Shown: piece after piece, positions 1-64,000 of the stretch
Layout of the letters: each line of letters opens with the position of its first letter
Position numbering within the stretch: position 1 is the stretch's first letter
Assembly: GCA_002694985.1 (NCBI GenBank)
Contig: NZNS01000010.1
Location: 767,392 to 831,391 of the forward strand
Direction: 5' to 3'
Source of the DNA: Parvibaculum sp.
GTDB lineage: Bacteria > Pseudomonadota > Alphaproteobacteria > Parvibaculales > Parvibaculaceae
Length of the DNA stretch: 64,000 bases
Program-made: the position numbers and the translations under genes
The notes under the pieces: model-generated
What the model was told of the DNA's origin: nothing
What the model saw: the letters and a program-made list of their open reading frames with translations, nothing else
The model's database searches: none

Positions 1-204
1 TGTTTCAGCAAGCGTCAAGGTGCCGCCGCCGGTGTTGCCGCCATTTGCCGCCGCTTCTGCTGCACCAAGCAGGACGAGGCCGAGAACCGCTCCGCGAAGA
101 AGGCTGCGGCCAGCGAGGATGGTGAAGGGCTTGTGAACCAGCGGGAAATCGCCGTTCACGAGATTGGACCGCACAAGCGTGGCGGTTTCGGTGAGGCCGT
201 CCAT
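1..204 (-). CDS. Head decoration protein, lambda D-like (partial, 3' end outside window)
   Basis: The first 68 codons are visible, starting at ATG 204 behind a clear AAGGAG site. The N-terminus (MDGLTETATLVR, then FPLVHKPFTILAGRSLLRGA) matches the pattern of phage head-stabilising proteins of the gpD type, in which an early segment leads into a beta strand and a conserved RGxVLG turn. The gene follows the scaffold gene in the head operon, where decoration and major capsid genes normally sit. These proteins bind the outside of the expanded capsid. The capsid gene itself should be the next gene to the left. Confidence 0.7.
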   Translation of the reverse strand, partial: MDGLTETATLVRSNLVNGDFPLVHKPFTILAGRSLLRGAVLGLVLLGAAEAAANGGNTGGGTLTLAET

Positions 205-284
205 GGCGCTCTCCTTATGTCAGAGGTTTTGGGAAAATACACGGCGAGCCCGCGAGCGAAGCCCGCGGCCAAACCGAAGACTGG

Positions 285-845
285 TCAGTCCTTGAGGCCG
301 CGCGAGGCGCGGTAGCGCGCGCCAGCGGCGGCAACACGTTTGTCATCGGCAGTCGGGCTGTCTGCGCCGATCTTCGGCTCACGGGCAGGCATGACGGATG
401 CAAGACGCCCGGACTTCGGAGTCGTCTTGAGCGTGGTAATGGCCGCCTTCGGGTCCATGCCGGTATTCACGGCGAGCGTGAGCGCCGTTTCAATGCGCCC
501 GGCTGCCGCCTTGTCGCTCAGAATGGTGCCGATGCGGCGGCGCTCGGCGAGACGGCCAGCCTTACGGGCGGCGGCAACACGCTTCTCGACGCCGAGCTTC
601 TTGTTGGAAGCGGCATTGGCGGCCTTTTCCTCTTCCGTGTCTTCGGCGTCAGGCTCGTCTTCATCGTCCTCCGCCACCGTGTCGTCTTCCTTGTCCTCGG
701 CGGCGGGCTTTTCTTCATCATCCTCCGCCACCGTGTCGTCTTCCTTGTCCTCGGCGGCGGGCTCGTCTTCGTCTTTCGCAGGCGTTTCCGCCGTGGGCGC
801 CTTGCCGCCCTTGGCACCTACGAGCTGAGCAAAATTGAACTTCAT
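285..845 (-). CDS. Phage scaffold protein
   Basis: 186 residues from ATG 845, which has AAGGAAC upstream; a longer open frame exists but its extra N-terminus is not protein-like. Residues 20-75 are almost entirely Glu, Asp, Ala and Lys, with two tandem copies of an 18-residue acidic unit. The C-terminal half is basic and helical (KRVAAARKAGRLAERRRI) and resembles the C-terminal extension that other phages carry on the S49 capsid protease. Lying between protease and decoration genes and having this composition, it is most likely the internal scaffold around which the prohead assembles. Confidence 0.6.
   Translation of the reverse strand: MKFNFAQLVGAKGGKAPTAETPAKDEDEPAAEDKEDDTVAEDDEEKPAAEDKEDDTVAEDDEDEPDAEDTEEEKAANAASNKKLGVEKRVAAARKAGRLAERRRIGTILSDKAAAGRIETALTLAVNTGMDPKAAITTLKTTPKSGRLASVMPAREPKIGADSPTADDKRVAAAGARYRASRGLKD
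667..763 (-). repeat. 54-bp tandem repeat inside the scaffold gene
   Basis: Two nearly identical units begin at 667 and 721 with a period of 54 bp, in frame, each coding an 18-residue acidic segment that starts PAAEDKEDDTVAEDDE. A third, diverged acidic segment follows. The in-frame period points to slippage expansion of a disordered acidic linker. Confidence 0.85.
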
Positions 846-879
846 CGGTCGGTTCCTTGAGTTGGCCGCGGGCTTTAGG

Positions 880-1737
880 TCAGGCGGCGTTGACGTGTTC
901 GGCAAAGGCCGAGAAGGCATCGGCGGGCGCCATGATCGCGTCCGCGAGGCCGAGCTTCACGGCTTCGGCGAGCTGCGCCGGGCCGCTATAGGTGCGCGCT
1001 TCTGTCGCCAGCACCTGGTCGAGCGCGGGAGCAATCGGGGCTCCGGCGCGGTTACGCACAACGGTTGCTGCGAAGAGCTGTCTCAGATCCTCAACCTCCG
1101 CACTGATGCGCGCGAGTACATCGTCAGGCAGCGGGCCGTAGGGATTGCCATCGGCCTTGTGCTTGCCGGCTGGAATGACGGTGACTTTCTCCCCGTATTT
1201 TTCGAGCATGCCGGAGAGGTCCCAATGCGTCGTGACGACGCCTATGGAACCGACGCCACCCGTGCGCGGGACGGCAATCGTGTCGGCCGTCGAAGCCACG
1301 GCATAACCGGCGCTGTATGCGCATTCGGTGAGGATCGCGGCTACAGGCTTTCCGGACGCAGCCTTGGCCTCCATTGCGAAATCACAGAAATCGAAACAAG
1401 CGGAGACAGGACCACCATAAGAGTCGATGTCGAGGGCGATGCCCTTCACTTCGGTGTCCTCATGTGCTTCCGTAAGCTGCCACTTGAGGACGTTGTAGCC
1501 CGTGGCCCAGGACGAACCCCACCATCCCATCTTGTCGATCAGACAACCCTGCACGCCGATCACTGCGATCCCATCGCGATAGCCAAACGGCTTGTCCTGC
1601 CCTTCGCGAGCGCCGGTGAAACGCGACATGCCGTGTTTCTCCGGCGCCCGCAGGAATTCAGCGACGCGCTGCAGCTGCAGCGCGTAGCCCTCATGCAAGA
1701 GCGCCGGTCGCGGCGAAGTGGAAACGAGACTATTCAT
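880..1737 (-). CDS. S49-family capsid maturation protease
   Basis: 285 residues. ATG 1737 overlaps the stop of the portal gene (ATGA). The fold is that of signal peptide peptidase A: a core strand with GIALDIDSYGGPVSACFDF, then ECAYSAGYAVAS, in which the serine is the expected nucleophile, and a TGGVGSIGVV segment. In lambdoid phages this enzyme (gpC-like) sits in the prohead and cuts scaffold and portal termini during maturation. Portal, protease and scaffold are in the order usual for this module. Confidence 0.9.
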   Translation of the reverse strand: MNSLVSTSPRPALLHEGYALQLQRVAEFLRAPEKHGMSRFTGAREGQDKPFGYRDGIAVIGVQGCLIDKMGWWGSSWATGYNVLKWQLTEAHEDTEVKGIALDIDSYGGPVSACFDFCDFAMEAKAASGKPVAAILTECAYSAGYAVASTADTIAVPRTGGVGSIGVVTTHWDLSGMLEKYGEKVTVIPAGKHKADGNPYGPLPDDVLARISAEVEDLRQLFAATVVRNRAGAPIAPALDQVLATEARTYSGPAQLAEAVKLGLADAIMAPADAFSAFAEHVNAA

Positions 1738-3326
1738 CCGTCGCTCCTTGCGTCTCTGTCGATACCCCCTACCTCCGCCGAGGCGAGAGGAATGCCGCTG
1801 CCCCACTCGGGAATGGGCAGGTTCATGTCCTTCATGTCCTGCAATTCCTGCGCGCGCTGTTCCATGACCTCTTCGTAGTCGAGGCCCTGCTCGTTGCACT
1901 CGTCCTCGAGCGTCGAGACCATGCTCTCCATGCGGAGCTGCGCGCCCTGGGCTTCCTTGACCGGATCGACCCAGCCGCGCGGCGGGCCGATCCAGCGGCA
2001 GCCGAGATAAGCGTAGGGTGCCTCGTGAAAGCCCGGAGCGCCAGGCGGTGACTCGAGAAGCCCCTTGTCGAAGCATTCTTCCATCCACGCCATGTAATGC
2101 GGCATGACCGCGCCGGCCGCGAAGCGCTGACGGCGCGCGGCAATGAAACGCCAGACCTCGACCAGCGCCGCGCGGGCTGAGGAGTAGTTCGTCTTCGACC
2201 AGTCCATCGCGAGCTGCTCGTAGGAGAGTCCCATGGCACCGGCGATATTGCGGATGCAGGCCGCTTCGAAGGCCGCGAAGGCGACGGCTGGACGCGTCGC
2301 CTGCGGCATCGAGAACTTCTCGCCGGGCGCGAGCATGTTGATGCGGACGCCATCGACCTTGAGACCCGTGCGCTTCGCGGTTTCCTCGCGCAGATCCTGA
2401 TACTGTGTGACGGCATCCATCGAATTGACGATGTCTTCGCCGCTGAACGGGCTTTCGAGAAAGGCCGCAAAGATCGCATTCAGGATCGCAGCCTGCAGCT
2501 CCGCGGTGTCGTAGCGATTGAGCATCTTGAATTTCGCGAGCACGGGCGCCAGCGGCGAGACGGGCCGCGTTTCACCGGCCCGTGAAGGCTCGAAGTGATG
2601 AATGACGATCGGGCGGCCCCATTCCGTCTCGCGCTCCACCGGCTCCCACACCGCGCGCTGCGCGCCGCGATAGGTCTCGCCGGGATGAGCGGACCGGATG
2701 TGATAGGCAATAGCCGCGCCGTCTGTGTCGAGTTCGACGCCGCCACGCAGAAACTCCGTATCGCTTCGGTAGTTCGGATTCGAGAGGCGGTCGGGATCGA
2801 TGACGTGTTCGCAAGTGGCGAACATGCCGCCCCGATCGCGCCAGCGCATGACGGACAGCGACTCGGCATCGATGCAGCAATGCCGGAACTTGAGGGCGAT
2901 GAGCCCGGCGAAGTCCAGCTTGCGCTCATAGTCGATGTAGCGGCGCGGATCATTCGCATGCATCGCCCAGAGCGATTGCGTCCGGTCGCGAAACTCCTTT
3001 GCCCATTCGCGGGTCTGACCAAGAAAGAACCAGTCCGGCTTCGACGACAGACGCCAACCGCCGCCGATGGCCGCGTCGACCAGTTTCTGCACGCCCGAGG
3101 ATGCCCAGCCGTCATTGCGGACGAGATCGTGAACGCGAGACGATATACGCTCGCGCTCATAGCTATTCGCGCTGTCCGCGCTTTCAAGACGGGGCTGCCA
3201 GGCGGCCACGGAAGGGTCCGTTGCCGAGGATGCGAGATAGGCACTGAGTGGCGCGTTTCCAGCGGACGCAGAGGCGCGCATCGGCTGCCCGTATTTGTCG
3301 ATAATGGAGGACGCACCGCGCGGCAT
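1734..3326 (-). CDS. Phage portal protein, lambda family
   Basis: 530 residues from ATG 3326, which overlaps the gpW stop codon. The family pattern is visible: an N-terminal arm, RERISSRVHDLVRNDGWASS, a central region with the FRHCCIDAESLSVMRW strand, and a C-terminal portion that includes SYEQLAMDWSKTNYSSARAA, a hallmark of lambda-type portals. The portal forms the dodecameric ring at one vertex, through which DNA is packaged and to which the tail joins. An open frame extends further upstream but runs through gpW in another frame, so the later start was taken. Confidence 0.95.
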   Translation of the reverse strand: MPRGASSIIDKYGQPMRASASAGNAPLSAYLASSATDPSVAAWQPRLESADSANSYERERISSRVHDLVRNDGWASSGVQKLVDAAIGGGWRLSSKPDWFFLGQTREWAKEFRDRTQSLWAMHANDPRRYIDYERKLDFAGLIALKFRHCCIDAESLSVMRWRDRGGMFATCEHVIDPDRLSNPNYRSDTEFLRGGVELDTDGAAIAYHIRSAHPGETYRGAQRAVWEPVERETEWGRPIVIHHFEPSRAGETRPVSPLAPVLAKFKMLNRYDTAELQAAILNAIFAAFLESPFSGEDIVNSMDAVTQYQDLREETAKRTGLKVDGVRINMLAPGEKFSMPQATRPAVAFAAFEAACIRNIAGAMGLSYEQLAMDWSKTNYSSARAALVEVWRFIAARRQRFAAGAVMPHYMAWMEECFDKGLLESPPGAPGFHEAPYAYLGCRWIGPPRGWVDPVKEAQGAQLRMESMVSTLEDECNEQGLDYEEVMEQRAQELQDMKDMNLPIPEWGSGIPLASAEVGGIDRDARSDG

Positions 3327-3532
3327 CAGTAGAACACCGGAATGCTGCGCGGACGGCGAGAAGGTGTCACTGCCGCCTCCAGCTCCGCGATGTAGCTGTC
3401 GAGACGCGTCACATCGGCGGCGGCATATTTCACGCTTTCGCCGTCGGCCGTGCGGATCTCGGCCTCCAGGTCGCCTTTGAGCAGGCGGTGCCGAGCCTCG
3501 ATCGCCTCGGCCAGCATCTCGGCTTTGGTCAT
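3326..3532 (-). CDS. Head-to-tail joining protein, gpW-like
   Basis: 68 residues, the same length as lambda gpW, starting at ATG 3532 behind AGGAGGAA. It opens with two helical segments (MTKAEMLAEAIEARHRLL) and contains the short beta hairpin EIRTADGESVKY typical of gpW. gpW acts after DNA packaging, closing the portal and forming the site for tail attachment. Its position between large terminase and portal is the same as in lambda. Confidence 0.85.
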   Translation of the reverse strand: MTKAEMLAEAIEARHRLLKGDLEAEIRTADGESVKYAAADVTRLDSYIAELEAAVTPSRRPRSIPVFY

Positions 3533-3569
3533 GTGTTCCTCCTGCCGGCGCACGCCGTGCGCCGCTCAC

Positions 3570-5636
3570 TCATGAATTCAGATTGCGCGCCATGCGCTCC
3601 ATCATGTCGAGATACTTCGCGCGGGCTTCTTTCGCCTGCGTGTCTTCGGCCGGGTTCGGCGCCCATAACCGGCCAAGGTCGCGCTGGAGCTGCTCGGGCT
3701 CGCTCATCCGTTCTTCGGCGAGGCGCTTCCACTTTTCCTGGCCGTAGTGATCGAGACGAAGGTGATAGGCCATCGCCCGGTTGATGACCCACATATCGAG
3801 CTGCTCGTTGGGCTGATCCTTGGGTTTCACCCAGACCCGCTTCGAACGTCCGTCCCGCATCTCCTTCAGGGTGAGCGATTCCGCTGTGAGCTGCCGGAAG
3901 AATGCCTCGTCGCAGGCGTCCGGGAAATGACCTGCGCCGAGGGGCAGCATGCCGGTGTCGTCCGGTCCGCCAATCGTCTTGCGCAGCGACCCGTAAAGCT
4001 CACTCTTCGCCTGGAAGGTGCCGACCGGCCAGAGCATGGCGCCGTTCTTCGCCGACTTGCCGCTCACCGTCACATCGACGCGCTTCGGCGTGCCGAGAAT
4101 CGGCACATTCCATCCGTCGCGGCCGTCCGTCGCAAGCACCTGCGGGCGCGAGCGCGCATAGTTGTAGACGCGTTGCGACTTGTATCCGCTATCGACGCCG
4201 CAGGCTTCAATGCCCCAGGCCCGCCCGAATGTGTCCTCATATTTGCGGGCACGGATGCTGTCCAGCGCGCGCCACGGTCCATCCGTATCGGGGTCGCCCT
4301 CGATGATGCCGAAGTCGACCAGCCAGTAGCTGAGCGCCACGCCCCAGGCATAGACCGACCATTCGAGGCGGTTGACCTGCACGTCCGCGCCCATCGTGAG
4401 AACGAGGCCGCCCAGCGGGATCGTCTGCAGGCGGTAGGGCAGAACAGCCCCGAGCAGCTTCGAATGATCTGGCGCTTCACCACGATCGACATGCGCTTCG
4501 CCAAGCTCCTGCTGTGAGAAGTCCTTTTCCTTTAGGGGCTTTCCACGCGACGCGAGATATTTTGAGTAGATCGTTTCCCAGTCGACGAAGGGCGAATAGG
4601 CCTGCCAGATATGAAAGCCCGGCTGCCGCCCATTGGATGACCTCCCGCGCCAAGCCGCGATCTCGTCTGCGCCCAAGGTCTCTGGTGGGGCCGGGTTATT
4701 GCCGTCGTCGTCCTTATAGGTTTTGAGCCAGACACCTTTCGCGACCATATCGCGCTTGTTGTTGTGCTCGATGACGCAACCGTTCGCAGAGGCACACTGG
4801 AAGAAACAGCCCTTCGCGAGACCGTCTTTTCCGGCCTTGAGATTCTCAAATTTAAGAACCTGAAATATGCCGCATTCAGGACAAGGCACGTAGTAGCGGC
4901 GCTGATCGGACGCGACGTAGTAGTCGGTGATGCGGCATTCGCCGTCCATGCCAGGAGTCGAGGTCCAGAGACGCTTCACGCCTCGCCGCGTCCAGGCAGT
5001 GGTGCGACCAATGGCCTGATCCATGGGATCGCCACGGCCATCCGTGTCTCGTGGCCATTCCGAGATCTCGTCGCCCCAGAGACGGCGGACGGAGATCATC
5101 TGGAGGCCCTTGGAGGAGTTCGCCCCCGTGATCTGCGCAAAGCCGCCTCTAAACCGCTTAAAGGCGGAGGTTGAGCCGTCCTCCGTCCGGCTCTTCTGTT
5201 CGGCCACCTTGTGTCGCAGGGCTGGCGACGCATCGATTGCCGGCTGAAGCTTCGTCTTGACGAACTTCTTTCCCTCGTCAAGCGAGGGCAAAACGATCAG
5301 CATCGGTGCCGGATCTTCATCCGCCGTGTAGCCGAAGAAGTTTTCGCCGATAGCAGTCTTTGCGGTCTGCCGCGCCCATTTCAGCGTTACGTCTCGCGCC
5401 GGATCACTCGGCGATAGACACTCCATCGGCTCGATCCCATAGGGCACGAGCTGGTTGCGCCACTTGCCCGGTTCGGGCGAACCGCTTTCAGGAGCGACAT
5501 GGCGCTTTTCTTCGGCCCACTCCGCAACAGTGCGGTCAGGCGGCGGCCGCAGAGATTCGGCGAAGACACGAGCAACAACCACATGACCGGAGGCAAGCCC
5601 CGGAAAGCGTCTATGCAGCGCCTCCGCGTTGAGCAT
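3570..5636 (-). CDS. Terminase large subunit, GpA family
   Basis: 688 residues. The ATPase half has a Walker-A-like segment (KWARQTAKTAIGENF, about residues 86-100) and an acidic Walker-B-like segment (RRLWGDEISEWPRD). A zinc-ribbon-like part follows (CPECGIFQVLKFEN, then further Cys residues), as in lambda gpA. The C-terminal half contains the nuclease domain region (MGADVQVNRLEWSVYAWG). The enzyme cuts concatemeric phage DNA at cos and drives it into the prohead. The gene start overlaps the small terminase gene by 26 bp. Confidence 0.95.
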   Translation of the reverse strand: MLNAEALHRRFPGLASGHVVVARVFAESLRPPPDRTVAEWAEEKRHVAPESGSPEPGKWRNQLVPYGIEPMECLSPSDPARDVTLKWARQTAKTAIGENFFGYTADEDPAPMLIVLPSLDEGKKFVKTKLQPAIDASPALRHKVAEQKSRTEDGSTSAFKRFRGGFAQITGANSSKGLQMISVRRLWGDEISEWPRDTDGRGDPMDQAIGRTTAWTRRGVKRLWTSTPGMDGECRITDYYVASDQRRYYVPCPECGIFQVLKFENLKAGKDGLAKGCFFQCASANGCVIEHNNKRDMVAKGVWLKTYKDDDGNNPAPPETLGADEIAAWRGRSSNGRQPGFHIWQAYSPFVDWETIYSKYLASRGKPLKEKDFSQQELGEAHVDRGEAPDHSKLLGAVLPYRLQTIPLGGLVLTMGADVQVNRLEWSVYAWGVALSYWLVDFGIIEGDPDTDGPWRALDSIRARKYEDTFGRAWGIEACGVDSGYKSQRVYNYARSRPQVLATDGRDGWNVPILGTPKRVDVTVSGKSAKNGAMLWPVGTFQAKSELYGSLRKTIGGPDDTGMLPLGAGHFPDACDEAFFRQLTAESLTLKEMRDGRSKRVWVKPKDQPNEQLDMWVINRAMAYHLRLDHYGQEKWKRLAEERMSEPEQLQRDLGRLWAPNPAEDTQAKEARAKYLDMMERMARNLNS

Positions 5637-6258
5637 CGTTCTCGAAATCCTCCGAGAGTTTGGTCAGCACCTTCCGGTGCGCTTCGCGAAGAATGCTCGT
5701 GACTTCGGCAGGATCGGCAGTTGAGGCAATCTTCTCGCAGAGGTCGAGGTCCGGCGACATGAGGGCATCGCGCAGTTTGACGAGCGCGTTGCCGATGGCT
5801 TCCTCGACTTCCGCCGCCGGTGTGAGCTGCCCGGTCTCAGCGGCTTCCTCGCGTTCGAGCCTGTTAAGTTTGATCCGCTCCGCTCGTGCACGGATTTTCG
5901 CGACCGTCTCGTCCTGGAGCCCGCCGTCATCCGGCTCGTCTTCGGTTTCGATTTCGCGGGGTCGAGGCTCGGGGCGCAGCAACGGTGCCGGCGCGGGCTC
6001 GTCAAATACGCGACCGGCATGGTTGCCAGATTTCATCATGTTGATGTTTTCGCCGCGATGCTGCGCCAGTTCATCGAGATCGACGGCGATCTTTCCATCG
6101 ATCCGCGAATGGTTCAGCTCCGGGTAGGTTTTCAGATAGCGCGAGAGCGTCGAGCGATTGATGCCGAGCCGCTTCGCGGCCTCGCCACCGCTGACGATGT
6201 TGCGCGGTGCAACGTGTTTGTTGCCCTGCCCTGTTGCATCGCGTTGCGGGTGTTGCAT
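5611..6258 (-). CDS. Terminase small subunit (Nu1-like, HTH)
   Basis: 215 residues from ATG 6258; a TTG one codon upstream is also possible, and the ribosome site is weak. Residues about 20-65 form a winged-helix-like DNA-binding part (SGGEAAKRLGINRSTLSRYL), followed by a charged linker and a helical region that would contact the large subunit. Small subunits of this kind recognise the packaging site. A cluster of TGTTGCA sequences lies at and upstream of its start, which fits self-adjacent cosB sites as in lambda. Confidence 0.8.
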   Translation of the reverse strand: MQHPQRDATGQGNKHVAPRNIVSGGEAAKRLGINRSTLSRYLKTYPELNHSRIDGKIAVDLDELAQHRGENINMMKSGNHAGRVFDEPAPAPLLRPEPRPREIETEDEPDDGGLQDETVAKIRARAERIKLNRLEREEAAETGQLTPAAEVEEAIGNALVKLRDALMSPDLDLCEKIASTADPAEVTSILREAHRKVLTKLSEDFENDAQRGGAA

Positions 6259-6382
6259 CAAAATCCGAGGCCCCCACTAGCGAAACCGCACGCCCTTGCC
6301 GCCCGTATACGCCTTTCGCCGGGGAAGGACCCGCGAACCTGTTGCAGGCGGCGGCTTCGCGGGCACGCCGTCATGCAACAGG
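6199..6382. other. Candidate packaging site (cosB-like repeat cluster)
   Basis: TGTTGCA occurs at 6232, 6251 and 6340, with an inverted copy (TGCAACA) at 6374-6380. The 6338 and 6374 copies form 9-bp arms CCTGTTGCA/TGCAACAGG. A further inverted pair, GTTGC/GCAAC, lies near 6200-6214. In lambda, Nu1 binds repeated R sites beside its own gene; this cluster has the same position relative to the small terminase gene. The cohesive-end cut site itself was not identified. Confidence 0.45.
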
Positions 6383-6427
6383 CCACTCGCGGTCACATGG
6401 CGGCCTCCGTCTGACGGGTTGCCGGAA

Positions 6428-6459
6428 ACGAAAACGCCCCGCCGGTTTCCCGTGGGGCG
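6428..6459 (-). terminator. Rho-independent terminator
   Basis: Read leftward, CGCCCC (6459-6454) pairs with GGGGCG (6440-6435) and is followed by TTTTCGTTT. It lies just past the stop of the 6504-7286 gene and separates the early operon from the terminase genes. Confidence 0.6.
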
Positions 6460-6503
6460 CTCGTCTTGCAGTGTGGTGATTTAGGAGTCGAAGTGGCGGC
6501 AAG

Positions 6504-7286
6504 TCAAGCGACCTTCTCAAACGCCCGTATTTCGCTGGTCTTTTCGCCTGCGCGCATCCCCGCGATCAGCGCGTATCTATCGAGCGCGATTCGCAGCAGC
6601 ACCGCACCGACGCCCATGTTGCGCGGAATGCCGCAATAATCCTCCGCGTCGGCCAGGCACCAGTTATCAACAACGATCGCCATCGTGAAACCGATTGCGC
6701 AGTAGAACACCTGCCGCTTCGTCTTCGTCTCGCGATAGATCGGATCGCTCACAAGGTCGGCCAGCCATGGCCGGTACTCCTCGAGCCACCACTTTCCCTC
6801 GCGCTCGTTCATGCGCTGCATCGGATCGCGGAAGGCAGCGCCCCCTTGCACGCGCGTGCCGATCACCGCCGCGCCCGGCGTGAGCCCGCGCCCCAGCGCC
6901 TCACGCACAGAGGCGATGCGATCCGCCGCTGCCACATGCACTTGGTCCAGTGTGCCGCGCCGGAATAGCGCCTGCACTTGATCAGTCTTCAGCTTCGCGC
7001 GGGTTTGCGGCGTGCCGCGATCAACTGCCTCGCCAACCTTGGCCGCGTTCTTGCCACGCCGCTTGACCGGCTTTCGCGACACGAAGCCCGGAAAGGCCGG
7101 CGCTGTTTGAGCGAGCCTTTCCTGCGATATCTTCACGAAACCCATCCGCGCCGCCGATGCTATCCGCTTGTCGCGCTCCCCGCGTTCGGACGCCGAGAGC
7201 AGATCGAGCCATGCGGGCAATGGATAGGCACTCGGCGCTTCCACGCCTGTCCAGTCGATGATTTCCGTTTTCATGTCAGCCGTCAT
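6504..7286 (-). CDS. Phage protein of unknown function, end of early operon
   Basis: 260 residues. ATG 7286 overlaps the replication gene's stop. The N-terminal third is basic (SRKPVKRRGKNAAKV). The C-terminal part (about residues 215-250) looks like a helix-turn-helix (WCLADAEDYCGIPRNMGVGA followed by a long helix). A central segment (AADRIASVREALGRGL) is faintly like DUF6456-type proteins. It is the last early gene before a terminator and the late genes, the position held in lambda by antiterminator Q, so a late-gene regulator is possible. That is inference from position only. Confidence 0.55.
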   Translation of the reverse strand: MTADMKTEIIDWTGVEAPSAYPLPAWLDLLSASERGERDKRIASAARMGFVKISQERLAQTAPAFPGFVSRKPVKRRGKNAAKVGEAVDRGTPQTRAKLKTDQVQALFRRGTLDQVHVAAADRIASVREALGRGLTPGAAVIGTRVQGGAAFRDPMQRMNEREGKWWLEEYRPWLADLVSDPIYRETKTKRQVFYCAIGFTMAIVVDNWCLADAEDYCGIPRNMGVGAVLLRIALDRYALIAGMRAGEKTSEIRAFEKVA

Positions 7287-8116
7287 CTGCCTTGCCTCCC
7301 TGCCCGCTTTGTTTTCGCTGGACGCACGCCGTGCGCCACGACCTCGATCCTCCTGCCGAGCAATTCTTCGAGCCTGTCCCCGAAATGCTGGCGGATGTAA
7401 TTCGCAGAGAATGCCGATGGCGCCCGGATCAGGGCCGCCCCGTCGCGCGCTTCCGGTAGTTCAACGCGAACTTGTTTGAACCACGAGCTGTAGGTCGCCT
7501 TGCCGAGTTCGGCTTTCAGCCGGGCGAGTGCAGTGCGGGCGGGGTCGAAGGCAACAGGCGGCGATGTATCGCTGTACGCGCGCGCGTCTTCAGGAATCTC
7601 TGACTCGTTAAGTTGACTCGTTATTGATGTATCCGCAGGCGATACATGCCCTGTGCTCCCTGCGGATTCATGCCCTGTATCGCTGGAAGCACAGGGGTAT
7701 GTATCGCTGTGAGCACAGGGGTATGTATCGCTGTGAGCACAGGGGTATGTATCGCTGTGAGCACATGCCCCATGTGCCTCCGCCGATACAGGGGGGTGCG
7801 TTTCGCAGCCCTCTGAAGGCACCGGATTCACCGGCGGATCGAGGACAACCCGGTAGAGATTTGCCGCCTTCCCACCGTCTTTCCGGCGCTGCGGATGCAC
7901 CTCGAGATAGCCCAGTTCAGCCAGCTTCGCGACCGCGCGGTTAACGGCCGGGCGTCCGATTCCAAGCACCTTGCCGATCTCGCCCTGGCGCGGAAAACAC
8001 CAGCCCTCATTGTCTGTATACGTCCCGATTTGCCCGAGAACACGCAGACATGTCTCGTTAAGATTGGGGTCGGCCACCGCCGCCGCCGGAATGATACTCA
8101 GCCGCCTCTTGCTCAC
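7283..8116 (-). CDS. Phage replication initiator: winged helix plus DnaA domain I
   Basis: 277 residues from GTG 8116. Residues about 15-90 form a winged helix of the phage O/Rep type (GQIGTYTDNEGWCFPRQGEI, then GRPAVNRAVAKLAELGYLEV). Residues about 115-145 are a linker with three copies of CAHSDTYP. Residues about 190-262 match DnaA domain I (AELGKATYSSWFKQVRVEL ... FSANYIRQHFGDRLEELLG), the part of DnaA that contacts DnaB helicase. The simplest model is that the winged helix binds the iterons in its own gene and the DnaA-like domain loads the host helicase. No ATPase domain is present. Confidence 0.8.
   Translation of the reverse strand: MSKRRLSIIPAAAVADPNLNETCLRVLGQIGTYTDNEGWCFPRQGEIGKVLGIGRPAVNRAVAKLAELGYLEVHPQRRKDGGKAANLYRVVLDPPVNPVPSEGCETHPPVSAEAHGACAHSDTYPCAHSDTYPCAHSDTYPCASSDTGHESAGSTGHVSPADTSITSQLNESEIPEDARAYSDTSPPVAFDPARTALARLKAELGKATYSSWFKQVRVELPEARDGAALIRAPSAFSANYIRQHFGDRLEELLGRRIEVVAHGVRPAKTKRAGRQGR
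7566..7772. repeat. Iterons / candidate prophage replication origin
   Basis: Four 24-bp direct repeats begin at 7677, 7701, 7725 and 7749, each starting GTATCGCTG and containing GAGCACAGGGGTAT or a close variant. The core GTATCGCTGT recurs at 7566, and an inverted copy lies at about 7637-7658. Between these, 7590-7635 is AT-richer than its surroundings and has two GACTCGTTA repeats. The arrangement of initiator gene, internal iterons and AT-rich stretch is that of the lambda origin inside gene O. Function is inferred. Confidence 0.65.
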
Positions 8117-8223
8117 TTACAGCCCCTTGCATTGCGCGCCGCGTGGCGCGTTCGTCTTTGCCTATCGTCCGCTCGACAGGCCCTCTAGCCCGAAGTCCTT
8201 CCGCTCAAGGGCGACCCATCGCG

Positions 8224-8688
8224 TCACAGCGCAATGCGCGCCACAGGCGGCCAGCCGCCGTCCTTACTCCCGCATGAGACGCAGAGCCGGTTGCCCGCGC
8301 CCTTGCTCAGAAAGTCTTCACCGCAGCACATGCACTTTCGCTTGCGTTTTGCAGAATCAGTCAACGGTGCTTCCATCGCCACGCGCCTCTTGCTCGGCGG
8401 CAGCTTCTCAAACGCCTTGTCCCATCGCGCTGTGGTTGCGCCCGTCGCGACAATCCGATAGCAGCGGCGCGAGAAGTGCTCCGGATCGATCCTCTTCTCG
8501 ATCCGCTTTTCCTTTACAAGCTTGCCGACCGCATAGGCGATACGGCCATTGTCCGCACCGACCTCCTTGATCATGTCCCTGTGCGTCGGCGCGGTCGCGT
8601 TCTTCTCCGCCGCGGCGGAAATCAGCCCGTACACCCGCTCCAGCGTGAGATCGGCCGAGTCGTTCCTGCTGCGTTTTCCGCCCCTCAC
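8224..8688 (-). CDS. Winged-helix / zinc-ribbon phage protein
   Basis: 154 residues from GTG 8688 behind GGGAG; the start overlaps the stop of its upstream neighbour (GTGA). Residues about 15-80 have a winged-helix pattern (THRDMIKEVGADNGRIAYAVGKL, here in part, then a basic wing KEKRIEKRI). The C-terminus has two CxxC pairs (CMCC and CVSC), consistent with one zinc ion. It sits directly upstream of the replication initiator in the early operon and may regulate it or assist replication. Confidence 0.55.
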   Translation of the reverse strand: MRGGKRSRNDSADLTLERVYGLISAAAEKNATAPTHRDMIKEVGADNGRIAYAVGKLVKEKRIEKRIDPEHFSRRCYRIVATGATTARWDKAFEKLPPSKRRVAMEAPLTDSAKRKRKCMCCGEDFLSKGAGNRLCVSCGSKDGGWPPVARIAL

Positions 8689-8942
8689 AGATATCTCCCT
8701 CGCGGTTTGCCGTCCGCCTCATCATCCAGCACTGCCGTCACCATTTTCTCGGCGCTGATCGTCTCCAGAAGCCGCTGGGCGAGTTCCGGCACGGATATGC
8801 CCCGCTCCCGCGCGGCGGGCTGCAAGCCCTCCAGCACATCCACAGGCACCGGCACGGGCCGCATGCGGCGGCGCTCTCCGCGCGTTTCGCGCGCGCCGTC
8901 CGCACCGAAACCGTAAACGGGCGATATGAGGCCGCGCGTCAT
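8685..8942 (-). CDS. Small early phage protein, possible ribbon-helix-helix
   Basis: 85 residues. ATG 8942 overlaps the preceding stop (ATGA). The middle (MRPVPVPVDVLEGLQPAARE, then GISVPELAQRLLETI) has one beta strand followed by two helices, the order of a ribbon-helix-helix DNA-binding unit. No partner toxin gene is present. Function unknown. Confidence 0.45.
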   Translation of the reverse strand: MTRGLISPVYGFGADGARETRGERRRMRPVPVPVDVLEGLQPAARERGISVPELAQRLLETISAEKMVTAVLDDEADGKPRGRYL

Positions 8943-9313
8943 ACCAAGCAGCCGGCGATGTAATCGTTTAGGCGGCGCAATTGCCTTTTCGCTTCCTCGG
9001 CCTCCCTCGCCGCCTTCACCAGCATTGCGATGCGCTCGGCATATGTGTGGCTCTTGTCTGTCTCCAGCGCCCCTTCCGCTCGCTTCGGTGCAAGATCGCC
9101 CGCCGCGTCGAGCGCCGTGGCAACGCTGTCCACGATCATCAGCGCCTGCCCGCGCGAGCGGCCGACTTCGAACAGAAAGGCGTCCAGCTCACCTTCCGGC
9201 GCTTTCATGCCAGGCGACGTCGCGGCCTTACCGCCCCCGACGATCATTTCCCCGGCCCGCGTCTTCGCCGCCGGCGAGAGCCATTTGAGTTCGCGGAGGA
9301 GGTTGTCTGTCAT
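8939..9313 (-). CDS. Early phage protein of unknown function
   Basis: 124 residues from ATG 9313 (MTDNLLRELKWLSPAAKTRA). The frame is open further upstream to ATG 9424, which would add 37 poorly protein-like residues. In the competing frame, a 29-codon GTG frame (9310-9399) ends at this ATG, so the true arrangement here is uncertain. The protein is largely helical with an Ala/Glu/Lys-rich C-terminus (KAAREAEEAKRQLRRL). No family recognised. Confidence 0.5.
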   Translation of the reverse strand: MTDNLLRELKWLSPAAKTRAGEMIVGGGKAATSPGMKAPEGELDAFLFEVGRSRGQALMIVDSVATALDAAGDLAPKRAEGALETDKSHTYAERIAMLVKAAREAEEAKRQLRRLNDYIAGCLV

Positions 9314-9423
9314 ACCGAAAGCCCTTTTTGTGAATCCTTGCCGCCGGAGGTCTTCTTCTTTGTGAGGTAGCGCTCGGCTAGGAGCTGGATGCGGCTCACG
9401 TCGCTGTGCTTCGGCGCGTGTCA

Positions 9424-9888
9424 TTACATCGTGCCCTCTCCGCCAGCCCCTTTCCGCACGCCGTGCGCCTTCCCGACATGGTGACAATTGTCATCTGTCG
9501 TGCCGCTCTCTGGACACCCCGGCGAATGCCGGGTTGTGTCCGTGTCGTTCGTGAGTTCCGCCTTGAGGTCACCCGGCGCGAGCCCGAAGGCATCGAGCGC
9601 CGCGATCGCCTGTTCGCGCACACCCGCAAGCTCCGGATCGGCCAGCCCTTCGCCGCTGCCGAGCCATTCTGCGATATCCTCAAGCAACAGCAGTGCCGCC
9701 GTCAGCTTGTGCCAGGGCTCGGCGGCGTAGTGCCGCGAGGCCGTATAGGCGCCCGCCGTATGCGCGCCGATCTCCGGCGCAGCATCGCCCACGATGAACT
9801 GGATGACGCCAGCCTGCGGCGCGAGGCGCAGCTGCTGCATTGTTTCGGAAAGGAAGCGCCGGTCAGCCCCGGGCGAGCGAAACCCCAT
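9424..9888 (-). CDS. Early phage protein of unknown function
   Basis: 154 residues. ATG 9888 follows the sliding-clamp stop by two bases. The first 70 residues look structured (MQQLRLAPQAGVIQFIVGD); the last 40 are polar and low in hydrophobic residues, and include AHGVR, which is encoded by one copy of the prophage palindrome (9453-9469). No known domain recognised. Confidence 0.5.
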   Translation of the reverse strand: MGFRSPGADRRFLSETMQQLRLAPQAGVIQFIVGDAAPEIGAHTAGAYTASRHYAAEPWHKLTAALLLLEDIAEWLGSGEGLADPELAGVREQAIAALDAFGLAPGDLKAELTNDTDTTRHSPGCPESGTTDDNCHHVGKAHGVRKGAGGEGTM

Positions 9889-9890
9889 GG

Positions 9891-11054
9891 TCAGGTCCTC
9901 ATCGGCATGACGACGTAGATGCGGCCGTCTTCCACCTCGGGTTCAAACCGTGATGGTCCCTCGACGCTCGGCCAGAAGCGCAGGTTTTCCGAGTCGACAG
10001 CTTCGGATATCAGGTCCAGATATCGCCAGTTGAAGCCAGATCTGAGCGAAGCGCCGCTCCACTCGATGTCGATTTCTTCGCTCGCGGCTTCCCCCAAGGC
10101 GCCCGTCGCCTCAACCCGCAGGACGTTGTTCTCGAAATGGAGAGCAACAGCCTCTTTCGGCCTGCCGGACGAGGCATGTTCCACCGCACTCAACGCAACG
10201 GAGCAGCGTTTCAGTGCGGCGCGAAAGTGCCCGGTGTTCACAAGCGCCGCGCCTTCAAAATTTTCACGGGGCGGAATAACCCGCGAGTAGGAAGGGAACT
10301 GCCCGTCGACAAGCCTTGTCCGGTATATCAGCGGTCCCTGATCCTTCCCGAGGTCGATCCGCGCCTCGACCGCTGTCTCGGTCAGGATCAAGGAGCAGGC
10401 CTTGTCGGCCCCCATGGCAGAAAGTTGCCGCAGCGCGGCGTTCGGAATGATGTATCCGCCGCCGCCATCTGGATTGTCCTCCAACTGCTCGCCGCCTTCC
10501 GGCAAGGACATTGGGATGTGAGCCAGCTTGTGACCGTCAGTCGCCGTCGCGCACAGCTCTTTTTGTTTGCGATGAAGAAAGACCCCGTTCAGATAGTAGC
10601 GCGCGTCCTCGTGTGAGCTGCATACCGAGGCCGAAAGTATGCGCCCCAGTTCTCCCGGCTGAAGTTCCAGCACGATACCGCTAACGGGTTTCGGAACGGG
10701 AAACTCAGTGACGGGTAGAACGGCAAGGCGAAAGCGGCTTCGCCCGCAAGCCACGGCGGCGGCCTTGCTCGCATCTTCCGCCGCCGACAGTGAAATCTGT
10801 GCGCCGGCAGGCGCGGTATCGGCGATACTCTTGAGCCGTGCCCCGTTCACTGTTGTCTGCCCGTTTTCCTCCCCCGCTACCGTCATCTCGACCGTCACCC
10901 CCTGGTCAAGATCGTTCGCCGTGATCCGCAGGCAATCACCGGACAAGGTCAGCAGGACATTTTCGAGAATGGGGACCGTCGCCCGTCGCGGCAGCACAGG
11001 ACTGACAAGGGCGACGGCGCGTTTGAGCGCGGCAGCTTCAACCGAGAAGCGCAT
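9891..11054 (-). CDS. Phage-borne DNA polymerase III beta sliding clamp
   Basis: 387 residues from ATG 11054 behind GGAGGAAC, close to the usual length of a bacterial clamp. The family pattern runs through all three domains: MRFSVEAAALKRAVALVSPV at the start, then LPILENVLL-type text (VPILENVLLTLSGDCLRIT), RYYLNGVFLHRK, ATDGHKLA near residue 175, and RVIPPRENFEG. The clamp holds polymerase on DNA. A complete clamp gene in a lysogenic phage is unusual; lambda-like phages usually borrow the host clamp. It lies two genes upstream of the winged-helix and replication genes in the same operon. Confidence 0.88.
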   Translation of the reverse strand: MRFSVEAAALKRAVALVSPVLPRRATVPILENVLLTLSGDCLRITANDLDQGVTVEMTVAGEENGQTTVNGARLKSIADTAPAGAQISLSAAEDASKAAAVACGRSRFRLAVLPVTEFPVPKPVSGIVLELQPGELGRILSASVCSSHEDARYYLNGVFLHRKQKELCATATDGHKLAHIPMSLPEGGEQLEDNPDGGGGYIIPNAALRQLSAMGADKACSLILTETAVEARIDLGKDQGPLIYRTRLVDGQFPSYSRVIPPRENFEGAALVNTGHFRAALKRCSVALSAVEHASSGRPKEAVALHFENNVLRVEATGALGEAASEEIDIEWSGASLRSGFNWRYLDLISEAVDSENLRFWPSVEGPSRFEPEVEDGRIYVVMPMRT

Positions 11055-11467
11055 CGGGTTCCTCCAGCAATTTCCTGATGATCTCATCAACGACGACGCT
11101 TTCGACGCCATCGGCACCCACGCCGTTCACGAGGTAATGCGCGACATGCGGCTGCAAATCGCGGAGCGCCGCGTCGAGAAGCGGCTCGGTCAACGGAAAA
11201 GGGTAATGGTTCGTGGCTTCGCGGATCAGGATGAAAGCGTCGGCGGCGGGAATAATGCCCCCCATCGCCGTACTCTGCATCCCAGTCATCTTCGTCTCCT
11301 TCGAGATCGTCGAGCCCGCGTGTTGACCACAGCTTCTCCGCAAGCACGCCGTAGTCGCTTTCCACAATTTTAGAGCAGCACCATTCCCGCACCTGCTCGG
11401 CGCACACATCGCCACCTGTCCCCGCGGAGTCCGGGATTCGCTTTTCGTCCGTCTGCGAATTGTTCAT
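11038..11467 (-). pseudogene. Small phage gene split by an apparent frameshift
   Basis: From ATG 11467 (AAGGG upstream) one frame reads MNNSQTDEKRIPDSAGTGGD to about DWDAEYGDGG and then becomes Arg-rich nonsense. The -1/+2 alternative frame takes over at the same point with sensible text, IIPAADAFILIREATNHYPF, to the stop at 11038. The switch falls on a run of six G (minus strand; 11258-11263). A one-base change in this run would give a single protein of about 142 residues. Alternatives are two overlapping genes (second start ATG 11265) or real slippage. The 3' end overlaps the clamp start. Confidence 0.55.
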
Positions 11468-11481
11468 GTGGAACATTTCCC

Positions 11482-11811
11482 TTAAAGCCGGCCGGCAATG
11501 GCCAAGCAGATGCGTTCGTTGATCTCGCGCTCCGCCTCTACAAGTTGCTTGTCCACATCAGAGAGTCGCATCGGCCGGAACACGATTTCCGGTTCCTCGG
11601 CTTCCTCCCCTGCGACGGTGATGTGCTCGACGAAGAGAAGCGCTAGCCCGGCGGTCGCCATGGCAATGGTCGCGAAGGCGAAGAAAACGCCCTCGCCAAA
11701 GCCAAGCCCGACACCGATCAAGCCCGTCGTGACAGAGGAAACGGCGCCCGCCGCAAGCCAGAGAAGGCCGCGGCGCATTGCTCGATGCTCTTCGGTGAGT
11801 TCGCGTTTCAT
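11482..11811 (-). CDS. Small phage membrane protein
   Basis: 109 residues from ATG 11811 behind GGAGGTG. Two hydrophobic stretches (about residues 15-35 and 40-62: LLWLAAGAVSSVTTGLIGVG and VFFAFATIAMATAGLALLF) suggest a helical hairpin in the inner membrane, with a charged cytoplasmic tail. It overlaps its upstream neighbour by four bases. Function unknown; it is too early in the operon to be an obvious holin. Confidence 0.5.
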   Translation of the reverse strand: MKRELTEEHRAMRRGLLWLAAGAVSSVTTGLIGVGLGFGEGVFFAFATIAMATAGLALLFVEHITVAGEEAEEPEIVFRPMRLSDVDKQLVEAEREINERICLAIAGRL

Positions 11812-12386
11812 GTCACCTCCGATGTCTGGAGGGCATCCATGACGTAAGAGAAGAGTTCGTCGCGCGAAAGCTGGAAGCGGTCGAAGTCGTAGTCGAATTC
11901 GACGCCACGCCTGCAAACGCTGTTCGCATGAATCGTGTGCTCTTCATGCTTCTGGATGACTGTCACCACGATCCCGTCGCAAGGCGTGTGGTGATACTCG
12001 TAAGCCGGCATGAAGTACGCCTCGCCCGGAGCATAGCGTTCGATTGGACGCTCGATCACATTCGCATCCGCCACCGGGTAGCTGAGCCGCGAGCCTTTTT
12101 CGCTGCGCGGGCCGTTATGGCTGATGAGCAGGTGCGAACCGGTTTCGGGCTTAACGATCTCCAGGTCGCATCGGCGGTTGACCTGCGTTCCCTTCAGCAC
12201 CCGCGACGTGAAGCTGAAGCGATGATTGTGAACCGCCGAATATTCAAAGCAGCGCCGGCGAGGCAGCTCCGGATGCCAGACATGCATCCGCATGTCGGCA
12301 GTCAGCCGAATTTGGAGGAAGCCGAGTCCATGCAGACTGATCGTCTCCTTGGTCGGCGTGAAATCCTTAAGCGTTGGCCTCGTCAT
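11808..12386 (-). CDS. Cupin-like phage protein
   Basis: 192 residues from ATG 12386. Two separated histidine motifs, HNHRFSFTSRVLKG (about 58-71) and YEYHHTP (about 138-144), together with a predicted all-beta pattern and the turn APGEAYFMP, suggest a double-stranded beta-helix metal site of the cupin type. I do not recognise a specific family. Substrate unknown. Confidence 0.5.
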   Translation of the reverse strand: MTRPTLKDFTPTKETISLHGLGFLQIRLTADMRMHVWHPELPRRRCFEYSAVHNHRFSFTSRVLKGTQVNRRCDLEIVKPETGSHLLISHNGPRSEKGSRLSYPVADANVIERPIERYAPGEAYFMPAYEYHHTPCDGIVVTVIQKHEEHTIHANSVCRRGVEFDYDFDRFQLSRDELFSYVMDALQTSEVT

Positions 12387-12637
12387 ATCGCCCCGATCTC
12401 CTTTGCCTTGAAGCGCTCGATGTCGAGCACCTGGGCGCCCATGCGCGCCTGCCCGTTGCCGCGAAAGCGAAGGAGACTTCGCGGGCACCATGCCTCGCCC
12501 TCCTGCCCTTCCGGCGAAATGAATTTCAGTTGCACCGCAAACTCGCGAATGACCGTGACCTCGCAATCGAGTTCGACCGGCTCCCTGAGGCCGGTATCCG
12601 CGCGCGCCCGGCCGCCGAAGAGATCGCGCTGTGTCAT
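12383..12637 (-). CDS. Small phage protein of unknown function
   Basis: 84 residues from ATG 12637 (TTGGAGG upstream). Starts MTQRDLFGGRARADTGLREP, continues with two probable beta strands (ELDCEVTVIREFAVQLKFIS) and ends in an acidic/basic mix. Overlaps both neighbours by four bases, so it is translated within the early operon. No family recognised. Confidence 0.5.
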   Translation of the reverse strand: MTQRDLFGGRARADTGLREPVELDCEVTVIREFAVQLKFISPEGQEGEAWCPRSLLRFRGNGQARMGAQVLDIERFKAKEIGAI

Positions 12638-12972
12638 GGCAGCCTCCAATCGGGGAACGGCTGCTCCACTTCGCGCGGCCACCAGCGTTTGCGCAGGCCG
12701 CGAAAGCCCGGGATCGGTTCGTCAATCGTCACTGCGACCGCGCCGCCCCGGCGCAGGATCGCGGGGCCGTCCATACCGATTACCGGCGCGTAGCCTCTCA
12801 GCTTTCCATGTGCGACCACGTAAAACCTGTCGCCGGGCCGGATCAGAAATCGATAGCTGTGGCGCGTGTACCATCCCCACGTTTGGCCGGACTCCGGCGT
12901 TCCAGCGATGTCGCCTTCCGCTATCCACTCTTTCCAGAAGTCTTTCGGGCAGGTGCCGACGAGATCGACCAT
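12634..12972 (-). CDS. Conserved phage protein of unknown function
   Basis: 112 residues from ATG 12972, overlapping the methyltransferase stop (TAATG). The pattern MVDLVGTCPKDFWKEWIAEG, WGWYTRH and PGDRFYVVAHGKLRGYAPV is one I associate with small beta-rich proteins of several alphaproteobacterial phages, possibly with a PUA/ASCH-like barrel. It sits beside the adenine methyltransferase, but no functional link can be shown from sequence. Confidence 0.5.
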   Translation of the reverse strand: MVDLVGTCPKDFWKEWIAEGDIAGTPESGQTWGWYTRHSYRFLIRPGDRFYVVAHGKLRGYAPVIGMDGPAILRRGGAVAVTIDEPIPGFRGLRKRWWPREVEQPFPDWRLP

Positions 12973-13613
12973 TACGTGTCCCTCCCGAAGCGCACGCCAT
13001 GCGCCGCCACCGCCTCGTCTTTCGACACGGCCGCATAGTGCTGCGCGTAAGGTCGTCCGCCTTGGCCGGTGAAGGGCTCGCCGCCCGCCACCCAGTCCCA
13101 GACGAGCCAGACGCAGTTCATCACCGGGCGTCCCTGCCCCGTCCAGTCGAGCCGCCAGCCCAGCGGGTGAATGCGCGAGGGGGGAAATTCATTGAAGAGG
13201 CGCTGCCGCGCGGCCTTCCCCGCCGCCTGGAAAAAATCGGCTTTCACCAGCAGCGCGAGATAGCGCGCGCCGAGCGCCCGGGCATGGCGAATGAAGCTTT
13301 CGACCAGCTCGCCATAAGGCGGATTGGTAATGACTACGGGCGCGCGAAGCCTCCGCGCTTTCAGGAAGTCGACGCCACCTTTCCCGAAGCCCCGGTCGAC
13401 AAGATCCGTCGAGGTCACGCGGAAACCCGCCGCGCTAAACACGCGCGACATGCGGCCACGCCCACAGGCCGGCTCCCATATATCGCCGGAAACATGCGCC
13501 ATGCGCCGCCCTTCCCGCGCCAGCAGGGCGAGCGTGCCCGCCTCTTCCGTTTCGTGAAGCTGGTTCGGGTTTGTCCGAAGCGTCGACCCGCCGCGTGCGA
13601 CAAGTGGCGTCAT
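12972..13613 (-). CDS. DNA N6-adenine methyltransferase
   Basis: 213 residues from ATG 13613. It has the two essential motifs of class I amino-methyltransferases: the AdoMet-binding EPACGRGRMSRVF (about residues 47-59) and the catalytic TNPPYGELVESF (about 95-106). The enzyme probably methylates adenine in phage or host DNA. No restriction endonuclease gene is next to it, so it looks like an orphan, self-protecting or regulatory methylase. The recognition sequence cannot be read from the protein. Its C-terminus encodes AHGVR from a degenerate copy of the prophage palindrome. Confidence 0.8.
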   Translation of the reverse strand: MTPLVARGGSTLRTNPNQLHETEEAGTLALLAREGRRMAHVSGDIWEPACGRGRMSRVFSAAGFRVTSTDLVDRGFGKGGVDFLKARRLRAPVVITNPPYGELVESFIRHARALGARYLALLVKADFFQAAGKAARQRLFNEFPPSRIHPLGWRLDWTGQGRPVMNCVWLVWDWVAGGEPFTGQGGRPYAQHYAAVSKDEAVAAHGVRFGRDT

Positions 13614-13615
13614 GA

Positions 13616-13939
13616 TCAGCGGTCCCTTTCAATGTAGGGGCGGGCGCCGCCGGTATAGGCGACCGTCATCGGTGCCTGCGCATTGCGGACCAGCTCGCGG
13701 GCATTGAAGAGATGTGCTTTCAGCTGTGCCCGCTGTGGATGGTTCGCGCCCGTCATCAGCCAGGCGCGCGCGGCTCCGCGCAGTGCCGTGTAAACCGGTT
13801 TGTCGATGCACTCCGCCAGCGGTCGTTCGATCATCTCGCGCAGCTCACGCCGCACGGCTTCTTCGTCGCGCGAGCCGCTGAGAAGCCGGTCGACGGCGAG
13901 CACGAGGCGTTGTTCATGGGTGAGCCGCACCTGCCCCAT
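13616..13939 (-). CDS. Small phage protein of unknown function
   Basis: 107 residues from ATG 13939 (a GTG one codon earlier is possible), overlapping the stop of the upstream gene. Helix-rich: EQRLVLAVDRLLSG, then REMIERPLAECID and ALRGAARAWLMTGANHPQR. No known domain recognised. The next gene, the methyltransferase, starts three bases past its stop. Confidence 0.45.
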   Translation of the reverse strand: MGQVRLTHEQRLVLAVDRLLSGSRDEEAVRRELREMIERPLAECIDKPVYTALRGAARAWLMTGANHPQRAQLKAHLFNARELVRNAQAPMTVAYTGGARPYIERDR

Positions 13940-14187
13940 CACACGCCTCCCTCATGCTGAGGAACGATCAGGCCGGCCGAGCCCGCAGCTGCCGTGTGCC
14001 AGAGAAGCGAAAGCACCGGCTGCATGTAGACTCCGGCCGTCTCAAGCATCTGCAACCCGTCAGCGAGCCGCCCGGCAAGATCGCCATGAACTTCAAGCGT
14101 CGTGTTCGCCTCATCGGCGAGATGAAGGCAGTCGTCGGCATAGCGCCAGTGATAGCGGCTCTCGATATCGAAGAGAGGATCGTTCAT
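13939..14187 (-). CDS. Small phage protein of unknown function
   Basis: 82 residues from ATG 14187 (MNDPLFDIESRYHWRYADDC). Helical throughout, with a moderately hydrophobic C-terminal half (YMQPVLSLLWHTAAAGSAGL) that could be a membrane or packing helix. Overlaps both neighbours by four bases or fewer. No family recognised. Confidence 0.45.
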   Translation of the reverse strand: MNDPLFDIESRYHWRYADDCLHLADEANTTLEVHGDLAGRLADGLQMLETAGVYMQPVLSLLWHTAAAGSAGLIVPQHEGGV

Positions 14188-14669
14188 TTCCGCTTCCCCC
14201 GTTTCTCGAGGTCCGCAAGCGCCGTGCGCAGCGCGATGAGCTTTTCGACGGCTTCGTCGATTTCGCGGGTGATGTTCAGCTCGCGGACTTCTTCCGCCGT
14301 GATCGTGCCGCCCTGGGCGAGCGCTTGGCCCACCACGGCAATGGCCTCGCCGCATTCCTTGGCGATGTCGCCGAGGTGGCGTCCCCACTCGCCCGTGCCG
14401 TCGAGGCTGGGCAGCTCAATCAGCACATGGCCCTGCGCGCGGGCGATCTCGCGGGTGAGATGCGGTTCGCCATTCGCCGCTTCGAGATCGAGCAGCACGT
14501 CGACAGGCAGAAAGCGGCCGACATTCGGATTCTCACAGCGCGACAGTTCCGCCCGTTCGATCCGCGTCACCTTCGCGGCTAGCTCCAGCCCCCCGGCATC
14601 GCGCATGAGCAGCCGCGTCGCCGCCTTCAGGCGCAAGTAAGTGTCTTCGGAGTGAAAACGCCCGGTCAT
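14184..14669 (-). CDS. Possible CII-like phage regulator
   Basis: 161 residues from ATG 14669. The first half has a helix-turn-helix-like pattern (LRLKAATRLLMRDAGG, then LELAAKVTRIERAELSRCEN) followed by LPVDVLLDLEAANGEPHLTR, text I associate with CII-type regulators in phages of Proteobacteria. The C-terminal third is an acidic coiled coil (EEVRELNITREIDEAVEKL), which could drive oligomer formation. Being second in the early leftward operon is where a CII gene would be expected. Function remains a hypothesis. Confidence 0.5.
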   Translation of the reverse strand: MTGRFHSEDTYLRLKAATRLLMRDAGGLELAAKVTRIERAELSRCENPNVGRFLPVDVLLDLEAANGEPHLTREIARAQGHVLIELPSLDGTGEWGRHLGDIAKECGEAIAVVGQALAQGGTITAEEVRELNITREIDEAVEKLIALRTALADLEKRGKRK

Positions 14670-15502
14670 GCGCCACCCCGCGCACGGGAGAAAAGCCCGC
14701 GCCCTTTCTCCATTACTTTCCGGAGCGTGCGCGGCATCCTCGCGCCATGGAAAAGAGAGCGAACCCGCATGCGCGAGGGACGGAGCATCGTCCCGACCGA
14801 GCGCCCAACACCGACGCAAAAGTGAACAGCGAACGCGGCCACCGAGGAGGAGGGAGGGGTGACCGCGCCCGCCGTCTCCCCGGCGGTGACGGGCGCACCG
14901 GCGGGAAGCCGCAAATCGCGGGAAATGAGGCCGGGCGTGAGATTGGCGGCGGGCGCACCCGGCGCACGCCGTGCGCCGGAGGCCGCCTGTCCCGGCGAAA
15001 GCCGGGATGCGCCGCCTGCTTCGAGGAAGCGTCGCTTGACCCCGTCCTCGAAAGCGCCGGGCGTGGAGTCGAAAAGGAAGATCGGCCCCTTGCCGTCGCG
15101 ACTGAAACGCCGCGCGCGGTTGACGAGGTCGTCATTGACCTCCCGCGCCATATCGAGGGAGGACGGCTCGCAAGCCGTCACCGTGACGAAGCGCGACAAC
15201 TCGGCTTCGTCGATAAGACCCTTGAGCTTGAGGCAGCGCTCAGCGACACCCGCCTCCATGCGGATCTGGGCGGGCTGGGCTTTGACCTCATGCAGCACCG
15301 CCTGCGCCTCGCTCATCCACCGGGCGAGATCGGGTGCCGGATACTTCCCGTCCCGGCCCGGCCGCGATGCGATACAGTCATTGAGCAGCACGAGGCAGCT
15401 CTCGACCACCCGCGCATCCTGCGCCGCGCGGGCACAGGCTTCGGCCCGCGCACGGCGGAACGCCTTGGTCTCGTCGTCCGGAAAATGCAGGAGGTCCGTC
15501 AT
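14666..15502 (-). CDS. First gene of the early leftward operon, unknown function
   Basis: 278 residues from ATG 15502 behind CAGGAGGTC-like sequence on the plus-strand complement. Residues 1-130 look folded (MTDLLHFPDDETKAFRRARA; LARWMSEAQAVLHEVKAQPA). The rest is a low-complexity Ala/Pro/Arg linker carrying one perfect copy of the prophage palindrome (14961-14977), then a basic tail (MLRPSRMRVRSLFHGARMP). No family recognised. Confidence 0.5.
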   Translation of the reverse strand: MTDLLHFPDDETKAFRRARAEACARAAQDARVVESCLVLLNDCIASRPGRDGKYPAPDLARWMSEAQAVLHEVKAQPAQIRMEAGVAERCLKLKGLIDEAELSRFVTVTACEPSSLDMAREVNDDLVNRARRFSRDGKGPIFLFDSTPGAFEDGVKRRFLEAGGASRLSPGQAASGARRAPGAPAANLTPGLISRDLRLPAGAPVTAGETAGAVTPPSSSVAAFAVHFCVGVGRSVGTMLRPSRMRVRSLFHGARMPRTLRKVMEKGRGLFSRARGGA

Positions 15503-15647
15503 GCCGCCGCCCCCCGGTGGCCGGGGCGGGCAGGCGCGGCGGAAGGACGGCAGGCGGCGGCGCCGGGAGCGAGCGCCCCCGTCCCCGTCTTTCCGCCGTT
15601 GCCGGGTCCGAACCAGACGTATGCGGACGAACGGGCGGAAAGGGCTT

Positions 15648-15703
15648 GAGTCAGTGACTCGACGCCCTCCCCGCCCGCGTCTACCGTGTTGTCGCCACAA
15701 CAC
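15648..15703. promoter_or_regulatory. Two perfect palindromes in an early control region
   Basis: GAGTCAGTGACTC (15648-15660) is a 13-bp perfect palindrome. GTGTTGT (15686-15692) and ACAACAC (15697-15703) form a 7-bp inverted repeat with a 4-bp loop, ending 14 bases before the start of the 15718 gene. They lie between the divergent starts at 15502 (leftward) and 15718 (rightward), so they are good candidates for operators. They differ from the GTGC-N5-GCAC sites near the repressor gene. Confidence 0.5.
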
Positions 15704-15717
15704 ACGGAGACAATGTC

Positions 15718-16017
15718 ATGACCGCCCAACCCGTCCGCGCTGCCGGCATGGCCTGGTACACGCGACAGGATTACCCGCGCATTCTCGAAATCATGGAGGA
15801 CGCAGAAAAGCTGCCCCCGACCTATTTTGCGTGGAGCAAGGCTGCGGAGCGTGGCAAGCGCGACCTCGAACGCAAGGGGCACATCGTCATTACCGCCATA
15901 ATCGATCCGGACGAGTTCCCGGTCTGGTGCCGTGCGCGCGGCCTGAATATCGACGCCAAGGCACGCATCCAGTTCGCCAACGAGACCGCTTACGCTGCCA
16001 TCAACAAGACGCACTGA
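15718..16017 (+). CDS. Small phage protein of unknown function
   Basis: 99 residues from ATG 15718 with GGAG eight bases upstream. Text such as MAWYTRQDYPRILEIMEDAE and LERKGHIVITAIIDPDEFPV suggests a compact alpha/beta protein. It is read rightward on its own between the early leftward operon and the convergent Cro-like gene, an unusual place for a lone gene, and has a perfect inverted repeat at its start. Function unknown. Confidence 0.55.
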   Translation: MTAQPVRAAGMAWYTRQDYPRILEIMEDAEKLPPTYFAWSKAAERGKRDLERKGHIVITAIIDPDEFPVWCRARGLNIDAKARIQFANETAYAAINKTH

Positions 16018-16037
16018 GGCTTGGAGGTAGCTCCCCA

Positions 16038-16244
16038 TCACGCGGCCTCCTCTTTGGAGCGTCTGGCTTCGGCTTCCGCCTGCAGGTCGAGCAGAACCTT
16101 GCGGGCCGGGCCTTGCGGCGTGCTCTTGCCGTTCTCCCAGCGCAACACGGTGGTGCGGTGAACGCCGCCAACGCGGACAGCGAGCTGCGCGTGGGTGAGA
16201 TTGAGGGCCTGGCGGAGCGCCTTGATGTCGATTCGGTCTGTCAT
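16038..16244 (-). CDS. Cro-like HTH regulator
   Basis: 68 residues. A single helix-turn-helix of the Xre type fills residues about 8-45 (LRQALNLTHAQLAVRVGGVH, then RTTVLRWENGKSTP). It is divergent from the CI-like gene, with three operator-like palindromes in the 75-bp gap, the arrangement of lambda cI/cro. It would repress the repressor gene and favour lytic growth. Confidence 0.7.
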   Translation of the reverse strand: MTDRIDIKALRQALNLTHAQLAVRVGGVHRTTVLRWENGKSTPQGPARKVLLDLQAEAEARRSKEEAA

Positions 16245-16257
16245 GATGGCAGAGCTT

Positions 16258-16319
16258 GTGCGTTTTGCACTTCACCTGTCAAGTGCCAAACGCACTCCAC
16301 CTGAGTGCAATCTGCGCAC
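16258..16319. promoter_or_regulatory. Three operator-like palindromes between cro-like and cI-like genes
   Basis: GTGCGTTTTGCAC (16258-16270) and GTGCCAAACGCAC (16283-16295) share the form GTGC-N5-GCAC. A third, looser copy with a 7-bp spacer, GTGCAATCTGCGCAC (16305-16319), touches the cI-like start codon. Centres are about 25 and 22 bp apart, near whole numbers of helical turns, which suits cooperative dimers. The same motif recurs upstream of 18541. Confidence 0.7.
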
Positions 16320-16919
16320 ATGGAAATTCATGAACGATTACAGGAAGCTAGAAAGAAGGCGGGTTACAGGTCGCCCTCGACGGCGGCCAAGGCCATGGGT
16401 GCGAACATCTTCACCTACACCCAGCACGAGAACGGCACGCGCGGCATCCGCCGAGATGTCGCCGCCCGATATGCAGCTTTCTTTCGAGTGGATATTGGCT
16501 GGCTTCTCACCGGCAAGGGGAAGTCAGGCCGCCGAGACGATATCCCCGTTGTCGGCTATGTCGGCGCCGGCGCCGAGGTTCATCCGGTCGATGCCTACGC
16601 GCAAGGCGAGGGTTTCGACACGGTCGAGGCGGGCGTGCTGCCGCCCGACGCGGTCGCGCTCATCATCAGGGGCGACAGCATGTATCCGCTGGAGGATGGC
16701 TGGATCATCGTCTATCGGCGCGACCGCGACGGCGTGCCCTCGGCCTGCCTCAACAGGCTCTGCGTGGTGAAGGTCGCGAATGACGGGCCGGTGCTCATCA
16801 AGAAGATCAGGCGCGGCGCTGAGAAGAACACCTACACGCTCGAAAGCTGGAACGCACCGCCGCGCGAGAACCAGACGCTCGAATGGGCGGCGCCGGTCGA
16901 GGACATCAAGCCGAGATAG
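16320..16919 (+). CDS. CI-like repressor (HTH plus S24 domain)
   Basis: 199 residues from ATG 16320; five earlier codons are open but overlap the third operator. Residues about 1-60 are an Xre helix-turn-helix (SPSTAAKAMGANIFTYTQHE). Residues about 75-199 are a LexA/CI-type S24 domain, with the possible autocleavage region VGYVGAGAEV, the serine motif IIRGDSMYPLEDGW and a downstream lysine (RLCVVKV). This is the lysogeny repressor, probably inactivated through RecA-stimulated self-cleavage. It likely controls both the divergent Cro-like gene and the rightward operon from 18541. Confidence 0.88.
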   Translation: MEIHERLQEARKKAGYRSPSTAAKAMGANIFTYTQHENGTRGIRRDVAARYAAFFRVDIGWLLTGKGKSGRRDDIPVVGYVGAGAEVHPVDAYAQGEGFDTVEAGVLPPDAVALIIRGDSMYPLEDGWIIVYRRDRDGVPSACLNRLCVVKVANDGPVLIKKIRRGAEKNTYTLESWNAPPRENQTLEWAAPVEDIKPR

Positions 16920-17226
16920 CGGGCGGCCGGAACTCATGCCCGCAGAAGCGGCAGCGGGCGGCGGCGGCCTTGATGGTTTCCGCGCAGCTGGGGCAGGTCA
17001 TGGTCTCGCCGCCATCCGCATCGCGGGCGGCGATGGCCGCGACCGCGGCGGCCGTCGCCACGTCGCGCGCTTCGGCTTTCAGATTGGGCAGCACCGCCAC
17101 GACAATCAGCGCGAAGAGGCCGAAGACGGCGCCGAGCAGAAACCAGCCGGCGCCGGACCGTCCCTTGTTGGACGCGACGACGGCGGCGGCACCCGCAAAG
17201 AGAAGCCAGATCACAACATATCCCAT
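16906..17226 (-). CDS. Membrane protein with C-terminal zinc ribbon
   Basis: 106 residues. Two hydrophobic helices (about residues 3-20 and 25-45, with GAGWFLLGAVFGLFALIVVA) precede an Ala-rich linker and a zinc ribbon (CPSCAETIKAAAARCRFCGH, residues about 77-96). It overlaps the convergent repressor gene end by 14 bp. Together with the two lipoproteins upstream it forms a leftward cassette inside the immunity region that is probably expressed in the lysogen. Confidence 0.6.
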   Translation of the reverse strand: MGYVVIWLLFAGAAAVVASNKGRSGAGWFLLGAVFGLFALIVVAVLPNLKAEARDVATAAAVAAIAARDADGGETMTCPSCAETIKAAAARCRFCGHEFRPPAISA

Positions 17227-17236
17227 CGCGCGCGGC

Positions 17237-17842
17237 TCACCTGGTTGTTGTCGCCAGCGCCCGCGCTTCCCGCGTTGCGTTCTGGATGAAACCCATCAGC
17301 GCCATGCGCGAGGCGGTGGAGATCATCGGCCCTGCATCGTCGCAGAGCGCAATCTTGCCGCGCCTTGCCCCGCTCCCTTCGGGGCTCGCCTGACCGATCA
17401 AGCCGCCCGGCCCCACCAGCGCCACGATCCCGCTCATGCCGACCGAGGCCTCGGCGCCGAATGTCCAGTAGGCCTGTTCGACGATCAGCAGCCGCGTGTC
17501 GAACGCACCCTGATAGACGATGATCGATGCGTCATATCCCTGCGCGGCGAGATCTGCCGGTTTCATCTCCGGCGTGAGGGTGACGCTTTCGAAATTGTCG
17601 TCGAGCGCCTTCTTCATCGCGACGGCATAGGCGCCGTCGGCATCGGTCGGAAAGGTCCAGCCGCCACAGGCAAAGCCTTCGGCGGAAATGTCCTTCCGCC
17701 AGGCGCCGCTCTGGATGGTCGCGGCATAGCGGCCGGGTATCCTGCCACCGTCATTCCAGTCCGCATTCGGCAGACCCACTTTGACGGGCGACGAACACGC
17801 GGCGAGCGCGAGGAGCGCGAGGGCAAAAAGGGACGCGCGCAT
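17237..17842 (-). CDS. Lipoprotein of unknown function
   Basis: 201 residues from ATG 17842, overlapping the upstream lipoprotein stop (TGATG). A short signal peptide ends in the lipobox LALAAC at about residues 11-16, so the mature protein starts with a lipidated Cys followed by SSPVKVG. The remainder is mixed alpha/beta with one probable beta core (YDASIIVYQGAFDTRLLIVE). No recognised domain. Likely held at the cell envelope, possibly modifying the lysogen. Confidence 0.6.
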   Translation of the reverse strand: MRASLFALALLALAACSSPVKVGLPNADWNDGGRIPGRYAATIQSGAWRKDISAEGFACGGWTFPTDADGAYAVAMKKALDDNFESVTLTPEMKPADLAAQGYDASIIVYQGAFDTRLLIVEQAYWTFGAEASVGMSGIVALVGPGGLIGQASPEGSGARRGKIALCDDAGPMISTASRMALMGFIQNATREARALATTTR

Positions 17843-18366
17843 CAATCGACCAGCTCGATGCCCTTGGGGCGCGCCATCTGCGTCGGCAATGCCTCTGCCG
17901 GCAGGACGCGCTGATAGCCGCCGGTATTCTGCACCATCACGCGCATGCCGTCCGGCAGCGTGCTTTCGCCCTTGCCGATATCCTGCACCACCGTGAGCGC
18001 GACGCCGCTTTGCAGCATCACGACATATTCAACGCCGGTCCTGTCGGCGGCGGCCTGCTCGATCAGCGCCCCGGCGACGGCGCCGGCGAGAAGCCCCGCG
18101 CTGATCGCCCAGGCATTGCCCGAGCCGCTGCCCGCATAGGAGCCCGCGCCCGCGCCGACCGCCGCGCCGACAAGCCCGCCCGTGCCGGTGTTCTTGCCGG
18201 TGATATCGACCTCGCGACTGGCGACGATTGTGCCGAAGGTCACGGCGCTGGCCTGCCCGACCTCGTCATATTTGTAGACGTTCTGGCTTTGCCGCTGCGC
18301 GCAGCCGGCGAGCACGAGCGCTGCCAGCACGATGGCGGCCAGCCCGGCGATTCGTCCTGATCTCAT
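17842..18366 (-). CDS. SlyB-like glycine-zipper lipoprotein
   Basis: 174 residues from ATG 18366 behind GGGGGAT. The signal peptide ends in the lipobox VLAGC (residues 18-22). A glycine-zipper stretch (GTGGLVGAAVGAGAGSYAG, about 61-79, and AGAVAGALIEQ) is typical of the SlyB/17-kDa surface antigen family of outer-membrane lipoproteins. A C-terminal domain resembling the family's beta module follows (EYVVMLQSGVALTVVQD). SlyB-type proteins are normally core genes, so its presence inside a prophage immunity region is notable. Confidence 0.75.
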   Translation of the reverse strand: MRSGRIAGLAAIVLAALVLAGCAQRQSQNVYKYDEVGQASAVTFGTIVASREVDITGKNTGTGGLVGAAVGAGAGSYAGSGSGNAWAISAGLLAGAVAGALIEQAAADRTGVEYVVMLQSGVALTVVQDIGKGESTLPDGMRVMVQNTGGYQRVLPAEALPTQMARPKGIELVD

Positions 18367-18453
18367 CTGATCCCCCATCCATTTATTCACCACCCTTATA
18401 GCGCATGCCGCCACACCGCGCGAATCCCCGCTTTCCTCCCGCCTTTGCGTTTT

Positions 18454-18499
18454 GTGCGTTTCGCACTTGTGCCGTGGTTTCGGATAGTGCATATTGCAC
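18454..18499. promoter_or_regulatory. Two repressor-type operators at the rightward operon promoter
   Basis: GTGCGTTTCGCAC (18454-18466) and GTGCATATTGCAC (18487-18499) have the same GTGC-N5-GCAC form as the sites next to the repressor gene, here 33 bp apart. A weak promoter can be drawn between TTGTGC (about 18467) and CATATT (about 18490), so one site would cover the -10 region. This places the 18541 operon under the CI/Cro-like proteins. Confidence 0.65.
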
Positions 18500-18540
18500 T
18501 CCACAGGCGCGCGGCGTGCGCCGCAACCGAGGGAGCAGGC

Positions 18541-18786
18541 ATGGTCTTCGAGATCGAAAAGGGCATTGAGGTTCCGGACCCGCAGCAGAAGATACGCCGG
18601 ACCTACCCCTTCCCGGACATGAAGCCGGGCGACAGCTTTCTCGTTCCCTGCAAACCCTCTGAATCGAAACAGACGGGGAAGCGCCTGGGCGTCGCTGCGC
18701 GGCGCTGGTCGTGCCGGCAACCCGGCAAGCCACGCTTCGCCGTGCGGCAGGTCGAGGGCGGTGCTCGCTGCTGGCGCATCGAATGA
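18541..18786 (+). CDS. Small phage protein, paralogue of the next gene
   Basis: 81 residues from ATG 18541, with GGGAGCAGGC upstream. The pattern YPFPDMKPGDSFLVPC and the ending GGARCWRIE recur in the following gene. It appears in the same small family found beside many phage early genes: a short basic alpha/beta protein with no assigned function. It is the first gene of the operator-controlled rightward operon. Confidence 0.6.
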   Translation: MVFEIEKGIEVPDPQQKIRRTYPFPDMKPGDSFLVPCKPSESKQTGKRLGVAARRWSCRQPGKPRFAVRQVEGGARCWRIE

Positions 18787-18841
18787 ACCTGCTTTTTTTA
18801 CATCGTCGCGGACTTCGCTCGCGACAGGACGGGGAACCGAC

Positions 18842-19093
18842 ATGACCATCAATATCGACAAGGGCGTGCCTGTGCCGCCTGTCACATACCAGACCCGTCG
18901 CCTCTACCCCTTCGAGGAGATGCAGCCGGGCGACAGCTTCTTCGTGCAGACGAAGGACGCGGCGGAACGCATCCGCAAGCGTCAGTCGGTTGCGGCGGCC
19001 GCCAAGAAATTTCGCAAGGACAGTGAACCCAACACGCTCCGCTTTACCACACGGCAGGTCAGGAACGGCGTGCGCTGCTGGCGCATCGAATGA
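18842..19093 (+). CDS. Small phage protein, tandem paralogue of the previous gene
   Basis: 83 residues from ATG 18842. It shares with its neighbour the opening (short acidic strand then VPVPPVTYQTRRLYPFEEMQ), the block PGDSFFV and the ending GVRCWRIE, so the pair arose by tandem duplication. The middle is basic (AAERIRKRQSVAAAAKKF). A tract of ten C begins six bases after the stop codon starts. Function unknown. Confidence 0.6.
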   Translation: MTINIDKGVPVPPVTYQTRRLYPFEEMQPGDSFFVQTKDAAERIRKRQSVAAAAKKFRKDSEPNTLRFTTRQVRNGVRCWRIE

Positions 19094-19159
19094 ACCTGCC
19101 CCCCCCCCGAAAGGCGCCTGCCATCGGCATCCCTCAAGATCCTCGATGCGCAGGCGCCC

Positions 19160-19189
19160 GGCCCGTCCGCCCCCCCCGGCGGACGGGCC
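19160..19189. other. Hairpin with a C-run loop
   Basis: GGCCCGTCCGCC (19160-19171) is complementary to GGCGGACGGGCC (19178-19189), with six C between. A second C-run (19099-19108) lies upstream. There is no T-run after the hairpin, so a simple terminator is unlikely. It could attenuate or stabilise the message between the paralogue pair and the ParB-like gene. Confidence 0.5.
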
Positions 19190-19223
19190 ATCCGGGGACG
19201 GACACCTCAAACAGGAGAGACAG

Positions 19224-21098
19224 ATGGACAAGCAGCAAAAAGCCCGCGTCACCGCCATGGAGGCGGATCGCGACGATGCGAAGCTTTCCTATCGCGGCCT
19301 CGCGCAAAAGGCCGGGGTCAGTGACGGAAACATCCGCGACGCCGTAAAAGGCCGCAAGGATATGGGCGAGGGCAATTGGGGCAAGGTCGCTTCGGCCCTT
19401 CCCGGCGGCAAGCTCGAAGCTCTGCTGCAGGCGGCGGGCATCGAGATTCCCGGCCCCCCGGCGCACGCCGTGCGCCAGCAAGGCGATGCGGCAGGCATCG
19501 TCGCCATCCCCTTCGGCAACCTCCGGCCGAACCCGGACAATTACCGCAAGACCTTCGACCCGGAAGATATCGCCGGGCTGGCCGAAAGCATCGCGGAGAA
19601 CGGCGTGCTGCAGAACCTCGTTGTGCGCGAGGCGGACGGCGAGGACATCCACACGATCAACTCGGGCGGGCGGCGCTACGCGGCAATGATGAGCCTGCGC
19701 GCGCAGAACCGCATCGACGATACCTTCCCGGTCCCCTGCCTCGTGCGCAGCATGAAGGACACCGAAGCCCGCGCGCTGGCGCTCATCGAAAACCTGCAGC
19801 GGCAGGACGTGCCGGTGCTCGAGGAGGCGGAGGGCTTCAAGGCGCTCACTTCGCTTGGATGGGACACGGAGAAGATCGCCACCGCCTGCCACATCGCGCC
19901 GCGCACGGTGCAGGACCGGCTCCAGCTTTTCGACAAGCTGAAGCCCGTCGCCCGCAAGGCGCTGGCCGAGGGGCAGATCACGCTCGACCAGGCGCGCGCG
20001 ATCGTGTCGACGCCCTTCGAAAAAGAGCAGAACGAACTCGTGACTTACGCGGTGAGGAACGGCTACAGCGCCGCCTCGCTGCGGGACAAGGCGAAGGCTG
20101 GCAAGGTGCCGGTGCGCGTGGCCGGGTTCGACCTTAAGAAATACAAGGGCGACTATATGGGAACCGGCACGGAGCGCGTCTTCGCCGACACGGACGCCTT
20201 CATGAAGCTGCAGCGCAAGGCCGCGCAGCAGAAGGTCGACGAGATCAAGGCCAGTGGACGCTTTGCCAGCGTCACGCTTCTCGCGATCGGTGAATATTTC
20301 GACTATTCGCGCTTCCACCATCTGGACGAAGAGGACATCGCCGAAGAGACCCCGGAGGCTTTGAAGGAGCTTCACGCCTTCGTCTCCGTCGACCGCTGGC
20401 GTCACGATATCGAGATCGAGTACGGACGTCCCGACGAGCGAAGCGCGGCACGCGGGCCGGACGATGACGAGGATGGCGCGGCGGAGGACGAAGCGCAGCT
20501 CGATCTTGAGCCCGAGATCCGCCGCAAGAAAAGGGAAGAAGAGCTGGCGGCAGGCTCGCGATGGCAACGCGACATGCTTGCCGCCGTTGCCGCGCGCGCG
20601 GCGGACTACTTCCGAACGGAGATCCTGCGCGACCTTGCCGGTCTCGGTACGACGTGGCGTCCGGTTCACTTCGACATAATGACTGTCAATCTCCCCGCGA
20701 CAGCGGAGATCATTCAGTCCGCCACGGGCAGCCCTTTCGTCTTCGACGCTATCGAGGAGGGCGTCGCGCTTGCCGATGTGCCGCGCAACGAAGATATCGG
20801 CTTCATCGACGCGGCGGACATCCCCTTCCTCCGCGCATGGCTCACGAACCAGCCGGACGCGGATGTGACCCGCCTTTACGCGCAGCTCCAGGTAAGCCGC
20901 TCCATGCTCTTCCATCCGCACACGCTCGATGGCGAAACGCTCGCCCTCTCCCAGAAGATCGGCGTGCCGGTGCCGCCGCATATGACTCCGGAGCCGGAGG
21001 AAGACGAAGAGGTGAACGAGGAAGCGGAGGAATATGACTACACCACAGTCGACCGGCGCATCGCTCTTGACGGCGAAGCCGAGGAGGAACTGGCATGA
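19224..21098 (+). CDS. ParB-like DNA-binding protein
   Basis: 624 residues from ATG 19224 behind AGGAGAGAC. Residues about 1-75 form a lambda-repressor-like helix-turn-helix (LSYRGLAQKAGVSDGNIRDA). Residues about 90-200 are a ParB/Spo0J N-terminal domain with LRPNPDNYRKTF, INSGGRRYAAM and ALALIENLQRQD. A KorB-like helix-turn-helix follows (TEKIATACHIAPRTVQDRL). The last 270 residues are acidic and unassigned. No ParA gene lies nearby. It might bind the repeated palindrome found across the prophage, one copy of which lies in its own linker (19460-19476). Roles in replication, segregation or transcription are all open. Confidence 0.8.
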   Translation: MDKQQKARVTAMEADRDDAKLSYRGLAQKAGVSDGNIRDAVKGRKDMGEGNWGKVASALPGGKLEALLQAAGIEIPGPPAHAVRQQGDAAGIVAIPFGNLRPNPDNYRKTFDPEDIAGLAESIAENGVLQNLVVREADGEDIHTINSGGRRYAAMMSLRAQNRIDDTFPVPCLVRSMKDTEARALALIENLQRQDVPVLEEAEGFKALTSLGWDTEKIATACHIAPRTVQDRLQLFDKLKPVARKALAEGQITLDQARAIVSTPFEKEQNELVTYAVRNGYSAASLRDKAKAGKVPVRVAGFDLKKYKGDYMGTGTERVFADTDAFMKLQRKAAQQKVDEIKASGRFASVTLLAIGEYFDYSRFHHLDEEDIAEETPEALKELHAFVSVDRWRHDIEIEYGRPDERSAARGPDDDEDGAAEDEAQLDLEPEIRRKKREEELAAGSRWQRDMLAAVAARAADYFRTEILRDLAGLGTTWRPVHFDIMTVNLPATAEIIQSATGSPFVFDAIEEGVALADVPRNEDIGFIDAADIPFLRAWLTNQPDADVTRLYAQLQVSRSMLFHPHTLDGETLALSQKIGVPVPPHMTPEPEEDEEVNEEAEEYDYTTVDRRIALDGEAEEELA

Positions 21099-21478
21099 AC
21101 AGCCTTCAGGAAATGATCAACACATCGCTTGTGGAGCTGTTCGATAGCGGCAAGGCGAAGGAGATCGTCGACGGCTATGTCGAGAAGATGGTGAAGGATG
21201 TGGTGTCCTCCGCCACCCGCCCCTATTCGGAATTCGGCAAGACGCTCGAAGCAAAGCTCGCCGAGCATCTCCAGGTCGACTTCGGCAAGCTGGACTTCCC
21301 TGCCTACAACCATCTCGTGACGCAAGTCGTGCAGCGCTCGCTGCGTCACACGCTGCAGGACGATGCGGCGAAGCAGCAGCAGCGTGCAGAGGATCGCGCA
21401 GCCGTCGAGGCCGGATACATGCCGCTGAAGGATTACATCGCCAAGTGGGGCGACGACAAGGAAGGCGGTGCCGCATGA
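21095..21478 (+). CDS. Phage protein of unknown function
   Basis: 127 residues. ATG 21095 overlaps the ParB-like gene stop, so the two are probably translated together. Mostly helical (MNSLQEMINTSLVELFDSGK; YVEKMVKDVVSSATRPYSEF), acidic overall, ending KEGGAA. No domain recognised. Confidence 0.55.
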   Translation: MNSLQEMINTSLVELFDSGKAKEIVDGYVEKMVKDVVSSATRPYSEFGKTLEAKLAEHLQVDFGKLDFPAYNHLVTQVVQRSLRHTLQDDAAKQQQRAEDRAAVEAGYMPLKDYIAKWGDDKEGGAA

Positions 21479-21759
21479 GCGAATCGCTGCACAAAATCAC
21501 GCTCTATCGCGACGACAGCACGACGCCTGTCACCTTCGAAAACGTGAAACACACCTTCTGGACGGCCAGCAGCTCCGTTTTCGTCATCGCGCAGATATCG
21601 GACCTTGCAACGGGAAAACACCACTACATCCACTGGCCGCGCGAGCGCTTCTGCTGGTTCCGCCACGAGCGGCAGGACGGACAGGAGATCGTGTACCAGA
21701 CCATGATCGACGGCCAGCCGATACGCCCTGACCTGGACCCGACCGGAGGCGCCACATGA
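21475..21759 (+). CDS. Phage protein of unknown function
   Basis: 94 residues from ATG 21475, overlapping the previous stop (ATGA). Predicted beta-rich: LHKITLYRDDSTTPVTFENV, FVIAQISDLATGKHHYIHWP. The aromatic cluster RERFCWFRHERQDG is distinctive. No family recognised. Confidence 0.5.
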   Translation: MSESLHKITLYRDDSTTPVTFENVKHTFWTASSSVFVIAQISDLATGKHHYIHWPRERFCWFRHERQDGQEIVYQTMIDGQPIRPDLDPTGGAT

Positions 21760-21986
21760 GCCGCGCCGCCGCCCTTGACGAACTCATGCAGGAGCTTGCC
21801 CGCCACATCGACAAACGCGTCGAGGAGGTCGCCGACGAGCGGTTGCCGATAGCTCTCTTCATCTTCGATGGAGATCAGGCGCATGCCGTGGCAACCGGCG
21901 AATGGGAGGCGACCCGCGCCGCGCTCGCGGACTGGACGGAAGACCCCCGCCGGCCTGCCACGACCTTCACGCTGAAGGGACACTGA
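21756..21986 (+). CDS. Small phage protein of unknown function
   Basis: 76 residues from ATG 21756, overlapping the previous stop (ATGA). One long N-terminal helix (ALDELMQELARHIDKRVEEV) and a beta hairpin (PIALFIFDGDQAHAVATGEW). No domain recognised. Part of the operon that ends in integrase. Confidence 0.5.
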   Translation: MSRAAALDELMQELARHIDKRVEEVADERLPIALFIFDGDQAHAVATGEWEATRAALADWTEDPRRPATTFTLKGH

Positions 21987-22267
21987 TGCCACCGCGCGGC
22001 CAGATACCCATGGATGAAAAGCCGCCTTCACAGCAGAACCTGCGGCACACGGAGCTGAAGCCCCGGCGCGGGCTTCGCCGGGAAGAGGCTGCGCTTTATA
22101 TCGGGGTCAGCCCCTCAAAATTCGACGATCTGGTCAAGGATCGCCGAATGCCGCGACCGAAATTGATCGACGGTTGCAAGACCTGGGATATCTGGAAGCT
22201 CGACATTGCCTATGACGAGCTTCCCGAGGATGATGGCAAGGGAAACGACATCGACTTCGCAGTATGA
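21986..22267 (+). CDS. AlpA/MerR-like HTH protein, excisionase candidate
   Basis: 93 residues from ATG 21986 (overlapping the previous stop); an internal ATG at about codon 9 is also possible. The core LRREEAALYIGVSPSKFDDL followed by RRMPRPKLIDGCKTWDIWKL is a small winged helix of the AlpA/excisionase type. It ends 12 bp before the integrase start, the usual place for an excisionase or directionality factor. Confidence 0.65.
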   Translation: MPPRGQIPMDEKPPSQQNLRHTELKPRRGLRREEAALYIGVSPSKFDDLVKDRRMPRPKLIDGCKTWDIWKLDIAYDELPEDDGKGNDIDFAV

Positions 22268-22279
22268 CCGGCCGGAACC

Positions 22280-23461
22280 ATGGTGAAAAAGCATCTCCGC
22301 TACGTGGTGGAGCAGAAAGACCGTTACGGCAATGTGCGCCTCTATTTCTGGAAGCGTCCCGGCCCGCGCATTCGTCTGCACGGCACCTTCGGCTCCGAAG
22401 ACTTCATGAAGCAATACGGCCGCTGTCTTGCCGAAGCGACCGGTGCCATCGCGCCACGTGCACTGGAAGCAGCCGGCGGCCGCCACCTCATAAGGCCCGG
22501 TTCGTTCCGCGCGTTGTGCGTCTCCTGGTTTTCGAGCGCGGAGTTTCGGACGTCGTTAAACGAGCGCACGCAATATGTGCGCCGTCGCATCATCGAGCAG
22601 ATGTTGCAGGAGCCCGTGAAGCCAGATGCTGCACTTCTCTTTGCCGATGTACCTGTCGCCAAGTTCACGTCCAAGGCCGTGCGCGTGCTGCGCGACCGCA
22701 AGGCCGATACGCCGGAAGCCGCCAACACGCGCGTCAAGGCGCTTCGGGCGGTCTTTGCGTGGGCGATTGAGGCCGGAGAAGCCGAAACCAATCCGGCCCG
22801 CGATATTCCCTATTTGCGCAATGGCTCAGACGGCTTCCACACCTGGTCGATCGACGAAGTACGGCAGTTCTTCGCGCATCACTCGGTCGGCACAAAGGCG
22901 CATCTGGCGCTCTCGCTTCTCCTTTTCACCGGCGTGCGGCGCGGCGACGCTGTGCAGCTTGGCCGGCAGATGATCCGGCGGCATCCGGACCCGTGGCTCC
23001 ATTTCACCGAGCAGAAGGGGCAGCGCAAGAAGGCAAAGCATCGCGAGATCCCGGTGCTGCCGCAGCTCATGGAAAGCATCGACGCCTACGAGGGCGGCAA
23101 TCTCACCTTTCTCGTGACCGAGTTCGGCAAACCGTTCACGGCAAACGGCTTCGGCAACTGGTTTCGCAAACGCTGCAACGAGGCCGGCCTCCCCCATTGC
23201 ACAGCGCACGGCGTGCGCAAGGCAGGCGCGACGATCGCGGCCGACAACGGCGCGACCGAGCATCAGCTTATGGCGATATATGGATGGGAAAGCCCGAAAC
23301 AGGCGGCGCTTTATACGCGCAAAGCGAACCGCAGGAAGCTCGCCGGTGACGCCATGCACCTCATCGCGCCACCCGCTCGCGGCACGGAAGAAGAACGGAC
23401 AGTTATCACTTCGGAGGGTGATTGCAGTCCGGTGATAACATCAGGCCGAAAAGCTCAATAA
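22280..23461 (+). CDS. Tyrosine-type phage integrase
   Basis: 393 residues. The C-terminal catalytic domain has the tyrosine recombinase residues: Arg in LLLFTGVRRGDAVQL (about 217), Lys near KKAKHREIPV, the HxxR box HGVRKAGAT (about 314), a His/Trp in IYGWESPKQ and the nucleophile Tyr in ALYTRKANR (about 342). The N-terminal half includes a core-binding SAM-like domain (NTRVKALRAVFAWAIEAG). The stop lies 23 bp from the tRNA-Phe 3' end, the probable attachment site. The last 30 residues past the catalytic domain are variable and polar. Confidence 0.95.
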   Translation: MVKKHLRYVVEQKDRYGNVRLYFWKRPGPRIRLHGTFGSEDFMKQYGRCLAEATGAIAPRALEAAGGRHLIRPGSFRALCVSWFSSAEFRTSLNERTQYVRRRIIEQMLQEPVKPDAALLFADVPVAKFTSKAVRVLRDRKADTPEAANTRVKALRAVFAWAIEAGEAETNPARDIPYLRNGSDGFHTWSIDEVRQFFAHHSVGTKAHLALSLLLFTGVRRGDAVQLGRQMIRRHPDPWLHFTEQKGQRKKAKHREIPVLPQLMESIDAYEGGNLTFLVTEFGKPFTANGFGNWFRKRCNEAGLPHCTAHGVRKAGATIAADNGATEHQLMAIYGWESPKQAALYTRKANRRKLAGDAMHLIAPPARGTEEERTVITSEGDCSPVITSGRKAQ

Positions 23462-23483
23462 AATCAAATGCCGAAAAAGGGAA

Positions 23484-23520
23484 TGGTGCCCAGGGGCGGG
23501 ATCGAACCACCGACACTGCG
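23484..23520. other. Likely prophage attachment site (right end)
   Basis: The 3' half of tRNA-Phe (T-arm and acceptor) lies 23 bp beyond the integrase stop. Tyrosine integrases commonly recombine within the 3' part of tRNA genes. The partner copy at the left end of the prophage is outside the window, so the core length cannot be measured. Confidence 0.5.
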
Positions 23521-23559
23521 ATTTTCAGTCGCATGCTCTACCAACTGAGCTACCTGGGC
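23484..23559 (-). tRNA. tRNA-Phe (anticodon GAA)
   Basis: 76 nt including an encoded CCA. Acceptor stem GCCCAGG/CCTGGGC, D-loop with AGCTCAGTTGGTAGAGC, anticodon loop CTGAAAA with anticodon GAA, and a TTCGATC T-loop. The 3' end faces the prophage integrase. It reads toward the prophage, so the attachment event rebuilt or preserved its 3' end. Confidence 0.97.
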
Positions 23560-23679
23560 GGAAGCTCCGAAGCGGCGGGAATCCGCAGCGCTTCGGCAAG
23601 GTCCGCGGTTTATAAGAGATAGAGTCCGGCCTGTCCAGAGGCACCCGCTCCCTTCGCAAAGATCAATCGCTACAGGGGG

Positions 23680-23910
23680 TTAACTCTCGCCATCTTCGTC
23701 CGCGGGACGCATTTGCGACGCCTCGTCCCACTCGTCCGGCGGCTCGACGGCGGGGATTGCATAAGTGCCTTTCAGCCAGCGGTTCAGATCCACATCCGCG
23801 CAATGCCTGGAGCAGAAGGGATGAAACCCCGAGGCCGAGCGTGCGCCGCAAATCGGGCATGGGCGCGGCGCCCTCAGTTTCACGACCTTACCGTCGTCCT
23901 CGCCTGCCAA
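23680..23910 (-). CDS. yacG: DNA gyrase inhibitor YacG
   Basis: 76 residues from a TTG codon behind GGAGG (other starts are within ten codons). Four zinc-binding cysteines are in the family pattern: CPICGARS and CSRHCADVDL, followed by NRWLKGTYAIP. YacG is a small zinc protein that binds GyrB and blocks DNA binding by gyrase. It lies 18 bp downstream of the RNase E/G gene in a block conserved in alphaproteobacteria. Confidence 0.9.
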   Translation of the reverse strand: MAGEDDGKVVKLRAPRPCPICGARSASGFHPFCSRHCADVDLNRWLKGTYAIPAVEPPDEWDEASQMRPADEDGES

Positions 23911-23928
23911 GATGGCCTCCTCACACGC

Positions 23929-25449
23929 CTATTGAACAACGCCGACATCAATGCGCTCGCGTGAAAACGCAGGTTCTCCCACGATTTTTACATCTGCTGC
24001 AACGCGCCTCAGCAATCTTTCAACGAGATAGGGATTGCCGCGTTCCAACCAATCGACGACTTCCGCCGATGCGCGCGCGACAAGCGGACGGCCGGGGCTT
24101 GCCTGCGCCTCTCGTGCGATCTTGCGCAGGAGATCGTTCGCAACCGTCGCGCACGTCTTGCGGCGCGGGCGGCCATTCGCATAGGCCGGCTCGGTAAGCA
24201 ACTTGTCGAGCGGTTCGCGCACACGCTTGCGCGTCATCTCTACAAGGCCGAATTCCGACATGCCGGAAATCTGCGTCGGCACACGGTCTTTTGCAAAACC
24301 TTCGTTGAGCGCGTCGATGACCTTCTGGATGTTTGCCGGATCGTTCAGATGGATGAAGTCGATCACGATGAGGCCGCCCGTTCCGCGCAGGCGGAGCTGG
24401 TAGACGATCTCGTCCACCGCTTCGAGGTTGATCTTGACGCTCGTCTCTTCAAGACCTGTCGCTGCGGTATAGCGGCCGGAGTTCACGTCGATCGCCGTCA
24501 GCGCTTCCGTCGTTTCGATGGTGATCCAGCCGCCGGAGGGAAGTTCCGCGCGCGGTTCCAGCGCTGCTTCGATTTCACCATCGATATCGTAAAGCGCAAA
24601 GAGATCGCCGGGTCCATTGAACAATTGCACGCGGTCGAGCATTTCCGGCATGGCCCGGCGGCAATAACGCTGGGCTTCGCCAAAGGCATCCACGCAGTCG
24701 ATCAGCACACGCGCCGTGTCGGCGCTCACGCAATCGCGCAGGGTCTTCGACACAGGATCGAGATCGTGGAAGACGACACAGGGCGCGTTGGACTTGCGTT
24801 CCGTTTCACGCAGCTTGCGCCATTCTTCCGCAAGCTGGCGCGCGTCGGCGGCAATGTCTTCCGCCGTGGCGCCGATTGCCGCCGTGCGAACGATGAAGCC
24901 CGCCGGCTCGCCTGTCACACCCATCGGATTGAAGCGTTCGACCATTTCTTCGACAAGGGTGGTCAGTCTTTCGCGCTCCGCTTCGTCCTCGATGCGGCGC
25001 GACAGGGCAACGCCGGACTGGTTGGGAACGAGAACAAGAAGGCGGCCTGGAATTGTGACATTCGCGGAAAGGCGCGCGCCCTTGTCACTAATCGGATCCT
25101 TTACTGCCTGCACTAGGATCGTCTGCCCTTCCTGCACGCAGGCGCTGATCGGCGGCAATACGCCCTCATCGAGGCCGGTAAGTTCGCAAAGGCAGCGCGC
25201 CTCTCGCGCACCGAGAAAACCGGCGCGTTCCAGACCGACTTCCACAAAGGCTGCCTGCATGCCGGGTAGCACACGCTGCACACGGCCGAGAAAAATATTG
25301 CCGATCAGCGAATGACCGGCGCGGCCTGTCTTTGCCTTGAGGTCGTCTTCCATGGTGCGCTCAAGAAAGAGTTCCACCGGACGCCCGTCCTCGACGATTG
25401 CGACGCGCGTTTCGCCGGGACCTACGTTGATTAAAACTTCTTCGGACAT
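23929..25449 (-). CDS. Ribonuclease E/G family protein
   Basis: 506 residues from ATG 25449. After a short N-terminal strand set (MSEEVLINVGPGETRVAIVE) comes an S1 RNA-binding domain (LIGNIFLGRVQRVLPGMQAA) and then the RNase H-like and DNase I-like parts with GLIVIDFIHLNDPANIQKV, where acidic residues bind the catalytic metal ion. The short length and absence of a long C-terminal scaffold fit RNase G rather than RNase E. The zinc-link CPxCxG motif is not seen. Role: rRNA and mRNA processing in the cytoplasm. Confidence 0.9.
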   Translation of the reverse strand: MSEEVLINVGPGETRVAIVEDGRPVELFLERTMEDDLKAKTGRAGHSLIGNIFLGRVQRVLPGMQAAFVEVGLERAGFLGAREARCLCELTGLDEGVLPPISACVQEGQTILVQAVKDPISDKGARLSANVTIPGRLLVLVPNQSGVALSRRIEDEAERERLTTLVEEMVERFNPMGVTGEPAGFIVRTAAIGATAEDIAADARQLAEEWRKLRETERKSNAPCVVFHDLDPVSKTLRDCVSADTARVLIDCVDAFGEAQRYCRRAMPEMLDRVQLFNGPGDLFALYDIDGEIEAALEPRAELPSGGWITIETTEALTAIDVNSGRYTAATGLEETSVKINLEAVDEIVYQLRLRGTGGLIVIDFIHLNDPANIQKVIDALNEGFAKDRVPTQISGMSEFGLVEMTRKRVREPLDKLLTEPAYANGRPRRKTCATVANDLLRKIAREAQASPGRPLVARASAEVVDWLERGNPYLVERLLRRVAADVKIVGEPAFSRERIDVGVVQ

Positions 25450-25570
25450 AAAACCCCTGATTTGCGCCCGACGCGCCCCCACGCAGCCGGATGCCCCATC
25501 TTCACCCTCGTACCTTCCAATCCTTGAAGGAGCGATCCTAACACTGTTGTCAGCCGGGATGATAGCCGCG

Positions 25571-26152
25571 TCAGTTCTTTGAAATCACAGGATAACCCGC
25601 GCCCGAAAGCAGCCCCGCCGTCTCAAAGAGGGGGAGGCCGACCACAGCGGAATGCGACCCTGTCAGCGCGCGGACGAAGATCGCGGCAAGCCCCTGAACC
25701 GCATAGCCGCCTGCCTTGCCGCGCCATTCGCCCGAAGCCAGGTAGAATGCAATCTCGTCCCCGGACAGACGTTTGAAGGTGACTCGCGTTTCATTCACGC
25801 GAATGGCATTGCGATCCGGCGTAACGAGACAGACACTTGTGTACACGCGATGCGCGCGGCCGGAGAGAAGCTTCAAGCATTCCTCGGCTTGTACTTCAGT
25901 CTCGGCCTTGGGGAGGATGCGCCGCCCGCAAGCGACAACCGTATCCGCGCCAAGCACGAAGGCGTCGCCATGCACCGAGGCAATGGCCTCGGCCTTTTCG
26001 CGCGCAAGACGCTCGGCATGGGCGCGCGGCAGTTCGTTCTTTTTCGGGGTTTCGTCTATGTCGGCTGCGACGACAAGATCGGGCGCGATGCCGATCTGCG
26101 CAAGCAGCGCGAGCCTGCGGGGCGAAGCGCTGGCGAGAACGAGGCGTGTCAC
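25571..26152 (-). CDS. Maf-like nucleotide pyrophosphatase
   Basis: 193 residues from GTG 26152, overlapping the infA stop (GTGA). It has the Maf signature at the N-terminus ([19 protein letters not shown]), a central ADTVV (residues about 68-72) and KAGGYAVQG. Maf proteins hydrolyse modified or dTTP/UTP-type nucleotides to monophosphates, clearing the pool. infA, maf, RNase E/G and yacG form one leftward unit. Confidence 0.92.
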
Positions 26153-26367
26153 TTGAAACGGTAGGTGATCCGCCCCTTGCTCAGATCGTAGGGCGTCATT
26201 TCCACAAGCACCTTGTCACCTGCAAGCACGCGGATGCGGTTCTTACGCATCTTGCCGGCCGTGTGCGCAATGATCTCGTGTTCGTTCTCAAGCTTCACGC
26301 GGAACGTTGCATTGGGCAGCAGTTCCGTCACCACGCCCGGAAACTCGAGCAGTTCTTCTTTCGACAT
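26149..26367 (-). CDS. infA: Translation initiation factor IF-1
   Basis: 72 residues, exact family length. A single S1-type OB fold with [34 protein letters not shown] and [13 protein letters not shown], ending GRITYRFK. It binds the ribosomal A site during initiation. First gene of the leftward unit infA-maf-rng-yacG. Confidence 0.98.
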
Positions 26368-26422
26368 TCACTATCCTTCGGAAATTTGGCCGAAGAATGG
26401 TCACAAAGCCTCCGAAAATCAA

Positions 26423-26458
26423 GAGCCCGGCCCGCTAATTCGCACGGGGGTCGGGCTC
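26423..26458 (-). terminator. Probable terminator after the SIMPL gene
   Basis: Read leftward, GAGCCCG (26458-26452) pairs with CGGGCTC (26429-26423), enclosing a GC-rich loop and followed by TTGATTTTC. It lies between the SIMPL-domain gene and infA. Confidence 0.5.
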
Positions 26459-26486
26459 AAGATATTGATTTCCAGAGGTTTTCGGA

Positions 26487-27212
26487 TCAGTCGGCCAAAA
26501 GGTACTCAATGGTGGAGACGACACGGACGGTCTTCATGACCTGTTCGGTCTGCTGTGCGCCCGGTATGCCGTCGCGCGGCTCGATGGAGAACTGACCCTG
26601 CCAAGCGCGCCTGATGCCGCCCAGATGGGAGCCGGAGTCGGCTGCAAAGGTTTCCGCCGCCTCGCGGGCGCGCTGGGTGGCCTCCTCGATCATTTCCGGC
26701 TTCACATCGGCAATTTTCGTGAACAGGTAAGAGGGCCGGACCGGACCATATTCGTTAGATAAAACAACACCTTGCTCGATGAGCGCGCTGCTCTCACGGT
26801 TCGCCGCCGCGACCTTGTCCACGTCGGTCGAACGCAGCACGAGCTGCTGAGCGATGATGAAGCGCGTATCGAACTGACCGCTCGAATACATCTGGGCGAG
26901 ACGGTCAGTGACCTGCGGCGCCTGAAGCTCGATCTCGTCTTCAGAAAAACCATGTGATTTCAAGAAGTTACCGACAATCTCCGCGTTCCGTTTCACCTCG
27001 GCCTGCGTGGTGGCGAGGTCGTTGCCGGTCACGACGAAGCGCAGGCCCCAAAGCGCGAGGTCAGCCTTAACCTCCCGTTCCGAAAGGCCTTTTACGGATA
27101 CGGAGCGATCTCCGAGACGCGATTTCACGAGTCCCTGACCGCCAAGATAACCGCCAAGGGCGATACCGAGACCAAGGATCAGGGCGGCCGTCAAAGTGAA
27201 AATGGATTTCAT
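26487..27212 (-). CDS. SIMPL-domain periplasmic protein
   Basis: 241 residues. N-terminal hydrophobic anchor or signal (ILGLGIALGGYLGGQGLVKS), then the conserved DUF541/SIMPL pattern: VSVKGLSEREVKADLALWGL, a central EIELQAPQVTDRLAQ and a C-terminal ATQRAREAAETFAAD. Members are periplasmic or membrane-anchored; their biochemical role is not settled. A Pho-box-like array lies about 92-120 bp upstream of its start, in reverse orientation. Confidence 0.85.
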   Translation of the reverse strand: MKSIFTLTAALILGLGIALGGYLGGQGLVKSRLGDRSVSVKGLSEREVKADLALWGLRFVVTGNDLATTQAEVKRNAEIVGNFLKSHGFSEDEIELQAPQVTDRLAQMYSSGQFDTRFIIAQQLVLRSTDVDKVAAANRESSALIEQGVVLSNEYGPVRPSYLFTKIADVKPEMIEEATQRAREAAETFAADSGSHLGGIRRAWQGQFSIEPRDGIPGAQQTEQVMKTVRVVSTIEYLLAD

Positions 27213-27303
27213 GGTAAGGCATTCCCCCGCTTCAGATTTTCCGATTTATACCACATGGATTGCGGCGGTTTCATGGATCAAACCGGGGACAACCCGCCCA
27301 CCA

Positions 27304-27332
27304 CTGTCACACAAACGTCATAAAAACGTCAC
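27304..27332. promoter_or_regulatory. Pho-box-like triple repeat (27213-27543 intergenic)
   Basis: CTGTCAC, ACGTCAT and ACGTCAC begin at 27304, 27315 and 27326, an exact 11-bp period, the spacing of PhoB half-sites. The same three-unit array occurs at 60154. Rightward there is no gene with a matching start; leftward is the SIMPL gene. The rest of the 331-bp gap has no other feature I can name. Confidence 0.5.
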
Positions 27333-27543
27333 GCAAGGCCGAACCCGAGGACAACCGGCCCCAAGGACAATTTTCGCTCGCGGCGTTTTCGGGACCGACA
27401 TTCCGGCTCTTGCCGACGCGATTCCCCGGAAGGGTTTTGCTCAGACTACGCATCCGGCGCTGTTCCGGGGACAAGATCGCGCACCCTTGCCTGCATGTCC
27501 CTTCCATGCCCCCTGGCTTGCGCCGGGGCGACTTTATCCCCGT

Positions 27544-28038
27544 TCAGCCCATCTCGGCGCCGGCGCGGCCGAAGCGGCGCTCAAGAAGCTTTGCGAGTTC
27601 ATCTCGCAGCGCGCGATAGGCATCGAGACGGCGCTCACGATTGCCGCCGGTGGGCACGGCGAGCGGATCTGCGACTTCCCAATATTCAACGTCCGTAGCG
27701 GAGGAGCGCGTCAGGGCCTCCGCCTGCTCGCGCGCCTCGGGCGTGAGCGCGACGATGAGATCGAAGCTCGTCACATCGTCGAGTTCGTCGATGCTCTTGG
27801 GTGTGCTAGGCGCAACATCGACGCCTGCTTCACGCAGAACCTCGGCGGCAAAGGGATCGGGATCTTCCGCAGGCGAGACGCCGGCGGAATCGATGAAGAT
27901 GCGGGCGCCGTGGTTCTTCTTTAGCAGCGCCTCGGCGATGGGTGAGCGGATCGCATTCAGGTTGCAGACGAAGAGCACCGACGCCGGAATGCCGTCTCCC
28001 TTCTTTACCTCCGCACTGCCGCCAGCCATCGTACTCAT
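27544..28038 (-). CDS. Low-molecular-weight protein tyrosine phosphatase
   Basis: 164 residues. ATG 28038 overlaps the UPF0262 stop. The phosphate loop CNLNAIRS at about residues 25-32 is the CxxNxxRS signature, and DPLAV near residue 123 is the general-acid Asp-Pro loop. The N-terminal 17 residues are extra and polar. Cytoplasmic phosphatase; an arsenate-reductase-like role is possible but not shown. It is part of the conserved hisD-UPF0262-phosphatase-infA block. Confidence 0.9.
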
Positions 28039-28565
28039 CCCTTGATGTGCAGGACGCAGATAAGGGTGAAGAGACGGCGCGCCGTATCGAAGTCCATCTC
28101 GATCTTGCCGGAAAGGCGCTCCTTCAAGGTTTCGGAGCCCTCGTTGTGGAGACCACGGCGGCCCATGTCGATCGCCTCGATCTGCGCGGGCGCAGCGGTC
28201 TTGATCGCGTCGTAATAGCTTTCGCAGATCATGAAATAGTCCTTGATGATCCTGCGGAACGGCGTGAGCGAGAGCAGCACCTTGCCATGCGCATCGCCGG
28301 ATTCGAGGCGGATGTCGAAGACGAGACGGTTTTCCTCGATGGAAAGATGAAGAATGTAAGGACCGCCATCGCTGCCGACCGGCGCGAAACGGTTTTCCTC
28401 CAGGAGGTCGAAGATCGCGACCTTGCGCTCATGCTCGACATCGGGGCTGCGGCGCACGACCGAGCGCTCGTCGAGAATAAGGTCGACGATGCGAAAATCT
28501 GTTCCCTCCGGAAAAACCGGAGAGGCGGATGCGCTGGTTTCATCGTCTGCCGAATGATCGGTCAT
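28035..28565 (-). CDS. UPF0262 family protein
   Basis: 176 residues. Recognised from its pattern [40 protein letters not shown] and [20 protein letters not shown], and from its position between hisD and the phosphatase gene, which is conserved in alphaproteobacteria. Molecular role unknown. The first 20 residues are Ser/Asp-rich and probably disordered. Confidence 0.85.
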
Positions 28566-28695
28566 GGTGGTGCAGTGTAAGCCGATTTGAAGGAAGGAAG
28601 AAAGCGAGGGCGACCGGCCTTCAAGAGGGAAGGTCCATGGGCTCCGATCTCCACCGGAGGTGACATGCGTTCTGAAGGCGAGGCCGGAAAATCTT

Positions 28696-29991
28696 TCAAA
28701 GGTTCAGGCGAATGGCGACCGAGCGGCCATGTGCGTCGAGGCCCTCGGCCTCGGCGAGCGCAAGGGCGGCGGGGCCGATGGCGCGCAGCGCCTCCGGGCC
28801 GCAGCGAACGATGGAACTGCGCTTCATGAAGTCGAGTACGTTGAGGCCCGAGGAGAAGCGCGCCGAACGCGCCGTAGGCAGCACATGGTTCGAACCGGCC
28901 ACATAGTCGCCAATGGCTTCCGGGGTATAGCGTCCCAGGAAAATCGCGCCGGCGTTGGAAATCTGCGCAAGGAGGCTGTCGGGGTCCGCGACCGCAAGCT
29001 CCAGATGCTCGGGCGCAAGCCGGTCGACCAGCGGACAGGCATCGGCAAGCCTTTCCACCACAATGACTGCACCGAAATCGGCCCAGCTCTTCGTTGCAGT
29101 CGTCTCGCGCGGGAGTGTCTTCAACTGGCGCTCCACCGCTTCCTCGACGCGCCCGGCAAATGCAGTGTCATCGGTAATCAGGATCGACTGCGAGCTTGCA
29201 TCATGCTCGGCCTGCGAGAGGAGATCGGCTGCGATCCATTCGGGATCGTTCTCGCCATCGGCAACAACGAGAATTTCCGACGGCCCGGCAATCATGTCGA
29301 TGCCGACCGTGCCGAAGACCTGGCGCTTGGCTTCCGCGACAAAGGCATTGCCGGGACCGACAATCTTGTCGACGGGGGCAATCGTCTTCGTGCCAAAAGC
29401 GAGCGCGGCGACGGCCTGCGCACCGCCGACACGGTAAACCTCGTTCACGCCTGCGAGCCTGGCGGCGGCAAGCACCAGCGGGTTCACGATGCCGTCCGGC
29501 GTCGGCACCACCATGACGATGCGCTTCACGCCCGCGACCTTCGCGGGGACAGCGTTCATCAAGACCGAACTCGGATAATTCGCCGTGCCGCCTGGCACGT
29601 AGAGACCAACCGCGCCGATGGAGGTCCAGCGATGGCCAAGCTCCACGCCCTGCGCATCCGTGAAGCGCGCATCTTCCGGGCGCTGACGTTCGTGATAGGC
29701 CGCGATACGCGTGGCGGCGATCTTCAGGGCCTCAAGCGTTTTCGGATCGCAGGCATCCATCGCAGCATCGAGATCGGCCTGCGGTATCGCAAGCGTTTCG
29801 GCGGTGAGGCCCTCGAGGCGGTCGAAGCGGCATGTATATTCGATCAGCGCCTCGTCACCACGCGCGCGCACATCCGCGACGATCTTTTCAACCACGTCGC
29901 GCACATCGACGGATGCCTCGCGCTTTCCCGTGAGAAGAGCGGCGAAGTCCTTTTCGAAGGTTGAGTCTTTCGCATTCAGGCGAGTGGGCAT
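28696..29991 (-). CDS. hisD: Histidinol dehydrogenase
   Basis: 431 residues from ATG 29991, normal length. Signature text includes [61 protein letters not shown] and [14 protein letters not shown]. The enzyme oxidises L-histidinol in two NAD-dependent steps to L-histidine, using a zinc ion. It is read with the DUF2948 and murA genes upstream in the same direction. Confidence 0.98.
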
Positions 29992-29995
29992 TGGT

Positions 29996-30469
29996 TCAGT
30001 CCAGATCGTGCGCGGGCTTGTTCGGCGTTTCCCAGACGAGGCCGAGATCCGAGAGATGGGCATCGAGCGCCTCGACCTCAAGCTGCACTTCGGCACCGCC
30101 GGAGAAAACCAGCGTGACAATGCCCGAGGGCGCGTTCAACTCATCGAAGCGAATGGCCAGCAGGTTGAGCACGCCATCCGGCCTGTCCTGCGAGATGTTG
30201 CGCGCGCGGGCGGAAAGAACGTTGTCGAAATGGAGCCCTGTGCGAACGCGCTCATGGCTCTGCTTGCGGGACTTGCCCTCCCCTTCCCAGCGAAAACGGT
30301 TCACCACGCAGGCGAAGCGCCGTGTCGAGGGCAGGAAGGCAAGATCACGCACATGGGTGACCGCATCCTGCAAGGCAGCAGAAATCACTTCCAGATCGGT
30401 GGCATCCTCTGCGGCGAGGCGAAGGTCTTTCACGTCCGGCATAGCTGCTCCGGCTTTCTTTTCTGTCAC
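29996..30469 (-). CDS. DUF2948 family protein
   Basis: 157 residues from GTG 30469 (or ATG 30442). Pattern [32 protein letters not shown] and [18 protein letters not shown] is typical of a family found between murA and hisD in alphaproteobacteria. It overlaps the murA stop (GTGA) and ends 4 bp before hisD. Function unknown. Confidence 0.85.
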
Positions 30470-31737
30470 GCCTTTTCACGCCATATCTCGGCGCCACAGG
30501 CACTGAGTTTTGCCTCGATACGTTCAAAGCCGCGATCGAGGTGATAAACGCGGTTTACGACGGTTTCGCCCTCGGCGGCGAGACCGGCAATGATGAGGGC
30601 GGCGGAAGCGCGCAGGTCGGAGGCCATGACGGGCGCGCCCTTCAGCTTCTCGACGCCGCGCACCAGCGCCTTGTCGCCGTGAAGCGAGATATCCGCGCCG
30701 AAGCGGGCCAGTTCCTGCACATGCATGAAACGGTTTTCGAAAATGGTTTCGGTGATTTCGGATTCGCCGTCGGCCATCGTCATCAGGGCCATGAACTGCG
30801 CCTGAAGATCGGTCGGGAAACCGGGGAAGACCTGCGTCACCACATCCGTCGCCTGAAGACACTCGCCATTGCGCGAGATGCGCACGGCACCCTGCTCGCT
30901 CTCGACCTCGGCACCGGCGGCGCGAAGGACGGAGAGCGCGGCCTCGAATGTCTCGGGCAAGGCGCCTTCGAGCACCACCTCACCGCCCGCCATGGCGGCG
31001 GCGACGGCATAGGTGCCGGCCTCGATGCGGTCCGCGATGACGCTGTGGGTTGCGCCGTGCAGCTTTTCGACGCCTTCGATGCGCAATGTCGAGGTGCCGA
31101 TGCCCTCGATCTTCGCGCCCATGGCGACGAGGCAATTCGCGACATCGCAGATTTCCGGTTCGCGGGCTGCGTTTTCCAGCACGGTGAGACCATCGGCAAG
31201 CGTGGCGGCCATCATCAGCGTATGCGTGGCGCCGACGGAGACGATGGGCGAGCGGACGACCGCGCCCTTCAGACCGTCCGGCGCGGAGGCGAGGACATAG
31301 CCTTCCACGAGGTCGATCTCGGCCCCCATCTTCTGCAGGCCCTTTATATAAAGGTCGACCGGGCGTGCACCGATGGCACAGCCGCCGGGCAGCGAGACCT
31401 TGGCCTTCCGGCAGCGGCCGAGAAGAGGCCCGAGCACCCAGAAACTCGCGCGAATCTGCGAGACGATCTCGTAAGGCGCGGTGGTCGAGGTGATGTCGGC
31501 GGCGCGAATCGTCATCACGTCGGCATCCCCTCCATCATTCATGGACACGCTGGCACCAAGGGCACGGAGAAGCTTCGTCAGCGTCTTCACATCGGCAAGG
31601 CGCGGCATGTTGGCGAGCTTCAGGGGCTCGTCGGTCAGCAAGGCGGCCGTCATCAGCGGGAGCGCCGCATTTTTGGCGCCGCTCACGGGAATCCGGCCCT
31701 TGAGACGGCGGCCACCGCGAATGTGTATCGTATCCAT
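30466..31737 (-). CDS. murA: UDP-GlcNAc 1-carboxyvinyltransferase
   Basis: 423 residues from ATG 31737. Pattern [18 protein letters not shown] at the start, the catalytic loop [18 protein letters not shown] containing the PEP-reactive and fosfomycin-sensitive Cys, and [15 protein letters not shown]. It transfers enolpyruvate to UDP-N-acetylglucosamine, the first committed step of peptidoglycan synthesis, in the cytoplasm. Confidence 0.98.
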
Positions 31738-32006
31738 GAATATGTCCCGGTTGGGGTTCAGCGGTTTATAGGGGGAGCGGGCCCCTAAGTCACAGGGCAA
31801 TCGAATGAATTCGATTACCCTTCCTTTTTATTACCCTCAAGCGCCGGGCGGGGCTTTCCTCGCATAAGCGCGGGCAGCCCCCGGGTGCGTATGCGCACCC
31901 TCTTATTGAGACAACAGGTGGCATCCGCCGCCGCCGGGCCTTGCCATTCTTGCGCAGCAAAAATGGTTGTCACCACTCATGCCCGCGAATCCGGGCACTT
32001 TTAGGG

Positions 32007-32180
32007 CTATTGCGCGCCTTCCTTGCGGGCGCGGGACTGCTGCTTCCGCTTCTTGAGGTTCTCGCGCAGCGTCTCTGCGAGGCGGGCTTCACGGGCCTTG
32101 GCCTCACGGGTCTGGGCGGCACGATCCTGGCCTTTGCCACCGGGCGTGCGGGGATCGAAGGTGGGGCGGCTGTTCTTCAT
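32007..32180 (-). CDS. Small basic conserved protein
   Basis: 57 residues from ATG 32180. Composition is extreme: Arg/Lys/Ala/Glu-rich helix (AREARLAETLRENLKKRKQQ) after a short opening MKNSRPTFDPRTPGGKGQD. Similar small basic proteins lie near murA in other alphaproteobacteria. Probably nucleic-acid-associated or disordered; function unknown. The gap between it and murA (31738-32006) holds only weak hairpins. Confidence 0.6.
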   Translation of the reverse strand: MKNSRPTFDPRTPGGKGQDRAAQTREAKAREARLAETLRENLKKRKQQSRARKEGAQ

Positions 32181-32395
32181 CTCTTGCTACTCAATTCGGG
32201 GGCCCAATCCGGCCAATCCGGGGGCCCGCATCCAGGGGAGAAAGAGGGGAAGATAGTGCGTTGCGGCATCTTGCGCGAGGGGGGTCGCTGTGGCACTTTC
32301 CGCGCGCTTCGAAAAAGAGGGCCAGCGCCCCGGCGCCAACGGTCCGTTTACCATTCGAGGCGAGACTGCGAGCGGCCTTCGCGCCCCTCCGGCAC

Positions 32396-32470
<75 letters not shown>

Positions 32471-32574
32471 TTTTCCCGGAAGACCTTTTTCCCTTCATTT
32501 CAATTCCTGCCCGGCCCTGGGACATGCTTCCGGCTCCTGATAGGCTTGAGCCTTGATCGGGGAAGGAGACGTTC

Positions 32575-32742
32575 ATGACCAAGCTGACAAATATGCTGGC
32601 TCCGGGCGTAGTGGTTCTGGGCCTGCTGGCCCTGACGATACCCACCGTGGCGAATGCACATGGCGGGGGATGCCGCAAATCCTCGCCGCCCGGACAATGC
32701 TGCCACATGGATAACAGCACCGGCGTCGTTCACTGTCACTAG
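32575..32742 (+). CDS. Small secreted Cys/His-rich protein
   Basis: 55 residues from ATG 32575 behind GGAAGGAGACG. A clear signal peptide (VVVLGLLALTIPTVANA, cleavage after about residue 28) leaves a mature peptide of only 27 residues with four Cys and four His, HGGGCRKSSPPGQCC and ending GVVHCH. It could bind metal in the periplasm. The ending resembles short HxxxxxxxHCH motifs in other small exported proteins. The tRNA-Thr gene lies about 100 bp upstream. Confidence 0.65.
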   Translation: MTKLTNMLAPGVVVLGLLALTIPTVANAHGGGCRKSSPPGQCCHMDNSTGVVHCH

Positions 32743-33025
32743 ACAAGGCAGCGCCCTCTCGCCGGGCCGACATACTGGTGATCGGGACACCGATCTGGCT
32801 CGGTGAGGAATCTTCCGTGTGCCGCCTTATTATCGAACGACTTTACGGTATGTCGGGCGAGCTGAACGAGAAGGGTCAGTCGAGTTTCTACGGCAAGAAC
32901 GGCGGCACGGTGATTACCGGCAATGAGGACGGCATCAAGCATTGCGCCATGTCGATCCTTCATGTCGATCCTTCATGCGCTCGGCCATCCGGGATACACG
33001 ACCCCGCCTCAGGCCCCCATCTGAG
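32742..33025 (+). pseudogene. Decayed flavodoxin-type NAD(P)H reductase
   Basis: One frame reads ADILVIGTPIWLGEESSVCR, then ELNEKGQSSFYGKNGGTVIT and AMSILH, typical of flavodoxin-fold reductases (middle part only). The frame is broken by a perfect 13-bp tandem duplication, ATGTCGATCCTTC at 32949 and 32962. Removing one copy restores ALGHPGYTTPPQA. The N-terminal third is missing, and a stop follows immediately after PPQAPI, so both ends are lost. Confidence 0.75.
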
Positions 33026-33033
33026 GCGGGCGC

Positions 33034-33723
33034 TCATGGCATGAGAAGCGCGAGGAGCGAAAGCGCCATCAATGCCTGCCCCACATAATAAGTGATCCAG
33101 ACGATCAGCCCGCGCGCGGGGACCGGCGACTTGAACTTGTCGAAGGCGATGACGCTGTCGGAAATCACGAAGAGGACGGCGCCGAGGCCGAGAAGAGGCG
33201 CGCCTTCGGGGATTGCGAGCGCGGACAAGGCCATGACGAGGATGACCACGAGATAGGTGCCGACGGGGAGCTTCATCCTGCCGAGGGTGGGGGCAAGCGT
33301 GAAATAAAGCGCCATAGCGCCGAGGCCGACGGCGAGCGAGATGGTCTTCTGCGCGAGCGTTTCGGGCGCGCTGGCGATGGGCACCATGACCGCGATATAG
33401 AAAAGATGGCTGACAAGGAAAGCCACGAGGCCACGCGGAAAATTGCGCGCATCGCCCTTCATGGCGAGGAAGAAGTCACCCAGCGCGGAAAAGAGAAAGG
33501 CGGCAGAGAGAAGCAGGAGCGGTAGCGCCGGGCCTATGCCGACCGCCAGAAGCGGCAAGGGCACGAGCAGGCCGATGGCAGCGGTCTTGAGGCCTGTGCG
33601 GAGCAGCGAAGGGGCCGCGCGCTCGATCACCTGATAGGCGATGGCCGCGATGAGCGAGAGCAGCGCGAGCGCAATGCGCAGCGCGTCGAGGCCATCCCCC
33701 GTCATGAAAATCCGCTCAAGCAT
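33034..33723 (-). CDS. Lysoplasmalogenase-type membrane protein (YhhN family)
   Basis: 229 residues from ATG 33723. Seven or eight hydrophobic helices fill the chain (LRIALALLSLIAAIAYQV; LPLLLLSAAFLFSALGDFFL; VLFVISDSVIAFDKF). The acidic residues in FSALGDFFLA and VISDSVIAFDKF match the YhhN/TMEM86 family, whose studied animal members hydrolyse the vinyl-ether bond of lysoplasmalogens. The bacterial substrate is not known. Inner membrane. Confidence 0.85.
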   Translation of the reverse strand: MLERIFMTGDGLDALRIALALLSLIAAIAYQVIERAAPSLLRTGLKTAAIGLLVPLPLLAVGIGPALPLLLLSAAFLFSALGDFFLAMKGDARNFPRGLVAFLVSHLFYIAVMVPIASAPETLAQKTISLAVGLGAMALYFTLAPTLGRMKLPVGTYLVVILVMALSALAIPEGAPLLGLGAVLFVISDSVIAFDKFKSPVPARGLIVWITYYVGQALMALSLLALLMP

Positions 33724-33800
33724 TCGTTTCCCCCCGTTCTTTATTCTTTCGTCCTTACCCCTATGATCGCGGAAGAGACAGGAATGCAAAAGGATCAATT

Positions 33801-34568
33801 ATGAGCAGCGGCGCGCGCGCCATAGACAGCCCGCAGAACGCAAATGCGAAGAAATGGCTGGCGCTGACCGAATCACGCGGCATCCGCAAGCATGGCGCGT
33901 TCATCCTTTCGGGACGCAAGACCGTGCCAGAAGCGCTGGCCCGCCACCCGAACCGCTTCACAGCGGCGCTGGCGCGCACGGAGAGCGACCTCAACCGGCT
34001 TGCCCTCCCCCCTTCCGTCGAACGCTATGTGCTGGCGAAACCCGTTTTCGAGGCCCTGGATACGAACGGCACCGGCTTTCCGCTGCTTGTGGGCGAGGTG
34101 CCGGAAATGGCGGCGGCAGACTTCAGCGCGGCACCCAAAGGCTTTGAACTGGTGCTGGCGCTCGGCGATCCATCGAATCTCGGGGCGGCACTCCGCAGCG
34201 CGGCGGCCTTTGGCGCAACACGCGTGGTGCTGATGGAGGGAGCGGCGCACCCTTTCCATCCGAAAGCGCTGCGCGGCGGGGCCAACGCACAGTTCGGTCT
34301 CACCTTTCTCAAGGGAGGCGACTGGACGGCGCTCGAAGGCGCGGAAGGACCTGTGGCCGCGCTCGATGGCAAGGGCACGGATATCGAGGAATATGTCTGG
34401 CCGGAAAATCTCCGTCTCGTGTTAGGCGAGGAAGGCCGCGGATTGCCGCCCGGCCTCAAGGCAACGCTGCTCGCGATACGCACAACCGGGGCGGTCGAAT
34501 CCCTGAATGCGACGGTGGCCGCGAGCCTCGCGCTTTCCGCGCGTTTCCGGCGGATTTCATCGCGGTGA
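33801..34568 (+). CDS. TrmH/SpoU-family RNA methyltransferase
   Basis: 255 residues. N-terminal substrate-binding part (KKWLALTESRGIRKHGAFIL) and a C-terminal SPOUT domain with its three motifs: ALGDPSNLGAALRSAAAFGA (about 117-136), RLVLGEEGRGLPP (about 207-219) and GAVESLNATVAASLAL (about 232-247). It methylates a ribose 2'-OH of tRNA or rRNA using AdoMet; the target nucleotide cannot be read. It is divergent from the YhhN gene. Confidence 0.92.
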   Translation: MSSGARAIDSPQNANAKKWLALTESRGIRKHGAFILSGRKTVPEALARHPNRFTAALARTESDLNRLALPPSVERYVLAKPVFEALDTNGTGFPLLVGEVPEMAAADFSAAPKGFELVLALGDPSNLGAALRSAAAFGATRVVLMEGAAHPFHPKALRGGANAQFGLTFLKGGDWTALEGAEGPVAALDGKGTDIEEYVWPENLRLVLGEEGRGLPPGLKATLLAIRTTGAVESLNATVAASLALSARFRRISSR

Positions 34569-34653
34569 TCCAGCGCCGGGGCCGGTGCGTATTCAAGGGG
34601 TGAGAGCTGGCGCAAGGTCCAGCGGTTCAACTCCCCCAGAGAAGGCTCCGCCC

Positions 34654-35364
34654 TTGAACTCGCTTTTCAAACTTGCCGCCCTTCTCACGCTCGTTGTTCC
34701 CGCCGTGAGCCTCAGTGCTCTTGTTTCAGGCGCGGACGCGGCAGCGCCGGCTGCGCCCCCCGGGCCGGCGCTGTCGTTCCGCGTCGAGCGGGGGAGCACG
34801 CCCATCGGGACACATACGGTCAGCTTCATGCGCAAGGGCGAAGAACTTCATGTCGCCGTCGACATCGAACTCGCCGTGTCTTTCGGTCCCATCACCGTTT
34901 TCCGCTACGAGCATCGCAATCGCGAAACATGGCGCGGGGGGAAACTCGTCGCGCTCGAAACGGTAACGAATGATAACGGCACCAGATACAAGGTGAGTGC
35001 GAAGGCGATGGAGACGGGGCTCAAGGTTATAAGCTCCGCCAACGGAACATTCATCGCGCCTGACGACATCATTCCCACGAGCTACTGGAACCCGGCAACG
35101 ATCAGCCAGAGCGAACTTCTGGACACGCAGAAGGGCCGCATTCTCAAGGTTGAGATAAAACCCGGCACCGAATTTGAGGCGGGCGTGAACGGCAAGCCAA
35201 TTCCCGTGCGGGAATATGAAATGACGGGCGACCTGAAACTCAAGCTCTGGTACTCGCCGGAGATGGAATGGCTGAACGTGATCTTTCGTGCGCGCGGCGA
35301 AGATGTCGATTACCGCGTGGTGCGGATCGACCGGCAGGAACTTCAGCAGGTGGCACGGCAATGA
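34654..35364 (+). CDS. Secreted DUF6134-type protein
   Basis: 236 residues, start taken at TTG 34654 because a signal peptide begins there (LFKLAALLTLVVPAVSLSAL) and GAGAAGG-like sequence precedes it; no ATG lies nearby. The mature part is beta-rich (LSFRVERGSTPIGTHTVSF; DIELAVSFGPITVFRYEHRN; MTGDLKLKLWYSPEMEWLNV), a pattern of periplasmic beta-sheet proteins annotated as DUF6134. The SDR gene starts within its stop codon. Function unknown. Confidence 0.75.
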   Translation: MNSLFKLAALLTLVVPAVSLSALVSGADAAAPAAPPGPALSFRVERGSTPIGTHTVSFMRKGEELHVAVDIELAVSFGPITVFRYEHRNRETWRGGKLVALETVTNDNGTRYKVSAKAMETGLKVISSANGTFIAPDDIIPTSYWNPATISQSELLDTQKGRILKVEIKPGTEFEAGVNGKPIPVREYEMTGDLKLKLWYSPEMEWLNVIFRARGEDVDYRVVRIDRQELQQVARQ

Positions 35365-36164
35365 CAGAAAAAGGCGATATCGTCTGGATTACCGGCGCGA
35401 GCTCCGGCATCGGCCGCGCGCTGGCGCTGCGCATGGCGCGCGAGGGATATCGGGTGGCCGTCTCGGCGAGGCGGGCGGAAGAACTCGACAAACTGAAGAT
35501 GGAAGCCGAGCAGACCGGCAGCGAAATCCGACCCGTGCCGCTCGACACGACGAAGCCGGACGAGGTAACGGCGGGCGTGGCGGAAATCGAAAGCGAGATG
35601 GGGCCGATTGCCATTGCGGTACTGTGCGCCGGTACATATGAGGCGGTTCTCGCACATGAGCTGACGGCGGCAAGGGCGCGGCCCGTCTTCGAACTCAACT
35701 TCATGGGCACGATGAACTGCCTCGAAGCGCTGATCCCCAACATGATCGCGCGCGGGCATGGACGGATCGCGGCGGTGGCCTCTCTCGCGGGCTATTTCGG
35801 CCTGCCGACATCCGCGATCTACGGCGCCAGCAAGGCTGCCATCATCAACATGGCGGAAGCACTGCAACCCGATCTCGCGAAACACGGCGTGACCATACAG
35901 ATCGTCAATCCGGGTTTCGTGAAAACGCCGCTGACCGACAAGAATGAATTTCCGATGCCCTTCCTCATGGATGTGGAGGACGCCGCGGATGCGTTCTGCA
36001 AGGGGCTGCACTCAAACCGCTTCGAGATCACCTTTCCGCGCCGCTTTTCGCTGCTCCTCCGGCTGGTGCAGATGCTGCCCTACCGGCTGTCTCTCGCGCT
36101 GACCGGAAAGACACTGCCGAAGGACAAGCACCCTTCAATTACCCCCGGTGTCAGCCCTTCCTGA
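35361..36164 (+). CDS. Short-chain dehydrogenase/reductase
   Basis: 267 residues from ATG 35361, overlapping the previous stop (ATGA). Rossmann motif VWITGASSGIGRALALRMAR (TGxxxGIG) at residues about 8-27, catalytic Ser region VASLAGYFGLPTSA and YGASKAA with the active Tyr and Lys at about 155-159. The C-terminus overlaps the convergent photolyase gene by 14 bp. Substrate unknown. Confidence 0.92.
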   Translation: MTEKGDIVWITGASSGIGRALALRMAREGYRVAVSARRAEELDKLKMEAEQTGSEIRPVPLDTTKPDEVTAGVAEIESEMGPIAIAVLCAGTYEAVLAHELTAARARPVFELNFMGTMNCLEALIPNMIARGHGRIAAVASLAGYFGLPTSAIYGASKAAIINMAEALQPDLAKHGVTIQIVNPGFVKTPLTDKNEFPMPFLMDVEDAADAFCKGLHSNRFEITFPRRFSLLLRLVQMLPYRLSLALTGKTLPKDKHPSITPGVSPS

Positions 36165-37578
36165 TTTTTGCATAGGCGGCAAGCGCACGGGCGCGCGCCT
36201 TTCCATGATCGACAAGGGGTTCGGGATAGTTTTCCCCAAGCACGATGCCAGCCTTTTCGAGCATCTCGCGCGGGGCGGCCCAGGGCTTGTGAATGTATTT
36301 CGTATCGAGCTTTGCGAGTTCAGGAACAAAAGTGCGGACATATTCGCCTTTGCTGTCGAACTTCTCGCCCTGCAACACCGGATTGAAGATGCGGAAATAG
36401 GGCGAGGCATCGGCACCCGACCCCGCCACCCATTGCCAGCTTGCACGGTTCACGGCGAGATCGGCATCGACCAGCGTATCCTCGAACCAGCGGGCGCCCT
36501 CTCGCCAGTCGATCATCAAATGCTTGATGAGGAAGGAGGCGGCGATCATGCGCACGCGGTTGTGCATCCAGCCCGTCTGCCAGAGCTGGCGCATTCCCGC
36601 ATCGACAACGGGATAGCCGGTGCGGCCGCTGCGCCATGCATCGAAAGCACCGGCATCGCGCATCCAGGGAAAGGCATCGAATTCGCGCTTCCAGTTCTCG
36701 GTTTCGATCTGCGGCCAGTGGTAGAGAAGGTGGCAGGCGAAATCGCGCCATGCGACTTCACGCAGAAAGGCCTCGCCCGCCCGCCCATCGCCGCCTTGCG
36801 CGTTGCGAACAACGTGCCAGACGCGGCGCGGCGAGAGATCGCCCGAATGAAGATGCGGAGACAGGCGCGACGTGCCCTCGCGGTCCGGCATATCGCGCGC
36901 TTTCGGATAAGCGGCCATCGCTTCATCCACAAAATCGGCGAGCCGCGCCTGCGCGCCCGCTTCGCCCGGCTCCCATGTTTCACGCAAGCCCGCCGCCCAA
37001 TCCGGCTTCGAGGGACGAAGCGCCCAGTCGTCGAGATGGTCCGTCGCGATGTCTTTCACACGAGCGAGCTTTCGTGGTGCCGCAAGAGGTGCATCGAACG
37101 AGAACTGCGACAGCGCGCGCCAGAAAGGCGTGAAGACCTTGTAAGGCCCGCCGCTTCCCGACTTCACATGCCACGGCTCGGCGAGAAGCGAGGCGGCGAA
37201 GCTGCGGACCTCGGTGCGCCGTTGCGTCAATGCGGATTTGATGAGCTTGTCGCGCTCGACGACGCGCGGCTCGTAACAGCGGTTCCAGAAGACCGCAGCA
37301 GCACCCGTTTCTTCCGCAATAGCGGGAAGAATATGCGCTGGGTTGCCCCGGCGCAGAACCAGCGGCAAGCCGAGGCGGGCAAGGCTTTTTGAAAGCGCAG
37401 CGAGACTTCCATGCAGCCACCAACGCGACGCGCCACCGACCTCTTCCTCCGGGTCCAGGATGAAGAGAGGCAGGACCGGCGCGCCACGCGCCGCAGCGGC
37501 GGCAAGTGCGGGATTATCGTCCAGCCGCAAGTCGCGGCGGAACCAGACGATTGAAGGACCGTATTCTTCTGAAGGCAT
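36151..37578 (-). CDS. phrB: Deoxyribodipyrimidine photolyase, class I
   Basis: 475 residues. N-terminal alpha/beta antenna domain (IVWFRRDLRLDDNPALAAAA) and C-terminal FAD domain with TSRLSPHLHSGDLSPRRVWH, WRDFACHLLYHWPQ, GYPVVDAGMRQLWQTGWMHN, NRVRMIAASFLIKHLMIDW and WQWVAGSGADASPYFRIFNP. The family repairs cyclobutane pyrimidine dimers with blue light. All FAD-binding blocks are intact. Confidence 0.95.
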   Translation of the reverse strand: MPSEEYGPSIVWFRRDLRLDDNPALAAAAARGAPVLPLFILDPEEEVGGASRWWLHGSLAALSKSLARLGLPLVLRRGNPAHILPAIAEETGAAAVFWNRCYEPRVVERDKLIKSALTQRRTEVRSFAASLLAEPWHVKSGSGGPYKVFTPFWRALSQFSFDAPLAAPRKLARVKDIATDHLDDWALRPSKPDWAAGLRETWEPGEAGAQARLADFVDEAMAAYPKARDMPDREGTSRLSPHLHSGDLSPRRVWHVVRNAQGGDGRAGEAFLREVAWRDFACHLLYHWPQIETENWKREFDAFPWMRDAGAFDAWRSGRTGYPVVDAGMRQLWQTGWMHNRVRMIAASFLIKHLMIDWREGARWFEDTLVDADLAVNRASWQWVAGSGADASPYFRIFNPVLQGEKFDSKGEYVRTFVPELAKLDTKYIHKPWAAPREMLEKAGIVLGENYPEPLVDHGKARARALAAYAKIRKG

Positions 37579-37607
37579 CTGTCCGGGGGCAATTGGTTGG
37601 TGACTGA

Positions 37608-38390
37608 CTACTCCATACGAAGCGTCGCGGCGAACGGATCAGCCGCAGCATCGCATGCCGATATGCACCGGAGGCGCCAGCCCGGTGCGCCATAACCGCC
37701 AACCGGATAATGCTGGGTGAGGCGGCAATCCCACAACACAACCATTCCTCGCGCCCAGGGGATGCGTATCTGATTTTCCGGCACGGTGAGGAGATTTTGT
37801 GCGAGATCCACAACGAGATCGCTTTCCTCTGCCGGCACGTTGAGGATGTGGCCTTTGAAGGAAGCACCGATGCCGAGATGCTTGCGCTTCGTCAGCGGAT
37901 GCGACGCGACGAGCGGACGGGGAAAACCCGCACGCGAGAACGGCACGACCTCAAGCGGATCGAGATAGGCGCGCATCGGAACGGAGATGCCGTCATAAGC
38001 ATCGGCCAATGAACACCATATGCTTTCGCCGCCAAAAGGCGCCTCCTCTGCATGGAGCAGTGCGACATGCGAGTGCGCAATGGATGCGAGCGGATCCGTC
38101 ATCATCGCTATACACTCTTCGGGACGCGCACACGCCGCTTCATCCGCGGACGGATTGCGCAGCGTATTGACATACAATGTTTGTTGAAGGGCCCCGAAAG
38201 CACACATCAGACCGGCTATGCCTTGCGCGGATGCACGAGGTGAACGGAAGATGAGCAATCCGTAGCGCGACACAGCGGCCGAGAGGGCAGCCGACACTGC
38301 CGCCGGCGGCGGCACTGAAAGATCCACCCCTGTCACATCGGCACCGAAAACGCCCCCCAAAGGACGAACAGACAAGGAGTTCGTATGCAT
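37608..38390 (-). CDS. TauD/TfdA-like protein with a changed metal site
   Basis: 260 residues. The fold text is clear: ADVTGVDLSVPP and LLIFRSP at the N-terminus, EEAPFGGESIWCSLADAYDG, ASHPLTKRKHL, then LWDCRLTQHYPVGGYG and the 2-oxoglutarate-binding Arg region (about 239-241). Where the family has WHxD for the first two iron ligands, this protein appears to have MMTD (residues 96-99), so one His ligand is missing unless the alignment shifts to HSH at 106-108. It is divergent from a LysR-type gene. The enzyme may be inactive or altered. Confidence 0.75.
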   Translation of the reverse strand: MHTNSLSVRPLGGVFGADVTGVDLSVPPPAAVSAALSAAVSRYGLLIFRSPRASAQGIAGLMCAFGALQQTLYVNTLRNPSADEAACARPEECIAMMTDPLASIAHSHVALLHAEEAPFGGESIWCSLADAYDGISVPMRAYLDPLEVVPFSRAGFPRPLVASHPLTKRKHLGIGASFKGHILNVPAEESDLVVDLAQNLLTVPENQIRIPWARGMVVLWDCRLTQHYPVGGYGAPGWRLRCISACDAAADPFAATLRME

Positions 38391-38407
38391 GATTATTTAC
38401 CCCGTTG

Positions 38408-38428
38408 GTCAAAGGATTTGAATTTGAC
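38408..38428. promoter_or_regulatory. Inverted repeat in the TauD-LysR gap (LysR-type site)
   Basis: GTCAAA (38408-38413) and TTTGAC (38423-38428) form a perfect inverted repeat with a 9-bp spacer in the 114-bp gap between the divergent genes. LysR-type regulators usually bind such dyads next to their own promoter. No other site of this kind was seen in the gap. Confidence 0.55.
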
Positions 38429-38504
38429 TGCCCCTCTAACAATGAGTTGCACGGGAGTGGCGAACATATCCAATTGAAATGCCGAATGACCAAGTATTCA
38501 CGAA

Positions 38505-39395
38505 ATGAATTTGCGCCGCATCGACCTCAACCTCCTGACCATCTTCGACGCCATCATGACGGAGGGCAGCATCACCAAAGCGGCCGCGCGACTTGGCATG
38601 ACGCAGCCCGCACTCTCGAACGCATTGACGCGGCTCAGGCGGCTGGTGGACGATCCGCTTTTTGTACGCGTGGGAAACAAGATCGTGCCGACACCGCGCG
38701 CAGAAGCACTCTCAGTGCCAGTCCGGCAAGCGCTCGACCTCGCGAAAAGCGCGTTGAGCGGGCATCCGACGGAAGCTGCGGGAGATGAAACGCGAGTTTT
38801 TACTCTGGCGCTCGGCGATGCCGGCGAAACCATCGCGTTACCACGCGCATTCGCAAAACTGAGGCAGGAGGCAGGAGCAACGCCGCGCCTGCGGCTCAAA
38901 TGTGCATTGCCTCACGCAATTACCGATGAACTCAGGTCGGGCGCGGTGGACCTTGCCTGGCTCGCCTTTCCGCCCCGCCTGCACGATGTGAGCATGGAAC
39001 CGGTAATCCGGGACGAGCTCGTCTGCATGGTTGCAGCCGAGAGTGCCGGGAAAGAGGAGATGACGCCGGAGCGCTATCTCGCGCTCGATCATGTCGGCCT
39101 CGTATCGGAAGCCACATTGGAGATGCACGGCTTTGACGGCTGGCGAATGCGACGGAAAATTCTGGTGGAAGTGCACAATTATGCACTGCTTGCGATGCTC
39201 GTTGCGACCGCAGGTCTTGCGGCGACGTTGCCAAGCCGCCTCGCACATCATTATGCGACGGTCTATGGACTTGCGGTGCATCCCCTGCCCTTCGACGCGC
39301 CGCCCGCGATCTTCTATCAGGCGTGGCCGCGCGGGCTGACCGAAGATCGGGCACATATCCGCCTCCGGCGCGCCTTCAAGGTGGCAGTGCGATAG
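38505..39395 (+). CDS. LysR-family transcriptional regulator
   Basis: 296 residues, usual length. The N-terminal winged helix has IDLNLLTIFDAIMTEGSITK, AAARLGMTQPALSNALTRLR and LVDDPLFVRVGNKIVPT. The rest is the periplasmic-binding-protein-like effector domain. It is divergent from the TauD-like gene, so it probably controls that gene and itself through the inverted repeat between them. Inducer unknown. Confidence 0.93.
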   Translation: MNLRRIDLNLLTIFDAIMTEGSITKAAARLGMTQPALSNALTRLRRLVDDPLFVRVGNKIVPTPRAEALSVPVRQALDLAKSALSGHPTEAAGDETRVFTLALGDAGETIALPRAFAKLRQEAGATPRLRLKCALPHAITDELRSGAVDLAWLAFPPRLHDVSMEPVIRDELVCMVAAESAGKEEMTPERYLALDHVGLVSEATLEMHGFDGWRMRRKILVEVHNYALLAMLVATAGLAATLPSRLAHHYATVYGLAVHPLPFDAPPAIFYQAWPRGLTEDRAHIRLRRAFKVAVR

Positions 39396-39472
39396 TCACG
39401 TTTGCACTGGCCGTTTCCGGCGGCGCTCGCGAATCTGTGCGGCAAGGCGGCGCGCACTGCAGAGCAAGCGCC

Positions 39473-40255
39473 CTACTCCGCACGGCGGATGGGAAGAATG
39501 AAGGGGTCCGCGCCTTCGCCGATCAATGCCTCGATGCGGTATGTCTCGCGCAGGTTCTGCGGCGTGAGAACATCGCGCGGCAGGCCGTCCGCCTTCACCT
39601 TGCCATCATCGAGCAGGATCAGCCGGTCGCAATGACGCGCGGCGAGCGAGAGATCGTGCAGCACGGCAACGACCATGCGGTCATTGCCCTCGGCGTCGGG
39701 TGTCGCATAAGCGCGCAGCACTTCCATGATGCGTATCTGATGATAGGGGTCGAGCGCGGAGACGGGCTCATCCACCAGCATGAGCGGCGCCTCGACGGCC
39801 AGCGCACGGGCAAGCAGCACGCGGGCCCGTTCGCCGCCCGACAAGGTCAACACATCGCGCCCGGCAAACTCACGCACGCCTGCGAGGTCGATCGCATGCT
39901 CGATTGCCGCTTCATCGTCGGCGCTCGCGCGATGGAAGGGTTCGAGATGTGGCAGGCGGCCAAGCGCGACGAGACGCGAGACTTCGAGCGGCCAGTGACT
40001 GCCCGCACCTTGCGCAAGGTAGGAAATGGCGCGGGCCCGGGCGCGCGGGTTCATGGCGCGAACGGGCACATCGTTCAGCGTCACGCCGCCCTCGAAAGGA
40101 ACAAGGCCGGCAATGGCGCGCACCAGTGTCGTCTTGCCGACGCCGTTCGGGCCGATGAGTCCGATGAATTGCGAACCTTCCGCCGTTGCCGAGACACCGC
40201 GAATGACGCGCGCGCCACCCAGAGAAGCGCGGAGATTCTCGATGGCAAGGCGCAT
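39473..40255 (-). CDS. btuD: ABC importer ATPase, BtuD/FecE type
   Basis: 260 residues from ATG 40255 (GTG 40258 also possible). Walker A GPNGVGKTTLVRAI, signature LSGGERARVLLARAL, Walker B PLMLVDEPVSALD and the His switch VLHDLSLAARH. It overlaps the permease stop. Placement under a cobalamin riboswitch supports vitamin B12 import. Cytoplasmic ATPase of the complex. Confidence 0.88.
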   Translation of the reverse strand: MRLAIENLRASLGGARVIRGVSATAEGSQFIGLIGPNGVGKTTLVRAIAGLVPFEGGVTLNDVPVRAMNPRARARAISYLAQGAGSHWPLEVSRLVALGRLPHLEPFHRASADDEAAIEHAIDLAGVREFAGRDVLTLSGGERARVLLARALAVEAPLMLVDEPVSALDPYHQIRIMEVLRAYATPDAEGNDRMVVAVLHDLSLAARHCDRLILLDDGKVKADGLPRDVLTPQNLRETYRIEALIGEGADPFILPIRRAE

Positions 40256-41259
40256 CACGGAGCCTCCCTTCTCGTGCGGAGAATAAGCCAGAGGAAGAAG
40301 GGCGCACCGACAAGCGAGGTGACGACGCCGATTTTCAGCTCCGGCCCATTGACGGGAATGCGCACAAGCAGGTCCGCCGCAAGGACAAGCGCCGCGCCGC
40401 CAAGCGCAGAGGGAAGAAGCAGCGAGGCCGGACGCTGGCCGACAAGCGGGCGCATCAGATGCGGCACGACAAGACCGACAAAGCCGATGACGCCGGTGAC
40501 GGACACGGCGGCGCCGACGGCGAGCCCGGTGCCGATGATCGCCCGGGCGGTGATGGAGCGCATGGAGAAGCCGAGCGTCGAAGCCGTATCCTCGCCAAGC
40601 GCCAGCGCATCCAGCGCGCGATATGTCGATGCGACGAGAAGCCAGCCCACTCCCATGAAGGGCAGCACGAACCAGACCTGCGTCATGCTGCGATCCGTCA
40701 ATGAACCGAGCATCCAGAAGACGATTTCGAGCGCTGCATAAGGGCTCGGCGAAAGGTTGAGGGCGAGCGAGGTGAGCGCGCCAGTGAAGGCGGAGATGGC
40801 GACGCCCGCCAGAATGATTGTGACGATGGAAGGGTTGCGGCCCGCGAGCAGATACAAGACTGCCAGGGCAACAAGCGCGCCTGCGATGCCACCCACGGGC
40901 ACGAACATGGCCGTGCCTGCAGCCAGCCCCGAATAGAAGATGAGAACGGCGCCGAGTGCCGCACCGCCCGAGGCGCCGATGAGGCCGGGCTCGGCAAGCG
41001 GATTACGCAAAAGGCCCTGAAGCCCCGCGCCGGTGAGCCCGAGCGTGGCACCGACGAGAAGACCGAGCAGCGCGCGCGGCAGACGCACTTCGGTCAGGAC
41101 CAGCCAGGCGATGTCGCGATCCGTCTCGGAAATGAGGGCGAACTTGTCGACGAGGAGTTCTCCGCCACGGCCAATATAGATGGAGGCGATGAATAGGAGC
41201 GCCACGAGGATGGTGAGGGCGGCGTTGACGGTCCAGGAGGAAAGAGGTGCGCGCGTCAC
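40255..41259 (-). CDS. btuC: ABC importer permease, BtuC/FecCD type
   Basis: 334 residues from GTG 41259, overlapping the binding-protein stop. About ten hydrophobic helices with the family blocks RLPRALLGLLVGATLGLTGA, NPLAEPGLIGASGGAALGAV and GFVGLVVPHLMRPLVG. Inner-membrane channel for cobalamin or a related chelate. Substrate is assigned from the riboswitch upstream. Confidence 0.88.
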   Translation of the reverse strand: MTRAPLSSWTVNAALTILVALLFIASIYIGRGGELLVDKFALISETDRDIAWLVLTEVRLPRALLGLLVGATLGLTGAGLQGLLRNPLAEPGLIGASGGAALGAVLIFYSGLAAGTAMFVPVGGIAGALVALAVLYLLAGRNPSIVTIILAGVAISAFTGALTSLALNLSPSPYAALEIVFWMLGSLTDRSMTQVWFVLPFMGVGWLLVASTYRALDALALGEDTASTLGFSMRSITARAIIGTGLAVGAAVSVTGVIGFVGLVVPHLMRPLVGQRPASLLLPSALGGAALVLAADLLVRIPVNGPELKIGVVTSLVGAPFFLWLILRTRREAP

Positions 41260-42212
41260 TGCTCTCTCCCCGTTTCGACGTCAAATCCGGTGAGCAGACG
41301 AGAGGGGGATCGGGTCCCGGCCTGCGCCGGAATGACATTCTTCTCTGGAGCGAGAGTGGACGTGAGCTTGTTTATCATCATCGCGTCGTGGGCGGCGGCG
41401 AGGCGCGCGGCGGTGCGGGCTACGAAACGTGTGCTGCACGTCCAGTCGCGTGCGCGCAGGCTGACTTCCTCGGCATAGCGCTCCCGGTAGAGGCGAAGTG
41501 CCGGATGCTCCAGCAGCGCGCTTGCCTGCGAGGGTGCTTCCGGACGATAGACGCCGAGCGCCAGCAGTTGCGGGCGGTAGGCGATCACGTCCTCGACGCC
41601 GGGATAAGCGAGGCCGACGGTATTTTCTTCACGCACGACATTGCGAAAGCCCGTATGCGCGAGGATGCGGCCAAGGGTCGAGTTCGGCGTCGCGGCACTA
41701 CCGAGATCCTGATAGAGGATCGCGGAGGGCGCGTTCTTTCCGCTCCGCTTCGCTGCGTCCATTTCCGTATTGAAACGCGCGATCAACGCCTTGCCCTCTT
41801 CTTCGCGGCCAAGCGCGGCCGCGACGGTGCGAATGTTGTCGCGAATATCCTCGAAGCTGCGCGCGTCCTTCACGGTCGCAACCGGAATATCCATGCGGGC
41901 GAGAAGATCGAGCGTGAAGGGCGAACTCCATTCATGCGCGAGAACGAGATCGGGCGCGAAAGGGAGAATGTCCTCGATGCGTCCATCATTCGGCGGGATG
42001 TCCGAGACAAGCGCGGCGACGGGCGAATCCGCCGGGTCGCGTCCAAGCCGGAAGACGGATTTGAGCGTTCCCGGCGCTGCAAGCTCGGCGGCGATGATGT
42101 CGGAGCAGAGATTGATCGAGACGATATGTGCAGGACGCGCGGAGCCGGCATCTGCCGCAGAAGCGGCAGCAAGGAAGCCAGCCAGAACACCAATAGAGAG
42201 AAGAAATTTCAT
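41256..42212 (-). CDS. btuF: Periplasmic cobalamin-binding protein, BtuF-like
   Basis: 318 residues. Signal peptide MKFLLSIGVLAGFLAAASAA. The mature protein opens RPAHIVSINLCSDIIAAELA and has SDIPPNDGRIEDILPFAPDL followed by LVLAHEWSSPFTLDLL, the usual layout of class III metal-chelate-binding proteins. First gene of the leftward btuFCD-like operon, 93 bp behind a cobalamin riboswitch. The last 30 residues beyond the domain are poorly conserved. Confidence 0.85.
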   Translation of the reverse strand: MKFLLSIGVLAGFLAAASAADAGSARPAHIVSINLCSDIIAAELAAPGTLKSVFRLGRDPADSPVAALVSDIPPNDGRIEDILPFAPDLVLAHEWSSPFTLDLLARMDIPVATVKDARSFEDIRDNIRTVAAALGREEEGKALIARFNTEMDAAKRSGKNAPSAILYQDLGSAATPNSTLGRILAHTGFRNVVREENTVGLAYPGVEDVIAYRPQLLALGVYRPEAPSQASALLEHPALRLYRERYAEEVSLRARDWTCSTRFVARTAARLAAAHDAMMINKLTSTLAPEKNVIPAQAGTRSPSRLLTGFDVETGREQ

Positions 42213-42304
42213 CCCGCCGTCTCGCGCTACGCATCAACAAGATGTCGTCTCGCGGGACAGCCCCGCAATCCCCCAGCACACCCCGGCCCGGAGAGGGACG
42301 ACAA

Positions 42305-42507
42305 CTCGCGGCAGGTTTCCTGGCTTGGCGGGTCAGCGCCCCTCCCTGCCTTCCCGGCCCGTCGAACGACAGGCCAGTGGCCAAACCGGAGAGAGGCTCG
42401 CCGCTTACAGTTGCGGGGGCAGCCGCTTCTAGATTCGGAGCATTCCTGCCAGAAAGCTCCAAGCGTTCCCTTTTAACCCCGGATTTGCGGCCGGGGCACC
42501 ACGAGCA
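42305..42507 (-). promoter_or_regulatory. Cobalamin riboswitch
   Basis: Read leftward, the highly conserved elements appear in order: GGTGCCCC with GGGGTTAAAAGGGAA, GCTGCCCCCGCAACTGTAA with AGCGG, GGCCACTGGCC, and the B12 box AAGCCAGGAAACCTGCC near 42310-42326. It precedes btuF. When adenosylcobalamin is bound, such elements block translation or transcription of the importer. The gap 42213-42626 otherwise holds no gene. Confidence 0.93.
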
Positions 42508-42626
42508 GGCGGAGTGTAGACGCTCGCGCGCGCCACGCAAGGCGGAGCCCCGAAAGGCCTGCAAATCCCCCGGGAAATGCTCTACCGTCGGCCAAAACAA
42601 CAAACGGACGATTTCGGGGAGACACC

Positions 42627-43274
42627 ATGCTCACGCTTTATCACTGCAACGGATCGCGCTCGATGCGCTCGCTCTGGCTGCTCCATGAGATGGGGATCGA
42701 GTTCGAACTGAAGGAACTCCCCTTCAGCATGGAAGGCCTGCGCACACCGGAATATCTCTCGGTCTCGCCGCTGGGCCGCGTGCCCTGCCTTGTCGATGGC
42801 GATGTATCGGTGTTCGAATCCGGCGCCATCGCGCAATATCTCGGTGAGCATTACGATCCAGAAGGAAAACTGCATCGCCCGGCGGGACATGCGGAACGGA
42901 CAGAGTGGCTGATCTGGCTGCATTACGCCGAGACCATGGCCGTGCACGGGGCGAGCCTTGTTCAGCAAAAAGTCTTCATCGCCAGGGAAGAGCGCTCGCC
43001 GGTGGTGCAGAAACTCGAGTCGCGGCGGCTTGAAAAGGCGCTGGAAGTGGTAGACCGGCAGCTTGACGACAGGGATTACCTGCTGAAAAGCGGGTTCAGC
43101 ACGGTCGACACGAATGTCGGCTACAGTGTGCATCTCGCGAAGGACTTTGTGAGCCTCGATCCGTTTGCAAATGTCGTGAAATATTATGAGCGGCTTTCGG
43201 CGCGACCCGCCTTCAAAAAGGCAGCAGCGAGCATTCCCCTCGACGAGCAGGCACCCGCCGAGGCAAAAGCCTAG
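42627..43274 (+). CDS. Glutathione S-transferase
   Basis: 215 residues. Thioredoxin-fold N-domain with MLTLYHCNGSRSMRSLWLLH, the cis-Pro turn GRVPCLVD and the glutathione-contact motif FESGAIAQYLGEHY; helical C-domain from about residue 90. The catalytic Ser/Cys is likely within NGSRSMR. It ends 4 bp inside the convergent hydrolase gene. Cytoplasmic. Confidence 0.92.
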   Translation: MLTLYHCNGSRSMRSLWLLHEMGIEFELKELPFSMEGLRTPEYLSVSPLGRVPCLVDGDVSVFESGAIAQYLGEHYDPEGKLHRPAGHAERTEWLIWLHYAETMAVHGASLVQQKVFIAREERSPVVQKLESRRLEKALEVVDRQLDDRDYLLKSGFSTVDTNVGYSVHLAKDFVSLDPFANVVKYYERLSARPAFKKAAASIPLDEQAPAEAKA

Positions 43275-44236
43275 AGCTTCGGCACCGCCTGCATGACGGG
43301 CTTCGGCTCGCGAGTTTCGGTGAAGAGGCCCCAATGAGCTTCTTCCGGATGCGTACCCGCGACGGCGCTCTCATCATAGACGCGCCAGGGGGCGTCGAAT
43401 GCGGAGAAATACGCGAAAGCGAGGCCGCGCGACGGCGGGAGCTGACGCGCAAGTTCGGCATAGAAGGCTTTCTGTTTTGCGGGCGTGAAGCCTTCCGCCC
43501 CCGGGGCGGTCGGAATGCCCGTCTCCTTGATGAGAACCGGCCCGCAAAAGGCTTCCTGCGAGAGACGCTTGCTTGCCTGCACCACGAAATCCGCCCAGTT
43601 GAAGGGTGGTGCATCGGCAAACCACTTCTCGAAAACGGGATGGATGTTCACGGCGAGGAAATCGAGCTTCGCAAGGATGGTGTGCGCATCGGGGTCATCG
43701 AGGAAGGTGGCGAAGGGTTCCGTCACCGTGAGCGGCAGTTCCGGCGCGCTGGCGCGAAACGTGGCGATGGCGCGGGCATGGTCATCCCATGTGCCGCGCC
43801 CCGACATGACAAGCTCGTTGCCAAGCGAGGCGCCCATGACGATATCGGGGTGGGCTTTCCAGGCGGCGATGGCGTTTTCAACTTCGGCGTCGTCCGCCGG
43901 ATTCCAGATGCCCATGACGACGGCGCGAAAGCCGAGTTCCTTCGCGATGCCGGGAATGAGGTCGGCTCCGCTGTGTGAGCCATAGGTGATGATGCCATCA
44001 AACCAGGGACGAAGCGCCTTCAGGTCTTCGCGGATCGAGACTTCACTCGCCTGCACGGGATTGCCGTTCCAGACTTTGAGTTCCGTCGGCTGATAGGCGA
44101 CGAAGCGGCCCTTCTCCATCGCTGCTTGCAGGCGGGAAAGGGCGGGCGCTGCTTCATCGCGGGTGGCGCAGACGGGTGCGCCGAGCGCCGGAGCGGCTAT
44201 GAAGAAGGACAGCAGGGCAGCGAGAAGGGAGCGCAT
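43271..44236 (-). CDS. Exported GH17-like glycosidase
   Basis: 321 residues with a signal peptide (SLLAALLSFFIAAPALGA, cleavage near residue 19). The barrel pattern FDGIITYGSHSGADLIPGIA, VMGIWNPADDAEVENAIAAW, GASLGNELVMSGRGTWDD and LIKETGIPT has the acid/base Glu (in GNE) and nucleophile Glu (in KETG) of glycoside hydrolase family 17. Such enzymes act on beta-1,3-glucans; the bacterial periplasmic members may remodel glucans. Substrate is inferred from family. Confidence 0.8.
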   Translation of the reverse strand: MRSLLAALLSFFIAAPALGAPVCATRDEAAPALSRLQAAMEKGRFVAYQPTELKVWNGNPVQASEVSIREDLKALRPWFDGIITYGSHSGADLIPGIAKELGFRAVVMGIWNPADDAEVENAIAAWKAHPDIVMGASLGNELVMSGRGTWDDHARAIATFRASAPELPLTVTEPFATFLDDPDAHTILAKLDFLAVNIHPVFEKWFADAPPFNWADFVVQASKRLSQEAFCGPVLIKETGIPTAPGAEGFTPAKQKAFYAELARQLPPSRGLAFAYFSAFDAPWRVYDESAVAGTHPEEAHWGLFTETREPKPVMQAVPKL

Positions 44237-44324
44237 GCCCCATAGCTAGGCGGCCATTGTGGCAATTTTCCGGGTTCGGACATGCAAAAGCCCGGCACCT
44301 TGCGGCGCCAGGCTCTCGTGACTT

Positions 44325-44349
44325 CAAAAAATCGAAGGGCCGAACGGCC
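44325..44349 (-). terminator. Terminator of the HU-like gene
   Basis: Read leftward, GGCC-GTTC-GGCC (44349-44338) is followed by CTTCGATTTTTT. It starts at the gene's stop codon. Confidence 0.55.
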
Positions 44350-44709
44350 TCAGATCGATTCCTTCAGATCCTTCGCGACGCGGAAGGCAACTTTCTTCGA
44401 CGCCTTGATCTTGATGGCTTCGCCGGTCGCCGGGTTGCGGCCCATACGGGCAGCGCGCTTGCGAACCTGCAGAATGCCAAGCCCCGTGAGACGGACCTTA
44501 TTGCCCTTCTTCAGGTTCTTCACCGTCAGTTCGACGAAGTCGCTGAAAAGTTCCGTCGCCGCCTTCTTCGACATGCCGTGCTTCTCGGCGAGTTCGGCGA
44601 TCAGCTTCGACATCGGCACCGTCGGCGGTGTGGCAGGCTTCTTTGCGGCGGCGGATGCAGCCGGCTTTTTGGCGGCAGGCGCCTTCTTGGCAGCGGGTTT
44701 AGTGGCCAT
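44350..44709 (-). CDS. HU-family DNA-binding protein with H1-like tail
   Basis: 119 residues. The first 30 residues are nearly all Ala, Lys and Pro with PAAKKAP-type repeats, like the tail of histone H1. Residues about 31-119 are an HU/IHF fold: MSKLIAELAEKHGMSKKAAT, VRLTGLGILQVRKRAARMGR with the conserved GRNPATGEAIKI arm. HU bends and compacts DNA; the Lys/Ala tail should increase non-specific binding. Confidence 0.93.
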   Translation of the reverse strand: MATKPAAKKAPAAKKPAASAAAKKPATPPTVPMSKLIAELAEKHGMSKKAATELFSDFVELTVKNLKKGNKVRLTGLGILQVRKRAARMGRNPATGEAIKIKASKKVAFRVAKDLKESI

Positions 44710-44862
44710 GATTTGAATTCCCTCGGATAAGTTCGGAACCGAGTTTCACTGAGTCGCACGATTCGGCCAAGCGATAAGTTCATATTTGGCGGGCATCGGA
44801 GCGGAAAACTGTTGAAAAGTGCCTGTGGGACGGGCATTTCGCGCCCGCCCCCTTTCCAAAAC

Positions 44863-45822
44863 TCAGTCGAAAGCCTCATCCCAAGTGCCGCGCGTGGACG
44901 CCTTGGAATATTCGGTGGCGCGGTTTTCGAAGAAATTGGTGTGCTCGATGCCGTTCAGCATCTCGTCCATCCAGGGCAGCGGATTCTTTTCCGTGCGGTA
45001 GATGGGCTGGAGGTTGAGCTGCACGAGGCGGCGGTCGGCGATGTAGCGGATGTAGTTCTTCACTTCCTGCGCCGACAGACCCTCGATGCTCCCCATCTCG
45101 AAGGCGAGGTCGATGAAGGCATCTTCGTGATGGATGATGGTTTCGCAGGCCTTGTAGATGTCCTGCTGGAGCTTTTCGGTCCAGATTTCCGGGTTCTCGT
45201 CTACGAAGGTGCGGAAAAGCTTCATGGCGGAGACGGTGTGGAGCGTCTCGTCGCGCGCCGACCATGTCACGATCTGGCCCATGCCCTTCATCTTGTTGAA
45301 GCGCGGGAAGTTCATGAGGATGGCGAAGGAGGCGAAGAGCTGAACCCCCTCCGTGAAGCCGCCGAAGACAGCGAGCGTCTTGGCGATGTCTTCTTTTGTT
45401 TCGACGCCCCATTCCTGCATGTAGTCGAATTTCGACTTCATCTGCTCATATTTCAGGAAGGCCTCGTATTCGGCTTCCGGCATGCCGATCGTGTCGAGCA
45501 GATGGCTGTAGGCCGAGATATGGACCGTCTCGATATTGGAGAAGGCGGCCAGCATCATCTGCACTTCGGTGGGTTTGAAGACCCGCGAATAGTGCTTCAT
45601 GTAGCAGTTGTTCACTTCGACGTCGGCCTGCACGAAGAAGCGGAAAATCTGGGTCAGCAGGTTGCGCTCGCCATCTGTGAGGTTCTTTGACCAGTCTTTC
45701 ACATCGTCGGCCAGCGGCACTTCCTCCGGCAGCCAATGAATGCGCTGCTGCGTGAGCCAGGCATCATAGGCCCAAGGGTAGCGGAAGGGCTTGTAGACGT
45801 GACGTTCTTCGAGAAGGGACAT
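44863..45822 (-). CDS. nrdB: Ribonucleotide reductase class I beta subunit
   Basis: 319 residues from ATG 45822. The di-iron ligands are present in the usual places: Asp in FVQADVEVNN, IETVHISAYSHLL with Glu, His and, four residues on, the Tyr that carries the radical, SARDETLHTVS and the late IIHHEDAFIDLAF. With nrdA it reduces ribonucleotides to deoxyribonucleotides. It follows nrdA at 76 bp with a terminator-like hairpin between them. Confidence 0.96.
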   Translation of the reverse strand: MSLLEERHVYKPFRYPWAYDAWLTQQRIHWLPEEVPLADDVKDWSKNLTDGERNLLTQIFRFFVQADVEVNNCYMKHYSRVFKPTEVQMMLAAFSNIETVHISAYSHLLDTIGMPEAEYEAFLKYEQMKSKFDYMQEWGVETKEDIAKTLAVFGGFTEGVQLFASFAILMNFPRFNKMKGMGQIVTWSARDETLHTVSAMKLFRTFVDENPEIWTEKLQQDIYKACETIIHHEDAFIDLAFEMGSIEGLSAQEVKNYIRYIADRRLVQLNLQPIYRTEKNPLPWMDEMLNGIEHTNFFENRATEYSKASTRGTWDEAFD

Positions 45823-45854
45823 GATCTGGGTTCCTTGTGCACGATGCACCAGAG

Positions 45855-45887
45855 ACAAGAATGGCCCGGCCTGACGACCGGGCCATA
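45855..45887 (-). terminator. Terminator-like hairpin between nrdA and nrdB
   Basis: Read leftward, ATGGCCCGG (45886-45878) pairs with CCGGGCCAT (45869-45861) around an 8-base loop, then TCTTGTCTC. It may reduce read-through so that nrdB is made at a different level from nrdA, or define separate transcripts. Confidence 0.6.
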
Positions 45888-45898
45888 ATTTCAGCGCC

Positions 45899-47881
45899 TT
45901 ACTGACAGGCGAGGCACTCTTCGTACTGGTTTTCTTCCTGCGCGTTGGTGGCGACCTGATCGAGTGTCAGGACGTCGAGCACCTTGCCCGGCAGGAGCGA
46001 GACGACTTCAGCCTTTTCCGCGCGCTGGATCGAGAGCGAACGGCAGTAATAAAGGCTCTTCACGCCGTGCTTCCAGGCCATGAGATGCAGGCCGTGGAGG
46101 TCGCGCTTGTGCACATCGGCGGGCAGGAAGAGGTTCACCGACTGCGCCTGATCGATCATCGCCGCACGGTCGCCGGCATGTTCAATGACCCAACGCTGGT
46201 CGATTTCGAAGGCCGTTTTGAAGACATCCTTCTCGTCATCCGACAGGAAGTCGAGATGCTGGACCGAGCCGCCATTCGTGACGATGGAGGACCAGGTGTC
46301 GTCGTCGTTGCGGCCCTTCTGCTCAAGAAGCTTCGTCAGGTGACGATTGCGGACATTGAAGGAGCCCGACAGCGTCTTGTGCGTGAAGGAGTTGGCCGCG
46401 ATGGGCTCGATGCCCGGCGAGGTGCCGCCGGTGATGATCGAGATCGAGGCAGTGGGCGCAATCGCCGTCTTGTTCGAGAAACGCTCGTTGAAACCGTAAT
46501 CGGCAGCATCCGGGCAGGGTCCACGCTCTTCGGCCAGCACCTTCGAGGCCGCGTCGACACCCTCCTTGATACGGGTGAACATGCGCTTGTTCCAGACCTT
46601 CGCCATGACGCCCTCGAAGGGAATCCGGTTGGCCTGGAGGAAGGAATGGAAGCCCATCACGCCGAGGCCGACAGAACGCTCGCGCGCGGCGGCATATTTG
46701 GCTCGGGCCATGTCGTCCGGCGCACGGTCGATGAAGTCCTGCAGGACGTTATCGAGGAAGCGCATCACGTCTTCGATGATCAACGGGTCGTCCTGCCACT
46801 CATTATAGGTCTCGAGATTGAGCGAGGAGAGGCAGCAAACGGCCGTGCGTTCCTGGCCGAGATGGTCCTTGCCGGTGGGCAGGGTGATTTCGGCGCAGAG
46901 GTTCGAGGTCTTGACCTCGAGGCCCGCAAGCTTGTGGTGCTCGGGACGGGCGTTGTTCACCGTGTCCTTGTAGATGATGTAAGGCTCGCCGGTTTCGATG
47001 CGCGAGGTGAGAAGCCTGATCCAGAGCGAACGCGCCGAAACGGTTTTCTGGACCGCCTTGTCCTTCGGCGAGAGAAGCGCCCATTCGGCATCGGCCTCGA
47101 CGGCGCGCATGAAGGCGTCGGAGATGAGAATGCCGTGATGGAGGTTCAGCGCCTTGCGGTTCGGATCGCCACCCGTGGGGCGACGCATTTCCATGAATTC
47201 CTCGACTTCGGGGTGATCGATCGGCAGATAGACCGCCGCCGAGCCACGACGGAGCGAGCCCTGGCTGATCGCCAGCGTCAGCGAATCCATGACGCGGATG
47301 AAGGGAATGATGCCGGAGGTCTTGCCATTGCCGCCAACCGTCTCGCCGATGGAGCGCAGATTGCCCCAATAGGAGCCGATGCCACCACCCTTGGCCGCGA
47401 GCCAGACATTCTCGTTCCAGAGGCCGACAATACCCTCAAGGCTGTCATTCGCCTCGTTCAGGAAGCAGGAAATGGGCAGGCCGCGCTTGGTGCCGCCATT
47501 CGACAGGACGGGCGTCGCCGGCATGAACCAGAGCTTCGAGATATAGTCATAAAGGCGCTGGGCGTGGGCCGCGTCATCCGCATAGTAAGACGCCACGCGG
47601 GCAAACATGTCCTGATAGGACTCGCCAGGCATCAAATAGCGGTCGCGCAGCGTCGCCTTGCCGAACTCGGTCAGCAGCGCATCGCGCCCGTGATCGACCT
47701 TCACGCGATGGCGGCCGCGCGTCTGCACAGCCTGATCCTGATCACCAAACGGCATTTCAGGCTCGGAGGAGACGCGCGCTTCCTTGCGCACACGGCTCAC
47801 CGCCCGCTCGCCCGTGATGATTGCCGATACGCTGGCCTCAACCTCACTCATATCTACCGCTTTCGACGTGTCGTTCAGCAT
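45899..47881 (-). CDS. nrdA: Ribonucleotide reductase class I alpha subunit
   Basis: 660 residues from ATG 47881 behind GGGGATCAG. The active-site cysteines are visible in GLPISCFLNEANDS, KTSNLCAEITLP and AVCCLSSLNLE, and the C-terminal redox pair in EECLACQ. GGIGSYWGNLRSIGE and PTASISIITGGTSPGIEPI are family blocks. No separate N-terminal ATP-cone is obvious; residues 1-75 are a charged linker. Candidate NrdR boxes lie 170-215 bp upstream. Confidence 0.97.
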   Translation of the reverse strand: MLNDTSKAVDMSEVEASVSAIITGERAVSRVRKEARVSSEPEMPFGDQDQAVQTRGRHRVKVDHGRDALLTEFGKATLRDRYLMPGESYQDMFARVASYYADDAAHAQRLYDYISKLWFMPATPVLSNGGTKRGLPISCFLNEANDSLEGIVGLWNENVWLAAKGGGIGSYWGNLRSIGETVGGNGKTSGIIPFIRVMDSLTLAISQGSLRRGSAAVYLPIDHPEVEEFMEMRRPTGGDPNRKALNLHHGILISDAFMRAVEADAEWALLSPKDKAVQKTVSARSLWIRLLTSRIETGEPYIIYKDTVNNARPEHHKLAGLEVKTSNLCAEITLPTGKDHLGQERTAVCCLSSLNLETYNEWQDDPLIIEDVMRFLDNVLQDFIDRAPDDMARAKYAAARERSVGLGVMGFHSFLQANRIPFEGVMAKVWNKRMFTRIKEGVDAASKVLAEERGPCPDAADYGFNERFSNKTAIAPTASISIITGGTSPGIEPIAANSFTHKTLSGSFNVRNRHLTKLLEQKGRNDDDTWSSIVTNGGSVQHLDFLSDDEKDVFKTAFEIDQRWVIEHAGDRAAMIDQAQSVNLFLPADVHKRDLHGLHLMAWKHGVKSLYYCRSLSIQRAEKAEVVSLLPGKVLDVLTLDQVATNAQEENQYEECLACQ

Positions 47882-48048
47882 GTTCTGATCCCCGGTCTGC
47901 CCTGCTTCACCGCATCTCAGCGGGCAAAAGATCGCTATCCGGCGAGCGGATGGACCCTCGCCGTCTTCCTGCCCTCTACGTAGGGCGGAACTCGCTTGAT
48001 TCTGTGATTGCGCCGCCGCCTTGAGTTGGTCCCCGCGAAGCGCAGCGC

Positions 48049-48094
48049 GTCCAGATATAGTATCTGTCTCTTCCCCAAGGTCAATCAGTAGTGT
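48049..48094 (-). promoter_or_regulatory. Candidate NrdR boxes upstream of nrdA
   Basis: Leftward reading gives ACACTACTGATTGAC (48094-48080) and ATACTATATCTGGAC (48063-48049), 31 bp apart, three helical turns, the spacing usual for paired NrdR sites. The second resembles the consensus better than the first. The gap 47882-48222 holds no gene; it is the shared control region of nrdA and the divergent peptidase. Confidence 0.45.
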
Positions 48095-48222
48095 GGGGCG
48101 AGAAGCAAAAAAATGGTAAACGCCACACTCCCAAGCTGGCGGGAAGACGATTTTCCGATGCATATTCAATGAGTTGATTCAGACACCGCCGCGTACCCGC
48201 CACGTGTATCCAAGGACAGTCC

Positions 48223-49191
48223 ATGCCCGACACGACCGCCGACCGCCGCCCCCTCTATCCCGAAATAGAGCCCTATCGCACCGGGACGCTGAAAGTCTCC
48301 GATTTGCACACGATCTATTTCGAGGAGAGCGGCAACCCCAAAGGCAAGCCCGTCATCATCGTGCATGGCGGGCCGGGCGGCGGCAGCAACCCGACAATGC
48401 GGCGTACGCATAACCCGGAAGCCTACCGGATCATCCTGTTCGACCAGCGCGGCTGCGGAAAGTCGACACCGCATGCGGAACTCGCCGAGAACACGACCTG
48501 GGATCTCGTGGCCGATATGGAGCGCATCCGGGAACATCTCGGGATCGACAAATGGCAGCTCTGTGGCGGTTCGTGGGGCTCGACACTCTCGCTCGCCTAT
48601 GCCGAAACGCATCCCGAGCGCGTGACCGAGATCATCCTGCGCGGCATTTTCACACTTCGGAAGCGCGAACTCGACTGGTTTTATCAAGAGGGGACGGATG
48701 CCCTTTTCCCGGATGCCTGGGAAGGCTTTGTCGAGCCGATCCCGCAAGCCGAGCGCGGCAACCTGATGGCGGCCTATTACAAGCGGCTGACCGGCGACAA
48801 CGAGGCGGAAAAGATTGCCTGCGCAAAAGCCTGGAGCATCTGGGAGGGGACGACGCTTTCTTTATATTCCGATGCCGAACGGGTGAAACGCTTCGCGGAC
48901 GGGCATTTCGCCCTCGCCTTCGCGCGGATCGAATGCCACTTCTTCATGAACAAGGGCTGGTTCGAGCCGCAGGACCAGCTCATTCAGAATGCCGGCAAGC
49001 TGAAAGGCATTCCCGGCGTGATCGCGCAGGGGCGCTATGACGTGGTGACGCCAATGTTCACGGCCTGGGAGCTTGCGAAGGCCTGGCCGGATGCCGAGCT
49101 CAACATCGTGCCGGACGCAGGCCATACGGCGACAGAGCCCGGTATCGTCGATGTGATGGTGAGGGCGAGCGACCGCTTCGCCAGCGCCTGA
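48223..49191 (+). CDS. pip: Proline iminopeptidase
   Basis: 322 residues. Alpha/beta hydrolase with the oxyanion motif HGGPGGGSNPTM, nucleophile elbow GGSWGSTLSLAY (Ser about 119), acid in QGRYDVVTPM and catalytic His in DAGHTATEPG. FDQRGCGKSTPHAE is the family signature. It removes N-terminal proline from peptides in the cytoplasm. Divergent from nrdA. Confidence 0.95.
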   Translation: MPDTTADRRPLYPEIEPYRTGTLKVSDLHTIYFEESGNPKGKPVIIVHGGPGGGSNPTMRRTHNPEAYRIILFDQRGCGKSTPHAELAENTTWDLVADMERIREHLGIDKWQLCGGSWGSTLSLAYAETHPERVTEIILRGIFTLRKRELDWFYQEGTDALFPDAWEGFVEPIPQAERGNLMAAYYKRLTGDNEAEKIACAKAWSIWEGTTLSLYSDAERVKRFADGHFALAFARIECHFFMNKGWFEPQDQLIQNAGKLKGIPGVIAQGRYDVVTPMFTAWELAKAWPDAELNIVPDAGHTATEPGIVDVMVRASDRFASA

Positions 49192-49217
49192 GCACAGGCC
49201 GAGCGCAGGACGAACGA

Positions 49218-49511
49218 ATGACCGCATGGCGGAAACCGAAACTCCCGGCGATAAAGCCGTCCGGTGTCCGTTATGCCTTTCGCGTCATGGTGGCGGGCTT
49301 CTCGCCTATGGCTTTGCCCTTGCGCTATCGCTTCCTCAGGGTTACTGGGCCGTCATCACGGCTGTTGTCGTCATGCAAAGCACCGTCGGCGGATGATCTG
49401 TCGTGCATATTCACGCTCGCATTTGTCATTGACCAGTTCCGCCGGGATACTCGCGATCTCACGGACCGCCTGAATGAACGCGCGGGCGGCGCCCCCGCGC
49501 CACAGGACTGA
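49218..49511 (+). pseudogene. Remnant of a FUSC-type aromatic acid exporter
   Basis: Near 49260-49400 the text GVRYAFRVMVAG in one frame continues as LLAYGFALALSLPQGYWAV and VVVMQSTVGG in another, the N-terminal part of FUSC/ArAE membrane proteins, so a frameshift lies between. From about 49410 the text FTLAFVIDQFRRDTRDLTDR looks like the C-terminal end of such a protein. The middle several hundred codons are gone. The region is an internally deleted, frameshifted gene. Confidence 0.6.
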
Positions 49512-49517
49512 AGGCAC

Positions 49518-50258
49518 ATGCGCATTCTCTATCTCGTGAACGCAATCGACTCCGGACCCGGTGTGCTGCTGGACGAAGCCGCGCGCGCGGGCGCGGCGGC
49601 GGAGATCATCTACACGGTAGAGAAGCGCGATCTCATGACGGGCGAAGCACGCGATGTGCCGGAAACGCCGGAGGGTTTCGACGGACTTGTCGTGCTCGGC
49701 GGCGTGATGGGCGTCTATGAGGAAACGAAATATCCCTTCATCGGCAAGACCAGAGATCTGGTACGCGCCTTTCATGAGCACGAGAAGCCGGTGATGGGTA
49801 TTTGCCTCGGCGCACAGATCGTCGCGAGCAGCTTCGGTGCGCCTGTCTATAAAATGAAGGGAAAGCTCCCGGTCGACGAAGAATGGGGTTTTCTGCCGCA
49901 GACATGGGAGACCGCCGCGAGAGAAGATACGCTTCTCGCGGATGCCCCGCCGCAACTCAGCCTCATGCATTGGCACCAGGACACATTCGACTTGCCGGAC
50001 AAGGCAGTGCGGCTTTCAACACGCGAAACATGCCCCAACCAGTCTTTCCGCATGGGCGCAAAGACCTATGGCTTCCAGTTCCACCTCGAAGTGACGCGGG
50101 ACATTCTCGACGGGTGGTCTGTCTTTCGCGCAAAGGCGCTGGGCGTACCGCGCGCCGAGATCGATGCCCTGATCGAACCGCAGATCGAGGCGTCGCTCGG
50201 CGCGCAGGAAGAGTTCGCCCGCCGCGTCATGCGGCGCTGGATGGCGCTGGCGCGCTGA
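49518..50258 (+). CDS. Class I glutamine amidotransferase
   Basis: 246 residues. Nucleophile elbow MGICLGAQIV (Cys about 96) and the catalytic pair in YGFQFHLEVT (His, Glu about 186-188). LVVLGGVMGVYEETKYPF is the oxyanion strand. Text resembles stand-alone GMP-synthase-like amidotransferases; such enzymes may hydrolyse glutamine or gamma-glutamyl compounds. Partner and substrate unknown. Confidence 0.88.
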   Translation: MRILYLVNAIDSGPGVLLDEAARAGAAAEIIYTVEKRDLMTGEARDVPETPEGFDGLVVLGGVMGVYEETKYPFIGKTRDLVRAFHEHEKPVMGICLGAQIVASSFGAPVYKMKGKLPVDEEWGFLPQTWETAAREDTLLADAPPQLSLMHWHQDTFDLPDKAVRLSTRETCPNQSFRMGAKTYGFQFHLEVTRDILDGWSVFRAKALGVPRAEIDALIEPQIEASLGAQEEFARRVMRRWMALAR

Positions 50259-50261
50259 GCC

Positions 50262-51032
50262 TCAGAAATTCACTCGCCGCGAGATTGCGCCATCGACCAC
50301 GAGGTTCGAACCTGTGGTGAAGGAGGAAGCGGGGCTCGCGAGGAAGACCGCCGCGTTCGCGATATCCTGCGGGGTGGCCATGCGGCCTGTCGGATTGCGC
50401 GACATGGCCTGCTTGAACATGTCCGGCATGTGATCCTCGATCATGTTCCAGACGCCGCCCTTGAAGTAGACGGTGCCGGGCGAGACCGTGTTCACGCGCA
50501 CATGATCGCCCGCATGCTGACGCGCGAGCCCTTTGGCGAGATGAATTTGCGCCGCCTTCTGCGCGCCATAGGCGTTGGCGTTATCGTTTTCGGCGGCCGA
50601 GATCGAGGAAATGAAGGTGGCAGAAGCATCCCCCGACTTCTTCGCAGCTTCTGTGAGGAAGGGAAGTGCGGCCTCGAAGGCGTTGACCGCGCCGAGCACG
50701 TCGATCTCGAAACAGGCGCGCCAGGACTTCTCGTCGTTACCGTTTGCAAGCGCGGAGGCATTAGCGACGAGAATATCGATACCGCCCATTACCTTGCCCA
50801 TGTCGGCGATCCACTTCTTCAGGCCTTCACCATCGGCGATATCGGCAACGCCACCTGTCGCCTTCACGCCGAATTTCGAGAGCGCGGTAATGGCTTCATC
50901 CACCTGGTCCTGATTGCGCGCGCAGATCGCGACATCGACGCCCTCCCCGGCGAGCGTTTCAGCAATGGCACGGCCGATGCCGCGTGTGCCGCCGGTGACG
51001 ATTGCCTTCTTGCCCTTGAGACCGAGATCCAT
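50262..51032 (-). CDS. Short-chain dehydrogenase/reductase
   Basis: 256 residues from ATG 51032. AIVTGGTRGIGRAIAETLAG at the N-terminus, ILVANASALANG in the middle, Ser in FISSISAAEND, AYGAQKAA with the catalytic Tyr/Lys at about 155-159, and the C-terminal ASSFTTGSNLVVDGA. NAD(P)-dependent oxidoreductase of unknown substrate; convergent to the amidotransferase gene. Confidence 0.93.
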   Translation of the reverse strand: MDLGLKGKKAIVTGGTRGIGRAIAETLAGEGVDVAICARNQDQVDEAITALSKFGVKATGGVADIADGEGLKKWIADMGKVMGGIDILVANASALANGNDEKSWRACFEIDVLGAVNAFEAALPFLTEAAKKSGDASATFISSISAAENDNANAYGAQKAAQIHLAKGLARQHAGDHVRVNTVSPGTVYFKGGVWNMIEDHMPDMFKQAMSRNPTGRMATPQDIANAAVFLASPASSFTTGSNLVVDGAISRRVNF

Positions 51033-51117
51033 GACCGATGCCTTCCCTGACTGTTTTCCTTTGGCCCGCACTCTAGCGTTCCCTCGCTCCCCAACCAACC
51101 GTTGCAGAACCGAGGCG

Positions 51118-52947
51118 TCAGAAGGGACCGCGAGGATCATCGGCAATGAAGAGATCGCGCAGTGACTTGAGCGCCTCTCGCCAGCGCATCCGGACTTTCT
51201 TGAGCAGGCTTTCCTCCTGCGGCGGATCGAGATCAAGGCCAACCTGGTGAACCGCACCATCGCGCACCTGAAGCGCCGTAAGGGCAACACCGCCCACCCG
51301 GGTGCGATCGCCCTCCTTGATGTCCTTGCCGAGACGGGAGCGCATGAACTGCTCCAGCGTGAGTTCACGCTCTTCCGCCTCGAAGGCCAGACCATAGAGA
51401 TCGGCGACCAGAGCGGCACTTGCCGTTCCCTCCAGGACGAAATCGACCGTGCCGGTATCTTTCGTGCGGGTCCGAGCCCGGCGGGCGCCAAAGAGACGAT
51501 CCAGCGTGGGGATCATGTCGGCCGTTGTGAGGATCATCACGACATCGCCGGGCTGTACGCCCTGATCGAGGCCTTCAGTGCGGACGACACCATCGCGCAT
51601 CACGGAGATAACCGTGGTGCCCATGGGGAGCGGCAAGCGGTTCACACCACGCCGCGCGAGAAGACTCATCGGATCGACCGTATAAGCGACGACGCTCTTG
51701 CCCTTGCCCGCAGGCAGGTCGAGCTCGACGCGCCGGTCCGGCATGGGGCGCGGAGGCAGCTCTACATCGGCGAGGCGCGCGGCCAGGGGCACCGTCCAGC
51801 CCTGAAGGATGAGCGAGACGAGAACGATTACATAGGCAATGCTGAACAGGACTTCCGCACCCTCGACGCCCGACAGCACGGGGATCGTCCCGAGGAAGAT
51901 CGGCACGGCACCACGCAGGCCGACCCACGACACGAAAGCCGTTTCCTTCGGGGTGAAGCTGAAAGGAACGAGGCAGGCCCAGACGGCAATCGGACGGGCA
52001 ACGAGGATGAGGACAAGCGCGACAGCGAGCGCAGGCAGAAAGATCGGCACAAGCGCCGAAGGCGTGACCAGCAACCCCATCATGAGGAACATGACGATCT
52101 GTGCGAGCCAGGCAACGCCATCGGAAAAGCGGGCGATTTCGCTTGTCGCGCGATGCTGGTTATTGCCGATCGTGAAGCCGACGAGAAAGATCGCGAGGAA
52201 GCCGCTCGCGCCTGCCGCCTGCGCCAACGCAAATACCAACAGCGCGAGCGCGCCCGTCAGGATCGGATAAAGGCCCGATGAAAGCTGCAAACGGTTCACG
52301 GCGCGCAAGACAAGTGCGCCGCCAGCCGCACCGAACAGGCCGCCGCCGGCCATTTGCCAGAGGAAATCCAGCAGGAAACCGATTGCGTCGCTGGTATTTG
52401 CCACGCTGTGCGCGCCTGCGGCGAAGCCCACAAGGCCGAGCGTGAGGAAGATCGCCATCGGGTCGTTGATACCGGATTCGACTTCAAGCGTGGCCGCGAC
52501 CCGCGTCTTGAGGCGCAGACCGCGCAGATGGAGCAGGAAGAAAACCGCTGCGGCATCGGTCGAGCCGACGATGGCACCGAGCAGGAAGGCTTCGATCCAA
52601 CCGAGATCGAAGATAAATTTCGCGGCGACGCCAGTGAGCCCCGCCGTCAGCACGACGCCTATGGTGGCGAGCGCGAGGCTCGGCCCGAAGGCACGGTTCA
52701 GCGCCTCGCGGTGTGTCCGCAGACCACCATCGAACAGGATCAGCGCAAGTGCGAATGAGCCGACGAGATAGGCGACAGCAAAATCATCGAAGATGATGCC
52801 ACCCGGGCCATCCTCGCCCGCGAGCATTCCAAAGGCGAGGAAGACGAGCAACAGCGGTGCGCCGATCCGCGAGGACAGAACGCCCGCGAAGATCGAAAAG
52901 GTAATCAGGCCTGCTGAAACCAGAATGATCTGGTTGGCAAAATCCAT
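51118..52947 (-). CDS. Potassium/proton antiporter, NhaP2/CvrA type
   Basis: 609 residues. The first 390 residues form about twelve membrane helices of the CPA type (LAFGMLAGEDGPGGIIFDDF; GAIVGSTDAAAVFFLLH; VESGINDPMAIFLTLG with the ion-binding Asp). A TrkA-C-like domain (about 410-490: SLLARRGVNRLPLPMGTTVI) and a CorC/HlyC-like C-terminal domain follow. Probably exports K+ in exchange for H+ across the inner membrane. The C-terminal domains suggest ligand control. Confidence 0.9.
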   Translation of the reverse strand: MDFANQIILVSAGLITFSIFAGVLSSRIGAPLLLVFLAFGMLAGEDGPGGIIFDDFAVAYLVGSFALALILFDGGLRTHREALNRAFGPSLALATIGVVLTAGLTGVAAKFIFDLGWIEAFLLGAIVGSTDAAAVFFLLHLRGLRLKTRVAATLEVESGINDPMAIFLTLGLVGFAAGAHSVANTSDAIGFLLDFLWQMAGGGLFGAAGGALVLRAVNRLQLSSGLYPILTGALALLVFALAQAAGASGFLAIFLVGFTIGNNQHRATSEIARFSDGVAWLAQIVMFLMMGLLVTPSALVPIFLPALAVALVLILVARPIAVWACLVPFSFTPKETAFVSWVGLRGAVPIFLGTIPVLSGVEGAEVLFSIAYVIVLVSLILQGWTVPLAARLADVELPPRPMPDRRVELDLPAGKGKSVVAYTVDPMSLLARRGVNRLPLPMGTTVISVMRDGVVRTEGLDQGVQPGDVVMILTTADMIPTLDRLFGARRARTRTKDTGTVDFVLEGTASAALVADLYGLAFEAEERELTLEQFMRSRLGKDIKEGDRTRVGGVALTALQVRDGAVHQVGLDLDPPQEESLLKKVRMRWREALKSLRDLFIADDPRGPF

Positions 52948-53125
52948 CCCGAAACACCAATGCTCATGCGGGTCCTGCCGAGAACAGGGCCGACTGCACG
53001 CACATTGCGGCCAATCGGAACAGAAACCCCTCGAATCGCGAAAACGATATCTTGGTCAGTGTACAGCAAGGCCGCCGGATTTCGCGCGTCAATCGAGGGG
53101 AAACGACCGACGAGCGCGGTTTTTT

Positions 53126-53431
53126 TCAGCCTGAAGCCTTTTTCTTGCGCGTCGCCGCCGCCTTCTTTGCAGAAGCGGACCGTTCCGATGCAGGGCGGTT
53201 CGCCGACGCCTCGCCGCCCTTCCGTCCGCCCTTCTTCGATGCGGATTTATTATCCTTCGTACCACGGCCCGAACCTGACTTCTTGCCGCCGCCCTCCTCC
53301 TTGTTGACGGTGGCCCAAGCGCGACGTTCGGCCTCTTCCTTCTTGACGCCGCGCTCCTCGTATCCCTTCTCAATATGTTCGGCCTTGCGCTTCTGCTTAT
53401 CCGTATATGCCGTCTTGTCGCCGCGAGACAT
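53126..53431 (-). CDS. Small Lys/Ser-rich protein, plasmid-stabilisation-like
   Basis: 101 residues from ATG 53431. The N-terminal half (YTDKQKRKAEHIEKGYEERG, then EEAERRAWATVNKEEGGGKK) matches small proteins often labelled plasmid stabilisation proteins. The C-terminal half is a basic low-complexity tail (SASAKKAAATRKKKASG) suited to nucleic acid binding. Its real function is not known. Confidence 0.75.
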   Translation of the reverse strand: MSRGDKTAYTDKQKRKAEHIEKGYEERGVKKEEAERRAWATVNKEEGGGKKSGSGRGTKDNKSASKKGGRKGGEASANRPASERSASAKKAAATRKKKASG

Positions 53432-53629
53432 GGCGCTCTCCTCTCCTTTGACACCCCCGCCCTTAATGAAACGCCGGCTGGACACGCGGGTTCCTCCTGT
53501 CTGCTCTCTCGGCGCTGTTCGCCAATGTGCAGGCGTGGCTGACAAATTGTCTGTGACGGCAGGCGGCAATGCCCTTATTGTCGGCGCCAACAACCGATAA
53601 TGCCAAAAGCAATAAAAGGAGGGACGGGG

Positions 53630-54838
53630 ATGGATCTCGCCATGAAACCCGAAGATGTCGCCTTTCGCGACGAGGTGCGGGCTTTTCTCAAGGAAAACCT
53701 GACGGACGACCTGAAAGCTCATGCGCGGCTGACGCCCGGCATTCTGGCGGATCAGGATCTGCGTGTGGAATGGCTGAAGCGCCTCCACAAGCGTGGCTGG
53801 GCAGCGCCAAGCTGGCCGAAGGAATATGGCGGCGCCGGCTTCAACGTGATGCAGCGCTTCATCTGGGCGTCCGAATGCGCGGCGGCGGGTGCCCCTGCCG
53901 GCTCCAACATGGGGCTTTCCATGGTTGGTCCGACGCTGATGGGACATGGCACGGACGAACAGAAGGCCTACTACCTGCCGCGCATTCTCGATGGTACGGA
54001 CTGGTGGTGTCAGGGCTATTCGGAACCGGGTTCGGGATCGGACCTCGCAAGCCTGCAGTGCCGCGCGGAATCCGACGGCGACGACTACATCATCAACGGC
54101 ACCAAGCTCTGGACCACAGGGGCGCATCAGTCGAACAAGATGTTCTGCCTCGTGCGCACAAACCCGAATGCTGCGAAGAAACAGGAAGGCATCTCGTTCA
54201 TCCTGATCGACGAGTTCCCTGGCGAAGGCATCACCATCGACCCGATCATCACATTGGCGGGTGACCATGAGGTGAACCAGGTATTCTTCGACGATGTGCG
54301 CGTGCCGAAGAAAAATCGCGTCGGCGCGGAGAACAATGGCTGGACGGTCGCAAAATACCTGCTCGAATTCGAGCGGGGCGGCGCGGCACATGGCGCAGCA
54401 CTCCGCAATGCACTGAACAAGCTACGCGCGATGGCGGACATGGAACATGGCGACGGCGGCAAGCTGATCGACGATCCGGCCTTCCGCCGCAAGCTGGACG
54501 AGGCGGAAGTGGAAGTCACCTCGGTGGAGTTCACGGAACATCGCATCATGTCGCAGCTCTCGAACGGGCAGAACCCCGGCGCTGCCGCCTCTATCATCAA
54601 GCTCAAGGGCGCGGATACGAACCAGAAGATCACCGAGCTCGCCGTGGAGGCAATCGCCTATTACGCGCAGCCGGATGTGATTGAAGCGCGGACATGGGGC
54701 GCGAATGAAAAGCCCGTCGGGCCGGACCATACGCTGATGGTCATGCCGAAATATCTCAATACGCGCGCGCAAACGATCTTCGGCGGCTCGAACGAGGTTC
54801 AGCGCAACATCATGGCGAAGGCCGTGCTGGGGCTCTGA
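53630..54838 (+). CDS. Acyl-CoA dehydrogenase
   Basis: 402 residues from ATG 53630 behind AAGGAGGG. Blocks AAPSWPKEYGGAGFNVMQRF, GYSEPGSGSDLASLQCRAES, TGAHQSNKMFCLVRTNP and the C-terminal QTIFGGSNEVQRNIMAKAVL are those of FAD-dependent acyl-CoA dehydrogenases. The substrate acyl group is not evident. It lies next to MaoC and thiolase genes, which supports a role in acyl-CoA breakdown. Confidence 0.95.
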   Translation: MDLAMKPEDVAFRDEVRAFLKENLTDDLKAHARLTPGILADQDLRVEWLKRLHKRGWAAPSWPKEYGGAGFNVMQRFIWASECAAAGAPAGSNMGLSMVGPTLMGHGTDEQKAYYLPRILDGTDWWCQGYSEPGSGSDLASLQCRAESDGDDYIINGTKLWTTGAHQSNKMFCLVRTNPNAAKKQEGISFILIDEFPGEGITIDPIITLAGDHEVNQVFFDDVRVPKKNRVGAENNGWTVAKYLLEFERGGAAHGAALRNALNKLRAMADMEHGDGGKLIDDPAFRRKLDEAEVEVTSVEFTEHRIMSQLSNGQNPGAAASIIKLKGADTNQKITELAVEAIAYYAQPDVIEARTWGANEKPVGPDHTLMVMPKYLNTRAQTIFGGSNEVQRNIMAKAVLGL

Positions 54839-54841
54839 GGC

Positions 54842-55320
54842 TCAATCTGCCTTCGGGTCGCGACCGACCGCCATACGACAAGTCAAACGCGCCAGCTCCT
54901 TCGTGAGTTCGGCGCGTTTTTCTTCGCTCACTTCCGGGAAATGCCGCTTCGGGGATCACGTTGTAGAGCATTTCGGAAATGAGCCAGCCGTCTTCCTCCC
55001 GCATGGGCAGATCGAGCGCGTCCGAGGCTTCTACACGGATGTGCTGCGACAGATCCCCAAGCGCGGCGCGCGTTTCGACGACCGCCGGTACCGGTAATTG
55101 CGGCACGAAAGGCACCTGACGGAGCAGCACACGGAACGCCGCCATCGCAGCAACCGCACTGGCTGTAATGTGTGGAACGCCTGGCCAGGGATTGAGACCG
55201 CACGCTTCCGTGAAGGCCTCTTCCATATGCGCGTCCACCCGGCCCATGAGACGGGCGGTGAGTTCTGCTACAACCGTCTCCTTGTTGGGGAAGAATTTAT
55301 AGAGCGCGGCATCATGGCAA
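54842..55320 (-). pseudogene. TetR-family regulator remnant
   Basis: Read leftward from about 55310 the text DAALYKFFPNKETVVAELTA is the end of a TetR helix-turn-helix, followed by ARLMGRVDAHMEEAFTEACG and an effector-domain-like region to LYNVIPEAAFP. Past this point the sensible reading (EVSEEKRAELTKELARLTCR) is in another frame, so there is a frameshift near 54940. The first half of the DNA-binding domain is replaced by an acyl-CoA dehydrogenase tail on the other strand. The gene cannot make a working regulator. Confidence 0.65.
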
Positions 55321-55340
55321 AGCTGGTGCTGGGGCTCTGA
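55314..55340 (+). pseudogene. Remnant 3' end of a second acyl-CoA dehydrogenase
   Basis: The end of the intact dehydrogenase gene at 54812 (MAKAVLGL then stop and flank) recurs at 55314 as MAKLVLGL and stop, 28 of 33 bp identical including flank. It suggests that a second dehydrogenase copy lay before the MaoC gene and was lost by deletion. Confidence 0.5.
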
Positions 55341-55343
55341 GCC

Positions 55344-55784
55344 TCACCTCTTTCGAGCGATCAGCAGCGTCGTCATCTGGCTGAAGACCGTTTCGCCGTC
55401 CTGGTTCATCAGGATGTGCCGGTTCTTCACGATGCCCCGGTCCGGCTTCGATGATGATGGTTTTGTCTCGATGCATTCGATGACAAGGCGGAGAGTGTCG
55501 CCGAGTTTGGCGGCTTTATGGAAGCGTATCTCGTCATAGCCCAATGCACCGATCACCGCTGTCTCCTCGGGGAGGCGCGCGGCAAGCCAGAGCACAATCG
55601 CCTGCACATGCGTACCGCACGCCGTCAACGTGCCGTATACCGACTTCGCAGCCGCCTCCTCATCGATATGAAACGGCTGCGGATCCCATTTCTCCGCGAA
55701 GGCGACGATCTCGTCTTTCGTCACCTCATAGCGCGCAGGAATGTCGTGGCGTTCACCCACGGCGAAGTCGTCAAAGTAGCGCAT
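55344..55784 (-). CDS. MaoC-like dehydratase
   Basis: 146 residues. Single hot-dog domain with the hydratase motif: YFDDFAVGERHDIPARYEVT, AEKWDPQPFHIDEEAAAKSV (catalytic Asp/His) and GTHVQAIVLWLAARL. Such enzymes hydrate trans-2-enoyl-CoA with R stereochemistry. Convergent to the dehydrogenase. Confidence 0.9.
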   Translation of the reverse strand: MRYFDDFAVGERHDIPARYEVTKDEIVAFAEKWDPQPFHIDEEAAAKSVYGTLTACGTHVQAIVLWLAARLPEETAVIGALGYDEIRFHKAAKLGDTLRLVIECIETKPSSSKPDRGIVKNRHILMNQDGETVFSQMTTLLIARKR

Positions 55785-55826
55785 GCTGTTCCTCCCGGTT
55801 TTCCGGGGATCATATGCCGCGATTTA

Positions 55827-55917
55827 CGTCATTGCGAGGAGCGGAGCGACGAAGAAATCCAGAGCGGCAAAGACAGAACAGGCGGCCCTGGGTTGCTTCG
55901 CTGCGCTCGCAATGACG
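55827..55917. repeat. Dispersed palindromic repeat
   Basis: CGTCATTGCGAGGAGCGGAG and the inverted end CTGCGCTCGCAATGACG enclose about 50 bp with matching GAAATCCAGAG-like and CTGGGTTGCTTCG parts. Repeats with these ends are scattered in many alphaproteobacterial chromosomes between genes. It carries no gene; open frames through it are accidental. Confidence 0.7.
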
Positions 55918-55939
55918 AGGGAGAAACGAAAAACAAGAG

Positions 55940-55970
55940 AAAGGCCCGAGGATCGCTCCACGGGCCTTTT
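55940..55970. terminator. Bidirectional terminator
   Basis: GGCCCG (55943-55948) pairs with CGGGCC (55961-55966). On the plus strand TTTT follows; on the minus strand TTTCTCTTG follows. It lies just beyond the thiolase stop and likely ends that leftward gene. Confidence 0.65.
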
Positions 55971-55992
55971 GTAATTCGTCAGACTTCTTGAA

Positions 55993-57213
<1,221 letters not shown>

Positions 57214-57592
57214 GGACGGTCTCCCGAAGGGGTTAGCTGGCTTTATGAATAGGCCGGTTTGATGCTCTGGCCGGTCCGGCGTTCTCCGCCTTTTGGCATG
57301 TTTCCGGCCAAGTTGAGGCGCACCATAAACGGCTGGCGACACCCTTCAAAGCAGAATCTCGGTCAAATTCCGTAGGGTTGAGGCAGCGGCTTTGTTGAGT
57401 TTTGAACAGCATGCCGATCAGAACGCGCGCAAATAGCGGTTTTTGGGGGGTGCCTCAATCTTGCCTTCAAAATTCCCCGTAACTGCCCCGAGTGAACCCG
57501 ATGAGGGTCACATTCGTTGTCCATCTTGAGAGCGTTGAAGGCGGGCCGCCTTGTGGGGCCTGCCGGGTCCATGGAGATGGAAGGGCAAGAAA
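57214..57592. other. Intergenic region without a recognised feature
   Basis: Divergent gap between the thiolase and the 57593 gene. Presumably holds both promoters. I see no long hairpin, repeat or small open frame with a good ribosome site; TTGAGTTTTGAACAG (about 57395) is the only AT-richer stretch. Confidence 0.4.
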
Positions 57593-58081
57593 ATGAAACC
57601 GCTGACAGTCGTTGCCGTCCTCGGGCTGAGCACCGCGATCGCAACCGCGATGGCGGCGAACACAGCCTCGGCGTCCGATCCGATTCCCATGCCGCGTCCC
57701 GACATGACGGCCGCGGCAAGCGAGACCGGCATCGAAGAGCGCATGGTCACCGTCAGCGCCATTGATCCTGCGGCACCGCACACTCCGGGCTATGGCGTTA
57801 ACGATAGCGAGCGTGTGGTTTACCCGATCTATTTTGCGGAAGGCTGGACCAGCACGAATGACAAGGCGGAAATGGCGCTGCGCGCCGCCGCCGAAGAGAT
57901 TACCTATCGCGGGCTTCAGGACATTACGGTCGCCCCCTCGGACGCAGCGATGATGTCCTCCGACATTTCGGCGCAGCATGAAGCCGAAAAGCGCGTTCAG
58001 GTGGTCGCGGACACGCTGGAAAAATACGGTGTACCCGAACGCTGGATTGCCGTGGAACCCTATGCCCTGCCGGGCGTTTAA
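57593..58081 (+). CDS. Secreted protein of unknown function
   Basis: 162 residues from ATG 57593 behind GGAAGGGC. A signal peptide (VVAVLGLSTAIATAMAANTA, cleavage near 27) is followed by a proline-rich linker (DPIPMPRPDM). The second half (VVYPIYFAEGWTSTNDKAEM; ISAQHEAEKRVQVVADTLEK; YGVPERWIAVEPYAL) resembles OmpA-like periplasmic domains in which a strand precedes a long helix. No strong family match. Confidence 0.65.
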   Translation: MKPLTVVAVLGLSTAIATAMAANTASASDPIPMPRPDMTAAASETGIEERMVTVSAIDPAAPHTPGYGVNDSERVVYPIYFAEGWTSTNDKAEMALRAAAEEITYRGLQDITVAPSDAAMMSSDISAQHEAEKRVQVVADTLEKYGVPERWIAVEPYALPGV

Positions 58082-58319
58082 TTCTCTGACAATACCTCTT
58101 CGCGGCGGTTTTCTCTCCCCCTCATAGCCTCCGCGTTGCACGAAAGACCCGGTGCCGTCTCACCCTCATCCCCCACCGGGGCGACGGCATCGGGTTCTTT
58201 ACCTCCTCGCAGCTGAACTGACGGCTCGCCGCTCCCCCGGCGGGCCGTTTTCTTGTGTCCGGGGTCGCGAGAGTCTAGATAAGGCACCATCTTCAGTTCT
58301 TCCTCCGAATGGTTGCTTC

Positions 58320-58718
58320 ATGAGTTCAAGACAGGTCGATACGAGTGGCTTCGGCGCCTATGCCGGACCGGTGCTTCGCAACGAAGCGGGCAGCTTCATC
58401 TTCGAGATCGCGGATCATCATCTGAACGGCGACGACAGGCTGCATGGCGGCATGATGATGACGCTCGCCTCGGTGGTGCTCGGCACGGTCGCGAAGGAGA
58501 CTGCCGCGGGAAAATCGGAAGGCGCGACGGTGCGGCCTCTCTCGCTCAATTGCGACTTCGTGAGCGCGGGCGAGAAAGGCGACACCGTGGAGGGAAGCGC
58601 GAATGTGACGCGCGCCACACGCACCGTCCTCTTCATCTCCGGCGAGTTACGCGTGGGACCACGCATATTGATGACGGCGACGGGCGTCTACGCAATCAAG
58701 GGAACCGACGAGAAGTGA
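58320..58718 (+). CDS. PaaI-type hot-dog thioesterase
   Basis: 132 residues from ATG 58320. HHLNGDDRLHGGMMMTLASVVL contains the HGG motif at the start of the central helix; VRPLSLNCDFVSAG and ANVTRATRTVLFISGEL are the strands of the hot-dog fold. Probably hydrolyses aromatic or medium acyl-CoA esters. Its stop overlaps the next, related gene (GTGA). Confidence 0.85.
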   Translation: MSSRQVDTSGFGAYAGPVLRNEAGSFIFEIADHHLNGDDRLHGGMMMTLASVVLGTVAKETAAGKSEGATVRPLSLNCDFVSAGEKGDTVEGSANVTRATRTVLFISGELRVGPRILMTATGVYAIKGTDEK

Positions 58719-59149
58719 GAACACCGATCCCCTCTCCGGTGACGGTCGAGCCGCCGCAAGGCTGGACGCTGTCGCCGCTTCACGATCCTTTCGAAGCCCA
58801 TGTGGGACCGCTCTTCGAACGCGAGGAGGACGGCGAACGCATCTTCGGCTTCTTTGCGGACAAGCGGCATCTCGACGACCGGGGCGCAGTACATGAAGGC
58901 ATGCTGATGACCTTCGCCGACGCCTTTCTCGGCACCACGGCACATCGAGGCTCGAATGGCAAAGGCTGCGTGACAGTCAGCCTGCAGGCGAGCTTCCTAG
59001 CGGAAGCGAAGGCAGGCGACTTCATCGAATGCCGCACACACATCGACCGCACGACGCGCGCGATTATTTTCGTTTCCGCAAGGTTCAGCGTGGGCGAGGA
59101 AGACGTGATGACGGCAACAAGCCTCTGGAAGGTGCTCGGCGAGCGCTGA
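58715..59149 (+). CDS. Second PaaI-type hot-dog thioesterase
   Basis: 144 residues from GTG 58715. Same fold as its neighbour with HLDDRGAVHEGMLMTFADAF (HEG in place of HGG) and the strands VTVSLQASFLAEAKAGDFIE and HIDRTTRAIIFVSARFSV. The pair may form a mixed dimer or act on different acyl chains. Translation is probably coupled to the first gene. Confidence 0.85.
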   Translation: MRTPIPSPVTVEPPQGWTLSPLHDPFEAHVGPLFEREEDGERIFGFFADKRHLDDRGAVHEGMLMTFADAFLGTTAHRGSNGKGCVTVSLQASFLAEAKAGDFIECRTHIDRTTRAIIFVSARFSVGEEDVMTATSLWKVLGER

Positions 59150-59270
59150 TCCCGCCTGCCATTTACCGGGAATGACCGCTTGCGCGGGACATAATGACTG
59201 CTTGCACGCGGCTGGCAGAACCGCTTTTCTATGGCGCAAGAAACGATCCGCACTTCAAGGGAGGCCGAAC

Positions 59271-60122
59271 ATGGCAATCAATTACGACAAGCTGATGAGC
59301 CTGAAAGCGGAAGGTCAGGAGTTCAGCTATGGCGACCGCGAGACGATGCTTTATGCGCTTGGCATCGGCTTCGGACGCGACCCGCTGGACGAGAACGAAC
59401 TGCCTTTCGTTTACGAGAAGAATCTGAAGACCGTACCGACCCTTGCGACCGTCATCGCATGGGGCGCAGGCGCCATCGGCGACAGCGGCATCAACTACTC
59501 GATGGTGGTGCATGGCGAGCAGAAGCTGAAGCTCTACAAGCCACTTCCGATTGCCGCGAAGATCATCGCCGACAGCCGCGTTCTCGGCGCATGGGACAAG
59601 GGCGAAGGCAAGGGCGCGATCGTCGTTACCGAAACCGACCTCAGCGAGAAGGGCGGCGACAAGCTCTGCACACTGACCTCCACGATCTTCGCGCGTGGCG
59701 ATGGCGGCTTCGGCGGACCGCGCGAAGGTGCGCCGCAACCACATCAGCTTCCCGACCGCGAACCCGACATGAGCGTGGACGCGGCGACGAAGCCCGATCA
59801 GGCCCTGCTCTACCGTCTTTCGGGCGATCGTAACCCGCTGCACTCGGATCCGGAATTTGCGAAAGCCGTCGGCTTTCCCAAACCGATCCTGCATGGTCTG
59901 TGTACGTATGGAACATGCTGCCGCGCGATCATCTCCGGTGCGCTCGATTACGATCCGACGCAGATCACGGGCTTCGACGTGCGTTTCTCGGCCCCTGTTT
60001 TTCCGGGCGACACGGTGACCGTCGACATCTGGAAGGACAAGGGAGAGATCTCTTTCCGGGCACGCGTCAAGGAGCGCGATGCCGTCGTCATCAATAATGG
60101 CAAGTGCTCGCTCAAGAGTTGA
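59271..60122 (+). CDS. MaoC-type enoyl-CoA hydratase 2 (double hot-dog)
   Basis: 283 residues from ATG 59271 behind AAGGGAGG. The N-terminal hot-dog lacks a catalytic motif (INYSMVVHGEQKLKLYKPLP); the C-terminal one has the hydratase 2 motif SGDRNPLHSDPEFAKAVGFP (catalytic Asp/His, about 197-216) and ILHGLCTYG. This two-domain layout is that of peroxisomal hydratase 2/MFE-2. It hydrates 2-enoyl-CoA to the R-3-hydroxy product. Near thioesterases and thiolase. Confidence 0.92.
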   Translation: MAINYDKLMSLKAEGQEFSYGDRETMLYALGIGFGRDPLDENELPFVYEKNLKTVPTLATVIAWGAGAIGDSGINYSMVVHGEQKLKLYKPLPIAAKIIADSRVLGAWDKGEGKGAIVVTETDLSEKGGDKLCTLTSTIFARGDGGFGGPREGAPQPHQLPDREPDMSVDAATKPDQALLYRLSGDRNPLHSDPEFAKAVGFPKPILHGLCTYGTCCRAIISGALDYDPTQITGFDVRFSAPVFPGDTVTVDIWKDKGEISFRARVKERDAVVINNGKCSLKS

Positions 60123-60153
60123 GCCGGGGACAAGTCGGCCTTTTTCGCCGCAA

Positions 60154-60182
60154 CTGTCATCGAAACGTCACAATAACGTCAT
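60154..60182 (+). promoter_or_regulatory. Pho-box-like triple repeat
   Basis: CTGTCAT, ACGTCAC and ACGTCAT start at 60154, 60165 and 60176, an exact 11-bp period. The array at 27304 has the same three-unit form. PhoB-type regulators bind 11-bp-spaced TGTCA units. No coding start follows within 380 bp, but a hairpin terminator does. Confidence 0.55.
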
Positions 60183-60189
60183 AATTGGA

Positions 60190-60298
60190 CGGTGAAAGAA
60201 AAACGAGACCCTTTCCGGCTTCTGTCTGTTCACGGATGAACAGGCAAAGTGGGGATAAATCGGGGCCGGATGGCACGGATGCCGTCCGGCCCTTTGTC
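60190..60298 (+). ncRNA. Candidate Pho-controlled small RNA
   Basis: About 110 nt lie between the Pho-box-like array and a strong terminator, with no open frame with a ribosome site. The 5' end is not determined. If the terminator instead belongs to the upstream hydratase gene, no small RNA need exist. The rest of the 60123-60565 gap has nothing I can name. Confidence 0.35.
60263..60297 (+). terminator. Strong Rho-independent terminator
   Basis: GGGCCGGA (60263-60270) pairs with TCCGGCCC (60285-60292), GGCA with TGCC, around a CGGA tetraloop with one G-T pair; TTTGTCTT follows. Serves either the candidate small RNA or the upstream hydratase gene. Confidence 0.75.
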
Positions 60299-60565
60299 TT
60301 GGACCCAGAAAAGATGTCCCCAGTTTCAGACGGTCCTGCAAACGAGCCTAGCCCCCGGCGGATATCCCCGCTTCGCTAACAGCAAACCCTCCCTTTACGG
60401 AGGAGACCAGACCGGGCGAAGACCGCCCCCGCGAGAGCGGCAATCCGATGCAGTTCAAATGCTACGCGGATGGCTGCTACTGAAAACGCCGCAAGAGCGG
60501 ACAGGCGGGCAAGCTGTGTTAAGGTTTCGCGAAAGCACCGACAGGCAGAAAAGCGTTACCCTTCC

Positions 60566-61360
60566 ATGCTCCACCTACGCCCGGCCGCACTCGCCCTCAC
60601 GACACTCGTTCTGACCGCAGCCTGCTCCCTTCCCGCAAGAGCGCAGGTCTGGGAGCCGGGCGACCCGCCGAGAGAGCGCTATGGCCTTCCCCCGGAAATA
60701 CAAGAGGTGCCGAATGTGGCGCCGGACACGGAAACGATGACAATCGCCCCCTCAATGGCGACGCCAGCGGAGAGCGCGTCGAACGCAGCCGATGCAGCTG
60801 CATCTGAGCCCGCTGCACCTTCCCCGGCACCCCGGACGGCAGAAGCAGACCCGGAGGACTTCCTCTGCACGCGCGCGCCGGCCGGCAAGGCCGTGGCCGT
60901 GCCGCCGCCCTTCGACCGCTGGGTGGTGCGCGTGTGTTCGCCGCGCGGTCAGGCGCTGGTGCCGGTGCTCGGCAATGCCTGGGTGGCGCATAACTCCGCC
61001 GACCCCGTTTCCATTCTCGCCATGCCGCCCGGCACCGTACTGCCACCTTCGACGGGCGCCTTCGATCCACGCTACGACATTCGCTTCGAAAGCCTCGCAG
61101 GGGGCATGACGACAGGCGAGCGCAGGGATCGCGCTGCCGCGCTTCTCAGAAGGGCGGCCGGTGCGGGCAAGCTGCCCGCCTATGACGAGATATGGCAGCT
61201 CGACGCGGTGAGCAATGTGGCGGAGACACGCTACAATCTCTTCCTCTATATCGCGGGCAAGCAGCCGGTGCGCATCATCGCCTGTCTCGACCGGTGCAGG
61301 CAGGCGCTCTATCTTGACGTGCTGAAGGGCGAGGAAGCGAAAGAAGCCCTCGCCAAGTAG
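60566..61360 (+). CDS. Exported lipoprotein-like protein of unknown function
   Basis: 264 residues from ATG 60566. Signal peptide with possible lipobox LTAAC (Cys about 19), followed by a long Ala/Pro/Ser linker (about 30-100). The C-terminal part (about 105-264) looks folded (FDRWVVRVCSPRGQALVPVL; RYNLFLYIAGKQPVRIIACL) with paired Cys that may form a disulphide. No family recognised. Confidence 0.6.
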   Translation: MLHLRPAALALTTLVLTAACSLPARAQVWEPGDPPRERYGLPPEIQEVPNVAPDTETMTIAPSMATPAESASNAADAAASEPAAPSPAPRTAEADPEDFLCTRAPAGKAVAVPPPFDRWVVRVCSPRGQALVPVLGNAWVAHNSADPVSILAMPPGTVLPPSTGAFDPRYDIRFESLAGGMTTGERRDRAAALLRRAAGAGKLPAYDEIWQLDAVSNVAETRYNLFLYIAGKQPVRIIACLDRCRQALYLDVLKGEEAKEALAK

Positions 61361-61442
61361 CCGCGCCCGATGCCCCAAAACAAACCAGTTAACGGAAACG
61401 CTTTCGCCCCTATGGGGGCGGCATCGCAAGGGACGGGAAATC

Positions 61443-62549
61443 ATGACCAAGGGATACGAATTCTACGGCGCGGAAGTGAGCTACTTCTCGGGCAAGGTGC
61501 GCGCCTATATGCGCTACAAGCGCATTCCCTTTTCCGAAATCACGCCGACGCGCGACATCTATCGCAATGTCATCATGGCGCGTGTCGGGTGGCCGGTGAT
61601 CCCCGTCGTCGTGACGCCGGAAGACGAGACCTGGCAGGACTCGAGCGAGATCATCGACAATTTCGAAGCCCGGTTTCCCGAAGCCTCCATTTATCCGGAA
61701 GGGCCGCGACAGAAATTTGCCGCACTCATGATCGAGGTGTGGGCGGATGAATGGCTGAAGCTGCCCGCGATGCATTACCGCTGGACGAAGAACCGCGATT
61801 TTGCGGTGAAGGAGTTCGGGCGGCTGTCACGGCCGGACCTCGACGAAGCGGGCCAGCGCGCGGTGGGCGAGGAAACGGCAAAGCCTTTTGCCGGTGCGCT
61901 GCAATTTCTCGGGGCCACGCCAGAGACGGGCCCGGCCATCGAAAAAAGCTATGAGGACTTGCTTGGCGAACTCGACGCGCATTTCGCGAAGCATGACTTC
62001 CTTTTCGGCACACGGCCTTCCATCGGCGATTTCAGCCTCTACGGGCCACTCTATGCGCACCAGTATCGCGATCCCGCCTCCGGCGAGATCATGAAGAGGC
62101 TCGCGCCCCATGTCGTGAAATGGGTGCAGCGCATGTCGAAGCCGCCGCATCCCAAGGGCGGCGAGTTTCTGCCGCATGACGAGGTGCCGGACACGCTGGT
62201 GCCCGTCCTTGCACGGATCATGCGCGAATATCTGCCGGTGCTGCTGAAGACGGCTGAGGCGCTGAAAGCCTATGTGGAGGCGCATCCCGAGCTTATCTCG
62301 GGCAAGGAGCCGCTGCCGCGCGCGCTGGGCACACATGAGTTCACGCTGGAAGGCACAACGGGGAGCCGCGCGATCTTTACCTTCGACCTGTGGATGCTGC
62401 AAAGGCCGCTCGATTTTCTGGCGACATTGCGCAAAGAACAGCGCGATGCAGTGATTTCCATGCTAGAAAAAGCAGGCGGGGAACGGCTTGCCGACTTCCC
62501 GCCCTATCCGCGTCTGACACGGCGCCAGTTTCGTCTTGTCGTCGAATGA
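61443..62549 (+). CDS. Long glutathione S-transferase family protein
   Basis: 368 residues, longer than the usual 200-230. N-terminal thioredoxin-like domain with YEFYGAEVSYFSGKVRAYMR, GWPVIPVVVTPEDE (cis-Pro) and QDSSEIIDNFEARFP. The helical domain runs from about 90 to 230 (FGTRPSIGDFSLYGPLYAHQ). A further 130 residues follow that I do not recognise. Ligand unknown. Confidence 0.85.
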   Translation: MTKGYEFYGAEVSYFSGKVRAYMRYKRIPFSEITPTRDIYRNVIMARVGWPVIPVVVTPEDETWQDSSEIIDNFEARFPEASIYPEGPRQKFAALMIEVWADEWLKLPAMHYRWTKNRDFAVKEFGRLSRPDLDEAGQRAVGEETAKPFAGALQFLGATPETGPAIEKSYEDLLGELDAHFAKHDFLFGTRPSIGDFSLYGPLYAHQYRDPASGEIMKRLAPHVVKWVQRMSKPPHPKGGEFLPHDEVPDTLVPVLARIMREYLPVLLKTAEALKAYVEAHPELISGKEPLPRALGTHEFTLEGTTGSRAIFTFDLWMLQRPLDFLATLRKEQRDAVISMLEKAGGERLADFPPYPRLTRRQFRLVVE

Positions 62550-62676
62550 GCGTTTGCCGAATGACCAATAGCGGTTTTTCTCACACCTTTTCGACTACCG
62601 GCAAGCTGCGCCTCACAAACCCGAGACGGCGGCGCCCGACGAGCCGCCCGAATTTCCAAAGCCCACAGGAGTCCCC

Positions 62677-62958
62677 ATGTCCAGCGAAGGCCTGCACGAA
62701 GCCAACCTCTCACCGCAAGCGCTCAACCTGCATCGCGCCATCGTATCGCTGATGGAAGAGCTTGAAGCCGTCGACTGGTACAACCAGCGCGCGGAAGCCT
62801 GCACCGATCCCGAGCTGACGAAAATCCTCGAGCATAATCGCGACGAGGAAATCGAGCATGCGGTGATGGTGATGGAATGGCTCAGGCGCAACAATCCGCG
62901 CTTCGACAAGGAAATGAAAGAGCGCCTGTTCAAGGACGGCTCGATCGGCAAGGACTGA
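62677..62958 (+). CDS. Encapsulated-ferritin-like protein (EncFtn)
   Basis: 93 residues from ATG 62677. The pattern NLHRAIVSLMEELEAVDWYN (first Glu ligand) and LEHNRDEEIEHAVMVMEWLR (second Glu/His ligands) matches encapsulated ferritins, which form a ring of dimers and oxidise Fe(II). The C-terminal tail after ERLFKDGSIGKD is shorter than in typical members, and no encapsulin-targeting sequence is visible. No shell gene is in the window; decayed genes follow instead. Confidence 0.88.
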   Translation: MSSEGLHEANLSPQALNLHRAIVSLMEELEAVDWYNQRAEACTDPELTKILEHNRDEEIEHAVMVMEWLRRNNPRFDKEMKERLFKDGSIGKD

Positions 62959-62967
62959 TTGCGGCAG

Positions 62968-63140
62968 GGCAGGCGCGGGTAACACACCTGCCCGCCACCG
63001 ACCACCAGCACCTCGCCGGTGATGAAGGATGCGCGGGCGCGGGCGAGGAATGTCGCGACGTCCACGATTTCCTCGACCGTGCCGGAGCCGCGCAGCGCGA
63101 CCGCGCGCCTGATCCAGCGCTCCCGCGCCTCCGCGCCGGG
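62968..63140 (-). pseudogene. Short-chain dehydrogenase fragment (C-terminal)
   Basis: Read leftward: ERWIRRAVALRGSGTVEEIV, then DVATFLARARASFITGEVLV and VGGGQV, the last third of an SDR. There is no Rossmann part and no start codon in the right frame upstream. It lies just beyond the EncFtn-like gene on the opposite strand. Confidence 0.75.
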
Positions 63141-63152
63141 AGGAGGAACTTC

Positions 63153-63279
63153 ATGGGCTACAGCCGGATCAAATCAGAGAAGCGCGGCAATTCAGCTTGT
63201 CACCTTGAACCGGCCGGACAGGCCGAACGCATGGGCGCCGAAAATGGCTGAGGACAGACGCGATTCAACGCGTGAATGA
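63153..63279 (+). pseudogene. Enoyl-CoA hydratase fragment (N-terminal, frameshifted)
   Basis: ATG 63153 behind GGGAGGAGG opens MGYSRIKSEKRG. After a frameshift near 63190 the text AIQLVTLNRPDRPNAWAPKM appears, the classic N-terminal strand of enoyl-CoA hydratases. The rest of the enzyme is missing. Confidence 0.75.
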
Positions 63280-63300
63280 CGACCCGGATATCCATCCCAT

Positions 63301-63426
63301 GCCGCGCGCATCCATGCAGGTGTGCAACATGACAACAAGGAACTTCATGTCGTAAAAGACGCGACACATTATTATATTGGCCACCCGGACAGGATGGCTG
63401 AAGCTGTGGCCATCGTGGCCGGGTGA
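63301..63426 (+). pseudogene. Alpha/beta hydrolase fragment (C-terminal)
   Basis: The text HDNKELHVVKDATHYYIGHP then DRMAEAVAIVAG and stop is the end of an alpha/beta hydrolase with its catalytic His (in THYY). The nucleophile half is absent. It ends 30 bp before the start of a complete hydrolase gene in the same direction. Confidence 0.65.
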
Positions 63427-63456
63427 CTCAAGAGAAAAACTGCTGGGTTGAACTTC

Positions 63457-64000
63457 ATGAATGCTGTTGTGCGTGGGATGCCGGTGCGGCGCGAACTGCC
63501 GCTGCCGGAAGGGGCGATTTCATATCTCGAATGGGAAGCGGACGCGCCGGACAAGACACCGCTCCATTTCGCCCATGCCAACGGCTTCAACGGCATGACC
63601 TATCAAAGGATTCTATCGGGGCTCGGCGACGCATTCCATGTGCGCGCCTGGGACGCACGCGGGCACGGCGCGACGACGCTGCCCGCCGATCCGACGAAAC
63701 ACCGCAACTGGTATGTCTATCGCGACGACCTGATCCAGATGGCGGAAGATTTCGTGAAGGCGAGCGGCAAGAAGATCATTCTTGCAGGGCACTCTTTGGG
63801 GGGCGCGGCAAGCGTGATGGCGGCGGCGGCGCGGCCCGACCTCGTGCGGGGGCTTGTGCTGATCGACCCGGTGATGATCCCATCGAGTGCGCGTTACATC
63901 ATGATGGTCTTGCAATGGCTCGGTATGCACAGCAACCCGCTTGCCGACGGTGCGGAGCGGCGGCGCGCTGTCTTCGCAGATCGCAAAACAATCGTTGATC
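63457..64000 (+). CDS. Alpha/beta hydrolase (partial, runs off the window)
   Basis: 181 residues visible from ATG 63457. HANGFNGMTYQRILSGLGDA, AWDARGHGATTLP and the nucleophile elbow LAGHSLGGAASVMAAAARPD (Ser about 114) establish the fold. The acid and His lie beyond the window. Substrate unknown. Confidence 0.9.
   Translation, partial: MNAVVRGMPVRRELPLPEGAISYLEWEADAPDKTPLHFAHANGFNGMTYQRILSGLGDAFHVRAWDARGHGATTLPADPTKHRNWYVYRDDLIQMAEDFVKASGKKIILAGHSLGGAASVMAAAARPDLVRGLVLIDPVMIPSSARYIMMVLQWLGMHSNPLADGAERRRAVFADRKTIVD

What the first reader, a model, noticed from the sequence alone, without database searches (positions are those of the whole stretch)
3547..23229. Eight copies of a 17-bp palindrome confined to the prophage
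GGCGCACGSCGTGCGCC occurs perfectly at 3547, 14961 and 19460 and with one or two changes at 7321, 9453, 12989, 18506 and 23213. I found no complete 13-bp core in the following 40 kb of host DNA, while chance would give well under one in the window. It lies in several reading frames and in two intergenic gaps, and favours places that tolerate change (gene ends, linkers), so the constraint seems to act on DNA. It could be a binding site for the ParB-like protein, or a small palindromic mobile element. One caveat: the integrase copy also encodes the conserved HGVR motif.
Basis: partly seen in the sequence, partly recalled or inferred. Interest (0 to 1): 0.8.

Follow-up and report, generated by a model that had tools for sequence, protein, structure and literature searches.

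The report
Evenly spaced ParB docking sites in prophage
A bacterial virus lying dormant in this genome carries a dozen copies of a short mirror-image DNA word along its own DNA and almost none in the host; related viruses indicate that it is the docking site of the virus's own ParB-like DNA-clamp protein, whose job in such viruses is unknown.

Summary
The prophage runs left beyond the window (46.1 kb between 22-bp att repeats). It holds 12 copies at up to 2 mismatches, 8 with a perfect 13-bp core CGCACG-S-CGTGCG; the other ~3.38 Mb hold no perfect core.

The site most likely belongs to the phage's 624-aa orphan ParB (ParB_N + HTH_ParB). Four prophage regions picked by that protein alone (G012, G023, G025; G078 from another genus, ParB 32% identical) have the same palindrome as top repeat, 7-14 copies each; two more distant ParB-like regions lack it. 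Sister ParBs carry the same geometry with one base pair changed, CGAACG-N-CGTTCG, and recognition-helix residues 231 and 228 rank first and third in separating the classes. A simple residue rule worked only partly on further loci.

Sites are spaced more evenly than chance (combined p = 2e-6 over 10 regions) and lie in several frames and between genes. Best reading: loading sites of a KorB/Noc-like clamp that coats, and probably silences, the whole prophage. Binding is inferred, not measured; function is inference.

The parts
3547..3563 (.). perfect site, between the terminase large subunit gene (3570-5636 -) and a small ORF (3326-3532 -)
7321..7337 (.). site, perfect core, 1 mismatch outside it; near the 3' end of a replication-initiator-like ORF (7283-8116 -)
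9453..9469 (.). site, perfect core, 2 outer mismatches; near the 3' end of ORF 9424-9888 (-)
12989..13005 (.). degenerate site (one core mismatch); near the 3' end of a DNA-methyltransferase-like ORF 12972-13613 (-); the core is perfect at this place in near relative G028
14961..14977 (.). perfect site inside ORF 14666-15502 (-)
18506..18522 (.). site with one core mismatch; 18 bp upstream of an ATG (18541 +) with a Shine-Dalgarno-like stretch; read here as intergenic
19460..19476 (.). perfect site inside parB, in the linker between its N-terminal HTH and ParB_N domain (codons ~79-85; model pLDDT under 50 at 79-89)
23203..23219 (.). site with perfect core, inside the integrase gene; encodes the HGVR (HxxR) motif
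19224..21098 (+). orphan ParB-like protein, 624 aa: N-terminal XRE-like HTH, ParB_N, HTH_ParB, long C-terminal part; candidate reader of the sites
16320..16919 (+). CI-like repressor (HTH + peptidase S24)
14184..14669 (-). CII-like regulator (Phage_CP76); its ORF (14184-14819) has relatives near 15 of the 22 parB loci compared, this one included
22280..23461 (+). tyrosine integrase
23479..23500 (.). right att core; the same 22 bp occur at C7:744759, left of the window; overlaps the 3' end of tRNA-Phe (23484-23559 -)

Best explanation
The palindrome is the nucleation (loading) site of the prophage's orphan ParB-like protein. Inferred mechanism: a ParB dimer reads the two CGCACG half-sites with its HTH recognition helices, binds CTP through the conserved GxRR and ENxxR motifs, closes as a clamp and slides off into neighbouring DNA. 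With a site every few kb over about 40 kb, clamps from neighbouring sites would cover the whole phage genome and leave the host almost free. The most likely consequence is KorB-like: a prophage-wide coat that helps the CI- and CII-type regulators encoded near parB to keep lytic genes off, and that would also act on the same phage's DNA when it superinfects. Shown here: the sites, their confinement, their co-occurrence and co-variation with ParB, their even spacing, and no AAA_31-type ParA in the prophage. Inferred: DNA binding, CTP use and sliding, and the silencing role. My odds: about 0.9 that the palindromes are this ParB's binding sites; lower for the whole mechanism, as scored.
For: Host confinement. 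Protein-first regions G012, G023, G025, G078 have 8, 8, 7 and 14 exact cores, the top de novo palindrome in each. In the genus, the 4 genomes with a ParB match at E<=1e-28 have 8, 9, 15, 16 exact cores; the other 23 have 0-2. Seven multi-copy IMG/VR records all encode a ParB, two of them (G027, G028) near copies of this phage. Among 158 ParB loci 32 cores against 0.49 expected, all in 5 loci, 4 of which repeat or resemble loci already known. Sister ParBs have CGAACG-N-CGTTCG or TGAACG-N-CGTTCA; residues 231 and 228, in the predicted recognition helix 226-238, rank first and third of 223 columns. G028 is 97-99% identical to this phage over most of its length but its ParB only 55%, and it keeps 10 exact cores. 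Even spacing: CV below the random mean in 9 of 10 regions, combined p 2.0e-6. Centre base G or C in 95 of 96 exact cores. Fold: ParB 6t1f Z 19.5, Noc 7nfu Z 19.0, KorB 8qa9 Z 15.9.
Against: No binding, CTP or expression data. The residue rule failed for class C (0 of 3) and for 4 of 7 class-A predictions, 3 of them without sites and 1 with a single class-C copy. Two ParB-like regions (G000:C9, G004:C6) have no such sites, so not every relative has a grid. G061 has 5 cores in 25.7 kb but no ParB was found in that fragment. Spacing in this prophage alone is not significant (p 0.10) and G025 shows none (p 0.79). One copy (integrase) may be protein-driven. No site-to-promoter analysis was made, so silencing is the weakest step.
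Confidence: 0.6

Rival explanations
1. Same ParB-site pair, other purpose: the coat protects or activates phage DNA, for example by displacing a host silencer (as VirB counteracts H-NS), shielding it from nucleases, or ordering it for replication or packaging.
For: Sites cover late structural genes too, and the coat would mark phage DNA only. VirB is a CTP-using ParB relative that counteracts H-NS (PMC10676424, abstract start in a search listing).
Against: parB lies with the CI-like repressor and the integrase on the same strand, which suits lysogeny better. Indirect only.
Confidence: 0.25
2. ParABS-type centromere for an extrachromosomal or replicating phage state.
For: A ParB with parS-like palindromes.
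Against: No AAA_31 ParA in the prophage or in 7 of 7 IMG/VR records searched; sites spread over ~40 kb rather than clustered; integrase and att sites present. In G012 one AAA_31 match lies 14 kb right of the last site (C1:1144532); whether it is in that prophage was not determined. G023 and G025 were not searched for ParA.
Confidence: 0.06
3. Dispersed operators of the CI- or CII-like regulator, as in mycobacteriophage stoperators.
For: Such regulators are encoded nearby in many loci (CI-like 10, CII-like 15 of 22). Stoperators are dispersed repressor sites (PMC6550527, passages).
Against: CI-like relatives occur beside both site classes (class C: this phage, G012, G023, G028, G029, G078, L130; class A: L213, L214, L215), while ParB helix residues track the class. 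Stoperators are asymmetric and mostly oriented with transcription; these sites are symmetric.
Confidence: 0.05
4. Small mobile palindromic element, REP-like repeat or RNA hairpin.
For: Other IMG/VR contigs (L031, L047, L053, L054, L057) carry the same 17-mer several times, in the three stretches printed (L031, L047, L053) inside a longer GTACGGG/GTAGGGG...CCC repeat, with no ParB-core hit.
Against: In ParB phages nothing is conserved beyond about 9 bp from the centre. Sites inside genes use all three frames (42, 32, 5 of 79). Variants keep the symmetry (GACGCACG...CGTGCGTC in G030). No Rfam family but tRNA at gathering threshold in window 1-24000.
Confidence: 0.04

Closest known systems
KorB and its operator OB, plasmid RK2/RP4
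   Same: ParB-family CTPase clamp with many dispersed sites on its own replicon and long-range silencing from distal sites (PMC11790492, passages). Fold match 8qa9 Z 15.9 and 1r71 Z 11.3. Recalled, from no call: OB is an odd palindrome with S at its centre and about 12 copies on the plasmid, as here.
   Different: Phage, not plasmid; different half-site; roughly even grid through structural genes rather than placement by promoters; no KorA homologue was looked for; extra N-terminal XRE-like HTH.
Noc and NBS sites, Bacillus subtilis
   Same: ParB relative that nucleates on 16-bp sites scattered around a replicon, then spreads as a CTP clamp (PMC8429893, passages); Z 19.0 to 7nfu.
   Different: Noc acts on the host chromosome and binds membrane through an N-terminal amphipathic helix; here the N-terminus is modelled as an XRE-like HTH and the sites avoid the host.
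Canonical ParABS (ParB/Spo0J with parS)
   Same: Same domain core and CTP-motif residues; palindromic site.
   Different: No AAA_31 ParA found; sites not clustered; different sequence.
Orphan ParB-CTPase-fold proteins of prophages and plasmids
   Same: This protein fits that group: prophage-borne, no ParA partner found (PMC12704722, passages).
   Different: The passages I saw describe no DNA sites for such phage orphans; here a site grid and a specificity switch are proposed.
Stoperators of cluster A mycobacteriophages
   Same: Phage regulator with sites dispersed over the phage genome and site motifs that vary together with the protein (PMC6550527, passages).
   Different: Asymmetric, oriented sites of a non-ParB repressor.

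Membership tests
ParB/Spo0J clamp family (protein) | ParB_N CTPase domain followed by HTH_ParB | tested here: met
   PF02195 59.5 bits and PF17762 39.9 bits, both over the cut-off; 1vz0 E 1.3e-27
ParB/Spo0J clamp family (protein) | Conserved nucleotide-motif residues (GxRR, ENxxR) | tested here: met
   G148, R151, E189, N190, R193 invariant in 24 relatives, R150 nearly so
ParB/Spo0J clamp family (protein) | CTP-dependent clamping and sliding from a specific palindrome | not testable with these tools
   needs purified protein
ParABS partition system | Cognate ParA ATPase in the same element | tested here: not met
   AAA_31 (PF13614): 0 matches in 7 IMG/VR records; none within the prophage interval of G000. 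Other ParA families were not searched; G023 and G025 not searched; G012 has one match 14 kb beyond its last site
ParABS partition system | parS sites clustered in one region | tested here: not met
   12 sites over ~40 kb; more even than random in 9 of 10 regions
KorB/OB-type global regulator | Many dispersed odd palindromes with S at the centre on the own replicon | tested here: met
   95 of 96 exact cores have G or C at the centre; the KorB side of the comparison is recalled
KorB/OB-type global regulator | Sites placed to reach promoters; KorA-like clamp lock | not tested
   No promoter map and no KorA search; CI/CII-like genes nearby are only candidates
Noc | N-terminal membrane-binding amphipathic helix | tested here: inconclusive
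   Residues 1-72 modelled as helices that superpose on XRE-type regulators at Z up to 9.6; membrane binding not tested
Mycobacteriophage stoperators | Asymmetric site of an immunity repressor | tested here: not met
   Site is symmetric; candidate reader is a ParB
REP/MITE-type repeat | Conserved unit longer than the core | tested here: not met
   Flanks beyond about 9 bp from the centre not conserved over 96 sites

The most novel reading that the evidence does not exclude
A wide group of temperate phages carries a sequence-specific self-chromatin: an orphan ParB clamp plus a genome-spanning, roughly evenly spaced grid of its loading sites, so that the phage's DNA, and only it, is coated from end to end. 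Protein and grid change together between specificities (CGCACG, CGAACG, TGAACG), so the pair also works as a self/non-self code that decides which incoming phages are coated and silenced, or protected.
Probability: 0.4. Interest if true: 0.88.

Novelty: new variant of a known kind. Interest (0 to 1): 0.74.

Why it matters
ParB-CTPase-fold proteins without a ParA partner are frequent in prophages and plasmids, and their role is open (PMC12704722, passages). This finding gives one group of phage ParBs a concrete DNA target, a natural specificity switch between sister phages, and a testable prediction: the protein should occupy the whole prophage and little of the host. If true it would link phage lysogeny to CTP-clamp long-range control, worked out so far for plasmid RK2 (PMC11790492), and would suggest a way to find the sites of other phage ParBs: look for the one palindrome that recurs at even steps.

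Tried and rejected
Rejected: mobile element, RNA hairpin, CI/CII operators and ParABS centromere (see rivals). A methylase target was rejected by reasoning only (13 bp is too long for a usual methylase).

Led nowhere or against the reading. (a) Residue rule: 69 loci scored (61 of the 80, most but not all new, plus 8 earlier loci without an assigned class; 19 of the 80 dropped as already used or repeated). Class A predicted for 7: L297, L298, L299 had 3, 2, 4 class-A cores (L298 and L299 have the same match scores and may be one phage); L309, L311, L312 none; L339 one class-C copy. Class C predicted for 3, all from the 8 earlier loci whose low counts I had already passed over: 0 correct. Outside the rule, L322 has 2 class-C and L301 2 class-A cores. 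(b) Searches with the G047 and G042 ParBs found only themselves. (c) Replicon NZ_CP029360 (50 of its 54.9 kb read) and plasmid p1META1, with related ParBs, show no repeated palindrome of note; phages VarioGold and Aval have three spaced copies each of other palindromes, suggestive only. (d) The site in ORF 14666-15502 is not at an orthologous place in the G012, G023 and G025 genes I aligned, and that pairing was loose. (e) My gene caller is home-made: it missed ORF 7283-8116 and ran 17842-18849 as one gene, so the coding/intergenic counts are approximate; they also include near-duplicate G028. (f) The co-variation ranking has no tree-aware test; a plain tree shows the classes intermingled but without support values.

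Papers: listings; passages only of PMC12704722, PMC11790492, PMC6550527, PMC8429893, PMC9658991; PMC10676424 only as a listed abstract start. The core letters in open full text: 11 papers hold an 11-bp part, 0 the 13-bp core; by title none concerns phages or ParB. That covers only the open library.
Full report
What is there. The window is genome contig C7:767392-831391. The prophage begins left of it: 22 bp at the tRNA-Phe 3' end (window 23479-23500) recur at C7:744759, giving a 46.1-kb element. It encodes terminase, portal, head protease, major head protein and a J-like tail protein, a CI-like S24 repressor, a ParB and an integrase. At up to 2 mismatches the 17-mer occurs 8 times in the window against 0.18 in shuffles and 19 times in the genome, 12 of them in the prophage. 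The perfect core CGCACGNCGTGCG occurs 8 times, all in the prophage and none in the remaining ~3.38 Mb. Markov models expect 0.01-0.03 per 46 kb, and no other 13-bp odd palindrome occurs there more than twice.

Who else has it. A scan of IMG/VR for the exact 17-mer gave 49 stretches. Of 16 records counted at up to 2 mismatches, G027, G028, G029, G030, G032 and G042 have 12, 11, 10, 10, 7 and 8 copies; of 19 others counted for exact cores, G047 has 7, G061 5, G064 3 clustered, G065 2, and 15 have 1. G027 is this phage or a near-identical one; G028 is 97-99% identical over most of its length; G029 and G032 share one short 70% piece each with this phage, G030 and G042 none at that threshold (G047 not compared). 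A ParB was found by protein search in G027, G028, G030, G032, G042 and G047, 6 of 31 records searched. In G029 it rests on a weak Pfam hit (E 4.3e-5, under the cut-off) and a strong hit to a home-made ParB-core profile whose training set included G029 and G030. With Pfam ParB_N, 8 of 31 records match and 5 pass the cut-off, all 5 multi-copy; the single-copy records G044 and G051 have weaker hits. Exceptions: G061, with 5 cores and no ParB found in its 25.7 kb, and GC-rich contigs L031, L047, L053, L054, L057, which carry the 17-mer without ParB; where I printed them (L031, L047, L053) it is the centre of a longer repeat.

Protein-first tests. Regions picked by ParB alone: G012, G023, G025 and G078 have 8, 8, 7 and 14 exact cores, in each the top palindrome found de novo; G000:C9 and G004:C6, with more distant ParB-like genes (31-32%), have none (the G004 stretch holds runs of N). 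In the genus, the four genomes with a ParB match at E <= 1e-28 hold 8, 9, 15 and 16 exact cores, the other 23 hold 0-2, 14 in all. Among 158 ParB loci with flanks up to 10 kb (the best 80 of 262 and of 313 relatives, two already known left out), 5 carry 4-8 cores, 32 in all against 0.49 expected; L131, L132 and L134 are G023, G025 and G078 again, and L219 has the same ParB length and helix as L134, so L130 (a Hoeflea metagenome bin) is the one clearly new.

Co-variation. In the same 158 loci, sister ParBs have the same 6-1-6 palindrome with one pair changed: CGAACG-N-CGTTCG in L210, L211, L213, L214, L215, L216, L221, L232 and L251 (2-8 copies each), the outer half only in L229, and TGAACG-N-CGTTCA in L218 and L220. 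Ranking WIN columns 88-310 of 23 ParBs by how they separate the two classes puts residue 231 first and 228 third (residue 100 second); both lie in helix 226-238 of the model (mean pLDDT 85). Residue 228 is F in 9 of 12 class-A proteins (R-F-V-x-Q-R in 6) and 231 is Q in 12 of 12; in class C, 228 is T, Y, D, W or H and 231 is D in 7 of 11, with Q in G028 and G078. So no single residue is decisive, and the rule tried on 69 loci held only partly (details under Tried and rejected).

Constraint on DNA. Of 120 sites at up to one core mismatch in 11 regions, 40.5 fall between called genes although 80-93% of the sequence is called coding; 79 lie inside genes, in frames 1, 2 and 0 (42, 32, 5); 38 of 79 are within 30 aa of a gene end against 28% expected (includes near-duplicate G028 and some chance one-mismatch sites). 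In parB the site sits in a linker of low model confidence and recurs there in G028, G012 and G025 at 51-62% nucleotide identity, but is absent there in G023 and L130; in G032 a site also falls in the parB frame, at an AHAVR stretch. Over 96 exact cores the centre is G or C in 95, the base next to each arm is a purine in 189 of 192, and nothing is conserved beyond about 9 bp from the centre.

Spacing. Mean gaps are 2.0-5.0 kb. Against random placement between the outermost sites, the coefficient of variation is below the random mean in 9 of 10 regions (G028 left out as near-duplicate), below p = 0.05 in 6, p = 0.10 in this prophage and 0.79 in G025; combined p = 2.0e-6; with exact cores only, 9 regions, 4.5e-6. 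Some regions are contig fragments.

How it probably works. The ParB has an N-terminal XRE-like HTH (Z up to 9.6, a common fold), the CTPase fold with invariant motif residues, the ParB HTH and a long C-terminal part. Its core superposes on ParB, Noc and KorB, which load at specific sites and slide as CTP clamps (PMC8429893 and PMC11790492, passages). No AAA_31 ParA lies in the prophage or in 7 of 7 IMG/VR records searched (G023 and G025 not searched; one match 14 kb past the last site in G012). A CII-like gene and the CI-like repressor have relatives near 15 and 10 of 22 parB loci. I therefore favour a clamp coat over the prophage that assists lysogenic silencing (0.6 for the full statement, about 0.9 for the narrower claim that these are the ParB's binding sites). 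A protective or anti-silencing coat is the main rival.

Novelty. A known kind (ParB clamps with dispersed sites: KorB, Noc) in a new variant: phage-borne, a roughly even grid over the whole phage genome, with a half-site that switches between sister phages. The core letters were not found in the open literature searched.

Noticed in passing
window 18541-18800 and 18842-19093: Two direct repeats (74 and 55 nt, 77-78% identical, 301-307 bp apart) indicate a tandem duplication of a small DUF7303-like gene just upstream of parB.
   Followed up: partly
G000:C9:18081-18878 (L072, L126): The same genome encodes a second long ParB-like protein on another contig, with a different recognition helix and no repeated palindrome of note in the first 40 kb of that contig.
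   Followed up: partly
window 14989-15007: A different palindrome, GTCCCGGCGAAAGCCGGGA, lies 12 bp from the 14961 site (once in the window); a near copy fills the parB linker of G023 and L130 at the place where other relatives have the ParB site.
   Followed up: no
L290 (OP296522.1) 5757, 15562, 29453; L289 (OP131589.1) 7663, 13370, 20626: Variovorax phage VarioGold (GTGCAGANNTCTGCAC) and Acidovorax phage Aval (GTGCACACGTGTGCA[CT]) encode ParBs and each have three widely spaced copies of one palindrome; L148 and L275 share VarioGold's. Possibly the same principle with other specificities.
   Followed up: partly
L031, L047, L053 (IMG/VR): The same 17-mer is the centre of a longer dispersed repeat (GTACGGG/GTAGGGGCGCACGGCGTGCGCCC) in GC-rich contigs without ParB, apparently unrelated.
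   Followed up: partly
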